This document shows positions 1-64,000 of a DNA stretch of 64,000 bases, one piece after another. Location of the stretch: the NCBI RefSeq assembly GCF_002797935.1, contig NZ_PGER01000001.1, positions 2,852,001 to 2,916,000 on the forward strand. Direction: 5' to 3'. Every line of letters starts with the position of its first letter. Within the stretch, counting starts at the first letter, position 1. The notes beneath the pieces are model-generated. The model saw only the letters and a program-made list of their open reading frames with translations. It had not been told where the DNA came from and ran no database searches. Position numbers and translations under genes: made by a program. Source of the DNA: Flavobacterium sp. 1 (lineage in GTDB: Bacteria; Bacteroidota; Bacteroidia; Flavobacteriales; Flavobacteriaceae).

Positions 1-94
1 AATTTTTCATCAACATATTTTTTTTTAATAGGTGATAACAAACAACTTAAACTAATTTCGAAAATGCATCTTAACTTTTTGTTTGCATATCCAT

Positions 95-763
95 TTACAG
101 CAATCCTATTTTTTTAGCTTTACTAACCAGATCCTTATCACTGCCTTTACCTTCTAAAAGTTGATCTTTTATGTTAGCTTTCCTTTTTTCTATAGCACTC
201 ATAGAAAGAGGAATGTAGTTTGGGAGATTAGTAGTTTTAACTCCCTGAGAAATTAAGATTAATATCTCATTATCATAAATATCCCAATTTATATTTTTTT
301 TAAATAATTCTCTTTGGGATTCTATAATTGTTGTACTTTGGTATATATTTCCATCGATAATTTTTTTGCAAATAAATGGGAATGATTCAGAGGTTATATC
401 ATTTTTAGAAAAGAATCCTTCAGGTTTAATTTTTTTTATGATTCTATCTACGGTTAAGGGTTCACTATACATTGTAATAATTATTATTTTACAATCTGTA
501 AACTTTTCTCTAATGAGTAAAGCCAAATCTACACCATCATTAATATTAAACTCTTTATAGGAAGGAAGACTAATATCTAATAAAGCTAAATTAATGTTTA
601 CTTGCCGCTTTAGATTTAAAAATATTTTGTTGTAGGCATCTTCACAATTATGGCTTTTAATAAAATTCAGTTTGTTTTCTTGAAAATCAGTTTTTGATAA
701 TAGATTAATATAGCCGTCTACAATTATTGGAAGATCGTCTATAATCAGAACTTCATAATTCAT
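95..763 (-). CDS. Response regulator, REC + LuxR-type HTH (copy 1)
   Basis: A 222-residue response regulator. The N-terminal receiver domain (about 1-125) shows the acidic pair D9-D10 in the IIDDLP motif, a phospho-acceptor Asp in LALLDISLP and the conserved Thr in IIIITM. The C-terminal part (about 150-222) resembles a short LuxR/NarL-type helix-turn-helix (IPLSMSAIEKRKANIK). It is one of three paralogues in the window (with 24798-25454 and 27255-27923) and is very close to the third in sequence. No histidine kinase gene lies beside any of them, so the partner kinase is unknown. It is transcribed in the same direction as the giant adhesin and PorP/SprF-like genes, 265 bp downstream of the latter. 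A role in controlling the adhesin is inference from position only. The start is the Met opening MNYE, shared by all three copies. Confidence 0.85.
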   Translation of the reverse strand: MNYEVLIIDDLPIIVDGYINLLSKTDFQENKLNFIKSHNCEDAYNKIFLNLKRQVNINLALLDISLPSYKEFNINDGVDLALLIREKFTDCKIIIITMYSEPLTVDRIIKKIKPEGFFSKNDITSESFPFICKKIIDGNIYQSTTIIESQRELFKKNINWDIYDNEILILISQGVKTTNLPNYIPLSMSAIEKRKANIKDQLLEGKGSDKDLVSKAKKIGLL

Positions 764-850
764 ACTTTAGTAGGTTTACTGTTAATAAATTAAAAATCCC
801 AGACTAAGTAGTACAATTTATATAAAGTAATATTTAGCAGGAATTATCAG

Positions 851-892
851 TGGGGATAAATTGAGAAAAAATGGGGCTAATTCGCAATCAAT
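851..892 (-). promoter_or_regulatory. Conserved element upstream of response regulator copy 1
   Basis: About 90 bp upstream of the copy 1 start lies a stretch that aligns with one at 28040-28082 upstream of copy 3. Shared parts on the plus strand are GGGATAAAT, then a G-tract (GGGG) 21 bp on, then AATTCGCAATC. The stretch around copy 2 lacks it. It could be a promoter or operator, or simply part of the duplicated segment. Confidence 0.4.
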
Positions 893-1028
893 CAAATAAC
901 CATTAGTTATCAAAATGAAATGATAATTTAAATCCAGTTTAAATTTGTAATCTATTTCATAAAACTTCACGGCAACAAATAAACAAGGGCACTATAAATG
1001 AAACGTATAATTTTTACATATATATATT

Positions 1029-2000
1029 TTAAAAAAATCTTAGAGACATTGTTCTTCCGTATTCATCAAACAATTCGTATCTCAAAAAAATCTCATGAGA
1101 ACCAGAATTGTAGTTCGATAATCTTGTTGCATCTAAGTCATAACTATAACCTATAAACCAAGAAGGACTTGCTTGAAAACCTACCATAGCACTAGTGGCC
1201 GCACTCCATCTGTAAGCCACACCAGCTACAAATTTTTCATTTATAAGAAAGTTTCCTGATAAATCAACTTGCAATGGTGCACCTTGAACATATTTTGCAA
1301 GTACGGACGGCTTAAACTTTACGTCCGTACTCAAATCAAATACATGACCCGCTATTAGATACAAATTGATATTCTCTTTTGCCACATGACTATTGCCAAT
1401 AGTACCTGCATACCTATCGAAATGTTTTGTCTCTAACAAGTTTGGAACGGACAAACCTAGGTATGTGTCCTCAGAATGCAAATAGAATCCTACTCCTATG
1501 TTTGGAGAAAACTTATTATCTATATTGGCATCGAAACTATAATCATTTTTGTCATACTTATTTAATTTATCAAAATCAATATTGAGTAAGTTCCCTGAAG
1601 CTTTTAATCCAAAAGATAATTTATATATTTCCGAAGTATTAATCGTGTACGAGAGATCAACAGCTATATTACTTTCATCTGATGGTCCTATTTTATCATT
1701 GATAACAGACAAGCCAAATCCCATTGCTGATAAAGCTGTTGTCTCATGTGGACAAACATTACAATCATTTAATGGACCATTTGGTGTATTGATAGAAAAA
1801 GTATTGGTAACAGGCGCTCCTTCTAATCCTACCCATTGCGTTCTATGCAAAGCAAAAACACTCATTGATTGTCTTGACCCTGCATATGCAGGGTTTATAT
1901 TGACTGTGTTATACATGTATTGAGTAAACTGAGAGTCCTGCTGAGAATAACCAGCACCCGCCACTAGTATAAAAATTATGCATAATGTCTTTTTTATCAT
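1029..2000 (-). CDS. PorP/SprF family type IX secretion outer-membrane protein
   Basis: A 323-residue protein with a signal peptide (cleavage near GYSQQD) and the family start QFTQYMYNTVNINPAYAGSR. It ends in aromatic-rich beta strands that close in Phe, as expected for an outer-membrane beta barrel. In Flavobacterium johnsoniae, SprF is needed to secrete the giant adhesin SprB, and PorP/SprF genes commonly sit directly downstream of genes for proteins with a type B (gliding-associated) C-terminal domain. Here it starts 51 bp after the stop of the 7209-residue adhesin on the same strand, so the two very likely form an operon, with this protein helping that adhesin through or onto the outer membrane. 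Family assignment is firm; the specific pairing is inferred from position. Confidence 0.9.
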   Translation of the reverse strand: MIKKTLCIIFILVAGAGYSQQDSQFTQYMYNTVNINPAYAGSRQSMSVFALHRTQWVGLEGAPVTNTFSINTPNGPLNDCNVCPHETTALSAMGFGLSVINDKIGPSDESNIAVDLSYTINTSEIYKLSFGLKASGNLLNIDFDKLNKYDKNDYSFDANIDNKFSPNIGVGFYLHSEDTYLGLSVPNLLETKHFDRYAGTIGNSHVAKENINLYLIAGHVFDLSTDVKFKPSVLAKYVQGAPLQVDLSGNFLINEKFVAGVAYRWSAATSAMVGFQASPSWFIGYSYDLDATRLSNYNSGSHEIFLRYELFDEYGRTMSLRFF

Positions 2001-2051
2001 ATCTTTTTTATTACAATCCTTAGAAATTAAATCCTAAAAGAGTTACTAAAT

Positions 2052-5000
2052 CTATTTTCTGTTAATATATAAGTAACCTGCTTTTTCATGCATATTTGAA
2101 GCGCTATCTTTATATCTAAAAATATAATAGTAAGTCCCAACTGGTAATTCATCGAACTTATTTACTGTCACTCGTCCTTCAGATACTCCTCTAAAAGCAC
2201 GATCATCATTATTATAGTTTTCTCGCTCGAATACTAAGACTCCCCAGCGATTATAAACCTCCACGGTATTATCTGGATAACATTCCAGTCCTCGGATATA
2301 AAATATATCATTATGTCCATCTCCATTTGGAGACAACGCATTAAACACCTCAATAGAACAACCTGGAATTATCACAATAGTTGGTTTGTCACTAAGATTA
2401 TTTCCATCATCTGATAAATCTTTTACAAGAATACCGGTCGGACTTATTCCTGATACAATTGCCTGATTTGATACACTTCCAAAATTAATATCAGCTTGAG
2501 TAATTGCATATGAAGCGACATAAGCCGTACTATTTGTCATTCCTGTTCCTAAAACAGCTATAGAACTTCCCTTCATCACTAATCCCGGTAAACTAGTGTC
2601 TGTAACAGTGACATTAGTCAATGGTTCATTTCCTGTATTAGTTACTGTAAAATTATAAGTAATGGTTTCCCCTGCATTTGCATAACCATCTCCATTTTCA
2701 TCATTGAAGTGGGCTGTTTTCACTAAGCCGATACTAGGCCGCGCCACGAATACGGTTACTTTAGCTATACTACAATTTGAAGAAGGATTTGCTTTTTCAC
2801 AAATGCTATACGTTAAAGTATAAATCCCTTCTGGAGTGTTTGCTGGAACACTTACTGTTCCTGTAGCAATATCAATTAATGGAACTGATGCTCCTGGTGT
2901 TTTTGAAACTGCCGGTGTCACTACTTTTAAATCCACTAATCCGATAACTACTGGCTTACCATTCAAAATATCAAGATTCGTTGGACTGCTGGCTAACACG
3001 TTTCCTGCGTTTAGTGTTCCTGCTGTTCCGTTTCCGCCTGATATGATATCGTCTTTAGCTGTGATTGATGGTGCATCATCATTGTCTTGAATGATTCCTA
3101 TCGCTGTATCGCTGATATTGCCTACTGTTCCAGTAGTTGAAGCAATTTTTACAGTTAAATCCTCATTCAATTCATCTATCAAATCATCGGTTGTTTGCAC
3201 AGTTGCCGTAGCTTTAGTGCTTCCCGCCAAGAAAGTTACGGTTACTGGTGTAGCGGTATAATCTGAATTTCCTGCTGTTCCGTTTACAAAATTCAACGTA
3301 ACGGTAATGTTTGTAACCGATGGATTACTCAATTTTACAGGGAAACTCAATATTCCGCCTTCTGCAATTGTTGCATCATCTACTGTTACATCTGGTGCTG
3401 TTTCAATAGCTATTAAAACAGAATTTGAAAACACTGGATTACAAACACCATTTTGAACAACAGCTCTGAAATAAGTATTCACGGTAAGATTACCAATTGT
3501 ACTGCCCAACAAAGTAGTTGATGTAATCGAAATAGCTACAGGATTCATAAATCCAGCATCATTAGATTTTTGCCATTTTACAACAGAACCAAAATTACCG
3601 CTTAATAATAAATCTGCTGGAAAAGTACCTGAAGTAATAACTTGATTAGAGGATACTAAACCTCCTACCGGCGGCGGCGTGATCGTTACCGATACCGAAG
3701 CTCTCGAACTCTCGCAGCCGTTTACTGTCTGGCTTGCATAATAAGTTCCCGTAGCCAATGTCTCGATTCCTGCATATAAGGTTCCTGCTGTTGACGCTGA
3801 ATACCATTTGATCCCTGTTCCCGATGCTGAAAGGTCGCTTACTTTTTTGGTCTCAGCCGAGCAGAAAGTCTGTGTCGATGCCGTTGGAACTGCCGGGCTG
3901 GCCGTGATGGTTACCGATACCGAAGTTCTTGCGCTCTCACAGCCGTTCACTGTCTGGCTCGCAAAATAAGTTCCTGTTGCCAGCGCCTCAGTTCCTGCAT
4001 ATAAAGTTCCTGCTGTTACCGCAGAATACCATTTAACTGCCGTGCCTGTAGCTGACAGATCGCTTACTTTTTTAGCCTCTGACGAACAGTAGGTCTGCGC
4101 CGATGCCGTTGGGACAACTGGGGTTGTATTCACTGTGACAGCAACCGAAGTTCTCCCGCTCTCACAGCCGTTTACTGTCTGGCTGGCAAAATAAGTTCCT
4201 GTAGCCAGCGCCTCGGTGCCTGCATATAAGGTTCCCGCTGTTGACGCTGAATACCATTTGATCCCTGTTCCCGATGCCGAAAGGTCGCTTACTTTTTTGG
4301 CTTCCGAAGAGCAGTAGGTCTGTGCAGTTGCCGTTGGTGCTGACGGGCTGGCCGTGATGGTTACCGATACCGAAGTTCTCGCGCTCTCACAGCCGTTTAC
4401 CGTCTGGCTTGCATAATAAGTTCCTGTTGCCAGCGCCTCAGTGCCTGTATATAAAGTTCCTGCTGTTAACGCTGAATACCATTTGATCCCTGTTCCCGAT
4501 GCCGAAAGGTCGCTTACTTTTTTGGCTTCCGAAGAGCAGTAGGTCTGGGCTGTTGCCGTCGGGGCTGACGGGCTTGCCGTGATGGTTACCGATACCGAAG
4601 TTCTTGTACTCTCGCAGCCGTTTACCGTCTGGCTCGCATAATAAGTTCCCGTTGCCAGTGCCTCAGTGCCTGCATATAAGGTTCCCGCTGTTAACGCTGA
4701 ATACCATTTAACTGCCGTGCCTGTAGCTGACAGATCGCTTACTTTTTTGGCCTCCGAAGAGCAGAAAGTCTGAGCTAAAGCCGTTGGTGCTGACGGACTT
4801 GCCGTGATCGTTACCGCCGCCGAAGCTCTCCCGCTCTCACAGCCGTTTACCGTCTGGCTCGCATAATAAGTTCCTGTAGCCAGCGTCTCGGTTCCTGCAT
4901 ATAAGGTTCCTGCTGTTACCGCAGAATACCATTTAACTGCCGTGCCTGTAGCTGACAGATCGCTTACTTTTTTAGCCTCTGACGAACAGTAGGTCTGCGC

Positions 5001-8000
5001 CGATGCTGTTGGGACAACCGGTGTTGTATTCACTGTGACAGCAACCGAAGTTCTTGCGCTCTCACAGCCGTTTACCGTCTGGCTTGCATAATAGGTTCCC
5101 GTAGCCAGCGTCTCGGTTCCTGCATATAAGGTTCCTGCTGTTACCGCTGAATACCATTTAACTGCCGTGCCTGACGCTGACAGATCGCTTACTTTTTTGG
5201 CCTCCGAAGAGCAGAAAGTCTGAGCTAAAGCCGTTGGTGCTGACGGACTTGCCGTGATCGTTACCGCTACCGAAGCTCTCCCGCTCTCACAGCCGTTTAC
5301 CGTCTGGCTCGCATAATAAGTTCCTGTAGCCAGCGTCTCGGTTCCTGCATATAAGGTTCCTGCTGTTGCCGCAGAATACCATTTAACTGCCGTGCCTGTA
5401 GCTGACAGATCGCTTACTTTTTTAGCCTCTGACGAACAGTAGGTCTGCGCCGATGCTGTTGGGACAACCGGTGTTGTATTCACTGTGACAGCAACCGAAG
5501 TTCTCGAACTCTCACATCCGTTTACCGTCTGGCTCGCATAATAAGTTCCCGTAGCCAGCGTCTCGGTGCCTGCATATAAGGTTCCTGCTGTTAACGCTGA
5601 ATACCATTTAACTGCCGTGCCTGTAGCAGACAGATCACTTACTTTTTTAGCCTCTGACGAACAGTAGGTCTGTGCCGATGCTGTTGGTGCTGACGGGCTG
5701 GCCGTGATCGTTACCGCTGCCGAAGCTCTCGCGCTCTCACATCCGTTTACCGTCTGGCTCGCATAATAAGTTCCCGTAGCCAGCGCCTCAGTGCCTGCAT
5801 ATAAGGTTCCTGCTGTTAACGCTGAATACCATTTAACTGCCGTGCCTGACACGGCTAGATCGCTTACTTTTTTAGCCTCCGAAGAACAGTAGGTCTGTGC
5901 CGATGCTGTTGGTGCTGACGGGCTGGCCGTGATCGTTACCGCTGCCGAAGCTCTCGCGCTCTCGCAGCCGTTTACCGTCTGGCTTGCATAATAAGTTCCT
6001 GTTGCCAGCGCCTCGGTGCCTGCATATAAGGTTCCTGCTGTTAACGCTGAATACCATTTGATGCCTGTTCCTGTAGCAGACAGATCGCTTACTTTTTTAG
6101 CCTCCGACGAACAGTAGGTCTGTGCCGATGCCGTTGGTGCTGACGGGCTTGCCGTGATCGTTACCGCCGCCGAAGCTCTCCCGCTCTCACAGCCGTTTAC
6201 CGTCTGGCTCGCATAATAAGTTCCCGTAGCCAGCGCCTCAGTGCCTGTATATAAAATTCCTGCTGTTAACGCTGAATACCATTTGATGCCTGTTCCTGTA
6301 GCAGACAGATCGCTTACTTTTTTAGCCTCCGACGAACAGTAGGTCTGTGCCGATGCCGTTGGTGCTGACGGGCTTGCCGTGATCGTTACCGCTGCCGAAG
6401 TTCTTGCGCTCTCACATCCGTTTACCGTCTGGCTCGCATAATAAGTTCCCGTTGCCAGCGCCTCAGTGCCTGCATATAAGGTTCCTGCTGTTAACGCTGA
6501 ATACCATTTAACTGCCGTGCCTGACACGGCTAGATCGCTTACTTTTTTAGCCTCCGCCGAGCAGAAAGTCTGAGCTGAAGCCGTTGGTGCTGACGGGCTT
6601 GCCGTGATCGTTACCGCTGCCGAAGCTCTCGAACTCTCGCAGCCGTTTACCGTCTGGCTTGCATAATAAGTTCCTGTTGCCAGCGCCTCAGTGCCTGTAT
6701 ATAAAATTCCTGCTGTTAACGCTGAATACCATTTGATGCCTGTTCCTGTAGCAGACAGATCGCTTACTTTTTTAGCCTCCGACGAACAGTAGGTCTGTGC
6801 CGATGCCGTTGGTGCTGACGGGCTTGCCGTGATCGTTACCGCTACCGAAGTTCTTGCGCTCTCACATCCGTTTACCGTCTGGCTCGCATAATAAGTTCCC
6901 GTTGCCAGCGCCTCAGTGCCTGCATATAAGGTTCCTGCTGTTAACGCTGAATACCATTTAACTGCCGTGCCTGACACGGCTAGATCGCTTACTTTTTTAG
7001 CCTCCGCCGAGCAGAAAGTCTGAGCTGAAGCCGTTGGTGCTGACGGGCTTGCCGTGATCGTTACCGCTGCCGAAGCTCTCGAACTCTCGCAGCCGTTTAC
7101 CGTCTGGCTTGCATAATAAGTTCCTGTTGCCAGCGCCTCGGTTCCTGCATATAAGGTTCCCGCTGTTAACGCTGAATACCATTTGATGCCTGTTCCTGTA
7201 GCACCTAAATCGCTTACTTTTTTAGCCTCCGACGAACAGTAGGTCTGTGCCGATGCCGTTGGTGCTGACGGGCTTGCCGTGATCGTTACCGATACCGAAG
7301 CTCTCGCGCTCTCACAGCCGTTTACCGTCTGGCTCGCATAATAGATGCCTGTTGCCAATGTCTCGGTGCCTGCATATAAGGTTCCCGCTGTTATCGCTGA
7401 ATACCATTTAACTGCCGTGCCTGTAGCTGACAGATCGCTTACTTTTTTTCCTTCCGAAGAGCAGAAAGTCTGAGCCGAAGCTGTCGGGGCTGACGGGCTT
7501 GCCGTGATCGTTACCGATACCGAAGCTCTCGCGCTCTCACAGCCGTTTGCCGTCTGGCTTGCATAATAAGTTCCTGTTGCCAGGGTCTCGGTGCCTGCAT
7601 ATAAAGTTCCCGCTGTGACAGCAGAATACCATTTAACTGCCGTGCCTGACGCTGACAGATCGCTTACTTTTTTAGCCTCCGAAGAACAGTAGGTCTGCGC
7701 CGATGCTGTCGGTGCTGAAGGGCTGGCCGTGATCGTTACCGATACCGAAGTTCTTGCGCTCTCACAGCCGTTCACTGTCTGGCTTGCATAATAAGTTCCT
7801 GTAGCCAGCGTCTCGGTGCCTGCATATAAGGTTCCCGCCGTTGCAGCAGAATACCATTTAACTGCCGTGCCTGACGCTGACAGATCGCTTACTTTTTTAG
7901 CCTCCGAAGAACAGTAGGTCTGCGCCGATGCTGTCGGTGCTGAAGGGCTGGCCGTGATCGTTACCGATACCGAAGTTCTTGCGCTCTCACAGCCGTTCAC

Positions 8001-11000
8001 TGTCTGGCTTGCATAATAAGTTCCTGTTGCCAGGGTCTCGGTGCCTGCATATAAGGTTCCCGCCGTTGCAGCAGAATACCATTTAACTGCCGTGCCTGCA
8101 GCCGACAGATCGCTTACTTTTTTTCCTTCTGAAGAGCAGAAAGTCTGCGCCGATGCTGTCGGTGCTGAAGGGCTGGCCGTGATCGTTACCGATACCGAAG
8201 TTCTTGCGCTCTCACAGCCGTTCACTGTCTGGCTTGCATAATAAGTTCCTGTTGCCAGCGTCTCGGTGCCTGCATATAAGGTTCCCGCTGTGACAGCAGA
8301 ATACCATTTGATGCCTGTTCCCGATGCCGCTAAATCGCTTACTTTTTTTCCTTCTGAAGAGCAGAAAGTTTGAGCCGAAGCTGTTGGCGACGTTGGTGAC
8401 GGAGTAATCGTTACCGATACCGAAGCTCTCGAACTCTCACAGCCGTTTACCGTCTGGCTCGCATAATAAGTTCCCGTTGCCAATGTCTCGGTGCCTGCAT
8501 ATAAGGTTCCCGCTGTGAGCGCTGAATACCATTTGATCCCTGTTCCTAATGCCGACAGGTCGCTTACTTTTTTAGCTTCCGAAGAGCAGAAAGTCGGAGC
8601 CGTTGGTGACGGAGCCGTTGGTGACGGAGTGATCGTTACCGATACCGAAGTTCTTGCGCTCTCACAGCCGTTTGCCGTTTGGCTTGCATAATAAGTTCCT
8701 GTAGCCAGCGTCTCGGTGCCTGCATATAAAGTTCCCGCTGTTACCGCAGAATACCATTTAACTGCCGTGCCTGACGCTGACAGATCGCTTACTTTTTTAG
8801 CCTCCGAAGAACAGTAGGTCTGCGCCGATGCTGTCGGTGCTGAAGGGCTGGCCGTGATCGTTACCGATACCGAAGCTCTCGAACTCTCACAGCCGTTTGC
8901 CGTTTGGCTTGCAAAATAAGTTCCTGTAGCCAGGGTCTCGGTGCCTGCATATAAAGTTCCCGCTGTGACAGCAGAATACCATTTGATCCCTGTTCCCGAT
9001 GCCGACAGGTCGCTTACTTTTTTAGCCTCCGACGAACAGTAGGTCTGTGCCGATGCTGTTGGGACAACTGGAGTTGTATTCACTGTGACAGCTACCGAAG
9101 TTCTTGCGCTCTCACAGCCGTTCACTGTCTGGCTTGCATAATAAGTTCCTGTAGCCAGGGTCTCGGTGCCTGCATATAAAGTTCCCGCTGTGACAGCAGA
9201 ATACCATTTAACTGCCGTGCCTGACGCTGACAGATCGCTTACTTTTTTAGCCTCCGACGAGCAGTAGGTCTGCGCCGATGCTGTTGGGACAACTGGAGTT
9301 GTATTCACTGTGACAGCTACCGAAGTTCTTGCGCTCTCACAGCCGTTCACTGTCTGGCTTGCAAAATAAGTTCCTGTAGCCAGGGTCTCGGTGCCTGCAT
9401 ATAAAGTTCCCGCTGTTACCGCAGAATACCATTTAACTGCCGTGCCTGACGCTGACAGATCGCTTACTTTTTTAGCCTCCGACGAGCAGTAGGTCTGCGC
9501 CGATGCTGTCGGTGCTGAAGGGCTTGCCGTGATCGTTACCGATACCGAAGCTCTCGAACTCTCACAGCCGTTTGCCGTTTGGCTTGCAAAATAAGTTCCT
9601 GTTGCCAGCGTCTCGGTGCCTGCATATAAAGTTCCCGCTGTGACAGCAGAATACCATTTAACTGCCGTGCCTGACGCTGACAGATCGCTTACTTTTTTAG
9701 CCTCCGAAGAACAGTAGGTCTGCGCCGATGCTGTCGGTGCTGAAGGGCTTGCCGTGATCGTTACCGATACCGAAGTTCTTGCGCTCTCACAGCCGTTCAC
9801 TGTCTGGCTTGCAAAATAAGTTCCTGTAGCCAGCGTCTCGGTGCCTGCATATAAAGTTCCCGCTGTGACAGCAGAATACCATTTAACTGCCGTGCCTGAC
9901 GCTGACAGATCGCTTACTTTTTTAGCCTCCGACGAGCAGTAGGTCTGCGCCGATGCTGTCGGTGCTGAAGGGCTGGCCGTGATCGTTACCGATACCGAAG
10001 TTCTTGCGCTCTCACAGCCGTTCACTGTCTGGCTTGCAAAATAAGTTCCTGTAGCCAGCGTCTCGGTGCCTGCATATAAAGTTCCCGCTGTTACCGCAGA
10101 ATACCATTTAACTGCCGTGCCTGACGCTGACAGATCGCTTACTTTTTTAGCCTCCGACGAGCAGTAGGTCTGCGCCGATGCTGTCGGTGCTGAAGGGCTG
10201 GCCGTGATCGTTACCGATACCGAAGTTCTTGCGCTCTCACAGCCGTTCACTGTCTGGCTTGCATAATAAGTTCCTGTAGCCAGCGTCTCGGTGCCTGCAT
10301 ATAAAGTTCCCGCTGTGACAGCAGAATACCATTTAACTGCCGTGCCTGACGCTGACAGGTCGCTTACTTTTTTAGCCTCCGACGAGCAGTAGGTCTGCGC
10401 CGATGCTGTTGGAACTGACGGGCTGGCCGTGATCGTTACCGATACCGAAGTTCTTGCGCTCTCACAGCCGTTTGCCGTTTGGCTTGCATAATAAGTTCCT
10501 GTTGCCAGGGTCTCGGTGCCTGCATATAAAGTTCCCGCTGTGACAGCAGAATACCATTTGATCCCTGCTCCCGATGCCGCTAAATCATTTACTTTTTTAG
10601 CCTCCGACGAACAGTAGGTCTGTGCCGATGCTGTTGGGACAACTGGAGTTGTATTCACTGTGACAGCTACCGAAGTTCTTGCGCTCTCACAGCCGTTCAC
10701 TGTCTGGCTTGCATAATAAGTTCCTGTAGCCAGGGTCTCGGTGCCTGCATATAAAGTTCCCGCTGTGACAGCAGAATACCATTTAACTGCCGTGCCTGAC
10801 GCTGACAGATCGCTTACTTTTTTAGCCTCCGACGAGCAGTAGGTCTGCGCCGATGCTGTTGGGACAACTGGAGTTGTATTCACTGTGACAGCTACCGAAG
10901 TTCTTGCGCTCTCACAGCCGTTCACTGTCTGGCTTGCAAAATAAGTTCCTGTAGCCAGGGTCTCGGTGCCTGCATATAAAGTTCCCGCTGTTACCGCAGA

Positions 11001-14000
11001 ATACCATTTAACTGCCGTGCCTGACGCTGACAGATCGCTTACTTTTTTAGCCTCCGACGAGCAGTAGGTCTGCGCCGATGCTGTCGGTGCTGAAGGGCTT
11101 GCCGTGATCGTTACCGATACCGAAGCTCTCGAACTCTCACAGCCGTTTGCCGTTTGGCTTGCAAAATAAGTTCCTGTTGCCAGGGTCTCGGTGCCTGCAT
11201 ATAAAGTTCCCGCTGTGACAGCAGAATACCATTTAACTGCCGTGCCTGACGCTGACAGATCGCTTACTTTTTTAGCCTCCGAAGAACAGTAGGTCTGCGC
11301 CGATGCTGTCGGTGCTGAAGGGCTTGCCGTGATCGTTACCGATACCGAAGTTCTTGCGCTCTCACAGCCGTTCACTGTCTGGCTTGCAAAATAAGTTCCT
11401 GTAGCCAGCGTCTCGGTGCCTGCATATAAAGTTCCCGCTGTTACCGCAGAATACCATTTAACTGCCGTGCCTGACGCTGACAGATCGCTTACTTTTTTAG
11501 CCTCCGACGAGCAGTAGGTCTGCGCCGATGCTGTCGGTGCTGAAGGGCTGGCCGTGATCGTTACCGATACCGAAGTTCTTGCGCTCTCACAGCCGTTCAC
11601 TGTCTGGCTTGCATAATAAGTTCCTGTAGCCAGGGTCTCAGTTCCTGCATATAAAGTTCCCGCTGTGACAGCAGAATACCATTTAACTGCCGTGCCTGAC
11701 GCTGACAGGTCGCTTACTTTTTTAGCCTCCGACGAGCAGTAGGTCTGCGCCGATGCTGTTGGAACTGACGGGCTGGCCGTGATCGTTACCGATACCGAAG
11801 TTCTTGCGCTCTCACAGCCGTTCACTGTCTGGCTTGCATAATAAGTTCCTGTTGCCAGGGTCTCGGTGCCTGCATATAAGGTTCCCGCCGTTGCAGCAGA
11901 ATACCATTTAACTGCCGTGCCTGCAGCCGACAGATCGCTTACTTTTTTTCCTTCTGAAGAGCAGAAAGTCTGCGCCGATGCTGTCGGTGCTGAAGGGCTG
12001 GCCGTGATCGTTACCGATACCGAAGTTCTTGCGCTCTCACAGCCGTTCACTGTCTGGCTTGCATAATAAGTTCCTGTTGCCAGCGTCTCGGTGCCTGCAT
12101 ATAAGGTTCCCGCTGTGACAGCAGAATACCATTTGATGCCTGTTCCCGATGCCGCTAAATCGCTTACTTTTTTTCCTTCTGAAGAGCAGAAAGTTTGAGC
12201 CGAAGCTGTTGGCGACGTTGGTGACGGAGTAATCGTTACCGATACCGAAGCTCTCGAACTCTCACAGCCGTTTACCGTCTGGCTCGCATAATAAGTTCCC
12301 GTTGCCAATGTCTCGGTGCCTGCATATAAGGTTCCCGCTGTGAGCGCTGAATACCATTTGATCCCTGTTCCTAATGCCGACAGGTCGCTTACTTTTTTAG
12401 CTTCCGAAGAGCAGAAAGTCGGAGCCGTTGGTGACGGAGCCGTTGGTGACGGAGTGATCGTTACCGATACCGAAGTTCTTGCGCTCTCACAGCCGTTTGC
12501 CGTTTGGCTTGCATAATAAGTTCCTGTAGCCAGCGTCTCGGTGCCTGCATATAAGGTTCCCGCTGTTACCGCAGAATACCATTTAACTGCCGTGCCTGAC
12601 GCTGACAGATCGCTTACTTTTTTAGCCTCCGAAGAACAGTAGGTCTGCGCCGATGCTGTCGGTGCTGAAGGGCTGGCCGTGATCGTTACCGATACCGAAG
12701 CTCTCGAACTCTCACAGCCGTTTGCCGTTTGGCTTGCAAAATAAGTTCCTGTAGCCAGGGTCTCGGTGCCTGCATATAAAGTTCCCGCTGTGACAGCAGA
12801 ATACCATTTGATCCCTGTTCCCGATGCCGACAGGTCGCTTACTTTTTTAGCCTCCGACGAACAGTAGGTCTGTGCCGATGCTGTTGGGACAACTGGAGTT
12901 GTATTCACTGTGACAGCTACCGAAGTTCTTGCGCTCTCACAGCCGTTCACTGTCTGGCTTGCATAATAAGTTCCTGTAGCCAGGGTCTCGGTGCCTGCAT
13001 ATAAAGTTCCCGCTGTGACAGCAGAATACCATTTAACTGCCGTGCCTGACGCTGACAGATCGCTTACTTTTTTAGCCTCCGACGAGCAGTAGGTCTGCGC
13101 CGATGCTGTTGGGACAACTGGAGTTGTATTCACTGTGACAGCTACCGAAGTTCTTGCGCTCTCACAGCCGTTCACTGTCTGGCTTGCAAAATAAGTTCCT
13201 GTAGCCAGGGTCTCGGTGCCTGCATATAAAGTTCCCGCTGTTACCGCAGAATACCATTTAACTGCCGTGCCTGACGCTGACAGATCGCTTACTTTTTTAG
13301 CCTCCGACGAGCAGTAGGTCTGCGCCGATGCTGTCGGTGCTGAAGGGCTTGCCGTGATCGTTACCGATACCGAAGCTCTCGAACTCTCACAGCCGTTTGC
13401 CGTTTGGCTTGCAAAATAAGTTCCTGTTGCCAGCGTCTCGGTGCCTGCATATAAAGTTCCCGCTGTGACAGCAGAATACCATTTAACTGCCGTGCCTGAC
13501 GCTGACAGATCGCTTACTTTTTTAGCCTCCGAAGAACAGTAGGTCTGCGCCGATGCTGTCGGTGCTGAAGGGCTTGCCGTGATCGTTACCGATACCGAAG
13601 TTCTTGCGCTCTCACAGCCGTTCACTGTCTGGCTTGCAAAATAAGTTCCTGTAGCCAGCGTCTCGGTGCCTGCATATAAAGTTCCCGCTGTTACCGCAGA
13701 ATACCATTTAACTGCCGTGCCTGACGCTGACAGATCGCTTACTTTTTTAGCCTCCGAAGAACAGTAGGTCTGCGCCGATGCTGTCGGTGCTGAAGGGCTG
13801 GCCGTGATCGTTACCGATACCGAAGTTCTTGCGCTCTCACAGCCGTTCACTGTCTGGCTCGCAAAATAAGTTCCTGTTGCCAGCGCCTCAGTGCCTGCAT
13901 ATAAAGTTCCTGCTGTGAACGCAGAATACCATTTAACTGCCGTGCCTGTAGCAGACAGATCACTTACTTTTTTAGCCTCTGACGAACAGTAGGTCTGCGC

Positions 14001-17000
14001 AGTTGCTGTTGGGACAACCGGGGTTGTATTCACTGTGACAGCAACCGAAGTTCTCGCGCTCTCACAGCCGTTTACCGTCTGGCTCGCATAATAAGTTCCT
14101 GTTGCCAGCGCCTCGGTTCCTGCATATAAAGTTCCCGCTGTTACCGCAGAATACCATTTAACTGCCGTGCCTGTAGCAGACAGATCACTTACTTTTTTAG
14201 CCTCTGACGAACAGTAGGTCTGCGCAGTTGCTGTTGGGACAACCGGGGTTGTATTCACTGTGACAGCAACCGAAGTTCTCGCGCTCTCACAGCCGTTTAC
14301 CGTCTGGCTCGCATAATAAGTTCCTGTTGCCAGCGCCTCAGTTCCTGCATATAAAGTTCCCGCTGTTACCGCAGAATACCATTTAACTGCCGTGCCTGTA
14401 GCTGACAGATCGCTTACTTTTTTAGCCTCTGACGAACAGAATACCTGCGCCGATGCCGTTGGTGCTGACGGGCTAGCCGTGATCGTTACCGATACCGAAG
14501 TTCTCGCGCTCTCACAGCCGTTCACTGTCTGGCTCGCATAATAGATGCCTGTTGCCAGGGTCTCAGTTCCTGCGTATAAAGTTCCTGCTGTTACCGCAGA
14601 ATACCATTTAACTGCCGTGCCTGTAGCTGACAGATCGCTTACTTTTTTAGCCTCTGACGAACAGTAGGTCTGCGCCGATGCCGTTGGGACAACTGGGGTT
14701 GTATTCACTGTGACAGCAACCGAAGTTCTCCCGCTCTCACAGCCGTTTACTGTCTGGCTGGCAAAATAAGTTCCTGTAGCCAGCGCCTCGGTGCCTGCAT
14801 ATAAGGTTCCCGCTGTTGACGCTGAATACCATTTAACTGCCGTGCCTGTAGCTGACAGATCGCTTACTTTTTTGGCCTCCGAAGAGCAGAAAGTCTGAGC
14901 TAAAGCCGTTGGTGCTGACGGACTTGCCGTGATCGTTACCGCCGCCGAAGCTCTCCCGCTCTCACAGCCGTTTACCGTCTGGCTCGCATAATAAGTTCCT
15001 GTAGCCAGCGTCTCGGTTCCTGCATATAAGGTTCCTGCTGTTACCGCAGAATACCATTTAACTGCCGTGCCTGTAGCTGACAGATCGCTTACTTTTTTAG
15101 CCTCTGACGAACAGTAGGTCTGCGCCGATGCTGTTGGGACAACCGGTGTTGTATTCACTGTGACAGCAACCGAAGTTCTTGCGCTCTCGCAGCCGTTTAC
15201 CGTCTGGCTTGCATAATAGGTTCCCGTAGCCAGCGTCTCGGTTCCTGCATATAAGGTTCCTGCTGTTAACGCTGAATACCATTTAACTGCCGTGCCTGAC
15301 GCTGACAGATCGCTTACTTTTTTAGCCTCCGAAGAACAGTAGGTCTGTGCCGATGCTGTTGGTGCTGACGGGCTGGCCGTGATCGTTACCGCTGCCGAAG
15401 CTCTCGAACTCTCGCAGCCGTTTACCGTCTGGCTTGCATAATAAGTTCCTGTTGCCAGCGCCTCAGTGCCTGTATATAAAATTCCTGCTGTTAACGCTGA
15501 ATACCATTTGATGCCTGTTCCTGTAGCAGACAGATCGCTTACTTTTTTAGCCTCCGACGAACAGTAGGTCTGTGCCGATGCCGTTGGTGCTGACGGGCTT
15601 GCCGTGATCGTTACCGATACCGAAGCTCTCGAACTCTCGCAGCCGTTTACCGTCTGGCTTGCATAATAAGTTCCTGTTGCCAGCGCCTCAGTGCCTGTAT
15701 ATAAAATTCCTGCTGTTAACGCTGAATACCATTTGATGCCTGTTCCTGTAGCACCTAAATCGCTTACTTTTTTAGCCTCCGACGAACAGTAGGTCTGTGC
15801 CGATGCCGTTGGTGCTGACGGGGTTGTATTCACTGTGACAGCAACCGAAGCTCTCGAACTCTCGCAGCCGTTTACCGTCTGGCTCGCATAATAAGTTCCC
15901 GTAGCCAGCGTCTCGGTGCCTGCATATAAGGTTCCTGCTGTTAACGCTGAATACCATTTGATGCCTGTTCCTGTAGCAGACAGATCGCTTACTTTTTTAG
16001 CCTCCGACGAACAGTAGGTCTGTGCCGATGCCGTTGGTGCTGACGGGCTTGCCGTGATCGTTACCGCTACCGAAGTTCTTGCGCTCTCACATCCGTTTAC
16101 CGTCTGGCTCGCATAATAAGTTCCCGTTGCCAGCGCCTCAGTGCCTGCATATAAGGTTCCTGCTGTTAACGCTGAATACCATTTAACTGCCGTGCCTGAC
16201 ACGGCTAGATCGCTTACTTTTTTAGCCTCCGCCGAGCAGAAAGTCTGAGCTGAAGCCGTTGGTGCTGACGGGCTTGCCGTGATCGTTACCGCTGCCGAAG
16301 CTCTCGAACTCTCGCAGCCGTTTACCGTCTGGCTTGCATAATAAGTTCCTGTTGCCAGCGCCTCGGTTCCTGCATATAAGGTTCCCGCTGTTAACGCTGA
16401 ATACCATTTGATGCCTGTTCCTGTAGCACCTAAATCGCTTACTTTTTTAGCCTCCGACGAACAGTAGGTCTGTGCCGATGCCGTTGGTGCTGACGGGCTT
16501 GCCGTGATCGTTACCGCTGCCGAAGCTCTCGCGCTCTCACAGCCGTTCACTGTCTGGCTGGCATAATAAGTTCCTGTAGCCAATGTCTCGGTGCCTGTAT
16601 ATAAAGTTCCTGCCGTTGCCGCTGAATACCATTTAACTGCCGTGCCTGTAGCAGACAGATCGCTTACTTTTTTGGCCTCCGAAGAGCAGTAGGTCTGTGC
16701 CGAAGCTGTCGGTGCTGACGGGGTTGTATTCACTGTGACAGCAACCGAAGCTCTCGAACTCTCACATCCGTTTACCGTCTGGCTCGCATAATAAGTTCCC
16801 GTAGCCAGCGTCTCGGTGCCTGTATATAAGGTTCCTGCTGTTAACGCAGAATACCATTTAACTGCCGTGCCTGACGCTGACAGATCGCTTACTTTTTTAG
16901 CCTCCGAAGAACAGTAGATCTGTGCCGATGCTGTTGGTGCTGACGGGCTGGCCGTGATCGTTACCGCTGCCGAAGCTCTCGCGCTCTCACAGCCGTTTAC

Positions 17001-20000
17001 CGTCTGGCTGGCATAATAAGTTCCCGTTGCCAGCGCCTCAGTGCCTGCATATAAGGTTCCTGCTGTTAACGCTGAATACCATTTAACTGCCGTGCCTGAC
17101 ACGGCTAGATCGCTTACTTTTTTAGCCTCCGCCGAGCAGAAAGTCTGAGCTGAAGCCGTTGGTGCTGACGGGCTTGCCGTGATCGTTACCGCTGCCGAAG
17201 CTCTCGAACTCTCGCAGCCGTTTACTGTCTGGCTTGCATAATAAGTTCCCGTAGCCAATGTCTCGATTCCTGCATATAAGGTTCCTGCTGTTGACGCTGA
17301 ATACCATTTGATCCCTGTTCCCGATGCTGAAAGGTCGCTTACTTTTTTGGTCTCAGCCGAGCAGAAAGTCTGTGTCGATGCCGTTGGAACTGCCGGGCTG
17401 GCCGTGATGGTTACCGATACCGAAGTTCTTGCGCTCTCACAGCCGTTCACTGTCTGGCTCGCAAAATAAGTTCCTGTTGCCAGCGCCTCAGTGCCTGCAT
17501 ATAAAGTTCCTGCTGTGAACGCAGAATACCATTTAACTGCCGTGCCTGTAGCAGACAGATCACTTACTTTTTTAGCCTCTGACGAACAGTAGGTCTGCGC
17601 AGTTGCTGTTGGGACAACCGGGGTTGTATTCACTGTGACAGCAACCGAAGTTCTCGCGCTCTCACAGCCGTTTACCGTCTGGCTCGCATAATAAGTTCCT
17701 GTTGCCAGCGCCTCGGTTCCTGCATATAAAGTTCCCGCTGTTACCGCAGAATACCATTTAACTGCCGTGCCTGTAGCTGACAGATCGCTTACTTTTTTAG
17801 CCTCTGACGAACAGAATACCTGCGCCGATGCCGTTGGTGCTGACGGGCTAGCCGTGATCGTTACCGATACCGAAGTTCTCGCGCTCTCACAGCCGTTCAC
17901 TGTCTGGCTCGCATAATAGATGCCTGTTGCCAGGGTCTCAGTTCCTGCATATAAAGTTCCTGCTGTTACCGCAGAATACCATTTAACTGCCGTGCCTGTA
18001 GCTGACAGATCGCTTACTTTTTTAGCCTCTGACGAACAGTAGGTCTGCGCCGATGCCGTTGGGACAACTGGGGTTGTATTCACTGTGACAGCAACCGAAG
18101 TTCTCCCGCTCTCACAGCCGTTTACTGTCTGGCTGGCAAAATAAGTTCCTGTAGCCAGCGCCTCGGTGCCTGCATATAAGGTTCCCGCTGTTGACGCTGA
18201 ATACCATTTAACTGCCGTGCCTGTAGCTGACAGATCGCTTACTTTTTTGGCCTCCGAAGAGCAGAAAGTCTGAGCTAAAGCCGTTGGTGCTGACGGACTT
18301 GCCGTGATCGTTACCGCCGCCGAAGCTCTCCCGCTCTCACAGCCGTTTACCGTCTGGCTCGCATAATAAGTTCCTGTAGCCAGCGTCTCGGTTCCTGCAT
18401 ATAAGGTTCCTGCTGTTACCGCAGAATACCATTTAACTGCCGTGCCTGTAGCTGACAGATCGCTTACTTTTTTAGCCTCTGACGAACAGTAGGTCTGCGC
18501 CGATGCTGTTGGGACAACCGGTGTTGTATTCACTGTGACAGCAACCGAAGTTCTTGCGCTCTCGCAGCCGTTTACCGTCTGGCTTGCATAATAGGTTCCC
18601 GTAGCCAGCGTCTCGGTTCCTGCATATAAGGTTCCTGCTGTTAACGCTGAATACCATTTAACTGCCGTGCCTGACGCTGACAGATCGCTTACTTTTTTAG
18701 CCTCCGAAGAACAGTAGGTCTGTGCCGATGCTGTTGGTGCTGACGGGCTGGCCGTGATCGTTACCGCTGCCGAAGCTCTCGAACTCTCGCAGCCGTTTAC
18801 CGTCTGGCTTGCATAATAAGTTCCTGTTGCCAGCGCCTCAGTGCCTGTATATAAAATTCCTGCTGTTAACGCTGAATACCATTTGATGCCTGTTCCTGTA
18901 GCAGACAGATCGCTTACTTTTTTAGCCTCCGACGAACAGTAGGTCTGTGCCGATGCCGTTGGTGCTGACGGGCTTGCCGTGATCGTTACCGATACCGAAG
19001 CTCTCGAACTCTCGCAGCCGTTTACCGTCTGGCTTGCATAATAAGTTCCTGTTGCCAGCGCCTCAGTGCCTGTATATAAAATTCCTGCTGTTAACGCTGA
19101 ATACCATTTGATGCCTGTTCCTGTAGCACCTAAATCGCTTACTTTTTTAGCCTCCGACGAACAGTAGGTCTGTGCCGATGCCGTTGGTGCTGACGGGGTT
19201 GTATTCACTGTGACAGCAACCGAAGCTCTCGAACTCTCGCAGCCGTTTACCGTCTGGCTCGCATAATAAGTTCCCGTAGCCAGCGTCTCGGTGCCTGCAT
19301 ATAAGGTTCCTGCTGTTAACGCTGAATACCATTTAACTGCCGTGCCTGACGCTGACAGATCGCTTACTTTTTTAGCCTCCGAAGAACAGTAGGTCTGTGC
19401 CGATGCTGTTGGTGCTGACGGGCTGGCCGTGATCGTTACCGCTGCCGAAGCTCTCGCGCTCTCACATCCGTTTACCGTCTGGCTCGCATAATAAGTTCCC
19501 GTTGCCAGCGCCTCAGTGCCTGCATATAAGGTTCCTGCTGTTAACGCTGAATACCATTTAACTGCCGTGCCTGACACGGCTAGATCGCTTACTTTTTTGG
19601 CCTCCGAAGAGCAGAAAGTCTGAGCTGAAGCCGTTGGTGCTGACGGGCTTGCCGTGATCGTTACCGATACCGAAGCTCTCGAACTCTCGCAGCCGTTTAC
19701 CGTCTGGCTTGCATAATAAGTTCCTGTTGCCAGCGCCTCGGTGCCTGCATATAAGGTTCCTGCTGTTAACGCTGAATACCATTTGATGCCTGTTCCTGTA
19801 GCAGACAGATCGCTTACTTTTTTAGCCTCCGACGAACAGTAGGTCTGTGCCGATGCCGTTGGTGCTGACGGGCTTGCCGTGATCGTTACCGCCGCCGAAG
19901 CTCTCCCGCTCTCACAGCCGTTTACCGTCTGGCTCGCATAATAAGTTCCCGTTGCCAGCGCCTCAGTGCCTGCATATAAGGTTCCTGCTGTTAACGCTGA

Positions 20001-23000
20001 ATACCATTTAACTGCCGTGCCTGACACGGCTAGATCGCTTACTTTTTTAGCCTCCGCCGAGCAGAAAGTCTGAGCTGAAGCCGTTGGTGCTGACGGGCTT
20101 GCCGTGATCGTTACCGATACCGAAGCTCTCGAACTCTCGCAGCCGTTTACCGTCTGGCTTGCATAATAAGTTCCTGTTGCCAGCGCCTCGGTTCCTGCAT
20201 ATAAGGTTCCCGCTGTTAACGCTGAATACCATTTGATGCCTGTTCCTGTAGCACCTAAATCGCTTACTTTTTTGGCCTCCGAAGAGCAGAAAGTCTGAGC
20301 TAAAGCCGTTGGTGCTGACGGACTTGCCGTGATCGTTACCGCTACCGAAGCTCTCCCGCTCTCACAGCCGTTTACCGTCTGGCTCGCATAATAAGTTCCT
20401 GTAGCCAGCGTCTCGGTGCCTGCATATAAGGTTCCCGCTGTTAACGCTGAATACCATTTAACTGCCGTGCCTGTAGCAGACAGATCGCTTACTTTTTTAG
20501 CCTCCGACGAACAGTAGGTCTGTGCCGATGCCGTTGGTGCTGACGGGCTTGCCGTGATCGTTACCGCCGCCGAAGCTCTCCCGCTCTCACAGCCGTTTAC
20601 CGTCTGGCTCGCATAATAAGTTCCCGTAGCCAGCGCCTCAGTGCCTGTATATAAAATTCCTGCTGTTAACGCTGAATACCATTTAACTGCCGTGCCTGAC
20701 GCTGACAGATCGCTTACTTTTTTAGCCTCCGACGAACAGTAGGTCTGTGCCGATGCTGTTGGTGCTGACGGGCTGGCCGTGATCGTTACCGCTGCCGAAG
20801 TTCTTGCGCTCTCACATCCGTTTACCGTCTGGCTCGCATAATAAGTTCCTGTAGCCAATGTCTCGGTGCCTGCATATAAGGTTCCTGCTGTTGCCGCTGA
20901 ATACCATTTAACTGCCGTGCCTGACACGGCTAGATCGCTTACTTTTTTAGCCTCCGCCGAGCAGAAAGTCTGAGCTGAAGCCGTTGGTGCTGACGGGCTT
21001 GCCGTGATCGTTACCGATACCGAAGCTCTCGAACTCTCGCAGCCGTTTACCGTCTGGCTTGCATAATAAGTTCCTGTTGCCAGCGCCTCAGTGCCTGCAT
21101 ATAAGGTTCCCGCTGTTAACGCTGAATACCATTTAACTGCCGTGCCTGTAGCTGACAGATCGCTTACTTTTTTGGCCTCCGAAGAGCAGTAGGTCTGTGC
21201 CGATGCTGTTGGTGCTGACGGGCTGGCCGTGATCGTTACCGCTGCCGAAGCTCTCGAACTCTCGCAGCCGTTTACCGTCTGGCTCGCATAATAAGTTCCT
21301 GTAGCCAGCGTCTCGGTTCCTGCATATAAGGTTCCTGCTGTTACCGCAGAATACCATTTAACTGCCGTGCCTGTAGCTGACAGATCGCTTACTTTTTTAG
21401 CCTCTGACGAACAGTAGGTCTGCGCCGATGCTGTTGGGACAACCGGTGTTGTATTCACTGTGACAGCAACCGAAGTTCTTGCGCTCTCGCAGCCGTTTAC
21501 CGTCTGGCTTGCATAATAGGTTCCCGTAGCCAGCGTCTCGGTTCCTGCATATAAGGTTCCTGCTGTTACCGCTGAATACCATTTAACTGCCGTGCCTGAC
21601 GCTGACAGATCGCTTACTTTTTTGGCCTCCGAAGAGCAGAAAGTCTGAGCTAAAGCCGTTGGTGCTGACGGGGTTGTATTCACTGTGACAGCAACCGAAG
21701 CTCTCGAACTCTCACATCCGTTTACCGTCTGGCTCGCATAATAAGTTCCCGTAGCCAGCGTCTCGGTGCCTGCATATAAGGTTCCTGCTGTTAACGCTGA
21801 ATACCATTTGATCCCTGTTCCCGATGCTGAAAGGTCGCTTACTTTTTTGGCCTCAGCCGAGCAGAAAGTCTGTGCCGATGCTGTTGGTGTAGCAGCATTG
21901 ACCGTTACGGCAACCGAAGTTCTTGCGCTCTCACAGCCGTTTACCGTCTGGCTTGCAAAATAAGTTCCTGTAGCCAGTGTCTCGGTTCCGGTATATAAAG
22001 TTCCCGATGTTACCGCAGAATACCATTTGATTGCTGTTCCTGCGCTAACCGTTAAGTCGCTTACTTTTTTACCATCTGCCAAACAGAATGTTTGAGCAGT
22101 TGCTGTTGGTACTGTTGGTGTAGCAGTTACAGCAACAGTTACACTTTCGGTAAATTCACACCCACTTCCAGTAGTAATTTTTAAAGAATATATACCTGCA
22201 TTAACAACTTGAGCATTTGGAATGATTGGAGATTGTAAAGACGACGTAAATCCATTTGGACCAGTCCAAGCATATGTAGATGCTCCATTAACACCACTTA
22301 ACGACACTGTACTACCTTGACAAACTGGAGTTGTTACTAATGAAATAACTGACTGCGTGACATCAACCCAGTGATCCTCAACCTCACCATCAATTGCAAG
22401 TCCAGTTGAAGTAAGTGACAAATCAGTAGATAATCTTATACGAGCATAAAAATTTGTTCCATTATTTAAACCCTTAATCGATGATAATGGAACTACTACA
22501 TTACCATTAGTTCCTATAGGCACAGTTGAAGTTGCTAACTCATTGGTGTCAAATACACCATTCCTATTTGCATCAATCCATACATACAATTTAGCAGCAA
22601 CGGTAGTTGTATTTTTAACATTAATTGTTGCTGAACAAGTTGACCAAGTAAAATTCATACTAGCATCTTCATCATCACTACCACCAAGATCATCACCATT
22701 TGGGGCTGTTCCTATAGCGGCATTATAACCTGCACCCTCTGTATCTACATCAGTACCAATTAATAATAACGGGTCTACTAATGTAGCTCTGTCCGTATCT
22801 AAAACATTGGTTGTTGTGCTTAAATCTTTATTTCCGGCCGCAAAATTTCCACCTGTAAAGGCTGAATTAACAATATGGTAGGCTGAACCATAAGAAACTG
22901 GTGCGTCAGAAAAATCTAATTCTTCAAAAATACCAATTGCAACACTCTGTCCGCCACCGCTAGCGGCTAATTCTACATCAATATAAGGTACATCTTCCGC

Positions 23001-23681
23001 AAATAAAAGTGCATCACCTTTACTATCACCACTGCCAGGATTAGTTGCTTTAATAGTTCTTCCCGAATTAGATACAATTAATCTAGTAATCATATTTGTC
23101 CAAGTATCATTTTTAATAAACTTGTCCAAATAACGTAACACTGGTGAAGCAATCGGCACTGACAATTGATAATACTCAGTAGGACCTGACATACTTTCGG
23201 CACCCGCAATAGCTAATCCAGCGGCATTAATTATAGCACCTGATGGCAATGTTGCAGTAACTGTAATTCTAAAATTCACCTTGTTACCAGATCCTGCTCC
23301 TCCAATTATCTTATTTGAGAGACCAATCATTTTTGTACCATTAGAACTAAAACCACCATAACCAAATGGCATATTGTTTCCACCAAAACTATCAATATAT
23401 GCACTTGAAAAAGTACCCGGTGTAATTGTTTGAACAATATTAGATATAGTAGCCCTATATACTATTCCAGAAGGGCTTGTAAAAGTTCTTACAATACCAT
23501 TTGTAATAAGATCCTTTTGCAATGAATCAGAATTTAAATCCCAATTAATCCAAAAAATTTTTTCTTTATACAAACCTGTTCCTGTCGTGGCCCTTGAAGC
23601 CGATTGCGCTAATCCCGAGGTCTGTATTATAAATAACGTAAGAAACAATAAGTACTTAGTAGGGAAGTATCTTTTTCTCAT
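2052..23681 (-). CDS. Giant Ig-like-repeat surface adhesin, T9SS type B
   Basis: A 7209-residue secreted protein. A signal peptide (about 1-26, ending SGLAQ) leads into a CshA-like N-terminal region (about 30-280) and a GEVED-type domain with the motif DGEVEDHW (about 340-440). One diverged Ig/PKD-like domain (about 440-515) follows. Then come about 82 units of about 75 residues, each with Cys in QT(Y/F)CSSE and Cys in NGCES, resembling the CHU_C-associated Ig-like family. After the array there is a Calx-beta-like domain (about 6765-6860), a conserved-repeat (DUF11-like) domain with acidic NDENGDGY (about 6980-7100) and a gliding-motility-associated C-terminal domain (SPNGDGHNDIF ... VYNRWG ... 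GTYYYIFRYKD). That C-terminus is a T9SS type B signal, so the product should be exported and displayed on the surface. Paired Cys residues suggest one disulfide per Ig unit. SprB-like motility or attachment is plausible but not shown. The reading frame is unbroken over 21.6 kb, which argues for selection. Confidence 0.92.
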   Translation of the reverse strand: MRKRYFPTKYLLFLTLFIIQTSGLAQSASRATTGTGLYKEKIFWINWDLNSDSLQKDLITNGIVRTFTSPSGIVYRATISNIVQTITPGTFSSAYIDSFGGNNMPFGYGGFSSNGTKMIGLSNKIIGGAGSGNKVNFRITVTATLPSGAIINAAGLAIAGAESMSGPTEYYQLSVPIASPVLRYLDKFIKNDTWTNMITRLIVSNSGRTIKATNPGSGDSKGDALLFAEDVPYIDVELAASGGGQSVAIGIFEELDFSDAPVSYGSAYHIVNSAFTGGNFAAGNKDLSTTTNVLDTDRATLVDPLLLIGTDVDTEGAGYNAAIGTAPNGDDLGGSDDEDASMNFTWSTCSATINVKNTTTVAAKLYVWIDANRNGVFDTNELATSTVPIGTNGNVVVPLSSIKGLNNGTNFYARIRLSTDLSLTSTGLAIDGEVEDHWVDVTQSVISLVTTPVCQGSTVSLSGVNGASTYAWTGPNGFTSSLQSPIIPNAQVVNAGIYSLKITTGSGCEFTESVTVAVTATPTVPTATAQTFCLADGKKVSDLTVSAGTAIKWYSAVTSGTLYTGTETLATGTYFASQTVNGCESARTSVAVTVNAATPTASAQTFCSAEAKKVSDLSASGTGIKWYSALTAGTLYAGTETLATGTYYASQTVNGCESSRASVAVTVNTTPSAPTALAQTFCSSEAKKVSDLSASGTAVKWYSAVTAGTLYAGTETLATGTYYASQTVNGCESARTSVAVTVNTTPVVPTASAQTYCSSEAKKVSDLSATGTAVKWYSAVTAGTLYAGTETLATGTYYASQTVNGCESSRASAAVTITASPSAPTASAQTYCSSEAKKVSDLSATGTAVKWYSALTAGTLYAGTEALATGTYYASQTVNGCESSRASVSVTITASPSAPTASAQTFCSAEAKKVSDLAVSGTAVKWYSAATAGTLYAGTETLATGTYYASQTVNGCESARTSAAVTITASPSAPTASAQTYCSSEAKKVSDLSASGTAVKWYSALTAGILYTGTEALATGTYYASQTVNGCESGRASAAVTITASPSAPTASAQTYCSSEAKKVSDLSATGTAVKWYSALTAGTLYAGTETLATGTYYASQTVNGCESGRASVAVTITASPSAPTALAQTFCSSEAKKVSDLGATGTGIKWYSALTAGTLYAGTEALATGTYYASQTVNGCESSRASVSVTITASPSAPTASAQTFCSAEAKKVSDLAVSGTAVKWYSALTAGTLYAGTEALATGTYYASQTVNGCESGRASAAVTITASPSAPTASAQTYCSSEAKKVSDLSATGTGIKWYSALTAGTLYAGTEALATGTYYASQTVNGCESSRASVSVTITASPSAPTASAQTFCSSEAKKVSDLAVSGTAVKWYSALTAGTLYAGTEALATGTYYASQTVNGCESARASAAVTITASPSAPTASAQTYCSSEAKKVSDLSASGTAVKWYSALTAGTLYAGTETLATGTYYASQTVNGCESSRASVAVTVNTTPSAPTASAQTYCSSEAKKVSDLGATGTGIKWYSALTAGILYTGTEALATGTYYASQTVNGCESSRASVSVTITASPSAPTASAQTYCSSEAKKVSDLSATGTGIKWYSALTAGILYTGTEALATGTYYASQTVNGCESSRASAAVTITASPSAPTASAQTYCSSEAKKVSDLSASGTAVKWYSALTAGTLYAGTETLATGTYYASQTVNGCESARTSVAVTVNTTPVVPTASAQTYCSSEAKKVSDLSATGTAVKWYSAVTAGTLYAGTETLATGTYYASQTVNGCESGRASAAVTITASPSAPTALAQTFCSSEAKKVSDLSATGTAVKWYSASTAGTLYAGTEALATGTYFASQTVNGCESGRTSVAVTVNTTPVVPTASAQTYCSSEAKKVSDLSATGTAVKWYSAVTAGTLYAGTETLATGIYYASQTVNGCESARTSVSVTITASPSAPTASAQVFCSSEAKKVSDLSATGTAVKWYSAVTAGTLYAGTEALATGTYYASQTVNGCESARTSVAVTVNTTPVVPTATAQTYCSSEAKKVSDLSATGTAVKWYSAFTAGTLYAGTEALATGTYFASQTVNGCESARTSVSVTITASPAVPTASTQTFCSAETKKVSDLSASGTGIKWYSASTAGTLYAGIETLATGTYYASQTVNGCESSRASAAVTITASPSAPTASAQTFCSAEAKKVSDLAVSGTAVKWYSALTAGTLYAGTEALATGTYYASQTVNGCESARASAAVTITASPSAPTASAQIYCSSEAKKVSDLSASGTAVKWYSALTAGTLYTGTETLATGTYYASQTVNGCESSRASVAVTVNTTPSAPTASAQTYCSSEAKKVSDLSATGTAVKWYSAATAGTLYTGTETLATGTYYASQTVNGCESARASAAVTITASPSAPTASAQTYCSSEAKKVSDLGATGTGIKWYSALTAGTLYAGTEALATGTYYASQTVNGCESSRASAAVTITASPSAPTASAQTFCSAEAKKVSDLAVSGTAVKWYSALTAGTLYAGTEALATGTYYASQTVNGCESARTSVAVTITASPSAPTASAQTYCSSEAKKVSDLSATGTGIKWYSALTAGTLYAGTETLATGTYYASQTVNGCESSRASVAVTVNTTPSAPTASAQTYCSSEAKKVSDLGATGTGIKWYSALTAGILYTGTEALATGTYYASQTVNGCESSRASVSVTITASPSAPTASAQTYCSSEAKKVSDLSATGTGIKWYSALTAGILYTGTEALATGTYYASQTVNGCESSRASAAVTITASPSAPTASAQTYCSSEAKKVSDLSASGTAVKWYSALTAGTLYAGTETLATGTYYASQTVNGCESARTSVAVTVNTTPVVPTASAQTYCSSEAKKVSDLSATGTAVKWYSAVTAGTLYAGTETLATGTYYASQTVNGCESGRASAAVTITASPSAPTALAQTFCSSEAKKVSDLSATGTAVKWYSASTAGTLYAGTEALATGTYFASQTVNGCESGRTSVAVTVNTTPVVPTASAQTYCSSEAKKVSDLSATGTAVKWYSAVTAGTLYAGTETLATGIYYASQTVNGCESARTSVSVTITASPSAPTASAQVFCSSEAKKVSDLSATGTAVKWYSAVTAGTLYAGTEALATGTYYASQTVNGCESARTSVAVTVNTTPVVPTATAQTYCSSEAKKVSDLSATGTAVKWYSAVTAGTLYAGTEALATGTYYASQTVNGCESARTSVAVTVNTTPVVPTATAQTYCSSEAKKVSDLSATGTAVKWYSAFTAGTLYAGTEALATGTYFASQTVNGCESARTSVSVTITASPSAPTASAQTYCSSEAKKVSDLSASGTAVKWYSAVTAGTLYAGTETLATGTYFASQTVNGCESARTSVSVTITASPSAPTASAQTYCSSEAKKVSDLSASGTAVKWYSAVTAGTLYAGTETLATGTYFASQTANGCESSRASVSVTITASPSAPTASAQTYCSSEAKKVSDLSASGTAVKWYSAVTAGTLYAGTETLATGTYFASQTVNGCESARTSVAVTVNTTPVVPTASAQTYCSSEAKKVSDLSASGTAVKWYSAVTAGTLYAGTETLATGTYYASQTVNGCESARTSVAVTVNTTPVVPTASAQTYCSSEAKKVSDLSASGTGIKWYSAVTAGTLYAGTETLATGTYFASQTANGCESSRASVSVTITASPSAPTASAQTYCSSEAKKVSDLSASGTAVKWYSAVTAGTLYAGTETLATGTYYASQTANGCESARTSVSVTITPSPTAPSPTAPTFCSSEAKKVSDLSALGTGIKWYSALTAGTLYAGTETLATGTYYASQTVNGCESSRASVSVTITPSPTSPTASAQTFCSSEGKKVSDLAASGTGIKWYSAVTAGTLYAGTETLATGTYYASQTVNGCESARTSVSVTITASPSAPTASAQTFCSSEGKKVSDLSAAGTAVKWYSAATAGTLYAGTETLATGTYYASQTVNGCESARTSVSVTITASPSVPTASAQTYCSSEAKKVSDLSASGTAVKWYSAVTAGTLYAGTETLATGTYYASQTVNGCESARTSVSVTITASPSAPTASAQTYCSSEAKKVSDLSASGTAVKWYSAVTAGTLYAGTETLATGTYFASQTVNGCESARTSVSVTITASPSAPTASAQTYCSSEAKKVSDLSASGTAVKWYSAVTAGTLYAGTETLATGTYFASQTANGCESSRASVSVTITASPSAPTASAQTYCSSEAKKVSDLSASGTAVKWYSAVTAGTLYAGTETLATGTYFASQTVNGCESARTSVAVTVNTTPVVPTASAQTYCSSEAKKVSDLSASGTAVKWYSAVTAGTLYAGTETLATGTYYASQTVNGCESARTSVAVTVNTTPVVPTASAQTYCSSEAKKVNDLAASGAGIKWYSAVTAGTLYAGTETLATGTYYASQTANGCESARTSVSVTITASPSVPTASAQTYCSSEAKKVSDLSASGTAVKWYSAVTAGTLYAGTETLATGTYYASQTVNGCESARTSVSVTITASPSAPTASAQTYCSSEAKKVSDLSASGTAVKWYSAVTAGTLYAGTETLATGTYFASQTVNGCESARTSVSVTITASPSAPTASAQTYCSSEAKKVSDLSASGTAVKWYSAVTAGTLYAGTETLATGTYFASQTVNGCESARTSVSVTITASPSAPTASAQTYCSSEAKKVSDLSASGTAVKWYSAVTAGTLYAGTETLATGTYFASQTANGCESSRASVSVTITASPSAPTASAQTYCSSEAKKVSDLSASGTAVKWYSAVTAGTLYAGTETLATGTYFASQTVNGCESARTSVAVTVNTTPVVPTASAQTYCSSEAKKVSDLSASGTAVKWYSAVTAGTLYAGTETLATGTYYASQTVNGCESARTSVAVTVNTTPVVPTASAQTYCSSEAKKVSDLSASGTGIKWYSAVTAGTLYAGTETLATGTYFASQTANGCESSRASVSVTITASPSAPTASAQTYCSSEAKKVSDLSASGTAVKWYSAVTAGTLYAGTETLATGTYYASQTANGCESARTSVSVTITPSPTAPSPTAPTFCSSEAKKVSDLSALGTGIKWYSALTAGTLYAGTETLATGTYYASQTVNGCESSRASVSVTITPSPTSPTASAQTFCSSEGKKVSDLAASGTGIKWYSAVTAGTLYAGTETLATGTYYASQTVNGCESARTSVSVTITASPSAPTASAQTFCSSEGKKVSDLSAAGTAVKWYSAATAGTLYAGTETLATGTYYASQTVNGCESARTSVSVTITASPSAPTASAQTYCSSEAKKVSDLSASGTAVKWYSAATAGTLYAGTETLATGTYYASQTVNGCESARTSVSVTITASPSAPTASAQTYCSSEAKKVSDLSASGTAVKWYSAVTAGTLYAGTETLATGTYYASQTANGCESARASVSVTITASPSAPTASAQTFCSSEGKKVSDLSATGTAVKWYSAITAGTLYAGTETLATGIYYASQTVNGCESARASVSVTITASPSAPTASAQTYCSSEAKKVSDLGATGTGIKWYSALTAGTLYAGTEALATGTYYASQTVNGCESSRASAAVTITASPSAPTASAQTFCSAEAKKVSDLAVSGTAVKWYSALTAGTLYAGTEALATGTYYASQTVNGCESARTSVAVTITASPSAPTASAQTYCSSEAKKVSDLSATGTGIKWYSALTAGILYTGTEALATGTYYASQTVNGCESSRASAAVTITASPSAPTASAQTFCSAEAKKVSDLAVSGTAVKWYSALTAGTLYAGTEALATGTYYASQTVNGCESARTSAAVTITASPSAPTASAQTYCSSEAKKVSDLSATGTGIKWYSALTAGILYTGTEALATGTYYASQTVNGCESGRASAAVTITASPSAPTASAQTYCSSEAKKVSDLSATGTGIKWYSALTAGTLYAGTEALATGTYYASQTVNGCESARASAAVTITASPSAPTASAQTYCSSEAKKVSDLAVSGTAVKWYSALTAGTLYAGTEALATGTYYASQTVNGCESARASAAVTITASPSAPTASAQTYCSSEAKKVSDLSATGTAVKWYSALTAGTLYAGTETLATGTYYASQTVNGCESSRTSVAVTVNTTPVVPTASAQTYCSSEAKKVSDLSATGTAVKWYSAATAGTLYAGTETLATGTYYASQTVNGCESGRASVAVTITASPSAPTALAQTFCSSEAKKVSDLSASGTAVKWYSAVTAGTLYAGTETLATGTYYASQTVNGCESARTSVAVTVNTTPVVPTASAQTYCSSEAKKVSDLSATGTAVKWYSAVTAGTLYAGTETLATGTYYASQTVNGCESGRASAAVTITASPSAPTALAQTFCSSEAKKVSDLSATGTAVKWYSALTAGTLYAGTEALATGTYYASQTVNGCESTRTSVSVTITASPSAPTATAQTYCSSEAKKVSDLSASGTGIKWYSALTAGTLYTGTEALATGTYYASQTVNGCESARTSVSVTITASPSAPTATAQTYCSSEAKKVSDLSASGTGIKWYSASTAGTLYAGTEALATGTYFASQTVNGCESGRTSVAVTVNTTPVVPTASAQTYCSSEAKKVSDLSATGTAVKWYSAVTAGTLYAGTEALATGTYFASQTVNGCESARTSVSVTITASPAVPTASTQTFCSAETKKVSDLSASGTGIKWYSASTAGTLYAGIETLATGTYYASQTVNGCESSRASVSVTITPPPVGGLVSSNQVITSGTFPADLLLSGNFGSVVKWQKSNDAGFMNPVAISITSTTLLGSTIGNLTVNTYFRAVVQNGVCNPVFSNSVLIAIETAPDVTVDDATIAEGGILSFPVKLSNPSVTNITVTLNFVNGTAGNSDYTATPVTVTFLAGSTKATATVQTTDDLIDELNEDLTVKIASTTGTVGNISDTAIGIIQDNDDAPSITAKDDIISGGNGTAGTLNAGNVLASSPTNLDILNGKPVVIGLVDLKVVTPAVSKTPGASVPLIDIATGTVSVPANTPEGIYTLTYSICEKANPSSNCSIAKVTVFVARPSIGLVKTAHFNDENGDGYANAGETITYNFTVTNTGNEPLTNVTVTDTSLPGLVMKGSSIAVLGTGMTNSTAYVASYAITQADINFGSVSNQAIVSGISPTGILVKDLSDDGNNLSDKPTIVIIPGCSIEVFNALSPNGDGHNDIFYIRGLECYPDNTVEVYNRWGVLVFERENYNNDDRAFRGVSEGRVTVNKFDELPVGTYYYIFRYKDSASNMHEKAGYLYINRK
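7966..10033. repeat. Segmental duplication copy A1 (offset 3825 bp)
   Basis: This roughly 2.07-kb stretch recurs almost base for base 3825 bp (exactly 17 units) further on, at about 11791-13858. Rare unit variants that mark both copies include the GAAGCTGTTGGCGACGTTGG junction near 8376 and 12201, and the unusual linker near 8600 and 12425. Copies part at about 7960/11785 and 10034/13859. Confidence 0.85.
11791..13858. repeat. Segmental duplication copy A2 (offset 3825 bp)
   Basis: Second copy of the block at about 7966-10033. Scattered single-base differences separate the two (for instance AAAGTTCCC against AAGGTTCCC near 8728/12553), so the duplication is recent but not a simple assembly echo. 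Confidence 0.85.
13811..15959. repeat. Segmental duplication copy B1
   Basis: Matches about 17411-19334. From 13811 to about 14170 the offset is 3600 bp (16 units). After one extra 225-bp unit in this copy the offset becomes 3375 bp (15 units) and holds until about 15959. So a block was copied and one unit was later gained here or lost in the partner. Confidence 0.8.
17411..19334. repeat. Segmental duplication copy B2
   Basis: Partner of the block at about 13811-15959 but shorter by one 225-bp unit. Immediately on its low-coordinate side, about 17241-17410, the sequence instead matches the C-terminal edge of the array at about 3741-3910, 13500 bp (60 units) away. Copying has therefore also moved units between distant array positions. 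Confidence 0.8.
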
Positions 23682-23729
23682 AAATTAATCTTTTTGATTC
23701 ATTTAGCTGTTACACCAATTCAATAATTT

Positions 23730-23845
23730 GATATTATACCATTTAGAAATATAAAATAATCCAATTTTTTATCTCCCTCTGCTTTGGAGAGGGTTGGGGC
23801 GATAAAAAACAAAAAAACTATTTTATATTTCTAAATGATATTATA
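23730..23845. mobile_element. MITE-like palindromic element
   Basis: Perfect 19-bp inverted arms: CATTTAGAAATATAAAATA at 23740-23758 and its reverse complement at 23819-23837. Inside are two further nested stems: TTTTTTATC/GATAAAAAA (23765-23773 and 23801-23809) and CCCTCT/AGAGGG around a 7-nt loop (23775-23793). GATATTATA flanks both sides (23730-23738 and 23837-23845), as a target-site duplication would. No coding capacity. The CCCTCT...AGAGGGTTGGGG core resembles interspersed repeats I know from Flavobacterium genomes. It sits 50-165 bp upstream of the giant adhesin start, so it could also act in that gene's leader. Confidence 0.6.
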
Positions 23846-23909
23846 TACCTTGTATTGATTTTAACAACAAACGATTTTGAGCGAAAATAACAGTAATATT
23901 TTTCTAAAG

Positions 23910-23942
23910 ATTACGGACTTTTTTGATAAAAATTACGGACTT
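23910..23942. promoter_or_regulatory. Two direct repeats ATTACGGACTT, 22 bp apart
   Basis: ATTACGGACTT occurs at 23910-23920 and again at 23932-23942. The 22-bp spacing is about two helical turns, typical of a dimeric regulator binding direct repeats. It lies about 230 bp upstream of the giant adhesin start. Which protein binds, if any, is unknown. Otherwise 23846-24371 shows no gene, only AT-rich DNA. Confidence 0.35.
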
Positions 23943-24371
23943 ATATCTAGGACATATAAGTTGCCTCTAATAATTCAATCGAAATAAAAAATATAATCTC
24001 CTAATATGTAATTCTCAGAATGACAAACTCATCTAAACAATTATTTAGAGGTTAATCCCTGCCAAGCCGGGCAAAAAAACAGACCTATAGCACAATGAGT
24101 AGGAAATTACAAATCAACCAATGTTCATACATAGTTCATTTTTATCAAACTAAATCACAGATTGTTAATATTTTTTTTTAGAAATTGAGTACTGAATGGC
24201 TGCTTTTTATTCATTACTTGTGTATTGCACTCATTTTTAGTGATGATATAACTTATTATCTACTTTTAATTTTATAGTTATAGGATAGTTTTGTTGGTCT
24301 CAGTTTGGACTTAAAACCCTGTATTTTATTGCAGAACTTTAGTGATACGAAAAAATCTTTATCTTAATCTT

Positions 24372-24674
24372 ATGAGTACAGATTTAAGAAAAGGTTCGCA
24401 TACTATAAGTCGATTAACATGTCATGTTGTTTGGGTTACCAAGTATCAATTTAAAGTTTTGAAGGAAGGTATTTAAAAGCACTTTCGGGCAGTTTTGATA
24501 CAAAATATGTGAAGCACAGAAAGAATAGAGATCTTAAAAGAAATTGTAAGTTCAGATCATGCTCTTATACATATCGAATATGCACCAAAGTAAAATGTGA
24601 GTTCAATTTTAAAAAATTTTAAAGATTCTAATTTCATTCTCGACTGAAATGAAAAGAGGGATTTTAGTCTTTCA
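24372..24674 (+). pseudogene. Decayed IS200/IS605 TnpA transposase
   Basis: Reading from the ATG at 24372 in one frame gives MSTDLRKGSHTISRLTCHVV then WVTKYQFKVL, the typical N-terminus of IS200-type Y1 (HUH) transposases. It continues to EILKEIVSSDHALIHIEYAP, the HUH region, then SILKNFK. In-frame stops interrupt it at codons 35, 47, 74 and 92. The HUH motif itself is damaged: the family's H-x-H reads H-A-L. Codons 93 onward no longer resemble the family and the C-terminal Tyr region is not recognisable. It is a dead insertion-sequence remnant on the strand opposite the neighbouring response regulators. Confidence 0.85.
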
Positions 24675-24797
24675 TAAAACAAACGGCTACACTTTGAGTA
24701 CAGAGTTGTTTAGTTTCAAAATTCCAGGAATAAAATATTGCTGCCGTTTTTTTTAAATCATTATTTCATCCGGCTTAATGTTTCAAGCAACTTGAAT

Positions 24798-25454
24798 TTA
24801 CAACAATCCTATTTTTTTAGCTTTACTAACTAGATCCTTATCGCTGCCTTTTCCCTCTAAAAGTTGATCTTTTATGTTAGCTTTTCTTTTTTCTATAGCA
24901 CTCATAGAAAGAGGAATGTAGTTTGGGAGATTAATAGTTTTAACTCCCTGAGAAATTAAGACTAATATCTCGTTATCATAAATATCCCAATTTATATTTT
25001 TTTTAAATAATTCTCTTTGGGATTCTATGACTCTTTTACTTTGATATATACTCCCATCGGTAATTTTTTTGAAAATAGATGGGAATGATTCAGAGGTTAT
25101 ATCATTTTTAGAAAAGAGTCCTTCAGGTTTAATTTTTTTTATGATTCTATCTAAGGTTAAAGGTTCACTTTTCATTGTAATAATTATTATTTTACAATCT
25201 GTAAACTTTTCTTTAATTAATAGAGCCAAATCTACACCATTATTAAGATTATAATCTTTATAAGCTGGGAGACTAGCATCTAATAAAGCTAAATTTATAT
25301 TTACTTGCCGTTTTATTTTGTTGTAGGCATCTTCACAATTATGGCTTTTTATAAAATTCGGTTTGTTTTCTTGAAAAACATTCTTTGATAACAGATTAAT
25401 ATAACCGTCAACAATTATTGGAAGATTATCTCCAATCAAAATTTCATAATTCAT
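24798..25454 (-). CDS. Response regulator, REC + LuxR-type HTH (copy 2, diverged)
   Basis: A 218-residue paralogue of the regulators at 95-763 and 27255-27923. The acceptor Asp in LALLDASLP is kept, but the acidic pair reads IGDNLP, so the second Asp (D10) is Asn. That pair binds the Mg2+ needed for phosphorylation, so this copy may be phosphorylated poorly or act without it. Four residues (FLNL in the other copies) are missing after YNKI. The helix-turn-helix region (SAIEKRKANIKDQ) is unchanged. It lies between the IS200 remnant and a broken surface-protein gene, and lacks the upstream element shared by copies 1 and 3. It has an intact frame and may be functional, or be drifting. Confidence 0.8.
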   Translation of the reverse strand: MNYEILIGDNLPIIVDGYINLLSKNVFQENKPNFIKSHNCEDAYNKIKRQVNINLALLDASLPAYKDYNLNNGVDLALLIKEKFTDCKIIIITMKSEPLTLDRIIKKIKPEGLFSKNDITSESFPSIFKKITDGSIYQSKRVIESQRELFKKNINWDIYDNEILVLISQGVKTINLPNYIPLSMSAIEKRKANIKDQLLEGKGSDKDLVSKAKKIGLL

Positions 25455-25599
25455 ACTTTATAAAGTGTTTTATTGTTAATAATAGAAAAACTAATAAAAA
25501 GTGGAATAACAGTTAAGATCTTTTTCATCGCTTAGACTGCATTTTTGCTCGCATGCCAACTGGTTGTTATAAGAAACATTCCAATCTATTTTGGTCACA

Positions 25600-25828
25600 T
25601 TAATTAAAACTTATTGCAGTATAAAACATGTAGCTCACGTCAATAACATTGCTGACATACAGGTTTGTATCCCATTCTTGTGTTGGAATAGTAATTGAAA
25701 CACTATTGAAAGAACCAGTATTATCGGTTTTCCAGATAGTAATAAAAGCATCTAGGGCTGAATCTGCCACTCCAGCCTGAATCTGAATGGCAAATAAAAA
25801 AAAGTAGTAAAGTGTAAAGTTTTCTCAT
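25600..25828 (-). pseudogene. Frameshifted remnant of a surface protein gene
   Basis: From ATG at 25828 the frame reads MRKLYTLLLFF and then fails. Removing one T from the run of eight T on the coding strand (plus-strand A-run near 25796-25803) gives MRKLYTLLLFLFAIQIQA, a good signal peptide. It is followed by DAFITIWKTDN and SVSITIPTQ, and the frame ends at 25600 after about 75 residues. The FITxWKTDN...SITIP pattern is the usual mature start of BspA/leucine-rich-repeat-like surface proteins in Flavobacteria, which are much longer. So this is both frameshifted and truncated. The family call is from memory of the motif. Confidence 0.5.
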
Positions 25829-25870
25829 AAAACTATTATTTTGGGGCTATAATAATTGGATTTTATACGA

Positions 25871-25878
25871 CAAAAGTA
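25871..25878 (-). promoter_or_regulatory. -7 element of the surface-protein remnant
   Basis: Minus strand reads TACTTTTG, matching the Bacteroidota -7 consensus TAnnTTTG, 43 bp upstream of the ATG at 25828. No clear TTTG at -33 with ideal spacing. Confidence 0.3.
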
Positions 25879-26025
25879 TCGTTAAAATTTTAACAGTTTA
25901 GCAATGCAAATACACCCTAAGAAGAATCACAAAATTTCGGATGTTAAAAACAAATTCACAAATAACTCATTTATAAACATTTAAACAAAACAAACAGAAA
26001 GTTTTAAAAAAACGAGGAATAATTA

Positions 26026-26041
26026 TTTGACAAATGTCAAA
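26026..26041. promoter_or_regulatory. Palindrome TTTGACAAATGTCAAA
   Basis: Perfect 7-bp arms TTTGACA/TGTCAAA. It sits 2 bp beyond the stop of the decayed Crp/Fnr copy, exactly as a related palindrome sits beyond the intact gene (26248-26263). The pattern resembles Crp/Fnr-type sites (TTGAn-N4-nTCAA), but a hairpin at the transcript end is equally possible. Confidence 0.4.
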
Positions 26042-26043
26042 CT

Positions 26044-26145
26044 TTATTTTTCAGATGTATCAAGAATTTACCTACAAAACAAATTTAAAAACCTACAAAT
26101 TAATAAGCAAAAGAAGACAATACACCTAAACGTAACTTGATTATA
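26044..26145 (-). pseudogene. Decayed duplicate of the Crp/Fnr gene 3' end
   Basis: The minus strand here aligns with the last about 100 bases of the intact regulator gene 222 bp away. The terminal codons for TSEK and stop are identical (TCTGAAAAATAA), and upstream bases match in a diluted way through the region that encodes YIASFLGINLETLSR in the intact gene. The frame is broken by a stop nine codons before the end, with a small indel. Similarity also covers the palindrome after the stop. It is therefore a partial tandem duplication that has decayed; 26146-26247 is AT-rich with no clear match. Confidence 0.6.
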
Positions 26146-26247
26146 GATATGAACTAAAGAGCAGAAGTGAAATTAAATTATTAAAAAATCGATAAAAATC
26201 TTATTTTTAATGATTTAAAAAAAATGAAAAAAAAGGAATGTGATTTA

Positions 26248-26263
26248 TTTGATAATTGTCAAA
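26248..26263. promoter_or_regulatory. Fnr-box-like palindrome TTTGATAATTGTCAAA
   Basis: Inner core TTGAT-AATT-GTCAA differs by one base from the Fnr consensus TTGAT-N4-ATCAA. It lies 2 bp beyond the stop of the Crp/Fnr-type gene. Its position 3' of the gene makes an operator for that gene unlikely; a hairpin or a site for something downstream is possible. Confidence 0.35.
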
Positions 26264-26265
26264 CT

Positions 26266-26892
26266 TTATTTTTCAGATGTGTTACGAATTTGGCTACGAA
26301 CACGGCTTAACGTTTCAAGATTAATGCCCAAAAAGGAGGCAATGTATTTTAACGGAATTCGGTTAGAAAGGTGTTTATATGTTTTTAAAAAATATTCATA
26401 CTTGATTTCAGCTTTACTTAGTCGTCCCACTAAAGCTCTGATTTCAGCCTGAGCATAGTGTACTTCGTAAAACCGTCGTGCTGTTATATTAAATTCCGGC
26501 TCAATATCGTACAAATATTGTAAGTCTGAATATTTCATCCCTAAAAGATCCGAATCTTCGATTGCTTCCATATTTTCTTCACTTGGTATTTGAAATATAA
26601 AACTATAAATAGACGCCACCAACTCATTTTCGACTGTAATCCAAGTGGTAATTTCCCTATTACAATCTTTCACGTAACCTCGAATTGCCCCTTTATTCAC
26701 AAAATAAATCATATCGCAAATCTCACCTGATTTATGCAATTTTTTACCTTTTCTTAACTTTATCGGGTAACTATTTTCGGTAAGGAATTTTTGAGAACCC
26801 TCACTGATAGGATAAACACTATTGAGAACGTATAAAAGTGTAGCGGCTTCTTCGGGAGTACTATGGCAAGGCTGTAAATTCAAATTATTCAT
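26266..26892 (-). CDS. Crp/Fnr family transcriptional regulator
   Basis: A 208-residue regulator. Residues about 40-130 form a cyclic-nucleotide-binding-like domain (RKGKKLHKSGEICDMIYFVNKG), and the C-terminus carries a winged-helix motif (YIASFLGINLETLSRVRSQI). It lacks the Cys cluster of oxygen-sensing Fnr, and I cannot assign an effector from sequence. Many short Bacteroidota members of this family sit alone, as here. It has its own promoter-like sequence 50 bp upstream, and its 3' end is duplicated and decayed at 26044-26145. The nearest genes are response regulator copies 2 and 3; no shared function is evident. Confidence 0.88.
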   Translation of the reverse strand: MNNLNLQPCHSTPEEAATLLYVLNSVYPISEGSQKFLTENSYPIKLRKGKKLHKSGEICDMIYFVNKGAIRGYVKDCNREITTWITVENELVASIYSFIFQIPSEENMEAIEDSDLLGMKYSDLQYLYDIEPEFNITARRFYEVHYAQAEIRALVGRLSKAEIKYEYFLKTYKHLSNRIPLKYIASFLGINLETLSRVRSQIRNTSEK

Positions 26893-26941
26893 AATCCGAT
26901 TAAAAAAAATCTATTGGTTTATTTGGGGCATTTTTATTAGG

Positions 26942-26974
26942 CAAATATAATTGTTCAGGATAAAGAAAAACAAA
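26942..26974 (-). promoter_or_regulatory. Promoter of the Crp/Fnr gene
   Basis: Minus strand has TTTG (26974-26971), 21 bp, then TATATTTG (26949-26942). This fits the Bacteroidota sigma pattern TTTG / TAnnTTTG and lies about 50 bp upstream of the ATG. The rest of 26893-27254 shows no gene. Confidence 0.55.
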
Positions 26975-27254
26975 ACCCAAAGAATATAGTTCAAAATAAA
27001 TAAAATGCAACTATCTCTATTCCAATACTTACAACTCTTGTAAATACTGTATTTCCTACTCTGAATTTGTAAACAAAAAGTAGAAAAAAAGTTAAGCTAG
27101 ATTTTTTTGTAACTAGTTAATTTAACTCATTGGTACAATTAATTTTTTAACAATATAAAACAAAGAAAACCTGTATTTTTATTTGCTTTTTTGACAAAAT
27201 CTAAATCTATTATTTCTTTCTTATTTGACTCTTGATGTTTCAAGCAGCTTGAAT

Positions 27255-27923
27255 TCACAGCAGTCCTATTATTTTAGCTTTACTAACCAAGTCTTTATCA
27301 CTGCCTTTGCTTTCTAAAAGCTGATCTTTTATGTTAGCTTTTCTTTTTTCTATAGCACTCATGGAAAGAGGAATGTAGTTTGGGAGATCAGTAGTTTTAA
27401 CTCCTTTAGAAATTAAGATTAATATCTCATTGTCATAAATATCCCAATTTATATTTTTTTTAAATATATCTCTTTGTGATTCTATGATTGCTTTACTTTG
27501 GTATATATTCCCATCTATTATTTTTTTGGAAATAGAAAGGAATGATTCAGAGGTTATATCATTTTTAGAAAAAAATCCTTCAGGTTTAATTTTTTTTATG
27601 ATTCTATCTACGGTTAAGGGTTCACTATGCATTGTAAGAATTATTATTTTACAATCTGTAAACTTTTCTCTAATGAGTAAAGCCAAATCTACACCATCAT
27701 TAATATTAAACTCTTTATAGGAAGGAAGACTAATATCTAATAAAGCTAAATTAATCTTTACTTGTTGTTTTAGATTTAAAAATATTTTGTTGTAGGCGTC
27801 TTCACAATTATGGCTCTTTATAAAATTTGGCTTTCTTTTTTGAAAATCAGTTTCTGATAATAGATTAATATAGCCGTCTACAATTATTGGAAGATCATCA
27901 ACAATCAAAATTTCATAATTCAT
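27255..27923 (-). CDS. Response regulator, REC + LuxR-type HTH (copy 3)
   Basis: A 222-residue paralogue, closer to copy 1 (95-763) than to copy 2. It has the intact acidic pair (IVDDLP), the acceptor Asp in LALLDISLP, the conserved Thr (IIILTM) and the same C-terminal helix-turn-helix (IPLSMSAIEKRKANIKDQ). The upstream region carries the element shared with copy 1. Position, strand and likeness suggest the adhesin region was built by duplicating this regulator. No kinase is adjacent. Whether the three copies bind the same DNA is unknown, but their near-identical recognition region suggests so. Confidence 0.85.
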   Translation of the reverse strand: MNYEILIVDDLPIIVDGYINLLSETDFQKRKPNFIKSHNCEDAYNKIFLNLKQQVKINLALLDISLPSYKEFNINDGVDLALLIREKFTDCKIIILTMHSEPLTVDRIIKKIKPEGFFSKNDITSESFLSISKKIIDGNIYQSKAIIESQRDIFKKNINWDIYDNEILILISKGVKTTDLPNYIPLSMSAIEKRKANIKDQLLESKGSDKDLVSKAKIIGLL

Positions 27924-28039
27924 ACTTTATAAAGTGGTTTATTGTTACTAAATTAAAAAAACAAGTTATTTCCAACTACTATACTGATATTCAATTATTA
28001 TAATAGTTGCAAAGTAATATTAAGTAAGGAAGTATGAAT

Positions 28040-28082
28040 AGGGATAAATCAGTAAAATTAAGGGGGCAAATTCGCAATCGAT
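28040..28082 (-). promoter_or_regulatory. Conserved element upstream of response regulator copy 3
   Basis: Aligns with 851-892: GGGATAAAT, then a G-tract 21 bp away, then AATTCGCAATC. It begins 117 bp upstream of the copy 3 start, against 88 bp for copy 1. The sequence between the gene and the element is much less alike than the element itself, which hints at constraint. Confidence 0.4.
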
Positions 28083-28115
28083 TTAAAAAAAAATAGGCAT
28101 AAAATAATAGTTGCG

Positions 28116-28188
28116 CTTTATATCAAAATAAGGGATGCTTTTTAGCTACACACGAAAAAGCACGCCGACTGACATTATTTTGATAAAG
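28116..28188. repeat. Nested palindrome (hairpin or MITE-like)
   Basis: TATCAAAATAA (28121-28131) is perfectly inverted at 28175-28185. With a 2-bp bulge the arms extend to CTTTA...AAAG. Inside, GCTTTTT (28137-28143) pairs with AAAAAGC (28155-28161). No coding capacity. It could be a small mobile element or a structured RNA; nothing in the sequence decides. Confidence 0.4.
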
Positions 28189-28193
28189 TAAAC

Positions 28194-28293
28194 AAAAGGC
28201 TGTAAGGTAAAACATTACAAATGAGAGCTATTCGGTTAGCCTTTTTGTACGCTGCATTATAAATGACGAAATTGGTTTCTATAACTTGTAATG
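28194..28293. other. Further inverted repeats in the gap before the LuxR-type regulator
   Basis: AAAAGGCT (28194-28201) is inverted as AGCCTTTT (28238-28245), followed by T, which looks like a terminator on the plus strand with no gene before it. CATTACAA (28213-28220) is inverted as TTGTAATG (28286-28293). The gap 27924-28510 thus holds several palindromes but no gene. It may mark the site of a lost gene. Confidence 0.3.
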
Positions 28294-28383
28294 CATCCAA
28301 CTTTTAAAAAATCTCAAAATTTTTATATTTCAACTAAGACATAAGCAATCAAGACAATACTATTAAATATTACAATACTTACT

Positions 28384-28391
28384 TACATTTG
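28384..28391 (+). promoter_or_regulatory. -7 element of the propeller/LuxR regulator gene
   Basis: TACATTTG fits TAnnTTTG, 120 bp upstream of the ATG at 28511. No TTTG is seen at -33. Confidence 0.35.
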
Positions 28392-28510
28392 TAGTTAATA
28401 TATTCAAATTTACACACTGATTAATCTTACTTAAAATAACTTTCCCAAAGAGTTGTTTTAAAATTACACCTCACAAAATCGTAAAAAAACAACCTACAAA
28501 AAATCACGAA

Positions 28511-31441
28511 ATGACAAGATTTACTATTAGAATTCTAATTCTATTAGCTTTATTTGTTACCTACACATTTAATGCTCAAATCAAAAAAATTGGAATTCCT
28601 TTTATAACAAATTATAGTCCAAAAACATACAAGGCTGCCTCTGAGAATTGTGATGCCATACAAAACTCTAATGGAATGATGCTTTTTGCTAATCATTTTG
28701 GCTTATTGCAATTTGATGGAACAAGATGGGACATAGTGGCGCAGCCTAAAAATAAAAGTATGGTTCGCTCTCTGGCAATTGATAAAAACAATAAAATTTA
28801 TATTGGAGCACAAGGAGAGTTAGGTTATGCTGTACAGCAATCAAATGGTCAATATTTATATAACTCTTTGATGAAATTAATTCCAAAAAATTCAAGAAAT
28901 TTCGGAGAAGTAATACATACAATTATTCGGGATAATGAAGTTGTTTTTTTTTCGAGAGAAAAAATATTTATCTATAAAAACAACAAAATCATAGTTTTAT
29001 ATTCTGAAACTAATTTTAATGACTTTTTCGAAGATAATAAAAATATATATGTTTCCGATAATAAGAAGGGACTGTTTATACTAAAAAATGACGCTCTTGA
29101 ACTAATGCCTGCAGGTTTAAAGTTTGCCGAAATGAAAATCAGAAAAATCTTTGAAATCAATAATGATTTAATACTACTGACACAAAAAAAAGGACTATAC
29201 ATCTATAAAAACAATCAATTAAAGCCTTTCAAAACTGAAGCAGATCATTTATTAAAACAAGGTCAAATTTCTGTCTGCATCAAAATATCGGGCGGATATT
29301 ATGCAATTGGAACACGTCAAAAAGGATTGGTAATTATTGACTATGATGGAAATCTAATTCAGCATATTAACAAGCAAAAAGGGTTACAGAATGATTATGT
29401 TACGAATCTTAAAATAGATAAAGAAAATAATCTGTGGGTTACATTAAAAGAAGGTATTGATCTTATTCAGATTTCTTCTCCTTTCTCAAGAATATTTGAT
29501 ACCACTAATTTTGAATCTAAAATACACAGTAGTCAAATTTATAAAAACAAACTTTATATAGCAACCGACAATGGAGTTTTTTGCTTAGACTGGGAAGCTT
29601 ATAAAAACAGAAAAGACGAAAATGTTCATTTTCAAAACATCTCTGGTATGTCTGAAAATGTATGGAATCTAGGTCTTTTCGACGATGTTCTTTTAGCATT
29701 TGAAAATAATGGAATATTTGAAATAAATGGGAATACTGCAAAACTATTAGCTAAAAATGATGGGTTTTGGAAAGGGACGCTTTTACCAAATCATCCAGAC
29801 TTATTGCTTGTTGGAGGGTATTCAGGTTTGTATTTATTAAAAAAAACAAATCATTCTTGGGTATATCAAAATAAAATTAAAGGGTTTGGTGAAAACTGCC
29901 GTGTAATTGAAATAGATAAGGATGAAAACATTTGGATCGCACATGGATATAAAGGAATTTATAAAATAAAGCTCAGCAAAAAGCTTGAAAGTGTAGCTAG
30001 AGTTCAGTTTTATGACAAAAAAAATGGCTTTCCATCCAGTATCTTCTTAAATACTTTCAAAATTAATAATCAAATACTATTTGGCACAACAAAAGGAGTT
30101 TATAAGCAAGACTCTTTTTCAAAAAAAATGATTCCCGAATCTTTCTTCAAAAAATATTTAGGAACCCAAAATCATATTCGTTTATTAAAATCAGATGACC
30201 AAAATAACATTTGGTATGTTTCAGGAGATAATACGGGAAAAATTATTAAAAAAAACAATGGTGCTTATGATGTCGAAGAGTTACCGTTCAAGAAATTAAG
30301 ATATTTTCAGATTCCCGGCTTCGAAAACATACAAACTACCAAAAACGGAGATGTTTTTTTTGGAACCCAAGAGGGCTTAATGCATTATGATCCTTCAATA
30401 AAAAAGAGCTATCAGTCAAAATTTAAGTCAATTATTTCTGAAGTTAAATGTATTTTTCCCAAAGACAGCTTGTTGTTTTCAAGCAGATTAGATGCACCCT
30501 CTATAAATACAAAATCATCTAATAAAGCAATTTATCCAAAATTACCCTTTTCAAATAATGCAATAAAATTTTCATTTTCATTATTATCTTATGATGATAT
30601 AGATGGCACAAAATATCAATATTGGCTGGAAGGTTTTGAGCCAAAATGGTCTGATTGGAGTCTACAAACAGAAAAAGAATACACAAACTTATCTGAAAAT
30701 GAATATGTTTTTCATGTAAGAGCAAAGAATATATACGACAATGTCAGTAACGAAACTATTTTTAAATTTGAAATCTTGCCTCCTTGGTACCGAACAAAAT
30801 GGTCCTACTTATTGTATTTATTACTTTTTGGAACAATGATATATACCATTATAAAATATCAGCAATATCTTGGAACTCGTGAACGCGAACAATTAATAAT
30901 CAATCAAAAAAAAGAACTTTTATTACATCGTGCCAAAGCAAATGAACAAAAATTAGCGTTAGAGCACAAAAATATGGCTATAATCTGTAAAAATTTGGAA
31001 GCAACAATTAATCTTAAGAATGCTAAGGTTGCTTCAAATACTGTAAATCTCATCCATTTAAATAAAATTTTATTATCTATAAAAGAACTCATAAGCCAAA
31101 TTGATAAAGAAAATGATTCGAATACTAATTTTAATATATTAACAAAAATAAACCGAATAATAGAACACGAACTGCAAGGTGATCAACAATGGAATGAATT
31201 TGAAGAAATTTTTAATCAACTCCATAGTAATTTTATACATCGTTTGAAAACAAGTTACCCTGAATTGACACCCCGTGATATGCGCTTGTGCGCCTACTTG
31301 CGAATGAATTTCAATACCAAAGAAATTGCACCACTTTTAGGTATTTCTATTAGAGGCGTTGAAGATACCCGATATCGCATTCGCAAAAAATTACAACTTT
31401 CATCAGAATCCAATATTACTGAATTTTTAATTAATTATTAA
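28511..31441 (+). CDS. Membrane-tethered propeller/Y_Y_Y regulator with LuxR-type HTH
   Basis: A 976-residue protein. A signal peptide or anchor (about 1-22) precedes two-component-regulator-type beta-propeller repeats (about 40-660), then a Y_Y_Y domain (about 670-755, YWLEGFEPKWSDW...YVFHVRAKN), one membrane span (about 762-785) and a cytoplasmic coiled coil (about 790-840). A C-terminal helix-turn-helix follows (about 915-976, LTPRDMRLCAYLRMNFNTKE and GISIRGVEDTRYRIRKKL). It has the sensor half of a hybrid kinase but no kinase or receiver domain, so it should pass a periplasmic ligand signal directly to DNA. Such proteins occur beside polysaccharide loci in Flavobacteria. It points toward the GH8 and GH64 genes, which it likely controls; that is inference from position. 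Confidence 0.85.
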   Translation: MTRFTIRILILLALFVTYTFNAQIKKIGIPFITNYSPKTYKAASENCDAIQNSNGMMLFANHFGLLQFDGTRWDIVAQPKNKSMVRSLAIDKNNKIYIGAQGELGYAVQQSNGQYLYNSLMKLIPKNSRNFGEVIHTIIRDNEVVFFSREKIFIYKNNKIIVLYSETNFNDFFEDNKNIYVSDNKKGLFILKNDALELMPAGLKFAEMKIRKIFEINNDLILLTQKKGLYIYKNNQLKPFKTEADHLLKQGQISVCIKISGGYYAIGTRQKGLVIIDYDGNLIQHINKQKGLQNDYVTNLKIDKENNLWVTLKEGIDLIQISSPFSRIFDTTNFESKIHSSQIYKNKLYIATDNGVFCLDWEAYKNRKDENVHFQNISGMSENVWNLGLFDDVLLAFENNGIFEINGNTAKLLAKNDGFWKGTLLPNHPDLLLVGGYSGLYLLKKTNHSWVYQNKIKGFGENCRVIEIDKDENIWIAHGYKGIYKIKLSKKLESVARVQFYDKKNGFPSSIFLNTFKINNQILFGTTKGVYKQDSFSKKMIPESFFKKYLGTQNHIRLLKSDDQNNIWYVSGDNTGKIIKKNNGAYDVEELPFKKLRYFQIPGFENIQTTKNGDVFFGTQEGLMHYDPSIKKSYQSKFKSIISEVKCIFPKDSLLFSSRLDAPSINTKSSNKAIYPKLPFSNNAIKFSFSLLSYDDIDGTKYQYWLEGFEPKWSDWSLQTEKEYTNLSENEYVFHVRAKNIYDNVSNETIFKFEILPPWYRTKWSYLLYLLLFGTMIYTIIKYQQYLGTREREQLIINQKKELLLHRAKANEQKLALEHKNMAIICKNLEATINLKNAKVASNTVNLIHLNKILLSIKELISQIDKENDSNTNFNILTKINRIIEHELQGDQQWNEFEEIFNQLHSNFIHRLKTSYPELTPRDMRLCAYLRMNFNTKEIAPLLGISIRGVEDTRYRIRKKLQLSSESNITEFLINY

Positions 31442-31460
31442 TTAAAAATTCAGTAATTAC

Positions 31461-31491
31461 CACGTAAAATCTTATACGTGAATATACGTGA
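31461..31491. promoter_or_regulatory. Cluster of three TACGTG half-sites
   Basis: CACGTA at 31461-31466 (inverted), then ATACGTGA at 31474-31481 and 31484-31491, the last two exactly 10 bp apart. It begins 20 bp after the regulator stop and about 375-400 bp before GH8. It may be an operator, or a hairpin ending the regulator transcript (CACGTA pairs with TACGTG). Confidence 0.35.
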
Positions 31492-31725
31492 TTTACAAAA
31501 TTTAACCCTAATTTACTTATTCACCGTAATCAAACCGTAGTTCAAAATTTGAGTTTTATATACTTTGGATGCTAATATTGTCGATTATTAACAAAACTGT
31601 TAGTGATTATAAATAGGGTCTATCATCTAATTTAAAAAACAAAAATTATGAAACAAAAAAGAAATCTTGAACTTGATTATTGCAAAAGCGCAATTAATTG
31701 TAACTAACTTATTACGAATTTACAC

Positions 31726-31738
31726 GCATTGTAAATGC
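31726..31738. promoter_or_regulatory. Palindrome GCATTGTAAATGC upstream of GH8
   Basis: Perfect 5-bp arms around GTA, centred about 133 bp before the GH8 ATG. The 11-base core CATTGTAAATG recurs in ACATTGTAAATGT about 143 bp before the SusC gene (50993-51005), and ATTGTAAATGC recurs before DUF2264. Candidate operator shared by the locus. The rest of 31442-31864 holds no convincing gene. Confidence 0.45.
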
Positions 31739-31864
31739 ATAATTTACTACAATCACTATAATACTTATCAAATAATTACTAGAAATGACAAAATAATAAC
31801 ATAAAAAAAGGATTCATTTAGCTGTCTTTTTAATTTAAATACATTCAAAAAAATAAATATAATT

Positions 31865-33745
31865 ATGCGAAAATTTAATACAAATATTAAAATTATACTC
31901 TTAATTCTGTTTGTTGCAAATAGTTTAACTACCAATGCACAGACACAACCTTTTCCTGCTAACAAGACTTATTCACAAGGACTTATGCCAAGTAATAGAA
32001 ATAGTCAAGATGCTATTAACAATTATAATATATGGAAGACAAACTTTTTAGAACAATGCGCGAATGGTCGATATAGAGTAAAGTTTGATGATTCAAGCAA
32101 AACAGTATCTGAAGGAATAGCCTACGGAATGCTTCTTACGGTTTATAGTGGTGAGAGATCGATTTTTGATGGTCTTTGGAACTACTATAAAGATAACAGA
32201 GATGCAGCTGGTCTAATGAATTGGAAAATTAACGGATGCAATGGTGGAGCTGCAGGTACTGGAGGTGCTGCAGATTCAGAAGTTGATGCGGCCATGGCTC
32301 TTATAATAGCAGATTACCAATGGGGTTCCATGGGTTCAATAAATTATAGTACTGATGCAAAAACATTAATTAATGCCATTAAAATTAATGAAGTGGAACA
32401 GGGAACATTTGTTCTTAAACCTGGAGAATTTGGAGGCAGTTCAATTACAAATCCATCTTATTTTGCTCCAGCTTATTTTAGAAAATTTGCATCTTTCACT
32501 AATGATTCTTTTTGGAATGATGTAGCTGCAAAATGTTATCAAATAATCAATAATAATCTGTCTGTCAACGGAGCTGCTGGAGGATTAGTTTCAGACTGGT
32601 GTACTGCTTCCGGGGCTTATTCCAGCCAAGCTAGTGGTTATGCAAATGGAGGAACCAAATATTCTTATGATGCCGCACGCACTCCTTGGAGAATAGCTGT
32701 TGATTATGTTTGGTATGGCAATACTGAAGCCAAAAATTATTCAAAAAAATCATCCGAATTTGTTAGAATAAACTTAGGCGGTTCACAAAATATCGTAGAC
32801 GGATATAACCAGAATGGTTCAAAATCAAGTCAATATCATAATTCAACCTTTGTTGGGGCTTTTGCAGCAGCTGCTATGGGAGGTGATAACCAGACGCATT
32901 TAAATAATTCGTATTCTGACTTAGTAGCCATAAACGAACCGTACTCCTACTACAATCAAACACTGAAAACACTTTATTTATTTCTATTAAGCGGAAACTT
33001 TTATTTGCCAGACGGCCCTGTTATCAATCCGCCAAGCAGTACAATTATTAATGGAACGGTTTATAAGATTATTGGGAAACAAAGCGGAAAAAGTGTTGAT
33101 GTTACTGATGTTTCAAAAAACAATGGAGCAAATGTGCAACAATGGAGTTACGGTGGTGGTGAAAATCAAAAATGGAAAGCGGAAAGTATTGGTGATGGGT
33201 ACTGGAAATTAATAAATAATAACAGCGGAAAGTGTCTTGAGGTTAGTGCTTATTCCAACGCTGATGGAGGCAATATACAACAATGGGATTATACGAACCA
33301 TGCATACCAACAATGGAAAATCGAAGCTACAGGAGATGGTTCTTACAAACTAATTAATAGAGGAAGCGGAAAATCGATGGATGCTGCTGGAAGCAATGAT
33401 GGATCAAATATACAACAATGGTCTTATGGCGGCGGTGATAATCAAAAGTGGTTTTTTGATAGTGTAAATACTCTTGTCAGTAAAAGTACTCTTAAAACTG
33501 AGAACTCAGAAAGTATAGTTGGAAAATTGTTTCCGAATCCAACTTCTGGAATAGCATCACTGGATGTAAGTGAAAATACCACTGTAAAAGTGTTTGATTT
33601 AGCAGGTACAATTGTTTGGCAAAAATCATTTGTTATAGCTGAAAGAGCCAACTTAGACTTAAACCACTTGAAAGCAGGTATTTATATCGTAAAAATGATC
33701 AAAAATGGTACTATTGATTCTCAAAAATTAGTTATCCAAAAATAA
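31865..33745 (+). CDS. Secreted GH8 glycosidase with ricin-type module, T9SS type A
   Basis: A 626-residue enzyme. A signal peptide (about 1-25, TNAQ) precedes a GH8 catalytic domain (about 30-385). Visible family residues are the acid Glu83 in VSEGIAYGM, Asp residues in AADSEVD (137-141), and Asp269 in SYDAARTPWR, which matches the usual catalytic base of the GH8a group. A ricin-type beta-trefoil with three QQW repeats follows (about 395-532), then a T9SS type A sorting domain (about 552-626, LFPNPTSG ... GIYIVKM). GH8 members cut beta-1,4-linked glucans, mixed-linkage glucan, xylan or chitosan; the sequence alone does not settle which. Its neighbour GH64 and the beta-1,3-glucan enzymes opposite suggest a glucan of plant, algal or fungal walls. 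Confidence 0.88.
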   Translation: MRKFNTNIKIILLILFVANSLTTNAQTQPFPANKTYSQGLMPSNRNSQDAINNYNIWKTNFLEQCANGRYRVKFDDSSKTVSEGIAYGMLLTVYSGERSIFDGLWNYYKDNRDAAGLMNWKINGCNGGAAGTGGAADSEVDAAMALIIADYQWGSMGSINYSTDAKTLINAIKINEVEQGTFVLKPGEFGGSSITNPSYFAPAYFRKFASFTNDSFWNDVAAKCYQIINNNLSVNGAAGGLVSDWCTASGAYSSQASGYANGGTKYSYDAARTPWRIAVDYVWYGNTEAKNYSKKSSEFVRINLGGSQNIVDGYNQNGSKSSQYHNSTFVGAFAAAAMGGDNQTHLNNSYSDLVAINEPYSYYNQTLKTLYLFLLSGNFYLPDGPVINPPSSTIINGTVYKIIGKQSGKSVDVTDVSKNNGANVQQWSYGGGENQKWKAESIGDGYWKLINNNSGKCLEVSAYSNADGGNIQQWDYTNHAYQQWKIEATGDGSYKLINRGSGKSMDAAGSNDGSNIQQWSYGGGDNQKWFFDSVNTLVSKSTLKTENSESIVGKLFPNPTSGIASLDVSENTTVKVFDLAGTIVWQKSFVIAERANLDLNHLKAGIYIVKMIKNGTIDSQKLVIQK

Positions 33746-34008
33746 ATTTAGTCTCAATGTCTATAAAAAACAGGAGACTATTTTCAATAATTATAAATTG
33801 CTGTGTTTTAGAAAAGAAATAGAACCTGAATAATTGCTTTGAATTAAAGATAGAATAAAATCCATTTAAAAATTCGGGGAAGAGCAAAACAAGTTCTTTT
33901 AAAGCAACTGCCAAATAAAGGAAATACCCTTGTTTTTTTATAATTAGCTTCAAATAAAAAAAACTTAACCTACGGTTCAACCAAATTTGGATCATTATAA
34001 ATAAAATT

Positions 34009-36699
34009 ATGAAAAAAAATAAATTTCGAGGCTTTGCTGCCTCTTTAAAAACATTACTTCTCATATTATTTACTAGTTTGACCTATAGCCAAGGTTCTAT
34101 TCCATTTACAATAGATAACACTTCTACATTTAATGATAACGAACTATATGTAGCAATTGTTGGTATTGATTATACAAATGGCCAACACGTTTGGGTAAAT
34201 GCCAAAACAAGTCAAGTATTGCCGATGAGCGCTTCATACAATACAATTACAGGACCTACCATTGGCGGGAATACAGGGCCAGGACAGAATTCAAAATACG
34301 CCAATTGTTTTACAAAGTTGAGTGATATTCCAAACAAGACCTTTACATTACCAACTATTGCGGGCTGTAGAGTATTTATCGCCAAAGGGCAACAATTGTA
34401 CTTTTATTTTTTTGGTGCCAGTGGAGCCCCTTCAGGATACACTTCGCCAAATCCATTAAATGCAACCGATCCCAATCAAGGAATTTTATATGAAATTATT
34501 GAACTAACAAATAACCAATATGGTTTTTTCGGCAATCCTTCAAGAGTGGATTCCTATAAATATCCAATGGGTCTTGAATTATTCGGTGCCAATGGTTATC
34601 AAAAACGTGTAGGTGAATTAAAAAAGCATGAAGATATAATTGCTGCTTTCAAAGCCAATGTACCAGCTGAATTTCAAGGTTGTGTAAATAATACAACAGG
34701 CGAAATTACTGCTCCATCAAAAACTCCAGCTTTTGCAGATGGGACCGGCGGAACAACTGTTGGAGCACAGGCTAATTATTTAAAACCATACATTGATGCC
34801 ATTTGGAACAAATATAAAAATGAAGATTTAATATTTTATGCCGGTGATGCCGGTGTTTTCAAAGGAAGAATAATAGGAGAACAACTGGAAATGGTTGGTC
34901 AATCTGGCGGTTTTGTTGGACGCACTGGTCGAGTTCAATACAGACCTTCTACACAAGAGGCTCTTGAAGGAAAAGGCGTTTTGGACAGAAGATTGGTTGA
35001 TGGAGATTTGGATCTTGTCATTCAAGCTCAATTAACAGCTGCAATTAACAGACACATGGTAAATGTTACCACTACAAATCCTGGGCAACAAAACTGGTAC
35101 AATGCTTCACAATTCTATCAAACAAATCCAACCAATCATTATTCAAAATTTTGGCATCTGCCTGGAATTAGTGTTGATAATTTGGCTTACGGATTTGCCT
35201 ATGATGATGTAGCTGATCAGTCACCATCGCTTCATACAACGCAACCAACTAAGGTAATCGCCAGTTTTGGAGGATATGCAGGAACTGTTCCTTCAATACC
35301 CGCTTCAACCGATGTGATTACGGTGTATAAAGATTGTAATTATATTGGTTTTTCAGGAGGACTAACGATTGGTGATTACAACTTGGCGCGTTTAAAAACA
35401 TTAGGCATCCAAGATAATGACATTTCATCTCTTAAAGTCGCTCAAGGGTTTCAAGCAATTTTATACCAAGATGATAATTTTGGAGGTAGTGCAACAGTCA
35501 TCAATTCTGACAATACTTGCCTAAATTCGACTTGGAATGATAATGTGAGTTCGATTCGTATTCTTGCAAATGGAACAATTAATTTAGGAAACACCTACTA
35601 TCTGCAAAACAAAAATAGTGGTTTCAATATGGAGGTTACTGGGCTAAACACTGCCAATAATGCTAATATTGCCCAAGGTCTCCCTAATAGTGGAGACAAT
35701 CAAAAATTCATTTTTACTGATCTAGGAGATGGCCTTTATAAAATTATTGCAAAACATAGTGGTTTATCACTTGATGTAAAATCATTTGACAAAAGTAATG
35801 GCGCTAATATTGAGCAATATACTTATGCAGGAACTCCAAATCAACAATTTGTATTAGTTTCAACTGGGGATGGTTATTATAAAATAATAGCTAGGCACAG
35901 TGGTAAATTGGTTGAAGTTTCAGGAGCGAGTACCGTTAACGGAGCCAATGTGCAACAATGGGAAAATGTAAACCAGACTTGTGGACAATGGAAATTAATT
36001 CTTGTTACCACTACCCCTGTTTCAACTTTAATTCAAGCCGAAAGTTATTCGGCTATGAGCGGAATCCAAACCGAAACTACTACAGATACAGGAGGAGGTT
36101 TGAATATAGGATATACCGAAACAGGAGATTGGATGGCATATAATAATATCAATTTTCCAACAACAGGTTCTTATTTAATAGAATACAGAGTAGCAAGTGC
36201 GGTAACTGGTGCTAAAATATCTTCTGATTTGAATGGAGGTACAATAGTTTTAGGAAATGTGGATATTCCAAATACTGGAGGCTGGCAAAATTGGCAGACA
36301 GTTTCGCAAACCGTGACTATTACAGCGGGTACTTATAATTTTGGAATCTTTATTCAAAATACTGGAGTGAATATCAACTGGATTAAAATTACTAAATCAG
36401 GAACAGCAAAAGGAACTTCGACTACTGAATTAAAAGCAGAAGTTACTTCTATAAGTAAAACTTCAATTCCGGAAGACACAGTATTTACTGTTTATCCAAA
36501 TCCGGTAGAGACCACTCTTTTGTTTTCAATAGATATAACAGGAACTTATGCTAACATTATTGATTCACAAGGAGCTTTAGTTTCTAAACAAAAAATCAGT
36601 AGTAATAGCCTTGATGTTTCCCAACTAAAAGCTGGAATTTATTTTGTTGTTCTGGACAAAGAAGGCACAAAAATAGTAAAGCGATTTATAAAAAAATAA
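34009..36699 (+). CDS. Secreted GH64 beta-1,3-glucanase, multidomain, T9SS type A
   Basis: An 896-residue protein. After a signal peptide (about 1-28) comes a GH64 domain (about 29-425) of the thaumatin-like fold. Glu165 and Asp181 (ELTNNQYGFFGNPSRVD) keep the 16-residue spacing of the catalytic pair in the laminaripentaose-producing enzyme. A beta/gamma-crystallin-like domain (about 440-520, VYKDCNYIGFSGG ... LYQDDNFGGSA), a ricin-type module (about 525-665), a CBM6 (about 670-800, IQAESYSAMSG ... GDWMAY ... INWIKI) and a T9SS type A sorting domain (about 820-896) follow. It should cut beta-1,3-glucan outside the cell, releasing oligosaccharides. It follows GH8 by 263 bp on the same strand and may be co-transcribed; a terminator follows. 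Confidence 0.9.
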   Translation: MKKNKFRGFAASLKTLLLILFTSLTYSQGSIPFTIDNTSTFNDNELYVAIVGIDYTNGQHVWVNAKTSQVLPMSASYNTITGPTIGGNTGPGQNSKYANCFTKLSDIPNKTFTLPTIAGCRVFIAKGQQLYFYFFGASGAPSGYTSPNPLNATDPNQGILYEIIELTNNQYGFFGNPSRVDSYKYPMGLELFGANGYQKRVGELKKHEDIIAAFKANVPAEFQGCVNNTTGEITAPSKTPAFADGTGGTTVGAQANYLKPYIDAIWNKYKNEDLIFYAGDAGVFKGRIIGEQLEMVGQSGGFVGRTGRVQYRPSTQEALEGKGVLDRRLVDGDLDLVIQAQLTAAINRHMVNVTTTNPGQQNWYNASQFYQTNPTNHYSKFWHLPGISVDNLAYGFAYDDVADQSPSLHTTQPTKVIASFGGYAGTVPSIPASTDVITVYKDCNYIGFSGGLTIGDYNLARLKTLGIQDNDISSLKVAQGFQAILYQDDNFGGSATVINSDNTCLNSTWNDNVSSIRILANGTINLGNTYYLQNKNSGFNMEVTGLNTANNANIAQGLPNSGDNQKFIFTDLGDGLYKIIAKHSGLSLDVKSFDKSNGANIEQYTYAGTPNQQFVLVSTGDGYYKIIARHSGKLVEVSGASTVNGANVQQWENVNQTCGQWKLILVTTTPVSTLIQAESYSAMSGIQTETTTDTGGGLNIGYTETGDWMAYNNINFPTTGSYLIEYRVASAVTGAKISSDLNGGTIVLGNVDIPNTGGWQNWQTVSQTVTITAGTYNFGIFIQNTGVNINWIKITKSGTAKGTSTTELKAEVTSISKTSIPEDTVFTVYPNPVETTLLFSIDITGTYANIIDSQGALVSKQKISSNSLDVSQLKAGIYFVVLDKEGTKIVKRFIKK

Positions 36700-36712
36700 T
36701 TTCGAATTAAAT

Positions 36713-36758
36713 AAAAGCCTTGAACATTCTACTGAAATTGGAATTGTTTGAGGCTTTT
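36713..36758. terminator. Terminator between GH64 and DUF2264
   Basis: AAAAGCCT pairs with AGGCTTTT (36751-36758), and pairing continues inward with two G-T wobbles (TTGAACA with TGTTTGA). T-rich on both strands, 14 bp after the GH64 stop, so it can serve both converging units. Confidence 0.65.
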
Positions 36759-36829
36759 TACTTTTTGTTGCCCCATTGAATACCTAATAACTAGTAACTA
36801 TTAAAAAAAATCCCTCCTTTAAGAAGTTT

Positions 36830-38851
36830 TTAATTTTTATTAAAATCAACTAGCTTCTTTATCCCATTATTAAGATTAACTATAACAATTCCATTCTTTT
36901 GTTCGAGACTTTTTACAGGGACTAAGTCCTTTTTATTCCATTTCTCACCAGATTTTTTCCAGAGCATAAGCGTTGCATAAATATTAGATTCCTTATTATC
37001 TGGATTAAAAGTAGCAGCAACATCAATTACTTTACTGGCTTCGCTTTCCGGGTGCAGGCCTTTGGCAGTAACCACTTCTGTCGTATCCCAGCCTAAAAGC
37101 GGAATCATAGCCAATTGGTATTTTCCATTATCAATAATAGTCACCTCTTTACCTTCTATTTTTCTTGTTACCGTTGTAATTTCTTTGCCAATTTGTGGCA
37201 AAGCATAATGTCCTAACCGCATAGTAACTGAAACTGTGCTAATGTTTTTATCTATTCTTAAAACTCCGTTTGGCAAAGGAATATCTGCCAAATTCATTTT
37301 AACTTGTTCATTAGTTTCCAAAACGGCATCACGGTAATAAACACCGTCTTCAAACTTTTTGAACGTAAATAATCGCAGAGGTTCCCATTCCTGTTTTTCA
37401 TTTTTAAAAACATAATTCATAGCAACTTCCCCGTTCGCGCCATCTGCCTGCCAAGGAAAAGTGCTATTATAAGACAGGCGGTTGTAATTTTCTGTTGATC
37501 GGAATCCTTGCCAATCGTCTTTTTTCTTTTCATGGCACCACGCTCTTATCTCCGAAGCTCCAATAGCTGGATAATCAGTAATTAATATCTTAGAACCTTC
37601 TTGAAAATTATTATAAACCTGATCTGTTTTGAATTTGGTTTCCCAGTCTCCTTCATTCTCTTTAGCTGTCCAAAAAGGATTATCATCTGGCAATAATAGT
37701 CCCAGAAAAGCTTTTCCCATCCAATATACGCTTCCCCTGCAGCTATACACTTGAACGGCGGGCTCAAATGCTCCGTAAAAACCAAGTGTGGGCACATTGT
37801 CTTTCATAAATTCCGGGTGTTCTAAAAATTGTTTCAAAACTCCAGATGAAATTCTTCGTAACCAGCCATTATTAACATTAGCATCCTTTTCTAATCCCAT
37901 AAAAGGAAAAGCAGCAATGGTGGCAATCCTGTAACTAATACTGCGCCCAAACATAATCATCTCTCCGTTACGGCTAAACATTAAAGGATAATTGGAATTG
38001 AGATCTTTAAAATTACTTCTAAACTTTGAGGCATATTCCGGATAATATTTATTTCCAAAATATTCGGACCATAAAGCTCCATACAATTGATAGCCCCACA
38101 TACTGTAATAATCATAGGCTGGATTATCGTTGTACCAGCCATCGCCTCTATAATCGTTTAAAGATTTTTGCAGATATTCCTCTAACAATTTTTCATTAAC
38201 GGGATACCCCTGATCTTTGAAAAAACTCAATACAAAAATGTTAAAAAACTTCCAATTAGATGGTACCGTAGGACCATCACCATAACTCAGCATGGATTTG
38301 GCCAATGCATCTTTTTGATCTTGAGACAGCGGTTTCCAAAGCACCTCAGGATTAGTCAGCATCGATATTGCTATAGCTCCATATTCTACCAAATTCTGGC
38401 TCGGGCCTCCATTTTTGGCTCGGGGAACAATATAAGAAGGACTATTAGGATCGATTAATTTACTGAATTGATGCCTGTAATACTCTGCTACCTTGATTTT
38501 ATTAATTACTAAATTAGGATTTTCCTTCAGAAGTGGAGAGGCAATAAATAAAGTCCTGCTCAAACCTTCTAATTTCTCTGTAGGCACTTTACTTTCATCT
38601 TGAGGATAACTTTTTCCCGGCTGTTTTGGGAACTTCATTGGATCATCAAGAGTATGGACATAACTAAAAGCACCTTCCAACAAATAAAGTGCGGCATCTT
38701 TCCAATGCTGTTTTGTCATTCCCGTATAAGGACTGAGACTGTAATTAGGATTTTTTATCTGAAAAATAGCTGCAGTATTTTCTTTTTGCTGTGCAAATAA
38801 AGATGCGCTGAAAATACTGGCTAAAAACAGCATTTTTTTTAATTCATTCAT
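36830..38851 (-). CDS. DUF2264 family exported protein
   Basis: A 673-residue protein with signal peptide (ASLFAQ, about 1-21). The family is DUF2264: long alpha-helical N-terminal part (about 40-410, with NWKFFNIFVLSF, GDGWYNDNPAYDYYSMWGYQ and RNGEMIMFGRSISYR) plus a beta-rich C-terminal part. From memory some members act as glycosidases on uronic-acid side chains in arabinogalactan loci (GH154); that needs checking against CAZy. Acidic and aromatic residues in the GDGWYND motif would suit a glycosidase pocket. It is the last minus-strand gene of the locus, 256 bp after GH43, and has an ATTGTAAATGC-type site just before it. Confidence 0.7.
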   Translation of the reverse strand: MNELKKMLFLASIFSASLFAQQKENTAAIFQIKNPNYSLSPYTGMTKQHWKDAALYLLEGAFSYVHTLDDPMKFPKQPGKSYPQDESKVPTEKLEGLSRTLFIASPLLKENPNLVINKIKVAEYYRHQFSKLIDPNSPSYIVPRAKNGGPSQNLVEYGAIAISMLTNPEVLWKPLSQDQKDALAKSMLSYGDGPTVPSNWKFFNIFVLSFFKDQGYPVNEKLLEEYLQKSLNDYRGDGWYNDNPAYDYYSMWGYQLYGALWSEYFGNKYYPEYASKFRSNFKDLNSNYPLMFSRNGEMIMFGRSISYRIATIAAFPFMGLEKDANVNNGWLRRISSGVLKQFLEHPEFMKDNVPTLGFYGAFEPAVQVYSCRGSVYWMGKAFLGLLLPDDNPFWTAKENEGDWETKFKTDQVYNNFQEGSKILITDYPAIGASEIRAWCHEKKKDDWQGFRSTENYNRLSYNSTFPWQADGANGEVAMNYVFKNEKQEWEPLRLFTFKKFEDGVYYRDAVLETNEQVKMNLADIPLPNGVLRIDKNISTVSVTMRLGHYALPQIGKEITTVTRKIEGKEVTIIDNGKYQLAMIPLLGWDTTEVVTAKGLHPESEASKVIDVAATFNPDNKESNIYATLMLWKKSGEKWNKKDLVPVKSLEQKNGIVIVNLNNGIKKLVDFNKN

Positions 38852-38876
38852 TTTGAAATATTTTTGTAATTATTAA

Positions 38877-38887
38877 GCATTTACAAT
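38877..38887. promoter_or_regulatory. ATTGTAAATGC half-palindrome upstream of DUF2264
   Basis: Plus strand GCATTTACAAT, the reverse complement of ATTGTAAATGC. It matches 11 bases of the palindrome before GH8; the second arm is degenerate. It starts 26 bp upstream of the DUF2264 ATG. Confidence 0.3.
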
Positions 38888-39107
38888 TTGTTTTTCCTTG
38901 CTTATGAAATCTTAATTACTTTTTTATCTAATTCAGGCGAAAAAAGCTTCAATAAAATTAAACCATAATACACAAGTGTAAAAAATACGCTTTTCAAATA
39001 TATGATTATATCTTATAATTTCTGTTTTAAAATCATGACACCATTTAATAACTTCGTTTGTGTGCAGATGCTAATTTGCTAACATTTAGATCCTACTTTT
39101 AGGTTTA

Positions 39108-40232
39108 TTAATTTTCTTTAAAGTCTAATAGACTCCATTTATCAAACCATTTCAGAATTGGTTTCTCATCTGTAATCGTTATTGGTAACCAAATATAACT
39201 GCCATCTATAGGATTATCAGGTTTCCATCTATCGGCCATAAAAATAAACTGGTCTTTTTTTCCTTCTACAGATAAAATATAAGTGCTTTGCGAATGAAAT
39301 GTCAGCGAAGCATCTTTTCCAATGCATGGATTTCCCAGAGATTCCCATGGTCCCCAAATGGATTTAGATTTAAACGAGCGTGCCTCATTAGGATCCCAGC
39401 CGGTACATCCAGAAGTTATCATATAATACACCCCTCCTTTTTTAAAAACGGCTGGTGCTTCATTATGGTCTGCAGGGGCAACTCTTGTCCATTTTTCTGT
39501 AAAATCTAAATAATCATCGATAAGCTCCGAAATATGAAGCGTCAAATTATCTTCTGATGCATGTATAAGATATGCCTTGTCATTATCATCAACATAAACA
39601 GTCATGTCTCTAGACATTTGTCCCTTATCGAAATCTCTGCGGATAAACATACCGTTTTTGATTGCTTCTCGCCATTCTGGAGTCCATGACTTTAATGCAC
39701 TCTCATCACTTGACGCTGATTTGAATTTATCATCAAAATTAATTGGCCAAACACCTTTATTGGGACGATATGATTTTTTGAATTTAAAAGGTCCATTAGG
39801 AGTGTCACTTATTGCAACGGCTGCTCTTGCGGCATCATAACCTTGTCCTTTCAGTTCTAGATGAAACCACATGATATATTTACCCGTTTTTTTATTAAAA
39901 ACAACTTTTGGACGCTCCATAACACATCCTTTTGTTATCTCAGAATTATGATCTTGTTCAACCTTTAGAACAATACCCTCGTTTTTCCAGTTGTATAAAT
40001 CTTTTGAAGAATAACAGCTGATTCCTTTCAAAGAGGTATTTCCTCCACGTCCTGAAGTCTTATATTCTCCATACCAATAATATGCTCCGTCAACAAAAAG
40101 CATACCGCCTCCATGGGCATTAATATGCACACCATTAGTATCTTTCCATTGTTTTCCTGGATTGAAAAAATTGCTCTGACTGAAAACGAAAGAACATACC
40201 AAACTTAAAACTATCGAACATATTAATCTCAT
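39108..40232 (-). CDS. GH43 family glycosidase, exo-beta-1,3-galactanase-like
   Basis: A 374-residue secreted five-bladed propeller enzyme with signal peptide (VFSQ, about 1-19). The start NAHGGGMLFVDGAYYWYGE replaces the usual GH43 Asp motif with AHGGG. Glu106 (MERPKV), Glu258 (NEAPAVF) and Gln315 (FHSQST) match the unusual set of GH43 subfamily 24 galactanases, where a Gln is thought to take the base role. Subfamily 34 shares several of these motifs, so subfamily stays open. No T9SS sorting domain is present, so it is probably periplasmic. Its start overlaps the stop of the GH16 gene by 4 bases (ATGA-type), so the two are translated from one message. Confidence 0.8.
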   Translation of the reverse strand: MRLICSIVLSLVCSFVFSQSNFFNPGKQWKDTNGVHINAHGGGMLFVDGAYYWYGEYKTSGRGGNTSLKGISCYSSKDLYNWKNEGIVLKVEQDHNSEITKGCVMERPKVVFNKKTGKYIMWFHLELKGQGYDAARAAVAISDTPNGPFKFKKSYRPNKGVWPINFDDKFKSASSDESALKSWTPEWREAIKNGMFIRRDFDKGQMSRDMTVYVDDNDKAYLIHASEDNLTLHISELIDDYLDFTEKWTRVAPADHNEAPAVFKKGGVYYMITSGCTGWDPNEARSFKSKSIWGPWESLGNPCIGKDASLTFHSQSTYILSVEGKKDQFIFMADRWKPDNPIDGSYIWLPITITDEKPILKWFDKWSLLDFKEN

Positions 40233-41086
40233 TTTACTTTATTTTTTTGATAAACCCTGATATAATCTATCATGTATTTTGATGGAAAACTAGCCGCTGT
40301 AAAATCTCCTCCATTAATTCCCCCTACCGCCAGATTTACTAATAAATAATGAGGCTGCTGAAATGGAAGTATTTTTTGATTTGCATTTTGAATTGTTTCA
40401 TCAACATTAGTCTCATTTATCAATTGATTATCTACATACAGCTTAATCGAATGGGCATCCCAATCCATTCTCCAAATATGAAATTCATCAGCCCAGTCTT
40501 TTTTAAAATCAGTTAATGGAACTGTTTTACTATCCCATGCCGTAGTTCCTGTATTTGATTTCCATGCCGCATTGGCTAATATTTTCCCTGTATAATATTC
40601 CATAATATCAATCTCGCCGTTTGCCGGCCAATTGCCTTGAACTCCCAATGTCCAGAATGCCGGCCACATTCCTTTAGCTACAGGAATTTTAGCTTTCATT
40701 TCAAATCGGCCATATTGCCAGGAATGTTTTCCGTGAGTTATTAAACAAGAAGAAGTCACTTTTATGGAATCGCGGTTTTTGCGCCAGTCTTTATGATTAT
40801 AAGAAACAAAATCAGGGTTTATTTTGCTTTCTGTTTTGGCTTCGATTACAAGAAATCCGTTTTGGCAATAGGCATTTTCCTTTTGATACCATTGATTTTC
40901 ATTGTTTCTGACAAAGCCTTCCTCATAATTCCAATTCTTTTTATTTGGAGGGCCATTTATATTAAATTCATCTGTCCAGACTAACTTATAATCTTCAGGT
41001 TCTGAAGGTCTTTGTTTGTGCTTGACAAAACTAAAAATTAGCGTCAGGACAATTCCTAATACCAAAAACTTACCAATAAATCTCAT
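40229..41086 (-). CDS. GH16 family endo-beta-glycanase
   Basis: A 285-residue enzyme with an N-terminal signal peptide or anchor (about 1-22). The GH16 signature GEIDIMEY is complete: Glu158 nucleophile, Asp160, Glu163 acid/base. Flanking motifs (LVWTDEFN near 35-42; WPAFWTLG near 141-148) are those of laminarinase-like members (subfamily 3 type). It should cut beta-1,3-glucan or mixed-linkage glucan; a few relatives cut galactans, and the adjacent GH43 keeps that option open. It lacks a T9SS domain. It overlaps GH43 by 4 bases and follows GH128 by 131 bp, with a hairpin between. Confidence 0.87.
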   Translation of the reverse strand: MRFIGKFLVLGIVLTLIFSFVKHKQRPSEPEDYKLVWTDEFNINGPPNKKNWNYEEGFVRNNENQWYQKENAYCQNGFLVIEAKTESKINPDFVSYNHKDWRKNRDSIKVTSSCLITHGKHSWQYGRFEMKAKIPVAKGMWPAFWTLGVQGNWPANGEIDIMEYYTGKILANAAWKSNTGTTAWDSKTVPLTDFKKDWADEFHIWRMDWDAHSIKLYVDNQLINETNVDETIQNANQKILPFQQPHYLLVNLAVGGINGGDFTAASFPSKYMIDYIRVYQKNKVK

Positions 41087-41146
41087 TTTAAATGTATTTT
41101 AAATCAAAATAATTATGAGCAATTCTAAGACTGCAATATTTAAATA

Positions 41147-41166
41147 AGGGATCCCGAAAGATCCCT
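41147..41166 (-). terminator. Hairpin between GH128 and GH16
   Basis: AGGGATC (41147-41153) pairs with GATCCCT (41160-41166) around CCGAAA. On the minus strand TTATTTAAAT follows. It may be a partial terminator or a processing and stability hairpin that sets relative expression in the operon. Confidence 0.45.
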
Positions 41167-41217
41167 CATCATTACCAAAGTAAAAAACCAATAATATTCT
41201 CTTTCATCTGCAATTCG

Positions 41218-44200
41218 TTATTTTTTAATAATTTGGAGTATTTTATCTGGATGCGATTGAATCTTTACCAGATAAATTCCCAGAGGCTGATTTTCAATAT
41301 TCAAATGAACTTTACCACTTTCACTTAAATAATTCGATGTTGAAATTAATTTACCATCCAAAGTATAAATTGCAATTGTAACTAAATCCTCATTCGTTGG
41401 CAAAATAATATCGAATTGACCTGTCGTAGGATTTGGAAACGCACTAATTGCATCAACAGATTCTTCTTCCAATGTATTCAGCAAAGTATTTGATTTTTTA
41501 TCAGTTAATCTACTTTGAATTGCCTGTGATAATGTTTTAACCTGTAAAGCAGCAGAATACTGACTTTCTCCTCCAGCATTCTCTGATGCAATTTTATAGA
41601 AGTAATCTGTATTTGATGCTAAATTTGTGTCGCCAAAAATGCTGTCTTTTACATAAGCTGCTAAAATTTCGTAAGTACCATCTATAGCTGTTGATCTTTT
41701 AATTTTATAAGATTCTGCTCCTGCTGCAAGCGACCATTTTAAATTGATTGCTGATGCTGATAATGCCTCACCCAGAAAGTTTGTTGGAATCGCTGGAATG
41801 ACAGGCTGATCATAAACCAATATTGCTGAATATGCTGACTCAACATTATCTTTACCAACAACTTTGATTCTATACTCGGCATGTGTACGAACCAGATCAT
41901 TTTTTTCAAGAATATTGTAATTCGTTGATTCATAAAAAACTGAAAATGCGCTTTCACCGCTTAGCTTTCTTTCAAGAACATATTTATTTACTAACTCCTG
42001 ATTTGTTCCTGTCCATTTTACTGTAATATTTTTATAATCTGATGAAAGGGCATAACTCAAAGTTTCCACTTTTGTTTTCCACACAGGAATGTATTCCTTA
42101 GCTGAATTATAGGCTTTCGCCGATGCATTTTTAGCATAATATTGTCCCGCCGGAGTTAAAACCGTATAATCAGTTGCTGTGCTGGAAATTACTGGCGCTG
42201 TTTGAAGCCAAACATAACTCTGCCAGTTTGGATTTCTTGTTTTAAACGCATCATTTATAGTAACATACATTGCTCTGGCATCTTGTACCCAATTGTATAT
42301 CGAATAGCGCTCTACATAATCGGCACTTTCCAGAACAGTTAATATCGCCGCCAAATCATTTTTGTGTTTAGTTGCATTCGCATCAGTAAGCTTATTAACA
42401 TCATCCGGAAAATTATTAGCTGTCCAGTTTGCACCAATATTCCATTCTGTAATCCAAATTGGTCTATGGTATTTATCATATATGTTCTGTAAATCACTTT
42501 TCCATTGCGCTGCAGTTTTATACCAGTAACAGTGCAACGCAACATAATCAACTCGATAATTATTAGCCTCTGCCTTAGTCATAAAATTAGCCATCCATGG
42601 ATTAAAAGGATCTGACGTCGCAGGAGAACCCACTCTTAAACCAGACTTTAGAAGACTTGGCCAAGAACTTATCGCCGCCTCAACTGTCATATTTGATTGA
42701 TCAGGACGGTCTGGTTCATTAAATCCTAATAAATGTGTATACCCATCTTTAGTATATGCAGGTGTAAATGAAGGCCAATATTGAGTTTGTCTTATCGGAA
42801 CATATTCTACGTTTGGAGTAGTATCCATTCCTGTATTCCAATTGTAATACCAGGTGATATTTGTTGCATTTATAGCTTCTGTACTCCCGCCGGCAAGTCC
42901 TTTTTTAGTGACTTGATGCCATTTCATTGTTCTTACAAATGAAATTGTTCCTTTTAAATTAATGGGTAAAATCGGAACTTCAAGATCTTCGTTTTCTGCG
43001 ATATAAACTCTGCTGTATCCTGATCCATCTGCGCTTGTTGCAAAAGTTGCCATGTAACCTTTTTTTAATTTAAATGATTTGACCGCATTATCAAAAGATC
43101 CTAAATTATCAAATGGCATCACCGTAACATATTGCTGAGATGTTCCTCCATAATTTTCTTCAGTAAAAACTTGTAAAGGTTGGTAATTGGCAGAATAAGA
43201 AGCCACAACAGAACCTGAACCATAATTTGTGACACTCACATTAGTACCATTGCCTGCTAAAACACCGTTTACCGAAACATACTGTAGCTGCGAACTGATA
43301 ACTGCACTCGGTTTAATATTTTCAAAATACAAACGGTTATCTGCTGAATTTAAATTTACGGTTGAATTGATTAAAGGATTATATCCGTTTTTTAGATATA
43401 AAGATGCCGACCCATTTAAAACTACTTTTGATTTTGTATAAGCCACAACGCTTGTGTTGGCCGTAATATCTAGGGTTTGCAGTGAAGGACTAATAACTTT
43501 CTCTGGCGCGTAAGCCGCATTCTCAAAAGTAACCGAAGTAATTGCCATGTCAACAGCACCAGCTGCATAATTTTTACCAATAACGATACTTGCTGTTTGT
43601 TGTCCCTGAACCTTTAAATCACTTATTCCAAAAAGTGCTTGGGCTCCAGTTACATTAATATAGTAAGTACCTGCAGTCTGCGATTGAAATGACAAATCTC
43701 CTATTCTTAATTTATTAGCAGCTCCTGTTACAAAACTTTTAGATGCCATAACTGTCCCTCCACCATTTGCTGCTGTGGAAACGGATACACTCATTTGAGA
43801 ACCCGGACTTAAATTCGAAATGTATTCATATATCCATGAAAACTGATACCCTTTTGAGGCTTCTAGCAGCACCGGAAAAGAATAAACCGAATTTTGAAGT
43901 GTAGTACTATCCCATCTGATATACAGTAGTCTTCCGCTGTAAACTGAATTATCTGATTCAAATGTATGACCGGAAGTTACATCCATAAATCGTGCGCCGC
44001 TAGTACTGTTTGCTGTATTAAAAATAGATGGAGAAGCAACATTAGTCCATCCATAAGCAGCTGGAGTTCCTGCATTATCATTAAAAAATCCGTCCCAGCT
44101 ATTAATTAAATTTGAAGATTTCAATTTTAAATCGGCAATCGCCATAAGCCCATAATCACCCGTAATTGTCACATAGTAATTACCCGTAAAATTCGAAACA

Positions 44201-45105
44201 AAAGATAAATCCCCTTTTCTTAATTTGTTGGCATTACCGGTTGTAAATGATTTAGAAGTTATAACTCCTGATCCATCAGCACCTGACGAAATCGCTACAT
44301 TCAATTTGGCGCCTGGAGCAGCATTAGAAATGTATTCGTAAATCCATGAAAATTCATATCTCAAGCCTTGTTCCAATTTAACTGGATAACTATATGTTGA
44401 GGTTGAATAACTTGCGTTGTCCCAGCGAATGTACATTAATCTTCCGCTGTAAACTGTGTTATCTGATTCAAATGTATGTCCCGAAGTTACATCCAGATAT
44501 CTAACACCACTGGTTGAATTAGCAGTATTCCAAGGAAGGCTTGCAGAAGTATTAGCCCAGCCATAATCATTAGGTTTTCCAGAATTATTCCCTGTAACTC
44601 CTGCCCATCTTCCTAGTAGATTATCAGTGCCGTATGCTATTGCTGCTCCTGAATTATCATTCAAAAGATCAAGCGTTTTCGAAGTTAAATAATGTCCGTC
44701 CTGATAAATATTGGCAACTCCGTCTTTTATTGCATACCTATAAGTTTGTTCCTGAGCATTATCTGCTGAAGTACTTAAATTATCTGGCAATGACAAGATT
44801 GTTGTATTATTAAAAGTAGTTTTATCTAAAGATGTTCTAAATCCGAGTCCGCTTGTGTTTTTAACCTCAACATCTAATCCTCTGCCAGTCGCCGCATTAA
44901 CTTTGGCTTTTACTTCTAAAGTAAACTCGGTTTGATTAGATAATGGAAATGATATAATATCTGAATTCACAGCACTTGTAAAAGTCTTAGAACCATTTAA
45001 TGTTGTGGCTAAACTTGCTTTTACAGGCAGATTAGGAGCTTGTGCATGTATATTGAATACAAAAACCGATAACCAGAATAATAAAAATGTGTATAATTTT
45101 TTCAT
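41218..45105 (-). CDS. Multidomain GH128 beta-1,3-glucanase, T9SS type A
   Basis: A 1295-residue secreted protein. Signal peptide (about 1-22), a lectin-like N-terminal region (about 25-150), then two tandem copies of a roughly 170-residue module (about 165-330 and 335-500). Each module carries DVTSGHTFESDN, VYSGRL and YIRWD and looks like a carbohydrate-binding unit. A crystallin-like strand region follows (about 640-715). The catalytic GH128 domain (about 720-1000) has Glu797 in LLGFNEPD as acid/base and Glu887 in WITEWN as nucleophile. Fibronectin-type domains (about 1010-1190) and a T9SS type A sorting domain (about 1215-1295, AFPNPTTGQFDI) end it. GH128 enzymes cut beta-1,3-glucan. It lies downstream of SusD with a strong hairpin in the gap, and is the likely surface-bound first cutter of the locus. 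Confidence 0.87.
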   Translation of the reverse strand: MKKLYTFLLFWLSVFVFNIHAQAPNLPVKASLATTLNGSKTFTSAVNSDIISFPLSNQTEFTLEVKAKVNAATGRGLDVEVKNTSGLGFRTSLDKTTFNNTTILSLPDNLSTSADNAQEQTYRYAIKDGVANIYQDGHYLTSKTLDLLNDNSGAAIAYGTDNLLGRWAGVTGNNSGKPNDYGWANTSASLPWNTANSTSGVRYLDVTSGHTFESDNTVYSGRLMYIRWDNASYSTSTYSYPVKLEQGLRYEFSWIYEYISNAAPGAKLNVAISSGADGSGVITSKSFTTGNANKLRKGDLSFVSNFTGNYYVTITGDYGLMAIADLKLKSSNLINSWDGFFNDNAGTPAAYGWTNVASPSIFNTANSTSGARFMDVTSGHTFESDNSVYSGRLLYIRWDSTTLQNSVYSFPVLLEASKGYQFSWIYEYISNLSPGSQMSVSVSTAANGGGTVMASKSFVTGAANKLRIGDLSFQSQTAGTYYINVTGAQALFGISDLKVQGQQTASIVIGKNYAAGAVDMAITSVTFENAAYAPEKVISPSLQTLDITANTSVVAYTKSKVVLNGSASLYLKNGYNPLINSTVNLNSADNRLYFENIKPSAVISSQLQYVSVNGVLAGNGTNVSVTNYGSGSVVASYSANYQPLQVFTEENYGGTSQQYVTVMPFDNLGSFDNAVKSFKLKKGYMATFATSADGSGYSRVYIAENEDLEVPILPINLKGTISFVRTMKWHQVTKKGLAGGSTEAINATNITWYYNWNTGMDTTPNVEYVPIRQTQYWPSFTPAYTKDGYTHLLGFNEPDRPDQSNMTVEAAISSWPSLLKSGLRVGSPATSDPFNPWMANFMTKAEANNYRVDYVALHCYWYKTAAQWKSDLQNIYDKYHRPIWITEWNIGANWTANNFPDDVNKLTDANATKHKNDLAAILTVLESADYVERYSIYNWVQDARAMYVTINDAFKTRNPNWQSYVWLQTAPVISSTATDYTVLTPAGQYYAKNASAKAYNSAKEYIPVWKTKVETLSYALSSDYKNITVKWTGTNQELVNKYVLERKLSGESAFSVFYESTNYNILEKNDLVRTHAEYRIKVVGKDNVESAYSAILVYDQPVIPAIPTNFLGEALSASAINLKWSLAAGAESYKIKRSTAIDGTYEILAAYVKDSIFGDTNLASNTDYFYKIASENAGGESQYSAALQVKTLSQAIQSRLTDKKSNTLLNTLEEESVDAISAFPNPTTGQFDIILPTNEDLVTIAIYTLDGKLISTSNYLSESGKVHLNIENQPLGIYLVKIQSHPDKILQIIKK

Positions 45106-45359
45106 ATGAAATATTTGTTTTAAAAATTATTTTAAAATTTTTGTTTAATGCTTTCATTGGTAACCGACAAAATTATTTGCTCAAGAAAACTTCAAGACTT
45201 CTGTTTATGAGATTAAAACAGAATCAGATTATTCTTTTCGCTATTATTAACAGGCAAAATTTTATTGAAATTTATAGTTATCATTATACATTGTTGAATC
45301 TGTAATTCTTCTTTTAAATTATACAGTCACAATATATTTATTCATGCGGATTATATAAT

Positions 45360-45406
45360 GACTGCCAGCATTATCCCTTATAATCTGGGATAATGCTTTA
45401 GCAGTC
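45360..45406 (-). terminator. Strong hairpin between SusD and GH128
   Basis: GCATTATCCC (45368-45377) pairs perfectly with GGGATAATGC (45387-45396); outside a small bulge GACTGC (45360-45365) pairs with GCAGTC (45401-45406). No long U-run follows on the minus strand. Such hairpins after susD often cut expression of downstream genes relative to susCD. The rest of 45106-45535 shows nothing else. Confidence 0.6.
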
Positions 45407-45535
45407 AACATTTATAAAAACTACTATCTAAGAGAGTTTTTTTAGTTTAGAAATCTTTCCAGGATAAATCAACTGCAGTAAAAGAAAACAATTCCAATTA
45501 CTGCAGTTTAGATATTTTTATAATTAAACAGCTGA

Positions 45536-47518
45536 TTAAAGTTTGGTTTCATCTGCAACGGCATCCTGCCATTTATCCCAGACTTTTACGTTTGCATTGT
45601 AACCGTCATAACCAAAGTTCTGGCTTAGCTGCCCTTTAATATTAGCCGTTATAGCGCTGTTTGGAATAGGCCAGTAATTATTGCGTTTGTCCATGGTATA
45701 AAACTTAGTACCATTTGGAACAACAATACCAGCTGGATATTTGTTGTAAAGTGTATAATGCACAATACGCTGATACCAATAACTGCCTCCAGATGAACCT
45801 ATTCCAGATTGTTTATCCCAATCCGTTTTACTGTATGTCTGACCCCACTCATCTGGTTTTCCGCTAAGGGCGAGACAGTGCGAGATACGTTTTAGCTCCA
45901 CATTCCTCCATTCTTCCAGATAAAGTTCTCTTCCTCTTTCTGCACAAATATCACCAATAGTTACTTGGGTATACATTTGTGCGGCTCCAGCTCTAGCTCT
46001 TATAACATTCACATCCTGAGCTGCGCCAGCAGTATTACCTTGATAGAAACGTGCTTCTGCTCTTAACAGATAAGTTTCAGCTAAACGATATAAGTACCAA
46101 TGCGCTTTGCTTCCCGTACTAGCTCCCTGAAAATCAGTTGCATTTGGATTTGTTTCATTTACAACATCATGCAGATAGATTTTATACAACGGAAAATCAA
46201 ACCACTCACGAAGAGTATCTTTTGACAACAGAGTGGTACCATTTTTCATTCTAAAATTTTGCTGGTAGTACGCAGAAGTCTTATCACTGTATTTAAGATC
46301 TACCATATTCACCCAGTTACCAACAGTACTGTTATGTCTAAGATCTTGCTTATCCTCAATACCGTTTACGACCCACATAGGATGCTGTGAATAATAGGAA
46401 GCACTAATAGTAGCAATACCACGTCCCAGTGCTCTTGCATAATCATATTTAGCTTGGTAATTAGCATTGTTTGAGGCAAAACGGCCTGCTGCCTGTTTAC
46501 CATCAGGCGTAGTAAGCGTACCGGAATTCCAGTTTGGACCAAAAATTCTCATAGAGGCAAATCCTAAAAAAGATTGTACTCCTCCGTTTGGCATTACCAT
46601 GATAGCTTCTTTATTACCAGCAATAACCTTATTTTCAGGCCTGTGTAAATCCCAGATCACATTTCTGCTAATAGTCCATGTTGTTGGATTTCCTCCTGGA
46701 TCAAAAGTTCCAAAATTGCTTTGCATTAAAGAATATCCCGATTGATTAATAAGAATATTGGCCTGTGCTTCTGCTTCTGCAAATCTGCCGGATGCTAAAT
46801 AACACTTAATCAATAACTGACGGCATGCGCCTTTGTTCACCACACCTAGATAAGGTAGTTTTGACTGCTCTGGCACCCATTCTACAGCCTTCTCCATATC
46901 GGCTGTAATCATTTCGATGATCGCTTCTTTTTTGGTCGAATAATAACTCTGCTTCGGAACCTCCAAAATTTTAGTAATTAACGGAATATCTCCAAATTGA
47001 TAGACTAGATTAAGATAACGGTATGCTCTATGAAAATAAGCCTGACCAATATATTTACGTTTAACTTCTTCAGTTAAACTTGTTACATTATCAATGTATG
47101 TCAATACAGTATTCGCATATTTAATGCCAGTGTAGCCTTCATCCCAGTAAAATCCTAGGTAAAAATCGTCATTTGTTGCTGTTTTAAAGCTTCCGGTAGG
47201 AACTATAGTGTTAGCAAAATCAGAAATAGTGCTGCTATTATCCGTTTTTCCATATTTTGCCATATCAGAGAAAACATATTCCGTACCTATCGGCACACTA
47301 TTACCGGCAGCATTATAATGAATATAATTATTACGCAGTCCTTTATCAGCAATTGCTAAAACTGCCTGCAATCCAGATTCGGTAGTAAATGTAGTTTCTG
47401 GTTCGTAAAACGAAAGCGGATCCGGTTCCAAAAAATCCTTTGAACAAGAAACCAAAAGAGCAGCCACTGCTACTAAAGGTGCAAGTATTGAGATTTTATT
47501 TTTTATATATCTTTTCAT
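45536..47518 (-). CDS. SusD/RagB family outer-membrane glycan-binding lipoprotein
   Basis: A 660-residue lipoprotein: lipobox LLVSC with Cys25, then the typical SusD start DFLEPDPLSFY. It has the tetratricopeptide-like helical scaffold (KRKYIGQAYFHRAYRYLNLV; ETYLLRAEARFYQGNTAGAA) and the ERGRELYLEEWR motif of the family. It should form the lid of the SusC transporter and capture oligosaccharides at the surface. It starts 11 bp after the SusC stop, so the two are co-transcribed and form a complex. The ligand cannot be read from sequence; neighbours suggest beta-1,3-glucan or galactan oligosaccharides. Confidence 0.93.
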   Translation of the reverse strand: MKRYIKNKISILAPLVAVAALLVSCSKDFLEPDPLSFYEPETTFTTESGLQAVLAIADKGLRNNYIHYNAAGNSVPIGTEYVFSDMAKYGKTDNSSTISDFANTIVPTGSFKTATNDDFYLGFYWDEGYTGIKYANTVLTYIDNVTSLTEEVKRKYIGQAYFHRAYRYLNLVYQFGDIPLITKILEVPKQSYYSTKKEAIIEMITADMEKAVEWVPEQSKLPYLGVVNKGACRQLLIKCYLASGRFAEAEAQANILINQSGYSLMQSNFGTFDPGGNPTTWTISRNVIWDLHRPENKVIAGNKEAIMVMPNGGVQSFLGFASMRIFGPNWNSGTLTTPDGKQAAGRFASNNANYQAKYDYARALGRGIATISASYYSQHPMWVVNGIEDKQDLRHNSTVGNWVNMVDLKYSDKTSAYYQQNFRMKNGTTLLSKDTLREWFDFPLYKIYLHDVVNETNPNATDFQGASTGSKAHWYLYRLAETYLLRAEARFYQGNTAGAAQDVNVIRARAGAAQMYTQVTIGDICAERGRELYLEEWRNVELKRISHCLALSGKPDEWGQTYSKTDWDKQSGIGSSGGSYWYQRIVHYTLYNKYPAGIVVPNGTKFYTMDKRNNYWPIPNSAITANIKGQLSQNFGYDGYNANVKVWDKWQDAVADETKL

Positions 47519-47529
47519 TGTTGTAATTA

Positions 47530-50500
47530 TTAAAGTGAAACGTTAAAACCTAAATTAAACATTCGTGTAGCCAATCCTCCAGTTTCCGGGTCTCCATAAT
47601 ATTTCCATTCACCAGAAGCCGCCCATGTTGCAGCGTTCTGAACCGAAGCAAAAATTTTGAAATTTCTAACATGCAAACGGTCTAAAAGATCTTTAGGAAA
47701 TGTATAAGCCAATGAAATATTGTCTAACCGAATAAAACTGCGATCGTATAATTTCGCTGTTCCAGCTCCTGCAGGCCCTCTGGCATCAAGGCGAGCCCAG
47801 TCATTGGTTGGATTATCAATTGTCCAATATGGATTTACAAATGGATTGTAATTATTTGTATACAAACTGCCATCGTTGTACGTATTCATATAGCGTCCAT
47901 CAAGCGATTTGTGCCCCATGTAAGAATACATATTAATTGCCAAATCCCAATTTTTATAAATTTTGAATTCATTACGCAGCGACCAATTAATTGGAGGTGC
48001 TGTTTCTCCTAAAAACTGTTTATCTTTCTCATTATAAGTTGGTTTTCCATTAACATCGTCAGCAGTATAACTGTTTTCAACTTTTGGATCACCAGGACGC
48101 TGTCCGTATTTTGCTGCTTCCTGCCATTCTTCTTTTTGCCAAATCCCAGTTACTTTATAATCCCAGATTTGAGAAACAGGCTTACCTATAAACCATCCAT
48201 TAGTCTTATCATCTGACTCTTTCTTTCCGATAACATTCCCATTGGTATCCTTAACATCTTCCATATTTCCATAAAGTGCATTTATAGTATTTTTATTATA
48301 TGAAAATCCAACGTTGGTAGTCCATTCAAAGTTTGGATTTTTTATATTTAAAGTAGTAAGGCTTACTTCAATCCCTCTGTTCTCAACCTCTCCAAGATTG
48401 GTTGCAATTGATCCGAATCCAGAGAAACCAGGCAGACGCTGACTCATAATCATGTCGTTGGTAACCATCCTATAAACATCTATTGTACTTGTGATGCGGT
48501 CATTTAAGAAACCAAGGTCAAGACCAATATTTGTTGCAGTTGTTTTTTCCCATTGCAGATTTGGATTCGCCATACGGTCAATTGCTAAATACTTAGTATC
48601 AACAATATTTCCTGAACCATCTATATATCCCATCGTTGCTCCAGTTCCAGAACCTAAGTTTGCCAATGCTATATATGGATCAGCAAGCGATCTGTTTCCA
48701 TTTTTACCCCAAGACAAACGTAATTTACCGGTACTCATAGGCTCCCATTTAAACCAGTTTTCTTTATTAAAGTTCCATCCAAATGCAACGGAAGGAAAAG
48801 TTGCATAAGGATACGAAGCTCCAAATGCTGAATATCCATCTCGGCGTACAGTTCCTGTTATCATATAACGATTATCAAACGAATAGAAAAGTCTCGCCAT
48901 TAATGCATCGGCTGTTTGATGCGTATCGGTTGTAGAAAAAGAGCTGTTTAAAAGAGTGGCATTAGCCGTATTGTGAAACCCTAGAGCATCTGACGGCTGA
49001 ATATTACGTGCATAAGTAATATCCGACCATGTTTTTAGATCTTCAGCTTCCTGAACAAAAGTGGCTACGATATGGTGTTTCCCAGCAAATGTATGATCCC
49101 ATGCTAATGTATTATTCAAGTTCCAAGTAAATTTTTTACCGCTACCTCTATCTACTCCTATATTAACAGGATTCCAGTTTTTATTACCTGATGACTGAAA
49201 ATAACGATTGTAAAAGAGCTCATAGCGCGGAGCAACATTAAATGAATACGTTATACCTGCAGGTAAAGTTACCTTTGTATTAAAAATGGTATTCAGCACA
49301 GTATACCCTTTTTCAAGCTCCATATACTGTCTATCGTAGTAGTAATTATATCCTCCAATAGTTGGTCCCATTGGCTGTCTTGCATAATCACCGTTTGTTT
49401 CTTTAAAGTTAGAAAACGGACTGTTTCTTAACATATTTGCATCCCAGTAATTAGTACCGGTACCAACAGATATATCTCCATCTGAACGGTCTTGAAAATT
49501 AACGTTTGCTCCAAATTCAAGCCAATCCGTAATTTTAGCATCCACTTTCATATTTGCACGAACTGCAGAATAATCATTACCCTGAATAGCTCCTTCTGCC
49601 GTTAAATAACCCAAAGACATATAATAATTTACTTTATCGCCTGCTCCGGAGACACTTAAATTATTGTCATGATTTATTCCTGTTCTAAAAGTGCTGTCAT
49701 ACCAGTCGTGTGTTGCTCCTGAAGTAAAATTCTTCAAAAGCACAGCGTCAGTAATACCCAAACGAAGTCCCCATACTTCACTCAGACTCTTCCCTTGTGT
49801 TTGCCCTACTGGCTGATAGGCTAGCCATTGGGCTTGAGATATTCCATACTGATCTAGTTGGTTAGGGTTTGAGTAATACCCCGCTTTGCCAGCAGCTGTG
49901 CCTGTTATCCATGCCTCATAATTTCCAGTTGCCGTATTTGAACCATACGTTTTAGCAGTTTCCCAATCTTCACGATATTTTACATACCCCTCTGGAGAAT
50001 ATACATCGCGATAGGCACTTTTGCTGGTAATCGTCGTGTTTGTAGTAATATTAATAATAGGCTTGCCATTTTTCCCTTTTTTGGTCGAAATAACAATAAC
50101 CCCTGCCGCCGCTTTAGATCCATATACAGCTGTTGCTGATGCGTCTTTCAAAATATCTACCTGACCAATATCATCAGGATTAATTTCTGAAAGCTCACCG
50201 TAGAACTGCATTCCGTCTAAAATAATAAGCGGTGAATTATGGCCTCCATCAGAATAAACAGAAGTCTGCCCGCGAATCTGCAAAGATCCTCCTCCCTTTG
50301 CATCAGCCGAATACCCAACTTTTAGTCCAGGAACCCCTCTTAATATATCTTGAACAGTTTGTGGATTTTGATTTGCTAAAGCTTCTGCTTTGACCGTAAC
50401 AATTGAGCCCGTTAAATCCTTTTTCTTCATTTTACCATATCCCACCACTACCACTTCATTTAGTGAAGATGTCTCACTTTGCAATTTCACATTAATTGTA

Positions 50501-50856
50501 GTGTTGCCTTTTAAAGCCACCTCCTTAGTAGTAAAACCCATAAAAGAAAATACCAATACTGAATTTTCATCAGCTTTTAAAGTAAATTTCCCGTCAAAAT
50601 CTGTTGTAACAGCAATTTTAGTCCCTTTTACCGAAACTGTCGCACCTGCTAACGGCATACCAGTTTCATCGCTGACTTGCCCGTTTATGCTTTTTTCATT
50701 CTGTACATTTTGCAGCTCTACTGCACTTTTGTTGCTAATAGCGTATGCATGAACTTGAGATAGAGAAACTAATACACAAAACATGATAAGTTTCTTTTTC
50801 AAATTAAACCCAGATACGCAATCAGGACCTTTTTTAATCCTAATAAAATTTGTCAT
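47530..50856 (-). CDS. SusC/RagA TonB-dependent outer-membrane transporter
   Basis: An 1108-residue transporter. Signal segment near 20-40, carboxypeptidase-regulatory-like domain (about 58-132, INGQVSDETGMPLAGATVSV), TonB-box-like NEVVVVGYG, plug domain (about 150-260, ILRGVPGLKV, RGQTSVYSDGG, DILKDASATAVYGSKAAAG) and a 22-strand barrel to the end (FNLGFNVSL, terminal hydrophobic residue). It imports oligosaccharides captured by SusD, using TonB energy. Length is typical. The extended N-terminus (MTNFIRIKKGPDC...) before the hydrophobic segment is slightly long, and an internal start at the Met in KKKLIMFC is an alternative. Confidence 0.94.
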   Translation of the reverse strand: MTNFIRIKKGPDCVSGFNLKKKLIMFCVLVSLSQVHAYAISNKSAVELQNVQNEKSINGQVSDETGMPLAGATVSVKGTKIAVTTDFDGKFTLKADENSVLVFSFMGFTTKEVALKGNTTINVKLQSETSSLNEVVVVGYGKMKKKDLTGSIVTVKAEALANQNPQTVQDILRGVPGLKVGYSADAKGGGSLQIRGQTSVYSDGGHNSPLIILDGMQFYGELSEINPDDIGQVDILKDASATAVYGSKAAAGVIVISTKKGKNGKPIINITTNTTITSKSAYRDVYSPEGYVKYREDWETAKTYGSNTATGNYEAWITGTAAGKAGYYSNPNQLDQYGISQAQWLAYQPVGQTQGKSLSEVWGLRLGITDAVLLKNFTSGATHDWYDSTFRTGINHDNNLSVSGAGDKVNYYMSLGYLTAEGAIQGNDYSAVRANMKVDAKITDWLEFGANVNFQDRSDGDISVGTGTNYWDANMLRNSPFSNFKETNGDYARQPMGPTIGGYNYYYDRQYMELEKGYTVLNTIFNTKVTLPAGITYSFNVAPRYELFYNRYFQSSGNKNWNPVNIGVDRGSGKKFTWNLNNTLAWDHTFAGKHHIVATFVQEAEDLKTWSDITYARNIQPSDALGFHNTANATLLNSSFSTTDTHQTADALMARLFYSFDNRYMITGTVRRDGYSAFGASYPYATFPSVAFGWNFNKENWFKWEPMSTGKLRLSWGKNGNRSLADPYIALANLGSGTGATMGYIDGSGNIVDTKYLAIDRMANPNLQWEKTTATNIGLDLGFLNDRITSTIDVYRMVTNDMIMSQRLPGFSGFGSIATNLGEVENRGIEVSLTTLNIKNPNFEWTTNVGFSYNKNTINALYGNMEDVKDTNGNVIGKKESDDKTNGWFIGKPVSQIWDYKVTGIWQKEEWQEAAKYGQRPGDPKVENSYTADDVNGKPTYNEKDKQFLGETAPPINWSLRNEFKIYKNWDLAINMYSYMGHKSLDGRYMNTYNDGSLYTNNYNPFVNPYWTIDNPTNDWARLDARGPAGAGTAKLYDRSFIRLDNISLAYTFPKDLLDRLHVRNFKIFASVQNAATWAASGEWKYYGDPETGGLATRMFNLGFNVSL

Positions 50857-50935
50857 TTTTGGTTGTGATTTTTGGTTAATTAATATTTGTTAGTTTTGCA
50901 GATTACAGCAACATCAGATATAATTAAAATCACCT

Positions 50936-50943
50936 CAAAGCTA
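50936..50943 (-). promoter_or_regulatory. -7 element of the susCD operon
   Basis: Minus strand TAGCTTTG, an exact TAnnTTTG, 80 bp upstream of the SusC ATG. No TTTG seen at -33, as is common for activator-dependent promoters. Confidence 0.5.
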
Positions 50944-50992
50944 TTTTTAAATCATCTTTAAGATTAATACACCCAACATTAACATATAATTC

Positions 50993-51005
50993 ACATTGTA
51001 AATGT
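50993..51005. promoter_or_regulatory. Palindrome ACATTGTAAATGT upstream of susC
   Basis: Perfect 5-bp arms around GTA, centred about 143 bp before the SusC ATG and 50 bp beyond the -7 element. Shares 11 bases with the palindrome before GH8 (31726-31738). Confidence 0.45.
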
Positions 51006-51025
51006 AGCGTAACACTAATGCTTCA

Positions 51026-51062
51026 GAGGGGGTGATTACAAGATTAAAAAAGGGGTAAATCA
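51026..51062 (-). promoter_or_regulatory. Candidate hybrid-regulator (HTCS) site upstream of susC
   Basis: Plus strand: GAGGGGG, then TTACAA, 10 bases, GGGG, then TAAATCA. Upstream of GH2 (60060-60094) stands GAGGGG, TTACAA, 10 bases, GGGG, CATATCA, with identical spacing from TTACAA on. The G-tracts are about two helical turns apart, which suits an AraC-type domain binding direct repeats. Confidence 0.45.
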
Positions 51063-51191
51063 GTATTATTCTATATAAAAGAGGATATTTTTTACATCAA
51101 TAATAAAAAAACAATACTAAAAATACACACTACATAAAAAAAGGAATCAAAAAACAGATAAAATGAACCGCTGAATATTATTTTTTTACAT

Positions 51192-51227
51192 AAAAAAACG
51201 GCTGTGTTTTAATGCTAAACACAGCCG
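51192..51227 (-). terminator. Terminator of the GH88/GH105-like gene
   Basis: Perfect 11-bp stem CGGCTGTGTTT/AAACACAGCCG (51199-51209 and 51217-51227) with a 7-nt loop. On the minus strand it is followed by seven T (plus-strand A 51192-51198). It lies 27 bp after the stop of the upstream gene. Confidence 0.85.
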
Positions 51228-51254
51228 CTCTTAAAGTTATGAACTCTAATTATA

Positions 51255-52408
51255 TTATTCTACAAAACGGCTCATTTCTGATGCTGCCAATAGAAATGCT
51301 CCAACACCAAAATCGGCTGTAGAGTTCTTATCGACTACTTGCCCGGGAATAGCTTTTTCGCCTATAGGCTGAACATATCCTACAGTGCCATCGGCCTGAA
51401 GAGCAAAAGTGGTTAGATAATTCCATGATTTTTCTACTACGGGCAAATAGGTCTCTCTGTCTAAGATGCCATTATTGATTCCCCATAAAAAACCATAAGT
51501 GAAAAAAGCCGTACCGCTTGTTTCTGGTCCGGGAGCATGTTCGGGATCCAGAATACTTCTTGTCCAATAACCCTCTTTTTGCTGGGCATCTGCCAAAGCT
51601 TTTGCCATATCTTTAAAACGGCTGATGTATTCTTTTTATGTTTAGCGTTTTTTGGTAAATCCTGAATAATTTTGGCATAGCCAGCAAAAATCCACCCGTC
51701 TCCTCTAGCCCAAAAATCTTTTTTCCCATTGGCACTTTTGTGTTTGGGATATACATATTTTGCATCACGAAAATATAGTTTAGCCTCCTCGTCATACATA
51801 ATACTATTGGCATGCGCTAAATAAGAATGCAGTTTTTCTAAATACATTTCGTTCCCAGTAAGCTTATACAGCTTAGTCATTACAGGCATTACCATATATA
51901 ATCCGTCTACCCACCACCAATAATCATTAGCCTCAGTGCTCATTTCATATTCCATAACTTCACGAGCACGGGCAATTTTTCGGGAATCATTTTTTCCTGT
52001 AAAACTGTACAGATCAATATAGGTTTGAAAACAAATCTGCCAGTCTCCAAAAAGCACATGCTTATCGTTTTCCCCATAATTGTATTTCCATTCCGATTTA
52101 TCATTTGATTTGGCTCCCATCCATTGATTTTTTTCTGCCCAAGCCAAAGAATAATCCAAATATTTTTTATTTTGAGTTACTTTGTAAGCTTCCATATTTC
52201 CAGTATGATAAGCGGCAGCATTCCAAAAAGCATTACCCATTTCAGGATGTGTATCCTGCCAGCGGTTATTTACTTTATCAATGATTGCTATAACTTCTTT
52301 TTTTGATTGCTTTATTGCGGTTCCCTGCTTTACTGCGCCGCTTTTACAACTAATAACGACTAAAGAAAAAGCAGCCATTAGAATATAAAATGAGTTTTTT
52401 AAATTCAT
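51255..52408 (-). pseudogene. Frameshifted GH88/GH105-like lipoprotein hydrolase
   Basis: From ATG at 52408 the protein has a lipobox (LVVISC) and a GH88/GH105-type alpha/alpha barrel: WQDTHPEMGNAFWNAAAYHTG, NDYWWWVDGLYMVMP with the key Asp, then FWARGDGWIFAGYAKII. After KNAKHKK the frame is lost. One extra A in the five-A run of the coding strand (plus-strand T 51633-51637) would restore EYISRFKDMAKALADAQ and the C-terminus WTRSILDPEHAPGPETSGTA to FLLAASEMSRFVE. The repaired product is 384 residues, the family's normal length. The family hydrolyses unsaturated uronyl residues or related side chains. Either a recent inactivating deletion or a base-calling error: both halves are otherwise undamaged. 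An upstream ATG at 52444 is less likely because it would put 12 residues before the lipoprotein signal. Confidence 0.85.
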
Positions 52409-52500
52409 AATTATTTTTAGATTAAATTTTAAATAATTACGCATGACTCTATTTAAGCCCGTATTGTAATCGTTTTTATTTTTTTTAGGTTAAAGCTAAA

Positions 52501-55500
52501 TCAGGCAGATTTCCAAAAACTCTCATTCAATATATATTTATTATCCTTAACGTTTTGATACTTCTTCTTAAACTCAGAGGGATTTAAATTATAAAACTGC
52601 TGAAAATGTTTCCTGAAATATTTAATATCGCCAAAACCGGCAATTGAAGCAGCTTGGCTTATCTGCAAGTCGGTAGTAATTAATAATGTTGCCACTTTTC
52701 GTAAACGCACATCGCGGGTAAATTCAGAAACCGATTTACCTGTAATTTTTTTAATTTTTTTATAAACCAATGAATAACTCATCCCTAAGTGTTCGGCCAG
52801 ATCATTTACATTAAAATTATCGGAATCTAAATTGGCATCAATTATATCAACTATTTTGTCAATCAGTTTTTTATCCTCGTCGGATAACTTTAGACCTGCC
52901 GCTTTTTTTGTAACAGAATTAAGCAGGTAATTCTGTTCACTGTCTCTTCTTGCTAATATTCCGCTGATTCGGGCTAATAAATATTCATTATCAAATGGTT
53001 TTGTAATGTAATCATCAGCACCTACTTCGGCGCCTTTAAGTTTTACCTCTTCTGAAGTTCCTCCTGTGAGCAATATTACCGGAATATGCTTTAACTCTTC
53101 ATCAGTTTTTATGTGTTTGCAAAAAGCCACTCCATTCATTTCTCCCATAACCACGTCAGAAATGATTAAATCGGGCTGCACTTTTTTTATTATGGCTAAA
53201 GCTGCTTCTGCACTTTCAGCCACAGTAACATGATATTTTGAAGTTAGTATCTGTCTTAAATAATTTCGTATTTGAGCATTATCATCAACAACCAAAATAC
53301 TTTTTGCATCCTTTACTAAATCGTCAATATTTTCAGGTTCTTCATCTGTTTGTGATACATTTTCCTGTATCTCCGTTGCTTCCAAAGCTTCTTCTAAAAA
53401 CAAGGTTCTCCCACTTAAATCTTCCCGAATTTCTATATCGCCAAAATGTTCTTTTCCCAGAAGTAATTTAATTTTAAAAATTGCTCCTCCATTTTCATGA
53501 TCGCGACAGCTCACTTCGCCATAATGCTGATCAACAAACTGTTTTACCAGATAAAGACCAATACCAAATCCTTTTCGGTTGTTTTTGATGTTTCGGTTTG
53601 ACTGATAGAATAAATTAAATATTTTCTCTTTATCAGCATCCGAAACTCCTTCTCCATTATCAACCACATTTATAATAACTTCATTATCCACGCAACGAAG
53701 GTTAACAGTAACTGTTCCATTTTCTTTTTCCGTAAACTTTAAAGCATTCGAAATCAGATTAAACAAAGCCATTTCTATTTTTTCCCGATCAACATAAACA
53801 AATAATTTTTCTTCGGAAATACTAAAACTGTAATCTATTTTTTTTGTTTTGGCATAATGCACAAAACAGCTAAACACCTCTTTGCATAGTTCTACAATAT
53901 CAATCTGTCCAACTTTAAGTTTTCCAGTTTCTGTTTCTGTTTTTCTAAAAAGAAGCAGCTGATCTACTAAACTCAGTAATCTTCTCGAATTACTATATAC
54001 CATTTCTATGACTCCCGGATCTATTTGCTGATCAGCACTATAGATTATATCTTTTAAAGGATTGATAATCATCGTTAAAGGCGATCTGAACTCATGAGAA
54101 ATATTAGTAAAAAAGGTTATTTTTTTCTCATTCAATTCCTTCTCCTGTTTAGCCAAATCCTGAGAAAGTCTTACCTCATACCTAAGCTGTGCCTGCTGAC
54201 GCTGGTATTTGTTAACTACATAAACAATAAATGCAATAACCAGAAAATATAAAAAATAGGCTAAACTGCTTCTGTACCATGGCGGTAATATAGTTATTGG
54301 CAATGAAATAGATTTTGTATTCCAAACTCCCTCAGTATTTGTAGATTTAATTTTCAATACATAATCTCCTTCTGTTATTCTGGAATAATTTGCATTTCTA
54401 ATATTATCAACATAATGCCATTGCGAATCCCATCCCTCTAAAAAATAAGCATAGGATATTTTTTCAGGCAAACTGTATTCTAAAGCAGCAAATTCGATAT
54501 TCAGCATCGATTCCTCATAAGGCAATTCTAGTTTCTCAATTCCAAAAGCGGCTAAACCCGATTGGTCAAAAACTTTGTTATTTACTTTTATGGAAGTGAT
54601 GATCAGCTTTGGAAAGTCATGAATTTGGCTGTTTATTTTTGTATCAATAATATTAAAGCCTTTAATTCCTCCAAAAACTATTTCTCCAGTAGAGAGTTTC
54701 AGCGCTGCATTGTAATTAAACTGATTGCTTTGAAGTCCGTCAGCATCATTATAAATTGTGATTTTTCCGCTGTCGGCATTATATACAAATATTCCGTTAT
54801 AGGTACTGCACCAGTAAGCTCCCTGATTATCTTTAACAATATTTAAAACTGAGTTATTTGAAATGCCATTGCTTTGGGTCAGTAATTTTTTTTCAAAAGT
54901 TTGGGGGTTAAAAATCATTAAACCTCCTCCTTCTGTACCCACGAGCATTTTTGTACTCGAATGAGAAACAATAGACCTCACAGGATATTTTGCATCAATC
55001 TCTTTCCGTTTCATTGTTGTCGGATTGAATTGAATCAGTTTTGTAAAATTTCCTATCCAAAGATTTCCATTCTTGTCTTCTGCCATCGAAATGATTCCTC
55101 TGATTTTTGCATCCACAAAATCGAATTTATCACTTGTTTCATCATAGCGGTACAGCCCTTCTTCATCTGGAGAAGCCACCCATAAAACATTGTTTTTTGC
55201 ACGAAATAATACCCAGATATTCTTTTGTGTAACGTTATATTTGGGGTTAAAAAGATTGTATTTTTTAAAACTATGGGATTGAGAGTTAAAAAAGCAAATC
55301 CCTCCTCCATAGGTTCCAAACCAAGTTCCTTTACTGTCTTTTATAATTGCTGATACAAAATTATTAGACAGCGAATTTGGATTTTTTACATCATAAGAAT
55401 AATTGGTAAATGTATTATTCTTTCTGTTCCATAAACTTGCACCCCCTCCGTCTGTTCCTATCCAAAGATCCTCACTGTCCTGCTCAGATAACGAAAGAAT

Positions 55501-56595
55501 AAAATCGCTTGGCAAAGTATTTTTTATTTTTTCATTTTTAGAAATAGTTGTGAAAGGGCTTTTCCTTTCTTCAATTTTATTGACACCACCTCTTAACGTT
55601 CCAATCCAAACTCGATTTTCATTATCTAAACATAATGATGAAATTGCATTACTATTGAGTTTTTCTTCATTCAAGCTTTCACTTAATAAGGAAAAAGTAT
55701 CCGAAGCATAATTATATTTAACTACTCCATTACCATTTGTAGCAATCCAAAGTTCCTTCTTATCGGGTTTACACATCAAATCAGAAATAGGATATTGAAT
55801 TTCCTGATTAGTATAAATATGATGCGTTTTATTTTGGTCATTGTATTTCAACAAACCTCCATCAATTCCTACCCAAACATTTGAAAATTTATCATATAAA
55901 ACACTGCCTCCGTCCACAAAGTCAGAAAACACTACAGAAAGTTTTTTTGCTGATGCATCCATAGTCACAAGGCCAACTCCAGCAACAGAACACCATAATT
56001 TACCGGATTTATCAAAATCCATTCCCTGAACATGGTAATCCCACTGTAATTTTCCTTTTATATAAAGCGGAACCTGTATGATTTTATCTTGTTTTCCTGC
56101 ATAATAAAGCAACCCCTTGCCTGCTGTGCCGATGTACATATCTGTTTTGTAATCTCTAATTTCGTTGACAACAAAATCTATCAGCTCACTTTTAGAAGTT
56201 TTAGCATCTATATAATGCTTCGTGGTAAACCGATTACTCAAATAATTATAAACACTTATTCCTCCTTTTGTGCCAATCCAAATTTCATTTTGAGTGCCAC
56301 AAATACTTACGACCCTGTTATTAATTAACGAATTGGCATCATTAGGCTCGTTTCTGAAACTTAAAAAACTATATCCGTCGTACCTGCTTATTCCGTCATA
56401 AGTGCCAAACCACATCAAACCCCGTTTGTCTTTGTAAACAGAAGTAACGGCATTATTAGCTAGCCCGTTCTTAATACCAATGTATCCAATGTTGTATTTT
56501 TTTTGTCCATATTTGGGAATAAATGAACCTGCAGCCTGAGGTTTGGCCGAAAAACAAACAAAAAGTATTAAAAATAAAAAGATTCTATTTTTCAA
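52501..56595 (-). CDS. Hybrid two-component regulator (HTCS)
   Basis: A 1364-residue one-protein two-component system. Signal peptide (about 1-22), periplasmic two-bladed propeller set of reg_prop repeats (about 35-680, e.g. VTSVYKDKRGLMWFGTYDGI), Y_Y_Y domain (about 700-765), one membrane span (about 774-795) and histidine kinase HisKA with His in ISHEFRSPL (about 832) follow. Next come HATPase (about 930-1060; N, DNGEG and GFGIGL boxes), receiver (about 1095-1210; VVDD, phospho-acceptor Asp in IISDVVMG, Lys in YITKPFD) and an AraC-type DNA-binding domain (about 1240-1350). All catalytic residues are present. Such proteins sense oligosaccharides in the periplasm and switch on their locus. 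It lies between the GH88-like gene and GH2, so it probably controls susCD and GH2; shared motifs before both support this. Confidence 0.93.
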   Translation of the reverse strand: MKNRIFLFLILFVCFSAKPQAAGSFIPKYGQKKYNIGYIGIKNGLANNAVTSVYKDKRGLMWFGTYDGISRYDGYSFLSFRNEPNDANSLINNRVVSICGTQNEIWIGTKGGISVYNYLSNRFTTKHYIDAKTSKSELIDFVVNEIRDYKTDMYIGTAGKGLLYYAGKQDKIIQVPLYIKGKLQWDYHVQGMDFDKSGKLWCSVAGVGLVTMDASAKKLSVVFSDFVDGGSVLYDKFSNVWVGIDGGLLKYNDQNKTHHIYTNQEIQYPISDLMCKPDKKELWIATNGNGVVKYNYASDTFSLLSESLNEEKLNSNAISSLCLDNENRVWIGTLRGGVNKIEERKSPFTTISKNEKIKNTLPSDFILSLSEQDSEDLWIGTDGGGASLWNRKNNTFTNYSYDVKNPNSLSNNFVSAIIKDSKGTWFGTYGGGICFFNSQSHSFKKYNLFNPKYNVTQKNIWVLFRAKNNVLWVASPDEEGLYRYDETSDKFDFVDAKIRGIISMAEDKNGNLWIGNFTKLIQFNPTTMKRKEIDAKYPVRSIVSHSSTKMLVGTEGGGLMIFNPQTFEKKLLTQSNGISNNSVLNIVKDNQGAYWCSTYNGIFVYNADSGKITIYNDADGLQSNQFNYNAALKLSTGEIVFGGIKGFNIIDTKINSQIHDFPKLIITSIKVNNKVFDQSGLAAFGIEKLELPYEESMLNIEFAALEYSLPEKISYAYFLEGWDSQWHYVDNIRNANYSRITEGDYVLKIKSTNTEGVWNTKSISLPITILPPWYRSSLAYFLYFLVIAFIVYVVNKYQRQQAQLRYEVRLSQDLAKQEKELNEKKITFFTNISHEFRSPLTMIINPLKDIIYSADQQIDPGVIEMVYSNSRRLLSLVDQLLLFRKTETETGKLKVGQIDIVELCKEVFSCFVHYAKTKKIDYSFSISEEKLFVYVDREKIEMALFNLISNALKFTEKENGTVTVNLRCVDNEVIINVVDNGEGVSDADKEKIFNLFYQSNRNIKNNRKGFGIGLYLVKQFVDQHYGEVSCRDHENGGAIFKIKLLLGKEHFGDIEIREDLSGRTLFLEEALEATEIQENVSQTDEEPENIDDLVKDAKSILVVDDNAQIRNYLRQILTSKYHVTVAESAEAALAIIKKVQPDLIISDVVMGEMNGVAFCKHIKTDEELKHIPVILLTGGTSEEVKLKGAEVGADDYITKPFDNEYLLARISGILARRDSEQNYLLNSVTKKAAGLKLSDEDKKLIDKIVDIIDANLDSDNFNVNDLAEHLGMSYSLVYKKIKKITGKSVSEFTRDVRLRKVATLLITTDLQISQAASIAGFGDIKYFRKHFQQFYNLNPSEFKKKYQNVKDNKYILNESFWKSA

Positions 56596-56742
56596 AATAT
56601 ATTATGTTTGCGGTTGAGTATAAAGTTTTTTTATAATCTATTCTTTTAAATTTTGTAAAAGTCTAAAACTGCTAAGATAATACTAAATCAGCTATTAATC
56701 GAGGCTCAAATTGCTCTTAAAAAATTAATCTCTGAAATTAGA

Positions 56743-56772
56743 AAAAACCTATGAAGAAGATCATAGGTTTTT
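56743..56772. terminator. Terminator after the GH2 gene
   Basis: Perfect 12-bp stem AAAAACCTATGA/TCATAGGTTTTT (56743-56754 and 56761-56772), loop AGAAGA. T-run on the exit side for either strand, 23 bp beyond the GH2 stop. It separates GH2 from the regulator gene that follows. Confidence 0.8.
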
Positions 56773-56794
56773 AAAAACACACAAAAACCAGCAA

Positions 56795-59908
<3,114 letters not shown>

Positions 59909-60031
59909 TTAAATATTTTTAAAAAATCAGGTTTTAAACTTTAATATTCCAGATTTTATTTCAAATTACCTTTATCAATAATTATTAGAAATGGATTTCC
60001 AAATAAAACAAATGAAATAAAAACGGTCTTA

Positions 60032-60039
60032 CAAATTTA
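60032..60039 (-). promoter_or_regulatory. -7 element of the GH2 gene
   Basis: Minus strand TAAATTTG (TAnnTTTG), 124 bp upstream of the GH2 ATG. The candidate HTCS site begins 21 bp further upstream, where an activator would reach the polymerase. Confidence 0.45.
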
Positions 60040-60059
60040 GATAACATCACATAAGACAT

Positions 60060-60094
60060 GAGGGGCTTTACAATAAAATAGAAGGGGCATATCA
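60060..60094 (-). promoter_or_regulatory. Candidate hybrid-regulator (HTCS) site upstream of GH2
   Basis: Plus strand GAGGGG, CT, TTACAA, 10 bases, GGGG, CATATCA. Same order and spacing as 51026-51062 before susC from TTACAA onward; G-tracts start 22 bp apart. Confidence 0.45.
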
Positions 60095-60479
60095 ATATCA
60101 AACATAAAAAAGCACTGCAGAACGTTGATATTTATGCCGTTTTAAAATTCTTAAAATTCAAAAATGAGCAAGAAAAAAATGTTTATATATCTAATTTCTT
60201 TTACTCCCATGAAGATTTTTGCATCATTGGCAATTCAGCTGGACAAGAAAATTATTTAAGCACGAATTAGTTAGCAGTTATATCAAATCTGTTGTGCAAG
60301 ATAAAATTATCCAACGATGCCGACCAGTAATTTTAAATTAATTCAAATAAAGTCTTAACAAAATTTGGATTAGTTAATTTCGCAAAAAAAATTAAAGTAT
60401 AGACTAAACAACTCTGATGTAATGATAGTCCACATATTTGGTTTTCGAAATAAAAATTCCAAGGTTACAGCACTTATTT

Positions 60480-60545
60480 ATTAGCCACAAATTATACTAT
60501 TTCGAACTAACTAATTTGTGCAAATTTGTGTAATTTGGTCTAAAT
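60480..60545. repeat. Degenerate interspersed inverted repeat (CCACAAATT type)
   Basis: TTAGCCACAAATTATAC (60481-60497) is imperfectly inverted by GTGTAATTTGGTCTAAA (60528-60544). Inside lies CTAATTTGTGCAAATTTGTG. It resembles the GCCACGAATT...AATTCGTGGC repeats scattered through Flavobacterium genomes. The rest of 59909-60708 (outside the GH2 promoter area) shows no gene. Confidence 0.45.
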
Positions 60546-60579
60546 TATTTTAGAAGCAAGAGTAAAATACTAAAGCGCT

Positions 60580-60587
60580 TAGTTTTG
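60580..60587 (+). promoter_or_regulatory. -7 element of the DUF4861 gene
   Basis: TAGTTTTG fits TAnnTTTG, 122 bp upstream of the chosen start at 60709. Confidence 0.35.
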
Positions 60588-60708
60588 AACTTTAACTGAG
60601 ATCAATAAAAAATAAAACTTATGGATTCCAATTTTGAATACCGTTTTTCCATAAGTCTAAAAAATAAAACAAATGAACACTGTTGCCCCAAAAGAAAATT
60701 TTTTAATC

Positions 60709-61842
60709 ATGAAATATATAAAACACTTTTTCAATTTTACATTTATTATTCTTCCTTTGACAATTTTGGCACAAGGCAAAGTGACTTTTTCTATCCAAAA
60801 CAGCTCTACTTTAGAACGAAAAGCAACAGTAGTATCTATACCATGGGAACAAGTAATCTCCAGCTTTCCGCAAATTGATACCGTAAATTTTGTGGTAATT
60901 AATTCTGTTACCAAAAAACAGATCCCTTTTCAGTTAGAACACCATGGACTGGCTGCAATTCAAAATTTACTGATACAGCTCGATGTTAAAGCAAAATCAG
61001 CTGTTTCGGTTTTTATACAAAAAGGAAAACCGGAAGTTTTTACTCCGAAAACCTACGCCCGTTATGTACCCGAACGCAAAGACGATTTTGCATGGGAAAA
61101 TGACCAAATCGCTTTTCGTGCCTACGGGAAAGCATTAGAAAATACAAACGAAAATGCCTATGGTTTGGACGTTTGGGTTAAAAGAACCGACAGACTCATC
61201 CTCAACGAAAGATATAAGCGAAATGAATACCATATCGACCATGGCGACGGGATGGATTATTATCACGTGGGTTTTACACTGGGAGCTGGAAATATGGCAC
61301 CTTATGTAAATGATACCATTCGCTATTCGGCAAATTACCATCAGTGGAAAATATTAGATAACGGGCCTTTGCGCTCTGCATTTCAATTAACCTACGACAC
61401 TTGGGACGCAGGCGGTATAAAAGTAAAAGCTGTAAAAACCATTTCTCTGGATGCCGGTTCTCAGCTTAATAAAATAGAAAATGTCTATACTTTTGACAGC
61501 GATAAACCCTTGCCTGTAGTAGTTGGAATTATAAAAAGACCCGAAAACGGTGTTATTTCATTAAACGAACAACAAGGCATTATGAGTTATTGGGAACCTG
61601 TTCATGGCGCAGACGGCACAACAGGTGTTGGATCAATATTAACTACTCCAGTAAGCAATATGTTTGTGAACGGCACACAGCTTTTAGCAAAGACAACCGT
61701 TCAAAATAACATTCCAATCGTTTATTATACAGGAGCCGCCTGGGATAAAGCCGGAAAAATTACCGATGCTAAACAATGGGAGAACTATTTAAATAACTTT
61801 TATCAGCAAATAAAAGAACCTTTAATCATAAAGGCTGATTAG
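60709..61842 (+). CDS. DUF4861 family exported protein
   Basis: A 377-residue protein of the DUF4861 family, seen in Bacteroidota polysaccharide loci. I chose the Met of MKYIKHFFNFTFIILPLTIL because it opens a clean signal peptide ending LAQG; an ATG 36 bases upstream would prefix polar residues. The mature part is beta-rich, with motifs DDFAWENDQIAFRAYG, NEYHIDHGDGMDYYHVGFTL and SAFQLTYDTWDAGG. The conserved His/Asp-rich HIDHGDGMD stretch is a candidate active site, but no activity is assigned from sequence. It is divergent from GH2 and the only plus-strand gene at this end of the locus; a role in clipping side chains is inference. Confidence 0.75.
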   Translation: MKYIKHFFNFTFIILPLTILAQGKVTFSIQNSSTLERKATVVSIPWEQVISSFPQIDTVNFVVINSVTKKQIPFQLEHHGLAAIQNLLIQLDVKAKSAVSVFIQKGKPEVFTPKTYARYVPERKDDFAWENDQIAFRAYGKALENTNENAYGLDVWVKRTDRLILNERYKRNEYHIDHGDGMDYYHVGFTLGAGNMAPYVNDTIRYSANYHQWKILDNGPLRSAFQLTYDTWDAGGIKVKAVKTISLDAGSQLNKIENVYTFDSDKPLPVVVGIIKRPENGVISLNEQQGIMSYWEPVHGADGTTGVGSILTTPVSNMFVNGTQLLAKTTVQNNIPIVYYTGAAWDKAGKITDAKQWENYLNNFYQQIKEPLIIKAD

Positions 61843-62168
61843 GCTTCTTCATAAAGATTTGACAGCTTCTGAATTTATTGCAGCTCCGTATAATACCTGT
61901 TTTGGAAATAAATCCTGATAAAAAAGCCGTAAATCTATCTATAGTCTTTTCAACTAAAACATAAAACAGTTTATCCGTTTCATTCAAAACACATAGAATT
62001 ACCTATCATATCTTCATAATAGAATAAATTTTACTGCTAGAGATTAAGAACAATAAATAATACAAAACAACTATACTATTTAAAAAACAGTAAAAATCAA
62101 AACCTAAAAACTATTCTCATATCAATATAATTATTTCTATTTTTGTAACATAAACAAACAATTTAGTT
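61843..62168. other. Intergenic gap between locus and core genes
   Basis: About 326 bases, AT-rich. No gene, hairpin or repeat recognised apart from the uridine kinase promoter near its right end. Confidence 0.5.
62138..62145 (+). promoter_or_regulatory. -7 element of the uridine kinase gene
   Basis: TATTTTTG fits TAnnTTTG, 24 bp upstream of the ATG at 62169, implying a very short leader. Confidence 0.45.
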
Positions 62169-62777
62169 ATGCTCATCATAGGAATCGCAGGAGGAACAGG
62201 GTCTGGAAAGACAACAGTAGTACATCAAATCATGAATGAACTGCCCGAAGCCGAAGTTGGAATTATTGCTCAGGACTCTTACTACAAACAAACGCACGAT
62301 CTGAGTTACGAAGACCGTTCCCACATCAATTTTGATCATCCGAGAGCTATTGATTTTGAACTGCTGGTTGCGCATCTCAAAGAATTAAAGGCAGGAAACA
62401 CCATCAACCAGCCAGTATATTCGTTTGTACAGCACAACAGAACCGATGATATCGTTGTTACGCATCCGCGAAAAGTAATGATTGTGGAAGGCATATTAAT
62501 TCTGACCAATCCCGAATTAAGAAACCTTTTTGACATAAAAATATTTGTTCACACAGACTCTGACGAACGCTTAATCCGTCGTATGAAAAGAGACATTGCA
62601 GAACGTGGAAGGGATATGAATGAAGTTCTGAACCGCTATCAAAGCACCCTAAAACCTATGCATGAACAATTCATAGAACCTACAAAAGCATTTGCCGATA
62701 TTATTATTCCAAATGATAAATTTAACACTGTAGCAATCGATGTGGTTCGTGCTGTAATTAATCAGCGTATTTTATAA
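62169..62777 (+). CDS. udk: Uridine kinase
   Basis: A 202-residue cytoplasmic enzyme that phosphorylates uridine and cytidine to UMP and CMP in pyrimidine salvage. The P-loop GIAGGTGSGKTT is at residues 5-16. The family's DSYYK (about 36-40), FDHPRAIDF (about 57-65) and VEGILIL (about 108-114) are present, followed by the lid region RLIRRMKRDIAERGRD. Length is normal for the bacterial enzyme. The ATG is fixed by the P-loop being close to the N-terminus. It is followed 115 bp later by the septum-protein gene on the same strand. Confidence 0.95.
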   Translation: MLIIGIAGGTGSGKTTVVHQIMNELPEAEVGIIAQDSYYKQTHDLSYEDRSHINFDHPRAIDFELLVAHLKELKAGNTINQPVYSFVQHNRTDDIVVTHPRKVMIVEGILILTNPELRNLFDIKIFVHTDSDERLIRRMKRDIAERGRDMNEVLNRYQSTLKPMHEQFIEPTKAFADIIIPNDKFNTVAIDVVRAVINQRIL

Positions 62778-62891
62778 TTTTATTGTAATTTTATTGCAGA
62801 TTAAAACGCAATAGATTTTTACTTTCTGGTAAAAATTAAAGTAATCCGAAACAAAATCTCAATTTTCTATTAAAATTAGGCAAAAAACCCA

Positions 62892-63215
62892 ATGAAGAAC
62901 CCTTTTAAAAACAGCTATTGGTTTAAAATTTTGAGTAACAAGTACGTTTGGGTCTCATTATCATTTTTAGTCTGGATGGTTTTTCTGGATAATTACTCCT
63001 ATTTTGAACATCGTTTTTTAGACAAGCAAATTGACGAACTGGAGGATAATGCTACTTATTATCAAGAAGAAATCAGGAAAGATGAAGAAAACATCAAACA
63101 GCTAAAAAATCCTTTGCAAATAGAAAAATATGCTCGTGAAAAATACTATATGAAAAAAGATAGTGAAGATATTTATATCATCCAGTTTGACGGTGATACA
63201 GTGAATAAAAAATAA
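62892..63215 (+). CDS. DivIC/FtsB-like septum formation protein
   Basis: A 107-residue bitopic membrane protein. A short basic N-terminus, one membrane span (about 18-38, YVWVSLSFLVWMVFLDNYSY), then a periplasmic coiled coil (about 45-78, KQIDELEDNATYYQEEIRKD) and the family's C-terminal KYAREKYYMKKDSEDIYIIQ. FtsB/DivIC proteins join FtsL and FtsQ in the division complex. The order uridine kinase, this gene, methylmalonyl-CoA mutase is one I recall as common in Flavobacteria. It ends 34 bp before the mutase gene. Confidence 0.88.
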   Translation: MKNPFKNSYWFKILSNKYVWVSLSFLVWMVFLDNYSYFEHRFLDKQIDELEDNATYYQEEIRKDEENIKQLKNPLQIEKYAREKYYMKKDSEDIYIIQFDGDTVNKK

Positions 63216-63249
63216 TCCTGACGCATATTAAATCTAATTACAATTAAAA

Positions 63250-64000
63250 ATGGCCAAGAATTTATTCGATGATTTCAGCCCGGTTTCTGCAAAACTTTGG
63301 AAACAAAAAATTCAATTTGAACTCAAAGGAGCCGATTATAATGAAACCTTAATCTGGAATTCTCCTGAAGACATCAAAGTGAAGCCATTTTATGACAAAG
63401 AAGATTCTACTAAAAAATATGCCGTTTCTTCAAAAGCTTCACAATTTAGAATTTGCCAGAATATATTTGTTTTTGATCTTGATAAATCCATTGAAAAAGC
63501 CCTAGATGCCATTAATCGTGGAGCCGAAAGCCTCCGTTTTACCATTCCAGAAGAAAACATAAACGTTACAAAATTATTAGAAAAACTTCCTTTAGAAGAA
63601 ATCGCCGTTTATTTTCATTTTCAATTCATTTCAATCGATTTCGTTAAAAAAATTGATGCGATTGCAAAAGAAAAAAGCGCAACTATCTATTGTCTTTTAG
63701 ATCCAATAGGACGATTGGCCAAAGACGGAAATTGGTATTCTACACAAGAAAAAAACAATTTTGAAACACTGAATATACTTACCAAAGAAGCTCCTTCGCT
63801 TTCACTCATCAGTATTAACAGCGGTTTGTATCAAAATGCAGGAGCAAATATGGTCCAGCAAATCGCATACAGCCTTGCTCACGCTAATGAATATTTCAAT
63901 CGAATAAATGCAATTAGCAAGCCTATTGTTTTTCAAATTTCAGTGGGAACCAATTATTTCTTTGAAATTGCAAAACTCCGAGCTTTTCGAATACTTTTTA
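63250..64000 (+). CDS. mutA: Methylmalonyl-CoA mutase small subunit, N-terminal part
   Basis: Starts at ATG 63250 (MAKNLFDDFSPVSAKLWKQK) and stays open to the window edge: 250 codons seen of an expected 450-600. The start FDDFSPVSAKLWKQKIQFEL and KGADYNETLIW is typical of the small (beta) subunit in Bacteroidota. IKVKPFYDKED and INRGAESLRFTI follow the TIM-barrel layout of the family. With the large subunit, which should lie just beyond the window, it forms the B12-dependent enzyme that interconverts succinyl-CoA and methylmalonyl-CoA. The small subunit itself does not bind cobalamin. Confidence 0.85.
   Translation, partial: MAKNLFDDFSPVSAKLWKQKIQFELKGADYNETLIWNSPEDIKVKPFYDKEDSTKKYAVSSKASQFRICQNIFVFDLDKSIEKALDAINRGAESLRFTIPEENINVTKLLEKLPLEEIAVYFHFQFISIDFVKKIDAIAKEKSATIYCLLDPIGRLAKDGNWYSTQEKNNFETLNILTKEAPSLSLISINSGLYQNAGANMVQQIAYSLAHANEYFNRINAISKPIVFQISVGTNYFFEIAKLRAFRILF

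What the first reader, a model, noticed from the sequence alone, without database searches (positions are those of the whole stretch)
2052..23681. 7209-residue adhesin with about 82 near-identical Ig-like units
One unbroken 21.6-kb frame encodes a T9SS type B surface protein about 85% composed of 75-residue units, each with two Cys. Giant T9SS adhesins such as SprB are known, but such a long, homogeneous single-type array is unusual. It could work as a length-variable stalk that carries the CshA-like N-terminal tip away from the cell.
Basis: partly seen in the sequence, partly recalled or inferred. Interest (0 to 1): 0.75.

Follow-up and report, generated by a model that had tools for sequence, protein, structure and literature searches.

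The report
Giant stalked adhesin with GC-rich repeats
A Flavobacterium encodes a very long surface protein, apparently a sticky tip on a rod of 82 similar immunoglobulin-like units; a relative carries the same kind of tip on a quite different rod, and the repeated DNA is unexpectedly rich in G and C, which hints at biased copying between repeats.

Summary
In detail: window 2052-23681(-) is one open frame of 7209 aa with 82 units of about 75 aa (85% of the protein), two Cys each. "Near-identical" is too strong: mean pairwise unit identity is 87% (protein) and 85% (DNA). The protein has a CshA_NR2/GEVED/Ig tip, an Ig_7 stalk, Calx-beta, DUF7507 and a T9SS type B CHU_C domain; PorP/SprF lies directly downstream. 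Best reading: a T9SS-exported, periscope-like fibrillar adhesin. New support for a spacer stalk: a 5306-aa homologue with 58 units, and a same-genus gene with a 51% identical tip, DUF7507, CHU_C and SprF but about 60 units of another domain type (Big_9). Units are under purifying selection (dN/dS 0.14) and are fine-scale mosaics. Unexpectedly, 4-fold sites in the array are 43% GC, against 16-20% in the gene's own ends and 10% in a ribosomal-protein region. In 47 other repeat arrays, GC gain rises with repeat homogeneity (rho 0.51). GC-biased gene conversion is the leading but unproven cause; codon-context effects and several homogeneous arrays without gain speak against a simple version. Nothing was tested for expression, secretion or binding. 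Kind: new variant of known adhesins.

The parts
2052..23681 (-). adhesin gene, 7209 aa
23604..23681 (-). N-terminal hydrophobic stretch, signal-peptide-like (residues 1-26; read by eye, no tool run)
   Evidence: sequence
22926..23561 (-). CshA_NR2 domain (residues 41-252)
   Evidence: E 3.8e-20
22365..22589 (-). GEVED domain (residues 365-439)
   Evidence: E 1.1e-10
22128..22346 (-). Ig_2-like domain (residues 446-518, below the family cut-off)
   Evidence: 23.9 bits, cut-off 27
3666..22112 (-). 82 Ig_7 units (225 bp each, the first 222 bp)
17950..19334 (-). 1385-bp block, exactly repeated at 14575-15959 (15-unit shift)
12556..13691 (-). 1136-bp block, exactly repeated at 8731-9866 (17-unit shift)
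11770..12554 (-). 785-bp block, exactly repeated at 7945-8729 (17-unit shift)
3129..3356 (-). Calx-beta domain
   Evidence: 33.3 bits, cut-off 27
2418..2738 (-). DUF7507 domain
   Evidence: 76.8 bits
2064..2354 (-). CHU_C / T9SS type B sorting domain
1029..2000 (-). PorP/SprF family outer-membrane partner gene
   Evidence: TIGR03519 272 bits
24798..25454 (-). response-regulator-like gene directly upstream; a homologue lies at the same place in Root420
26266..26892 (-). Crp-like (cNMP_binding) regulator gene, also upstream in Root420

Best explanation
A T9SS type B, SprF-paired fibrillar adhesin that works like a Periscope Protein: a CshA_NR2/GEVED tip is held away from the outer membrane by a chain of 82 Ig_7 domains. 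Shown by computation: architecture, unit count, partner gene, confident predicted fold of three units, purifying selection on units, mosaic recombination between units, a different unit number in a homologue, and another stalk type under a related tip. Inferred: surface location, adhesion, rod shape (roughly 0.3 micrometre if each Ig unit adds 3.5-4.5 nm, a recalled figure), and that unequal crossing-over with gene conversion sets the length. The same recombination is the most likely, but unproven, cause of the raised GC at synonymous sites of the array (I give GC-biased conversion about 0.45).
For: Domains; T9SS core gene SprA in the genome; SprF downstream here, in L191 and in L196. Three-unit model pLDDT 95.4, pTM 0.78; best PDB neighbours are Ig fragments of GhpA (profile E 5.7e-90). 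dN/dS among 65 distinct full-length units 0.14; linkage r2 falls from 0.17 under 25 nt to about 0.04 beyond, 0 of 500 permutations as strong. P0002: same kind of tip and tail, 58 units. G177: tip 51% identical, about 60 Big_9 units, DUF7507, CHU_C, SprF. GC at 4-fold sites: array 0.43 (n=4031), gene ends 0.16 (n=262) and 0.20 (n=268), ribosomal region 0.10 (n=1998); 34 of 47 other arrays gain GC, rho with homogeneity 0.51, p 2.5e-4.
Against: No expression, secretion or binding data. The tip model is weak (pLDDT 66, 8 sequences), so the tip rests on sequence matches. Length variation within a species was not tested. For the GC part: homogeneous arrays without gain (L210 9 copies, 99%, 0.19 against 0.18; L202 21 copies, 87%, 0.18 against 0.18; L175 0.11 against 0.15), 2 of 48 arrays significantly lower, and in 8 of the 11 usable arrays among the top 12 the rise at NCN codons is in G, hardly in C, which plain GC-biased conversion does not predict.
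Confidence: 0.78

Rival explanations
1. The GC gain is a founder effect or import: the first unit came from a GC-richer source or was by chance GC-rich, and amplification copied it. The adhesin reading stays the same.
For: Many codon columns are fixed across all 81 full-length units, so codons are shared by descent; the Root420 array is also GC-rich (0.45).
Against: Counting one unit as the sample (49 sites) the window's excess still has p 5e-5; unrelated repeats show it too (G177 0.59 against 0.22, L051 0.48 against 0.13, L201 0.52 against 0.24); units about 80% identical in protein in other genomes of the genus are less GC-rich (L173, L164, L172: 0.13-0.29; identity).
Confidence: 0.3
2. It is a hook-type, oligomeric fibre like GhpA of Aureispira, used to catch other cells, rather than a single-chain stalk.
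Against: Outside Ig domains no match to GhpA was found for the tip (profile) or the tail (single sequence); no VipB/TssC match in the genome, though divergent T6SS could be missed.
Confidence: 0.08
3. It is a mobile gliding adhesin of the SprB kind.
For: Same export system, size class and SprF pairing; the role of SprB is described in PMC11205867 (passages).
Against: No SprB repeat listed for tip, tail and four array units; tip is rare in the genus (6 of 398 genomes, own included), unlike what one expects of a core motility part.
Confidence: 0.12
4. The unit number is an assembly artefact (collapsed or expanded array).
For: Exact blocks of 1.1-1.4 kb inside the array; several draft contigs of relatives stop near such arrays.
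Against: Single-contig genome, one unbroken frame; 66 distinct DNA units; independent homologue with 58 units.
Confidence: 0.07

Closest known systems
Periscope Proteins (Sgo_0707, SasG, Rib, CshA; PMC8201768 and PMC9704523, passages seen)
   Same: terminal binding-type domain on a tandem array of highly similar folded domains; unit number differs between homologues
   Different: T9SS type B sorting domain with SprF instead of sortase or autotransporter anchoring; 82 units (the passages mention more than 40 repeats in one case and 2-47 BIg repeats); no word beginning with 'Bacteroid' in either main text
CshA of Streptococcus gordonii
   Same: CshA_NR2 domain (E 3.8e-20; PDB 5l2d E 0.0012 and CshB 6yzg E 0.0084)
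   Different: stalk is Ig_7, CshA_repeat (PF19076) not listed for four units; T9SS rather than sortase (sortase anchoring of CshA is recalled)
GhpA grappling hook protein of Aureispira sp. CCB-QB1 (PDB 9flp and seven more entries)
   Same: giant protein with a long Ig-like array; closest solved relative of the stalk
   Different: no match found outside Ig domains; oligomeric state here unknown
Fibrillar-adhesin-like proteins with CHU_C in Bacteroidetes (PMC8286594, passages seen: 134 proteins)
   Same: adhesive plus stalk domains with a CHU_C end
   Different: here one long array of a single domain type; 'T9SS' and 'type IX' do not occur in that text
SprB of Flavobacterium johnsoniae
   Same: giant T9SS surface adhesin
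   Different: no SprB repeat listed in the parts scanned

Membership tests
T9SS type B cargo | CHU_C / TIGR04131 C-terminal domain | tested here: met
   89 bits; 36.3 bits, cut-off 35
T9SS type B cargo | PorP/SprF partner and T9SS core in the genome | tested here: met
   PorP_SprF at 1029-2000; SprA 2703.7 bits
T9SS type B cargo | export to the cell surface | not testable with these tools
   needs proteomics or microscopy
Periscope Protein class | tandem array of highly similar folded domains | tested here: met
   adjacent identity 0.77-1.00, mean 0.88; three-unit model pLDDT 95.4
Periscope Protein class | terminal ligand-binding domain | tested here: inconclusive
   CshA_NR2 match; no ligand known
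Periscope Protein class | variation in unit number | tested here: inconclusive
   82 against 58 between homologues; not tested within a species
Periscope Protein class | single-chain elongated rod | not testable with these tools
   only a three-unit prediction
CshA family | NR2 domain | tested here: met
CshA family | CshA_repeat stalk (PF19076) | tested here: not met
   four array units match Ig_7; PF19076 not listed
SprB family | SprB repeats (PF13573) | tested here: not met
   not listed for tip, tail and four array units; other units are close copies
GhpA | related Ig array | tested here: met
GhpA | homology outside Ig domains | tested here: inconclusive
   none found, limited sensitivity
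GhpA | heptameric assembly | not testable with these tools
   needs structure determination

The most novel reading that the evidence does not exclude
Long homogeneous repeat arrays inside genes of AT-rich Bacteroidota are places where GC-biased gene conversion in bacteria can be seen directly: repeats recombine with each other and gain G and C at synonymous sites, while the non-repeated ends of the same gene serve as a built-in control. This 82-unit gene would be a strong example.
Probability: 0.35. Interest if true: 0.75.

Novelty: new variant of a known kind. Interest (0 to 1): 0.5.

Why it matters
As an adhesin it extends the periscope idea to T9SS cargo and shows another stalk type under a related tip with the same tail, which argues that reach rather than stalk chemistry is kept. 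As genome evolution it offers a within-gene contrast for an open question, whether recombination itself raises GC in bacteria (proposed in PMC4450053, passages seen): repeat and non-repeat parts share locus, transcript and host and differ in recombination.

Tried and rejected
Translational selection as the cause of the GC gain: rejected, since the ribosomal-protein region uses the opposite codons (4-fold GC 0.098). 'All homogeneous arrays are GC-rich': rejected; L210, L202 and L175 show no gain, and L191 (12 copies, 99%, 0.13) could not be scored for want of flank. A first wide scan over all loci then held (84 scored rows, 50 with a gain, rho with copies 0.33) mixed overlapping loci and high-GC hosts, where five arrays near 0.8 show no gain; searches replaced it. 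In one search one array (L166, 156 bp, 10.9 copies) was counted in two frames; one search recounted it (0.48 against 0.18), and its codon lines are not used.

Faster synonymous change of the array between this genome and Root420 (4-fold identity 0.42 against 0.85 in the tip) is not claimed, because units within one array already differ (0.67 and 0.58).

The tip in 100 relatives: apart from the own gene no listed match began before query residue 302, that is, only GEVED/Ig parts matched. The tip structure was too weak to use; its fold search listed Ig-type and other beta proteins, and CshA NR2 was not among the 50 rows shown. Rfam: nothing in 22000-29000. Promoter scan of 23500-24900: 8 sites against 7.4 expected. 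VipB/TssC not found in the genome (only E. coli of 14 control genomes rang, so the test is narrow). Paper searches: no listed title reports GC gain in intragenic bacterial repeats or a T9SS periscope protein; lists were capped at 5-15 rows and most papers were not opened, so this is no proof of absence. Papers on F. psychrophilum and F. columnare (passages) held nothing on such a gene.

Full report
What is there. The minus strand of window 2052-23681 holds one open frame of 7209 aa. TRF gives one long array, 3678-22042, period 225, 81.6 copies, 87% matches. Anchoring on KWYSA gives 82 units, 80 of 81 spacings being 75 aa. The array takes 6149 of 7209 codons and each unit has two Cys. Units are similar, not near-identical: mean pairwise identity 0.854 in DNA (81 full-length units) and 0.866 in protein, with 55 distinct protein and 66 distinct DNA sequences among 82. 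Exact blocks of 1385 bp (15-unit shift) and of 1136 and 785 bp (17-unit shift) point to duplications of many units at a time. The genome is one contig of 5,351,669 bases.

Relatives. The tip is rare: 6 of 398 genus genomes, the own included, match at E <= 1e-25. In named genomes it is 87% identical in Flavobacterium sp. Root420 (L049), 51% in CF136 (L050) and 50% in F. davisii (L051). In L049 a Crp-like and a response-regulator gene lie upstream in the same order, and the contig ends inside the array, of which 10-11 units or parts can be read. P0002 (5306 aa, source JGI) has the same kind of tip and tail and 58 anchored units; the Calx-beta part is missing by eye. G177 carries a 51% tip, then 42.0 plus 17.8 copies of a 321-bp unit with 97-98% matches that Pfam calls Big_9, then DUF7507, CHU_C and a PorP/SprF gene; the frame is interrupted inside the array (open frames of 5578 and 3278 aa). 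Head and tail type are kept while the stalk is of another domain type. This is the strongest evidence that the stalk serves as a spacer.

Evolution of the units. Among 65 distinct full-length units mean dN is 0.072 and dS 0.510 (ratio 0.14). For 60 biallelic sites r2 falls from 0.169 (under 25 nt) to 0.015-0.049 beyond, and the share of site pairs with all four combinations rises from 0.52 to 0.69-1.00; 0 of 500 permutations of positions were as extreme. Units are short-patch mosaics, as expected from repeated conversion and unequal exchange; related units are not independent samples, so these numbers describe rather than prove. Adjacent units are 77-100% identical, while large multidomain proteins usually keep neighbours below 50% (PMC8201768, passages).

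The GC anomaly. GC of the array is 0.51-0.54 per kilobase, of the other stretches about 0.25-0.38. At 4-fold sites it is 0.43 (n=4031) in the array, 0.16 (n=262) and 0.20 (n=268) in the ends of the same gene, and 0.17-0.30 in Ig_7-like domains of four other genes of this genome (three of the seven loci given had no domain at the threshold). The ribosomal region has 0.098 (n=1998, 28 frames picked by script), so the array prefers codons that such genes avoid. The Root420 array has 0.45 against 0.21 in its tip region. I then scored tandem arrays (period 90 nt or more, 3 or more copies) in 57 sources, six of them from other families of the order, taken for Ig_7, tip or Big_9 similarity and long frames, not for GC: 51 arrays, 3 dropped for short flanks (L191, L049, L199), 48 left, two of them elsewhere in this genome. 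35 of 48 have more GC than the rest of their frame; with one unit counted as the sample, 12 are higher and 2 lower at p < 0.01. Without the window (47): 34 higher, rho with homogeneity 0.51 (p 2.5e-4), with copy number 0.34 (p 0.02). One array per locus (30): 25 higher, Wilcoxon p 2.3e-4, rho with homogeneity 0.51 (p 0.004), with copies 0.34 (p 0.07). Without the window the mean gain is -0.02 below 80% matches (14 arrays), 0.09 at 80-90% (17) and 0.13 above 90% (16). Unrelated repeats share it: G177 0.59 against 0.22, L051 0.48 against 0.13, L201 0.52 against 0.24.

What causes it. GC-biased gene conversion fits the link with homogeneity, the mosaic units, the unrelated repeat types and the wrong direction for translational selection. 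Against it: homogeneous arrays without gain (L210, L202, L175), two arrays with less GC, and codon context. Among the top 12 arrays, 11 usable, the rise at NCN codons is in G and hardly in C in 8, in both in G177, and mainly in C in two; in the window GGC rises and GGG does not. Arrays in high-GC hosts show no gain but already sit near 0.8. Several arrays share a genome, and the idea came from this window, hence the tests without it. I hold biased conversion at about 0.45 as main cause, founder effect at 0.3. PMC4450053 (passages) proposes such conversion for bacteria; 'tandem', 'Bacteroid' and 'Flavobacter' do not occur in its main text.

Placement. By sequence it is a T9SS type B cargo, and it works like a Periscope Protein. 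It is not a CshA (stalk differs), shows no SprB repeats in the parts scanned, and is not shown to be a hook. The two periscope papers have no word beginning with 'Bacteroid', while a survey already lists CHU_C fibrillar-adhesin-like proteins in Bacteroidetes (PMC8286594, passages). Hence: new variant of a known kind, with an evolutionary side finding that deserves a blind test.

Noticed in passing
window 95-763, 24798-25454, 27255-27923: Three response-regulator-like paralogues (83-91% identical) flank the adhesin on both sides; the 13.8 kb held of Root420 (L049) has one. The middle one reads DN where the others read DD near the N-terminus.
   Followed up: partly
window 28511-61842: Neighbouring polysaccharide genes: Reg_prop/Y_Y_Y regulator, GH8 and GH64 with ricin-type lectin and Por secretion tails, GH43, GH16, SusD, DUF2264, DUF4861 (eight proteins scanned).
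   Followed up: partly
L196 14277-20000 and L163 1-13486 (G177): About 60 copies of a 321-bp Big_9 unit at 97-98% under a related tip; the frame is interrupted inside the array.
   Followed up: partly
   Followed up: no
L172, L173, L174, L177, L178, L179: These Ig_7 arrays lie within about 2 kb of a contig end, so draft genomes probably understate array lengths.
   Followed up: no
L170 3-3970: A 1026-bp repeat (3.8 copies, 77%) with 4-fold GC of only 0.04 against 0.17 in the rest of the frame: the opposite of the trend.
   Followed up: no
window 3666-22112: The GC gain is bound to codon context: NCG and GGC rise, NCC and GGG do not.
   Followed up: partly
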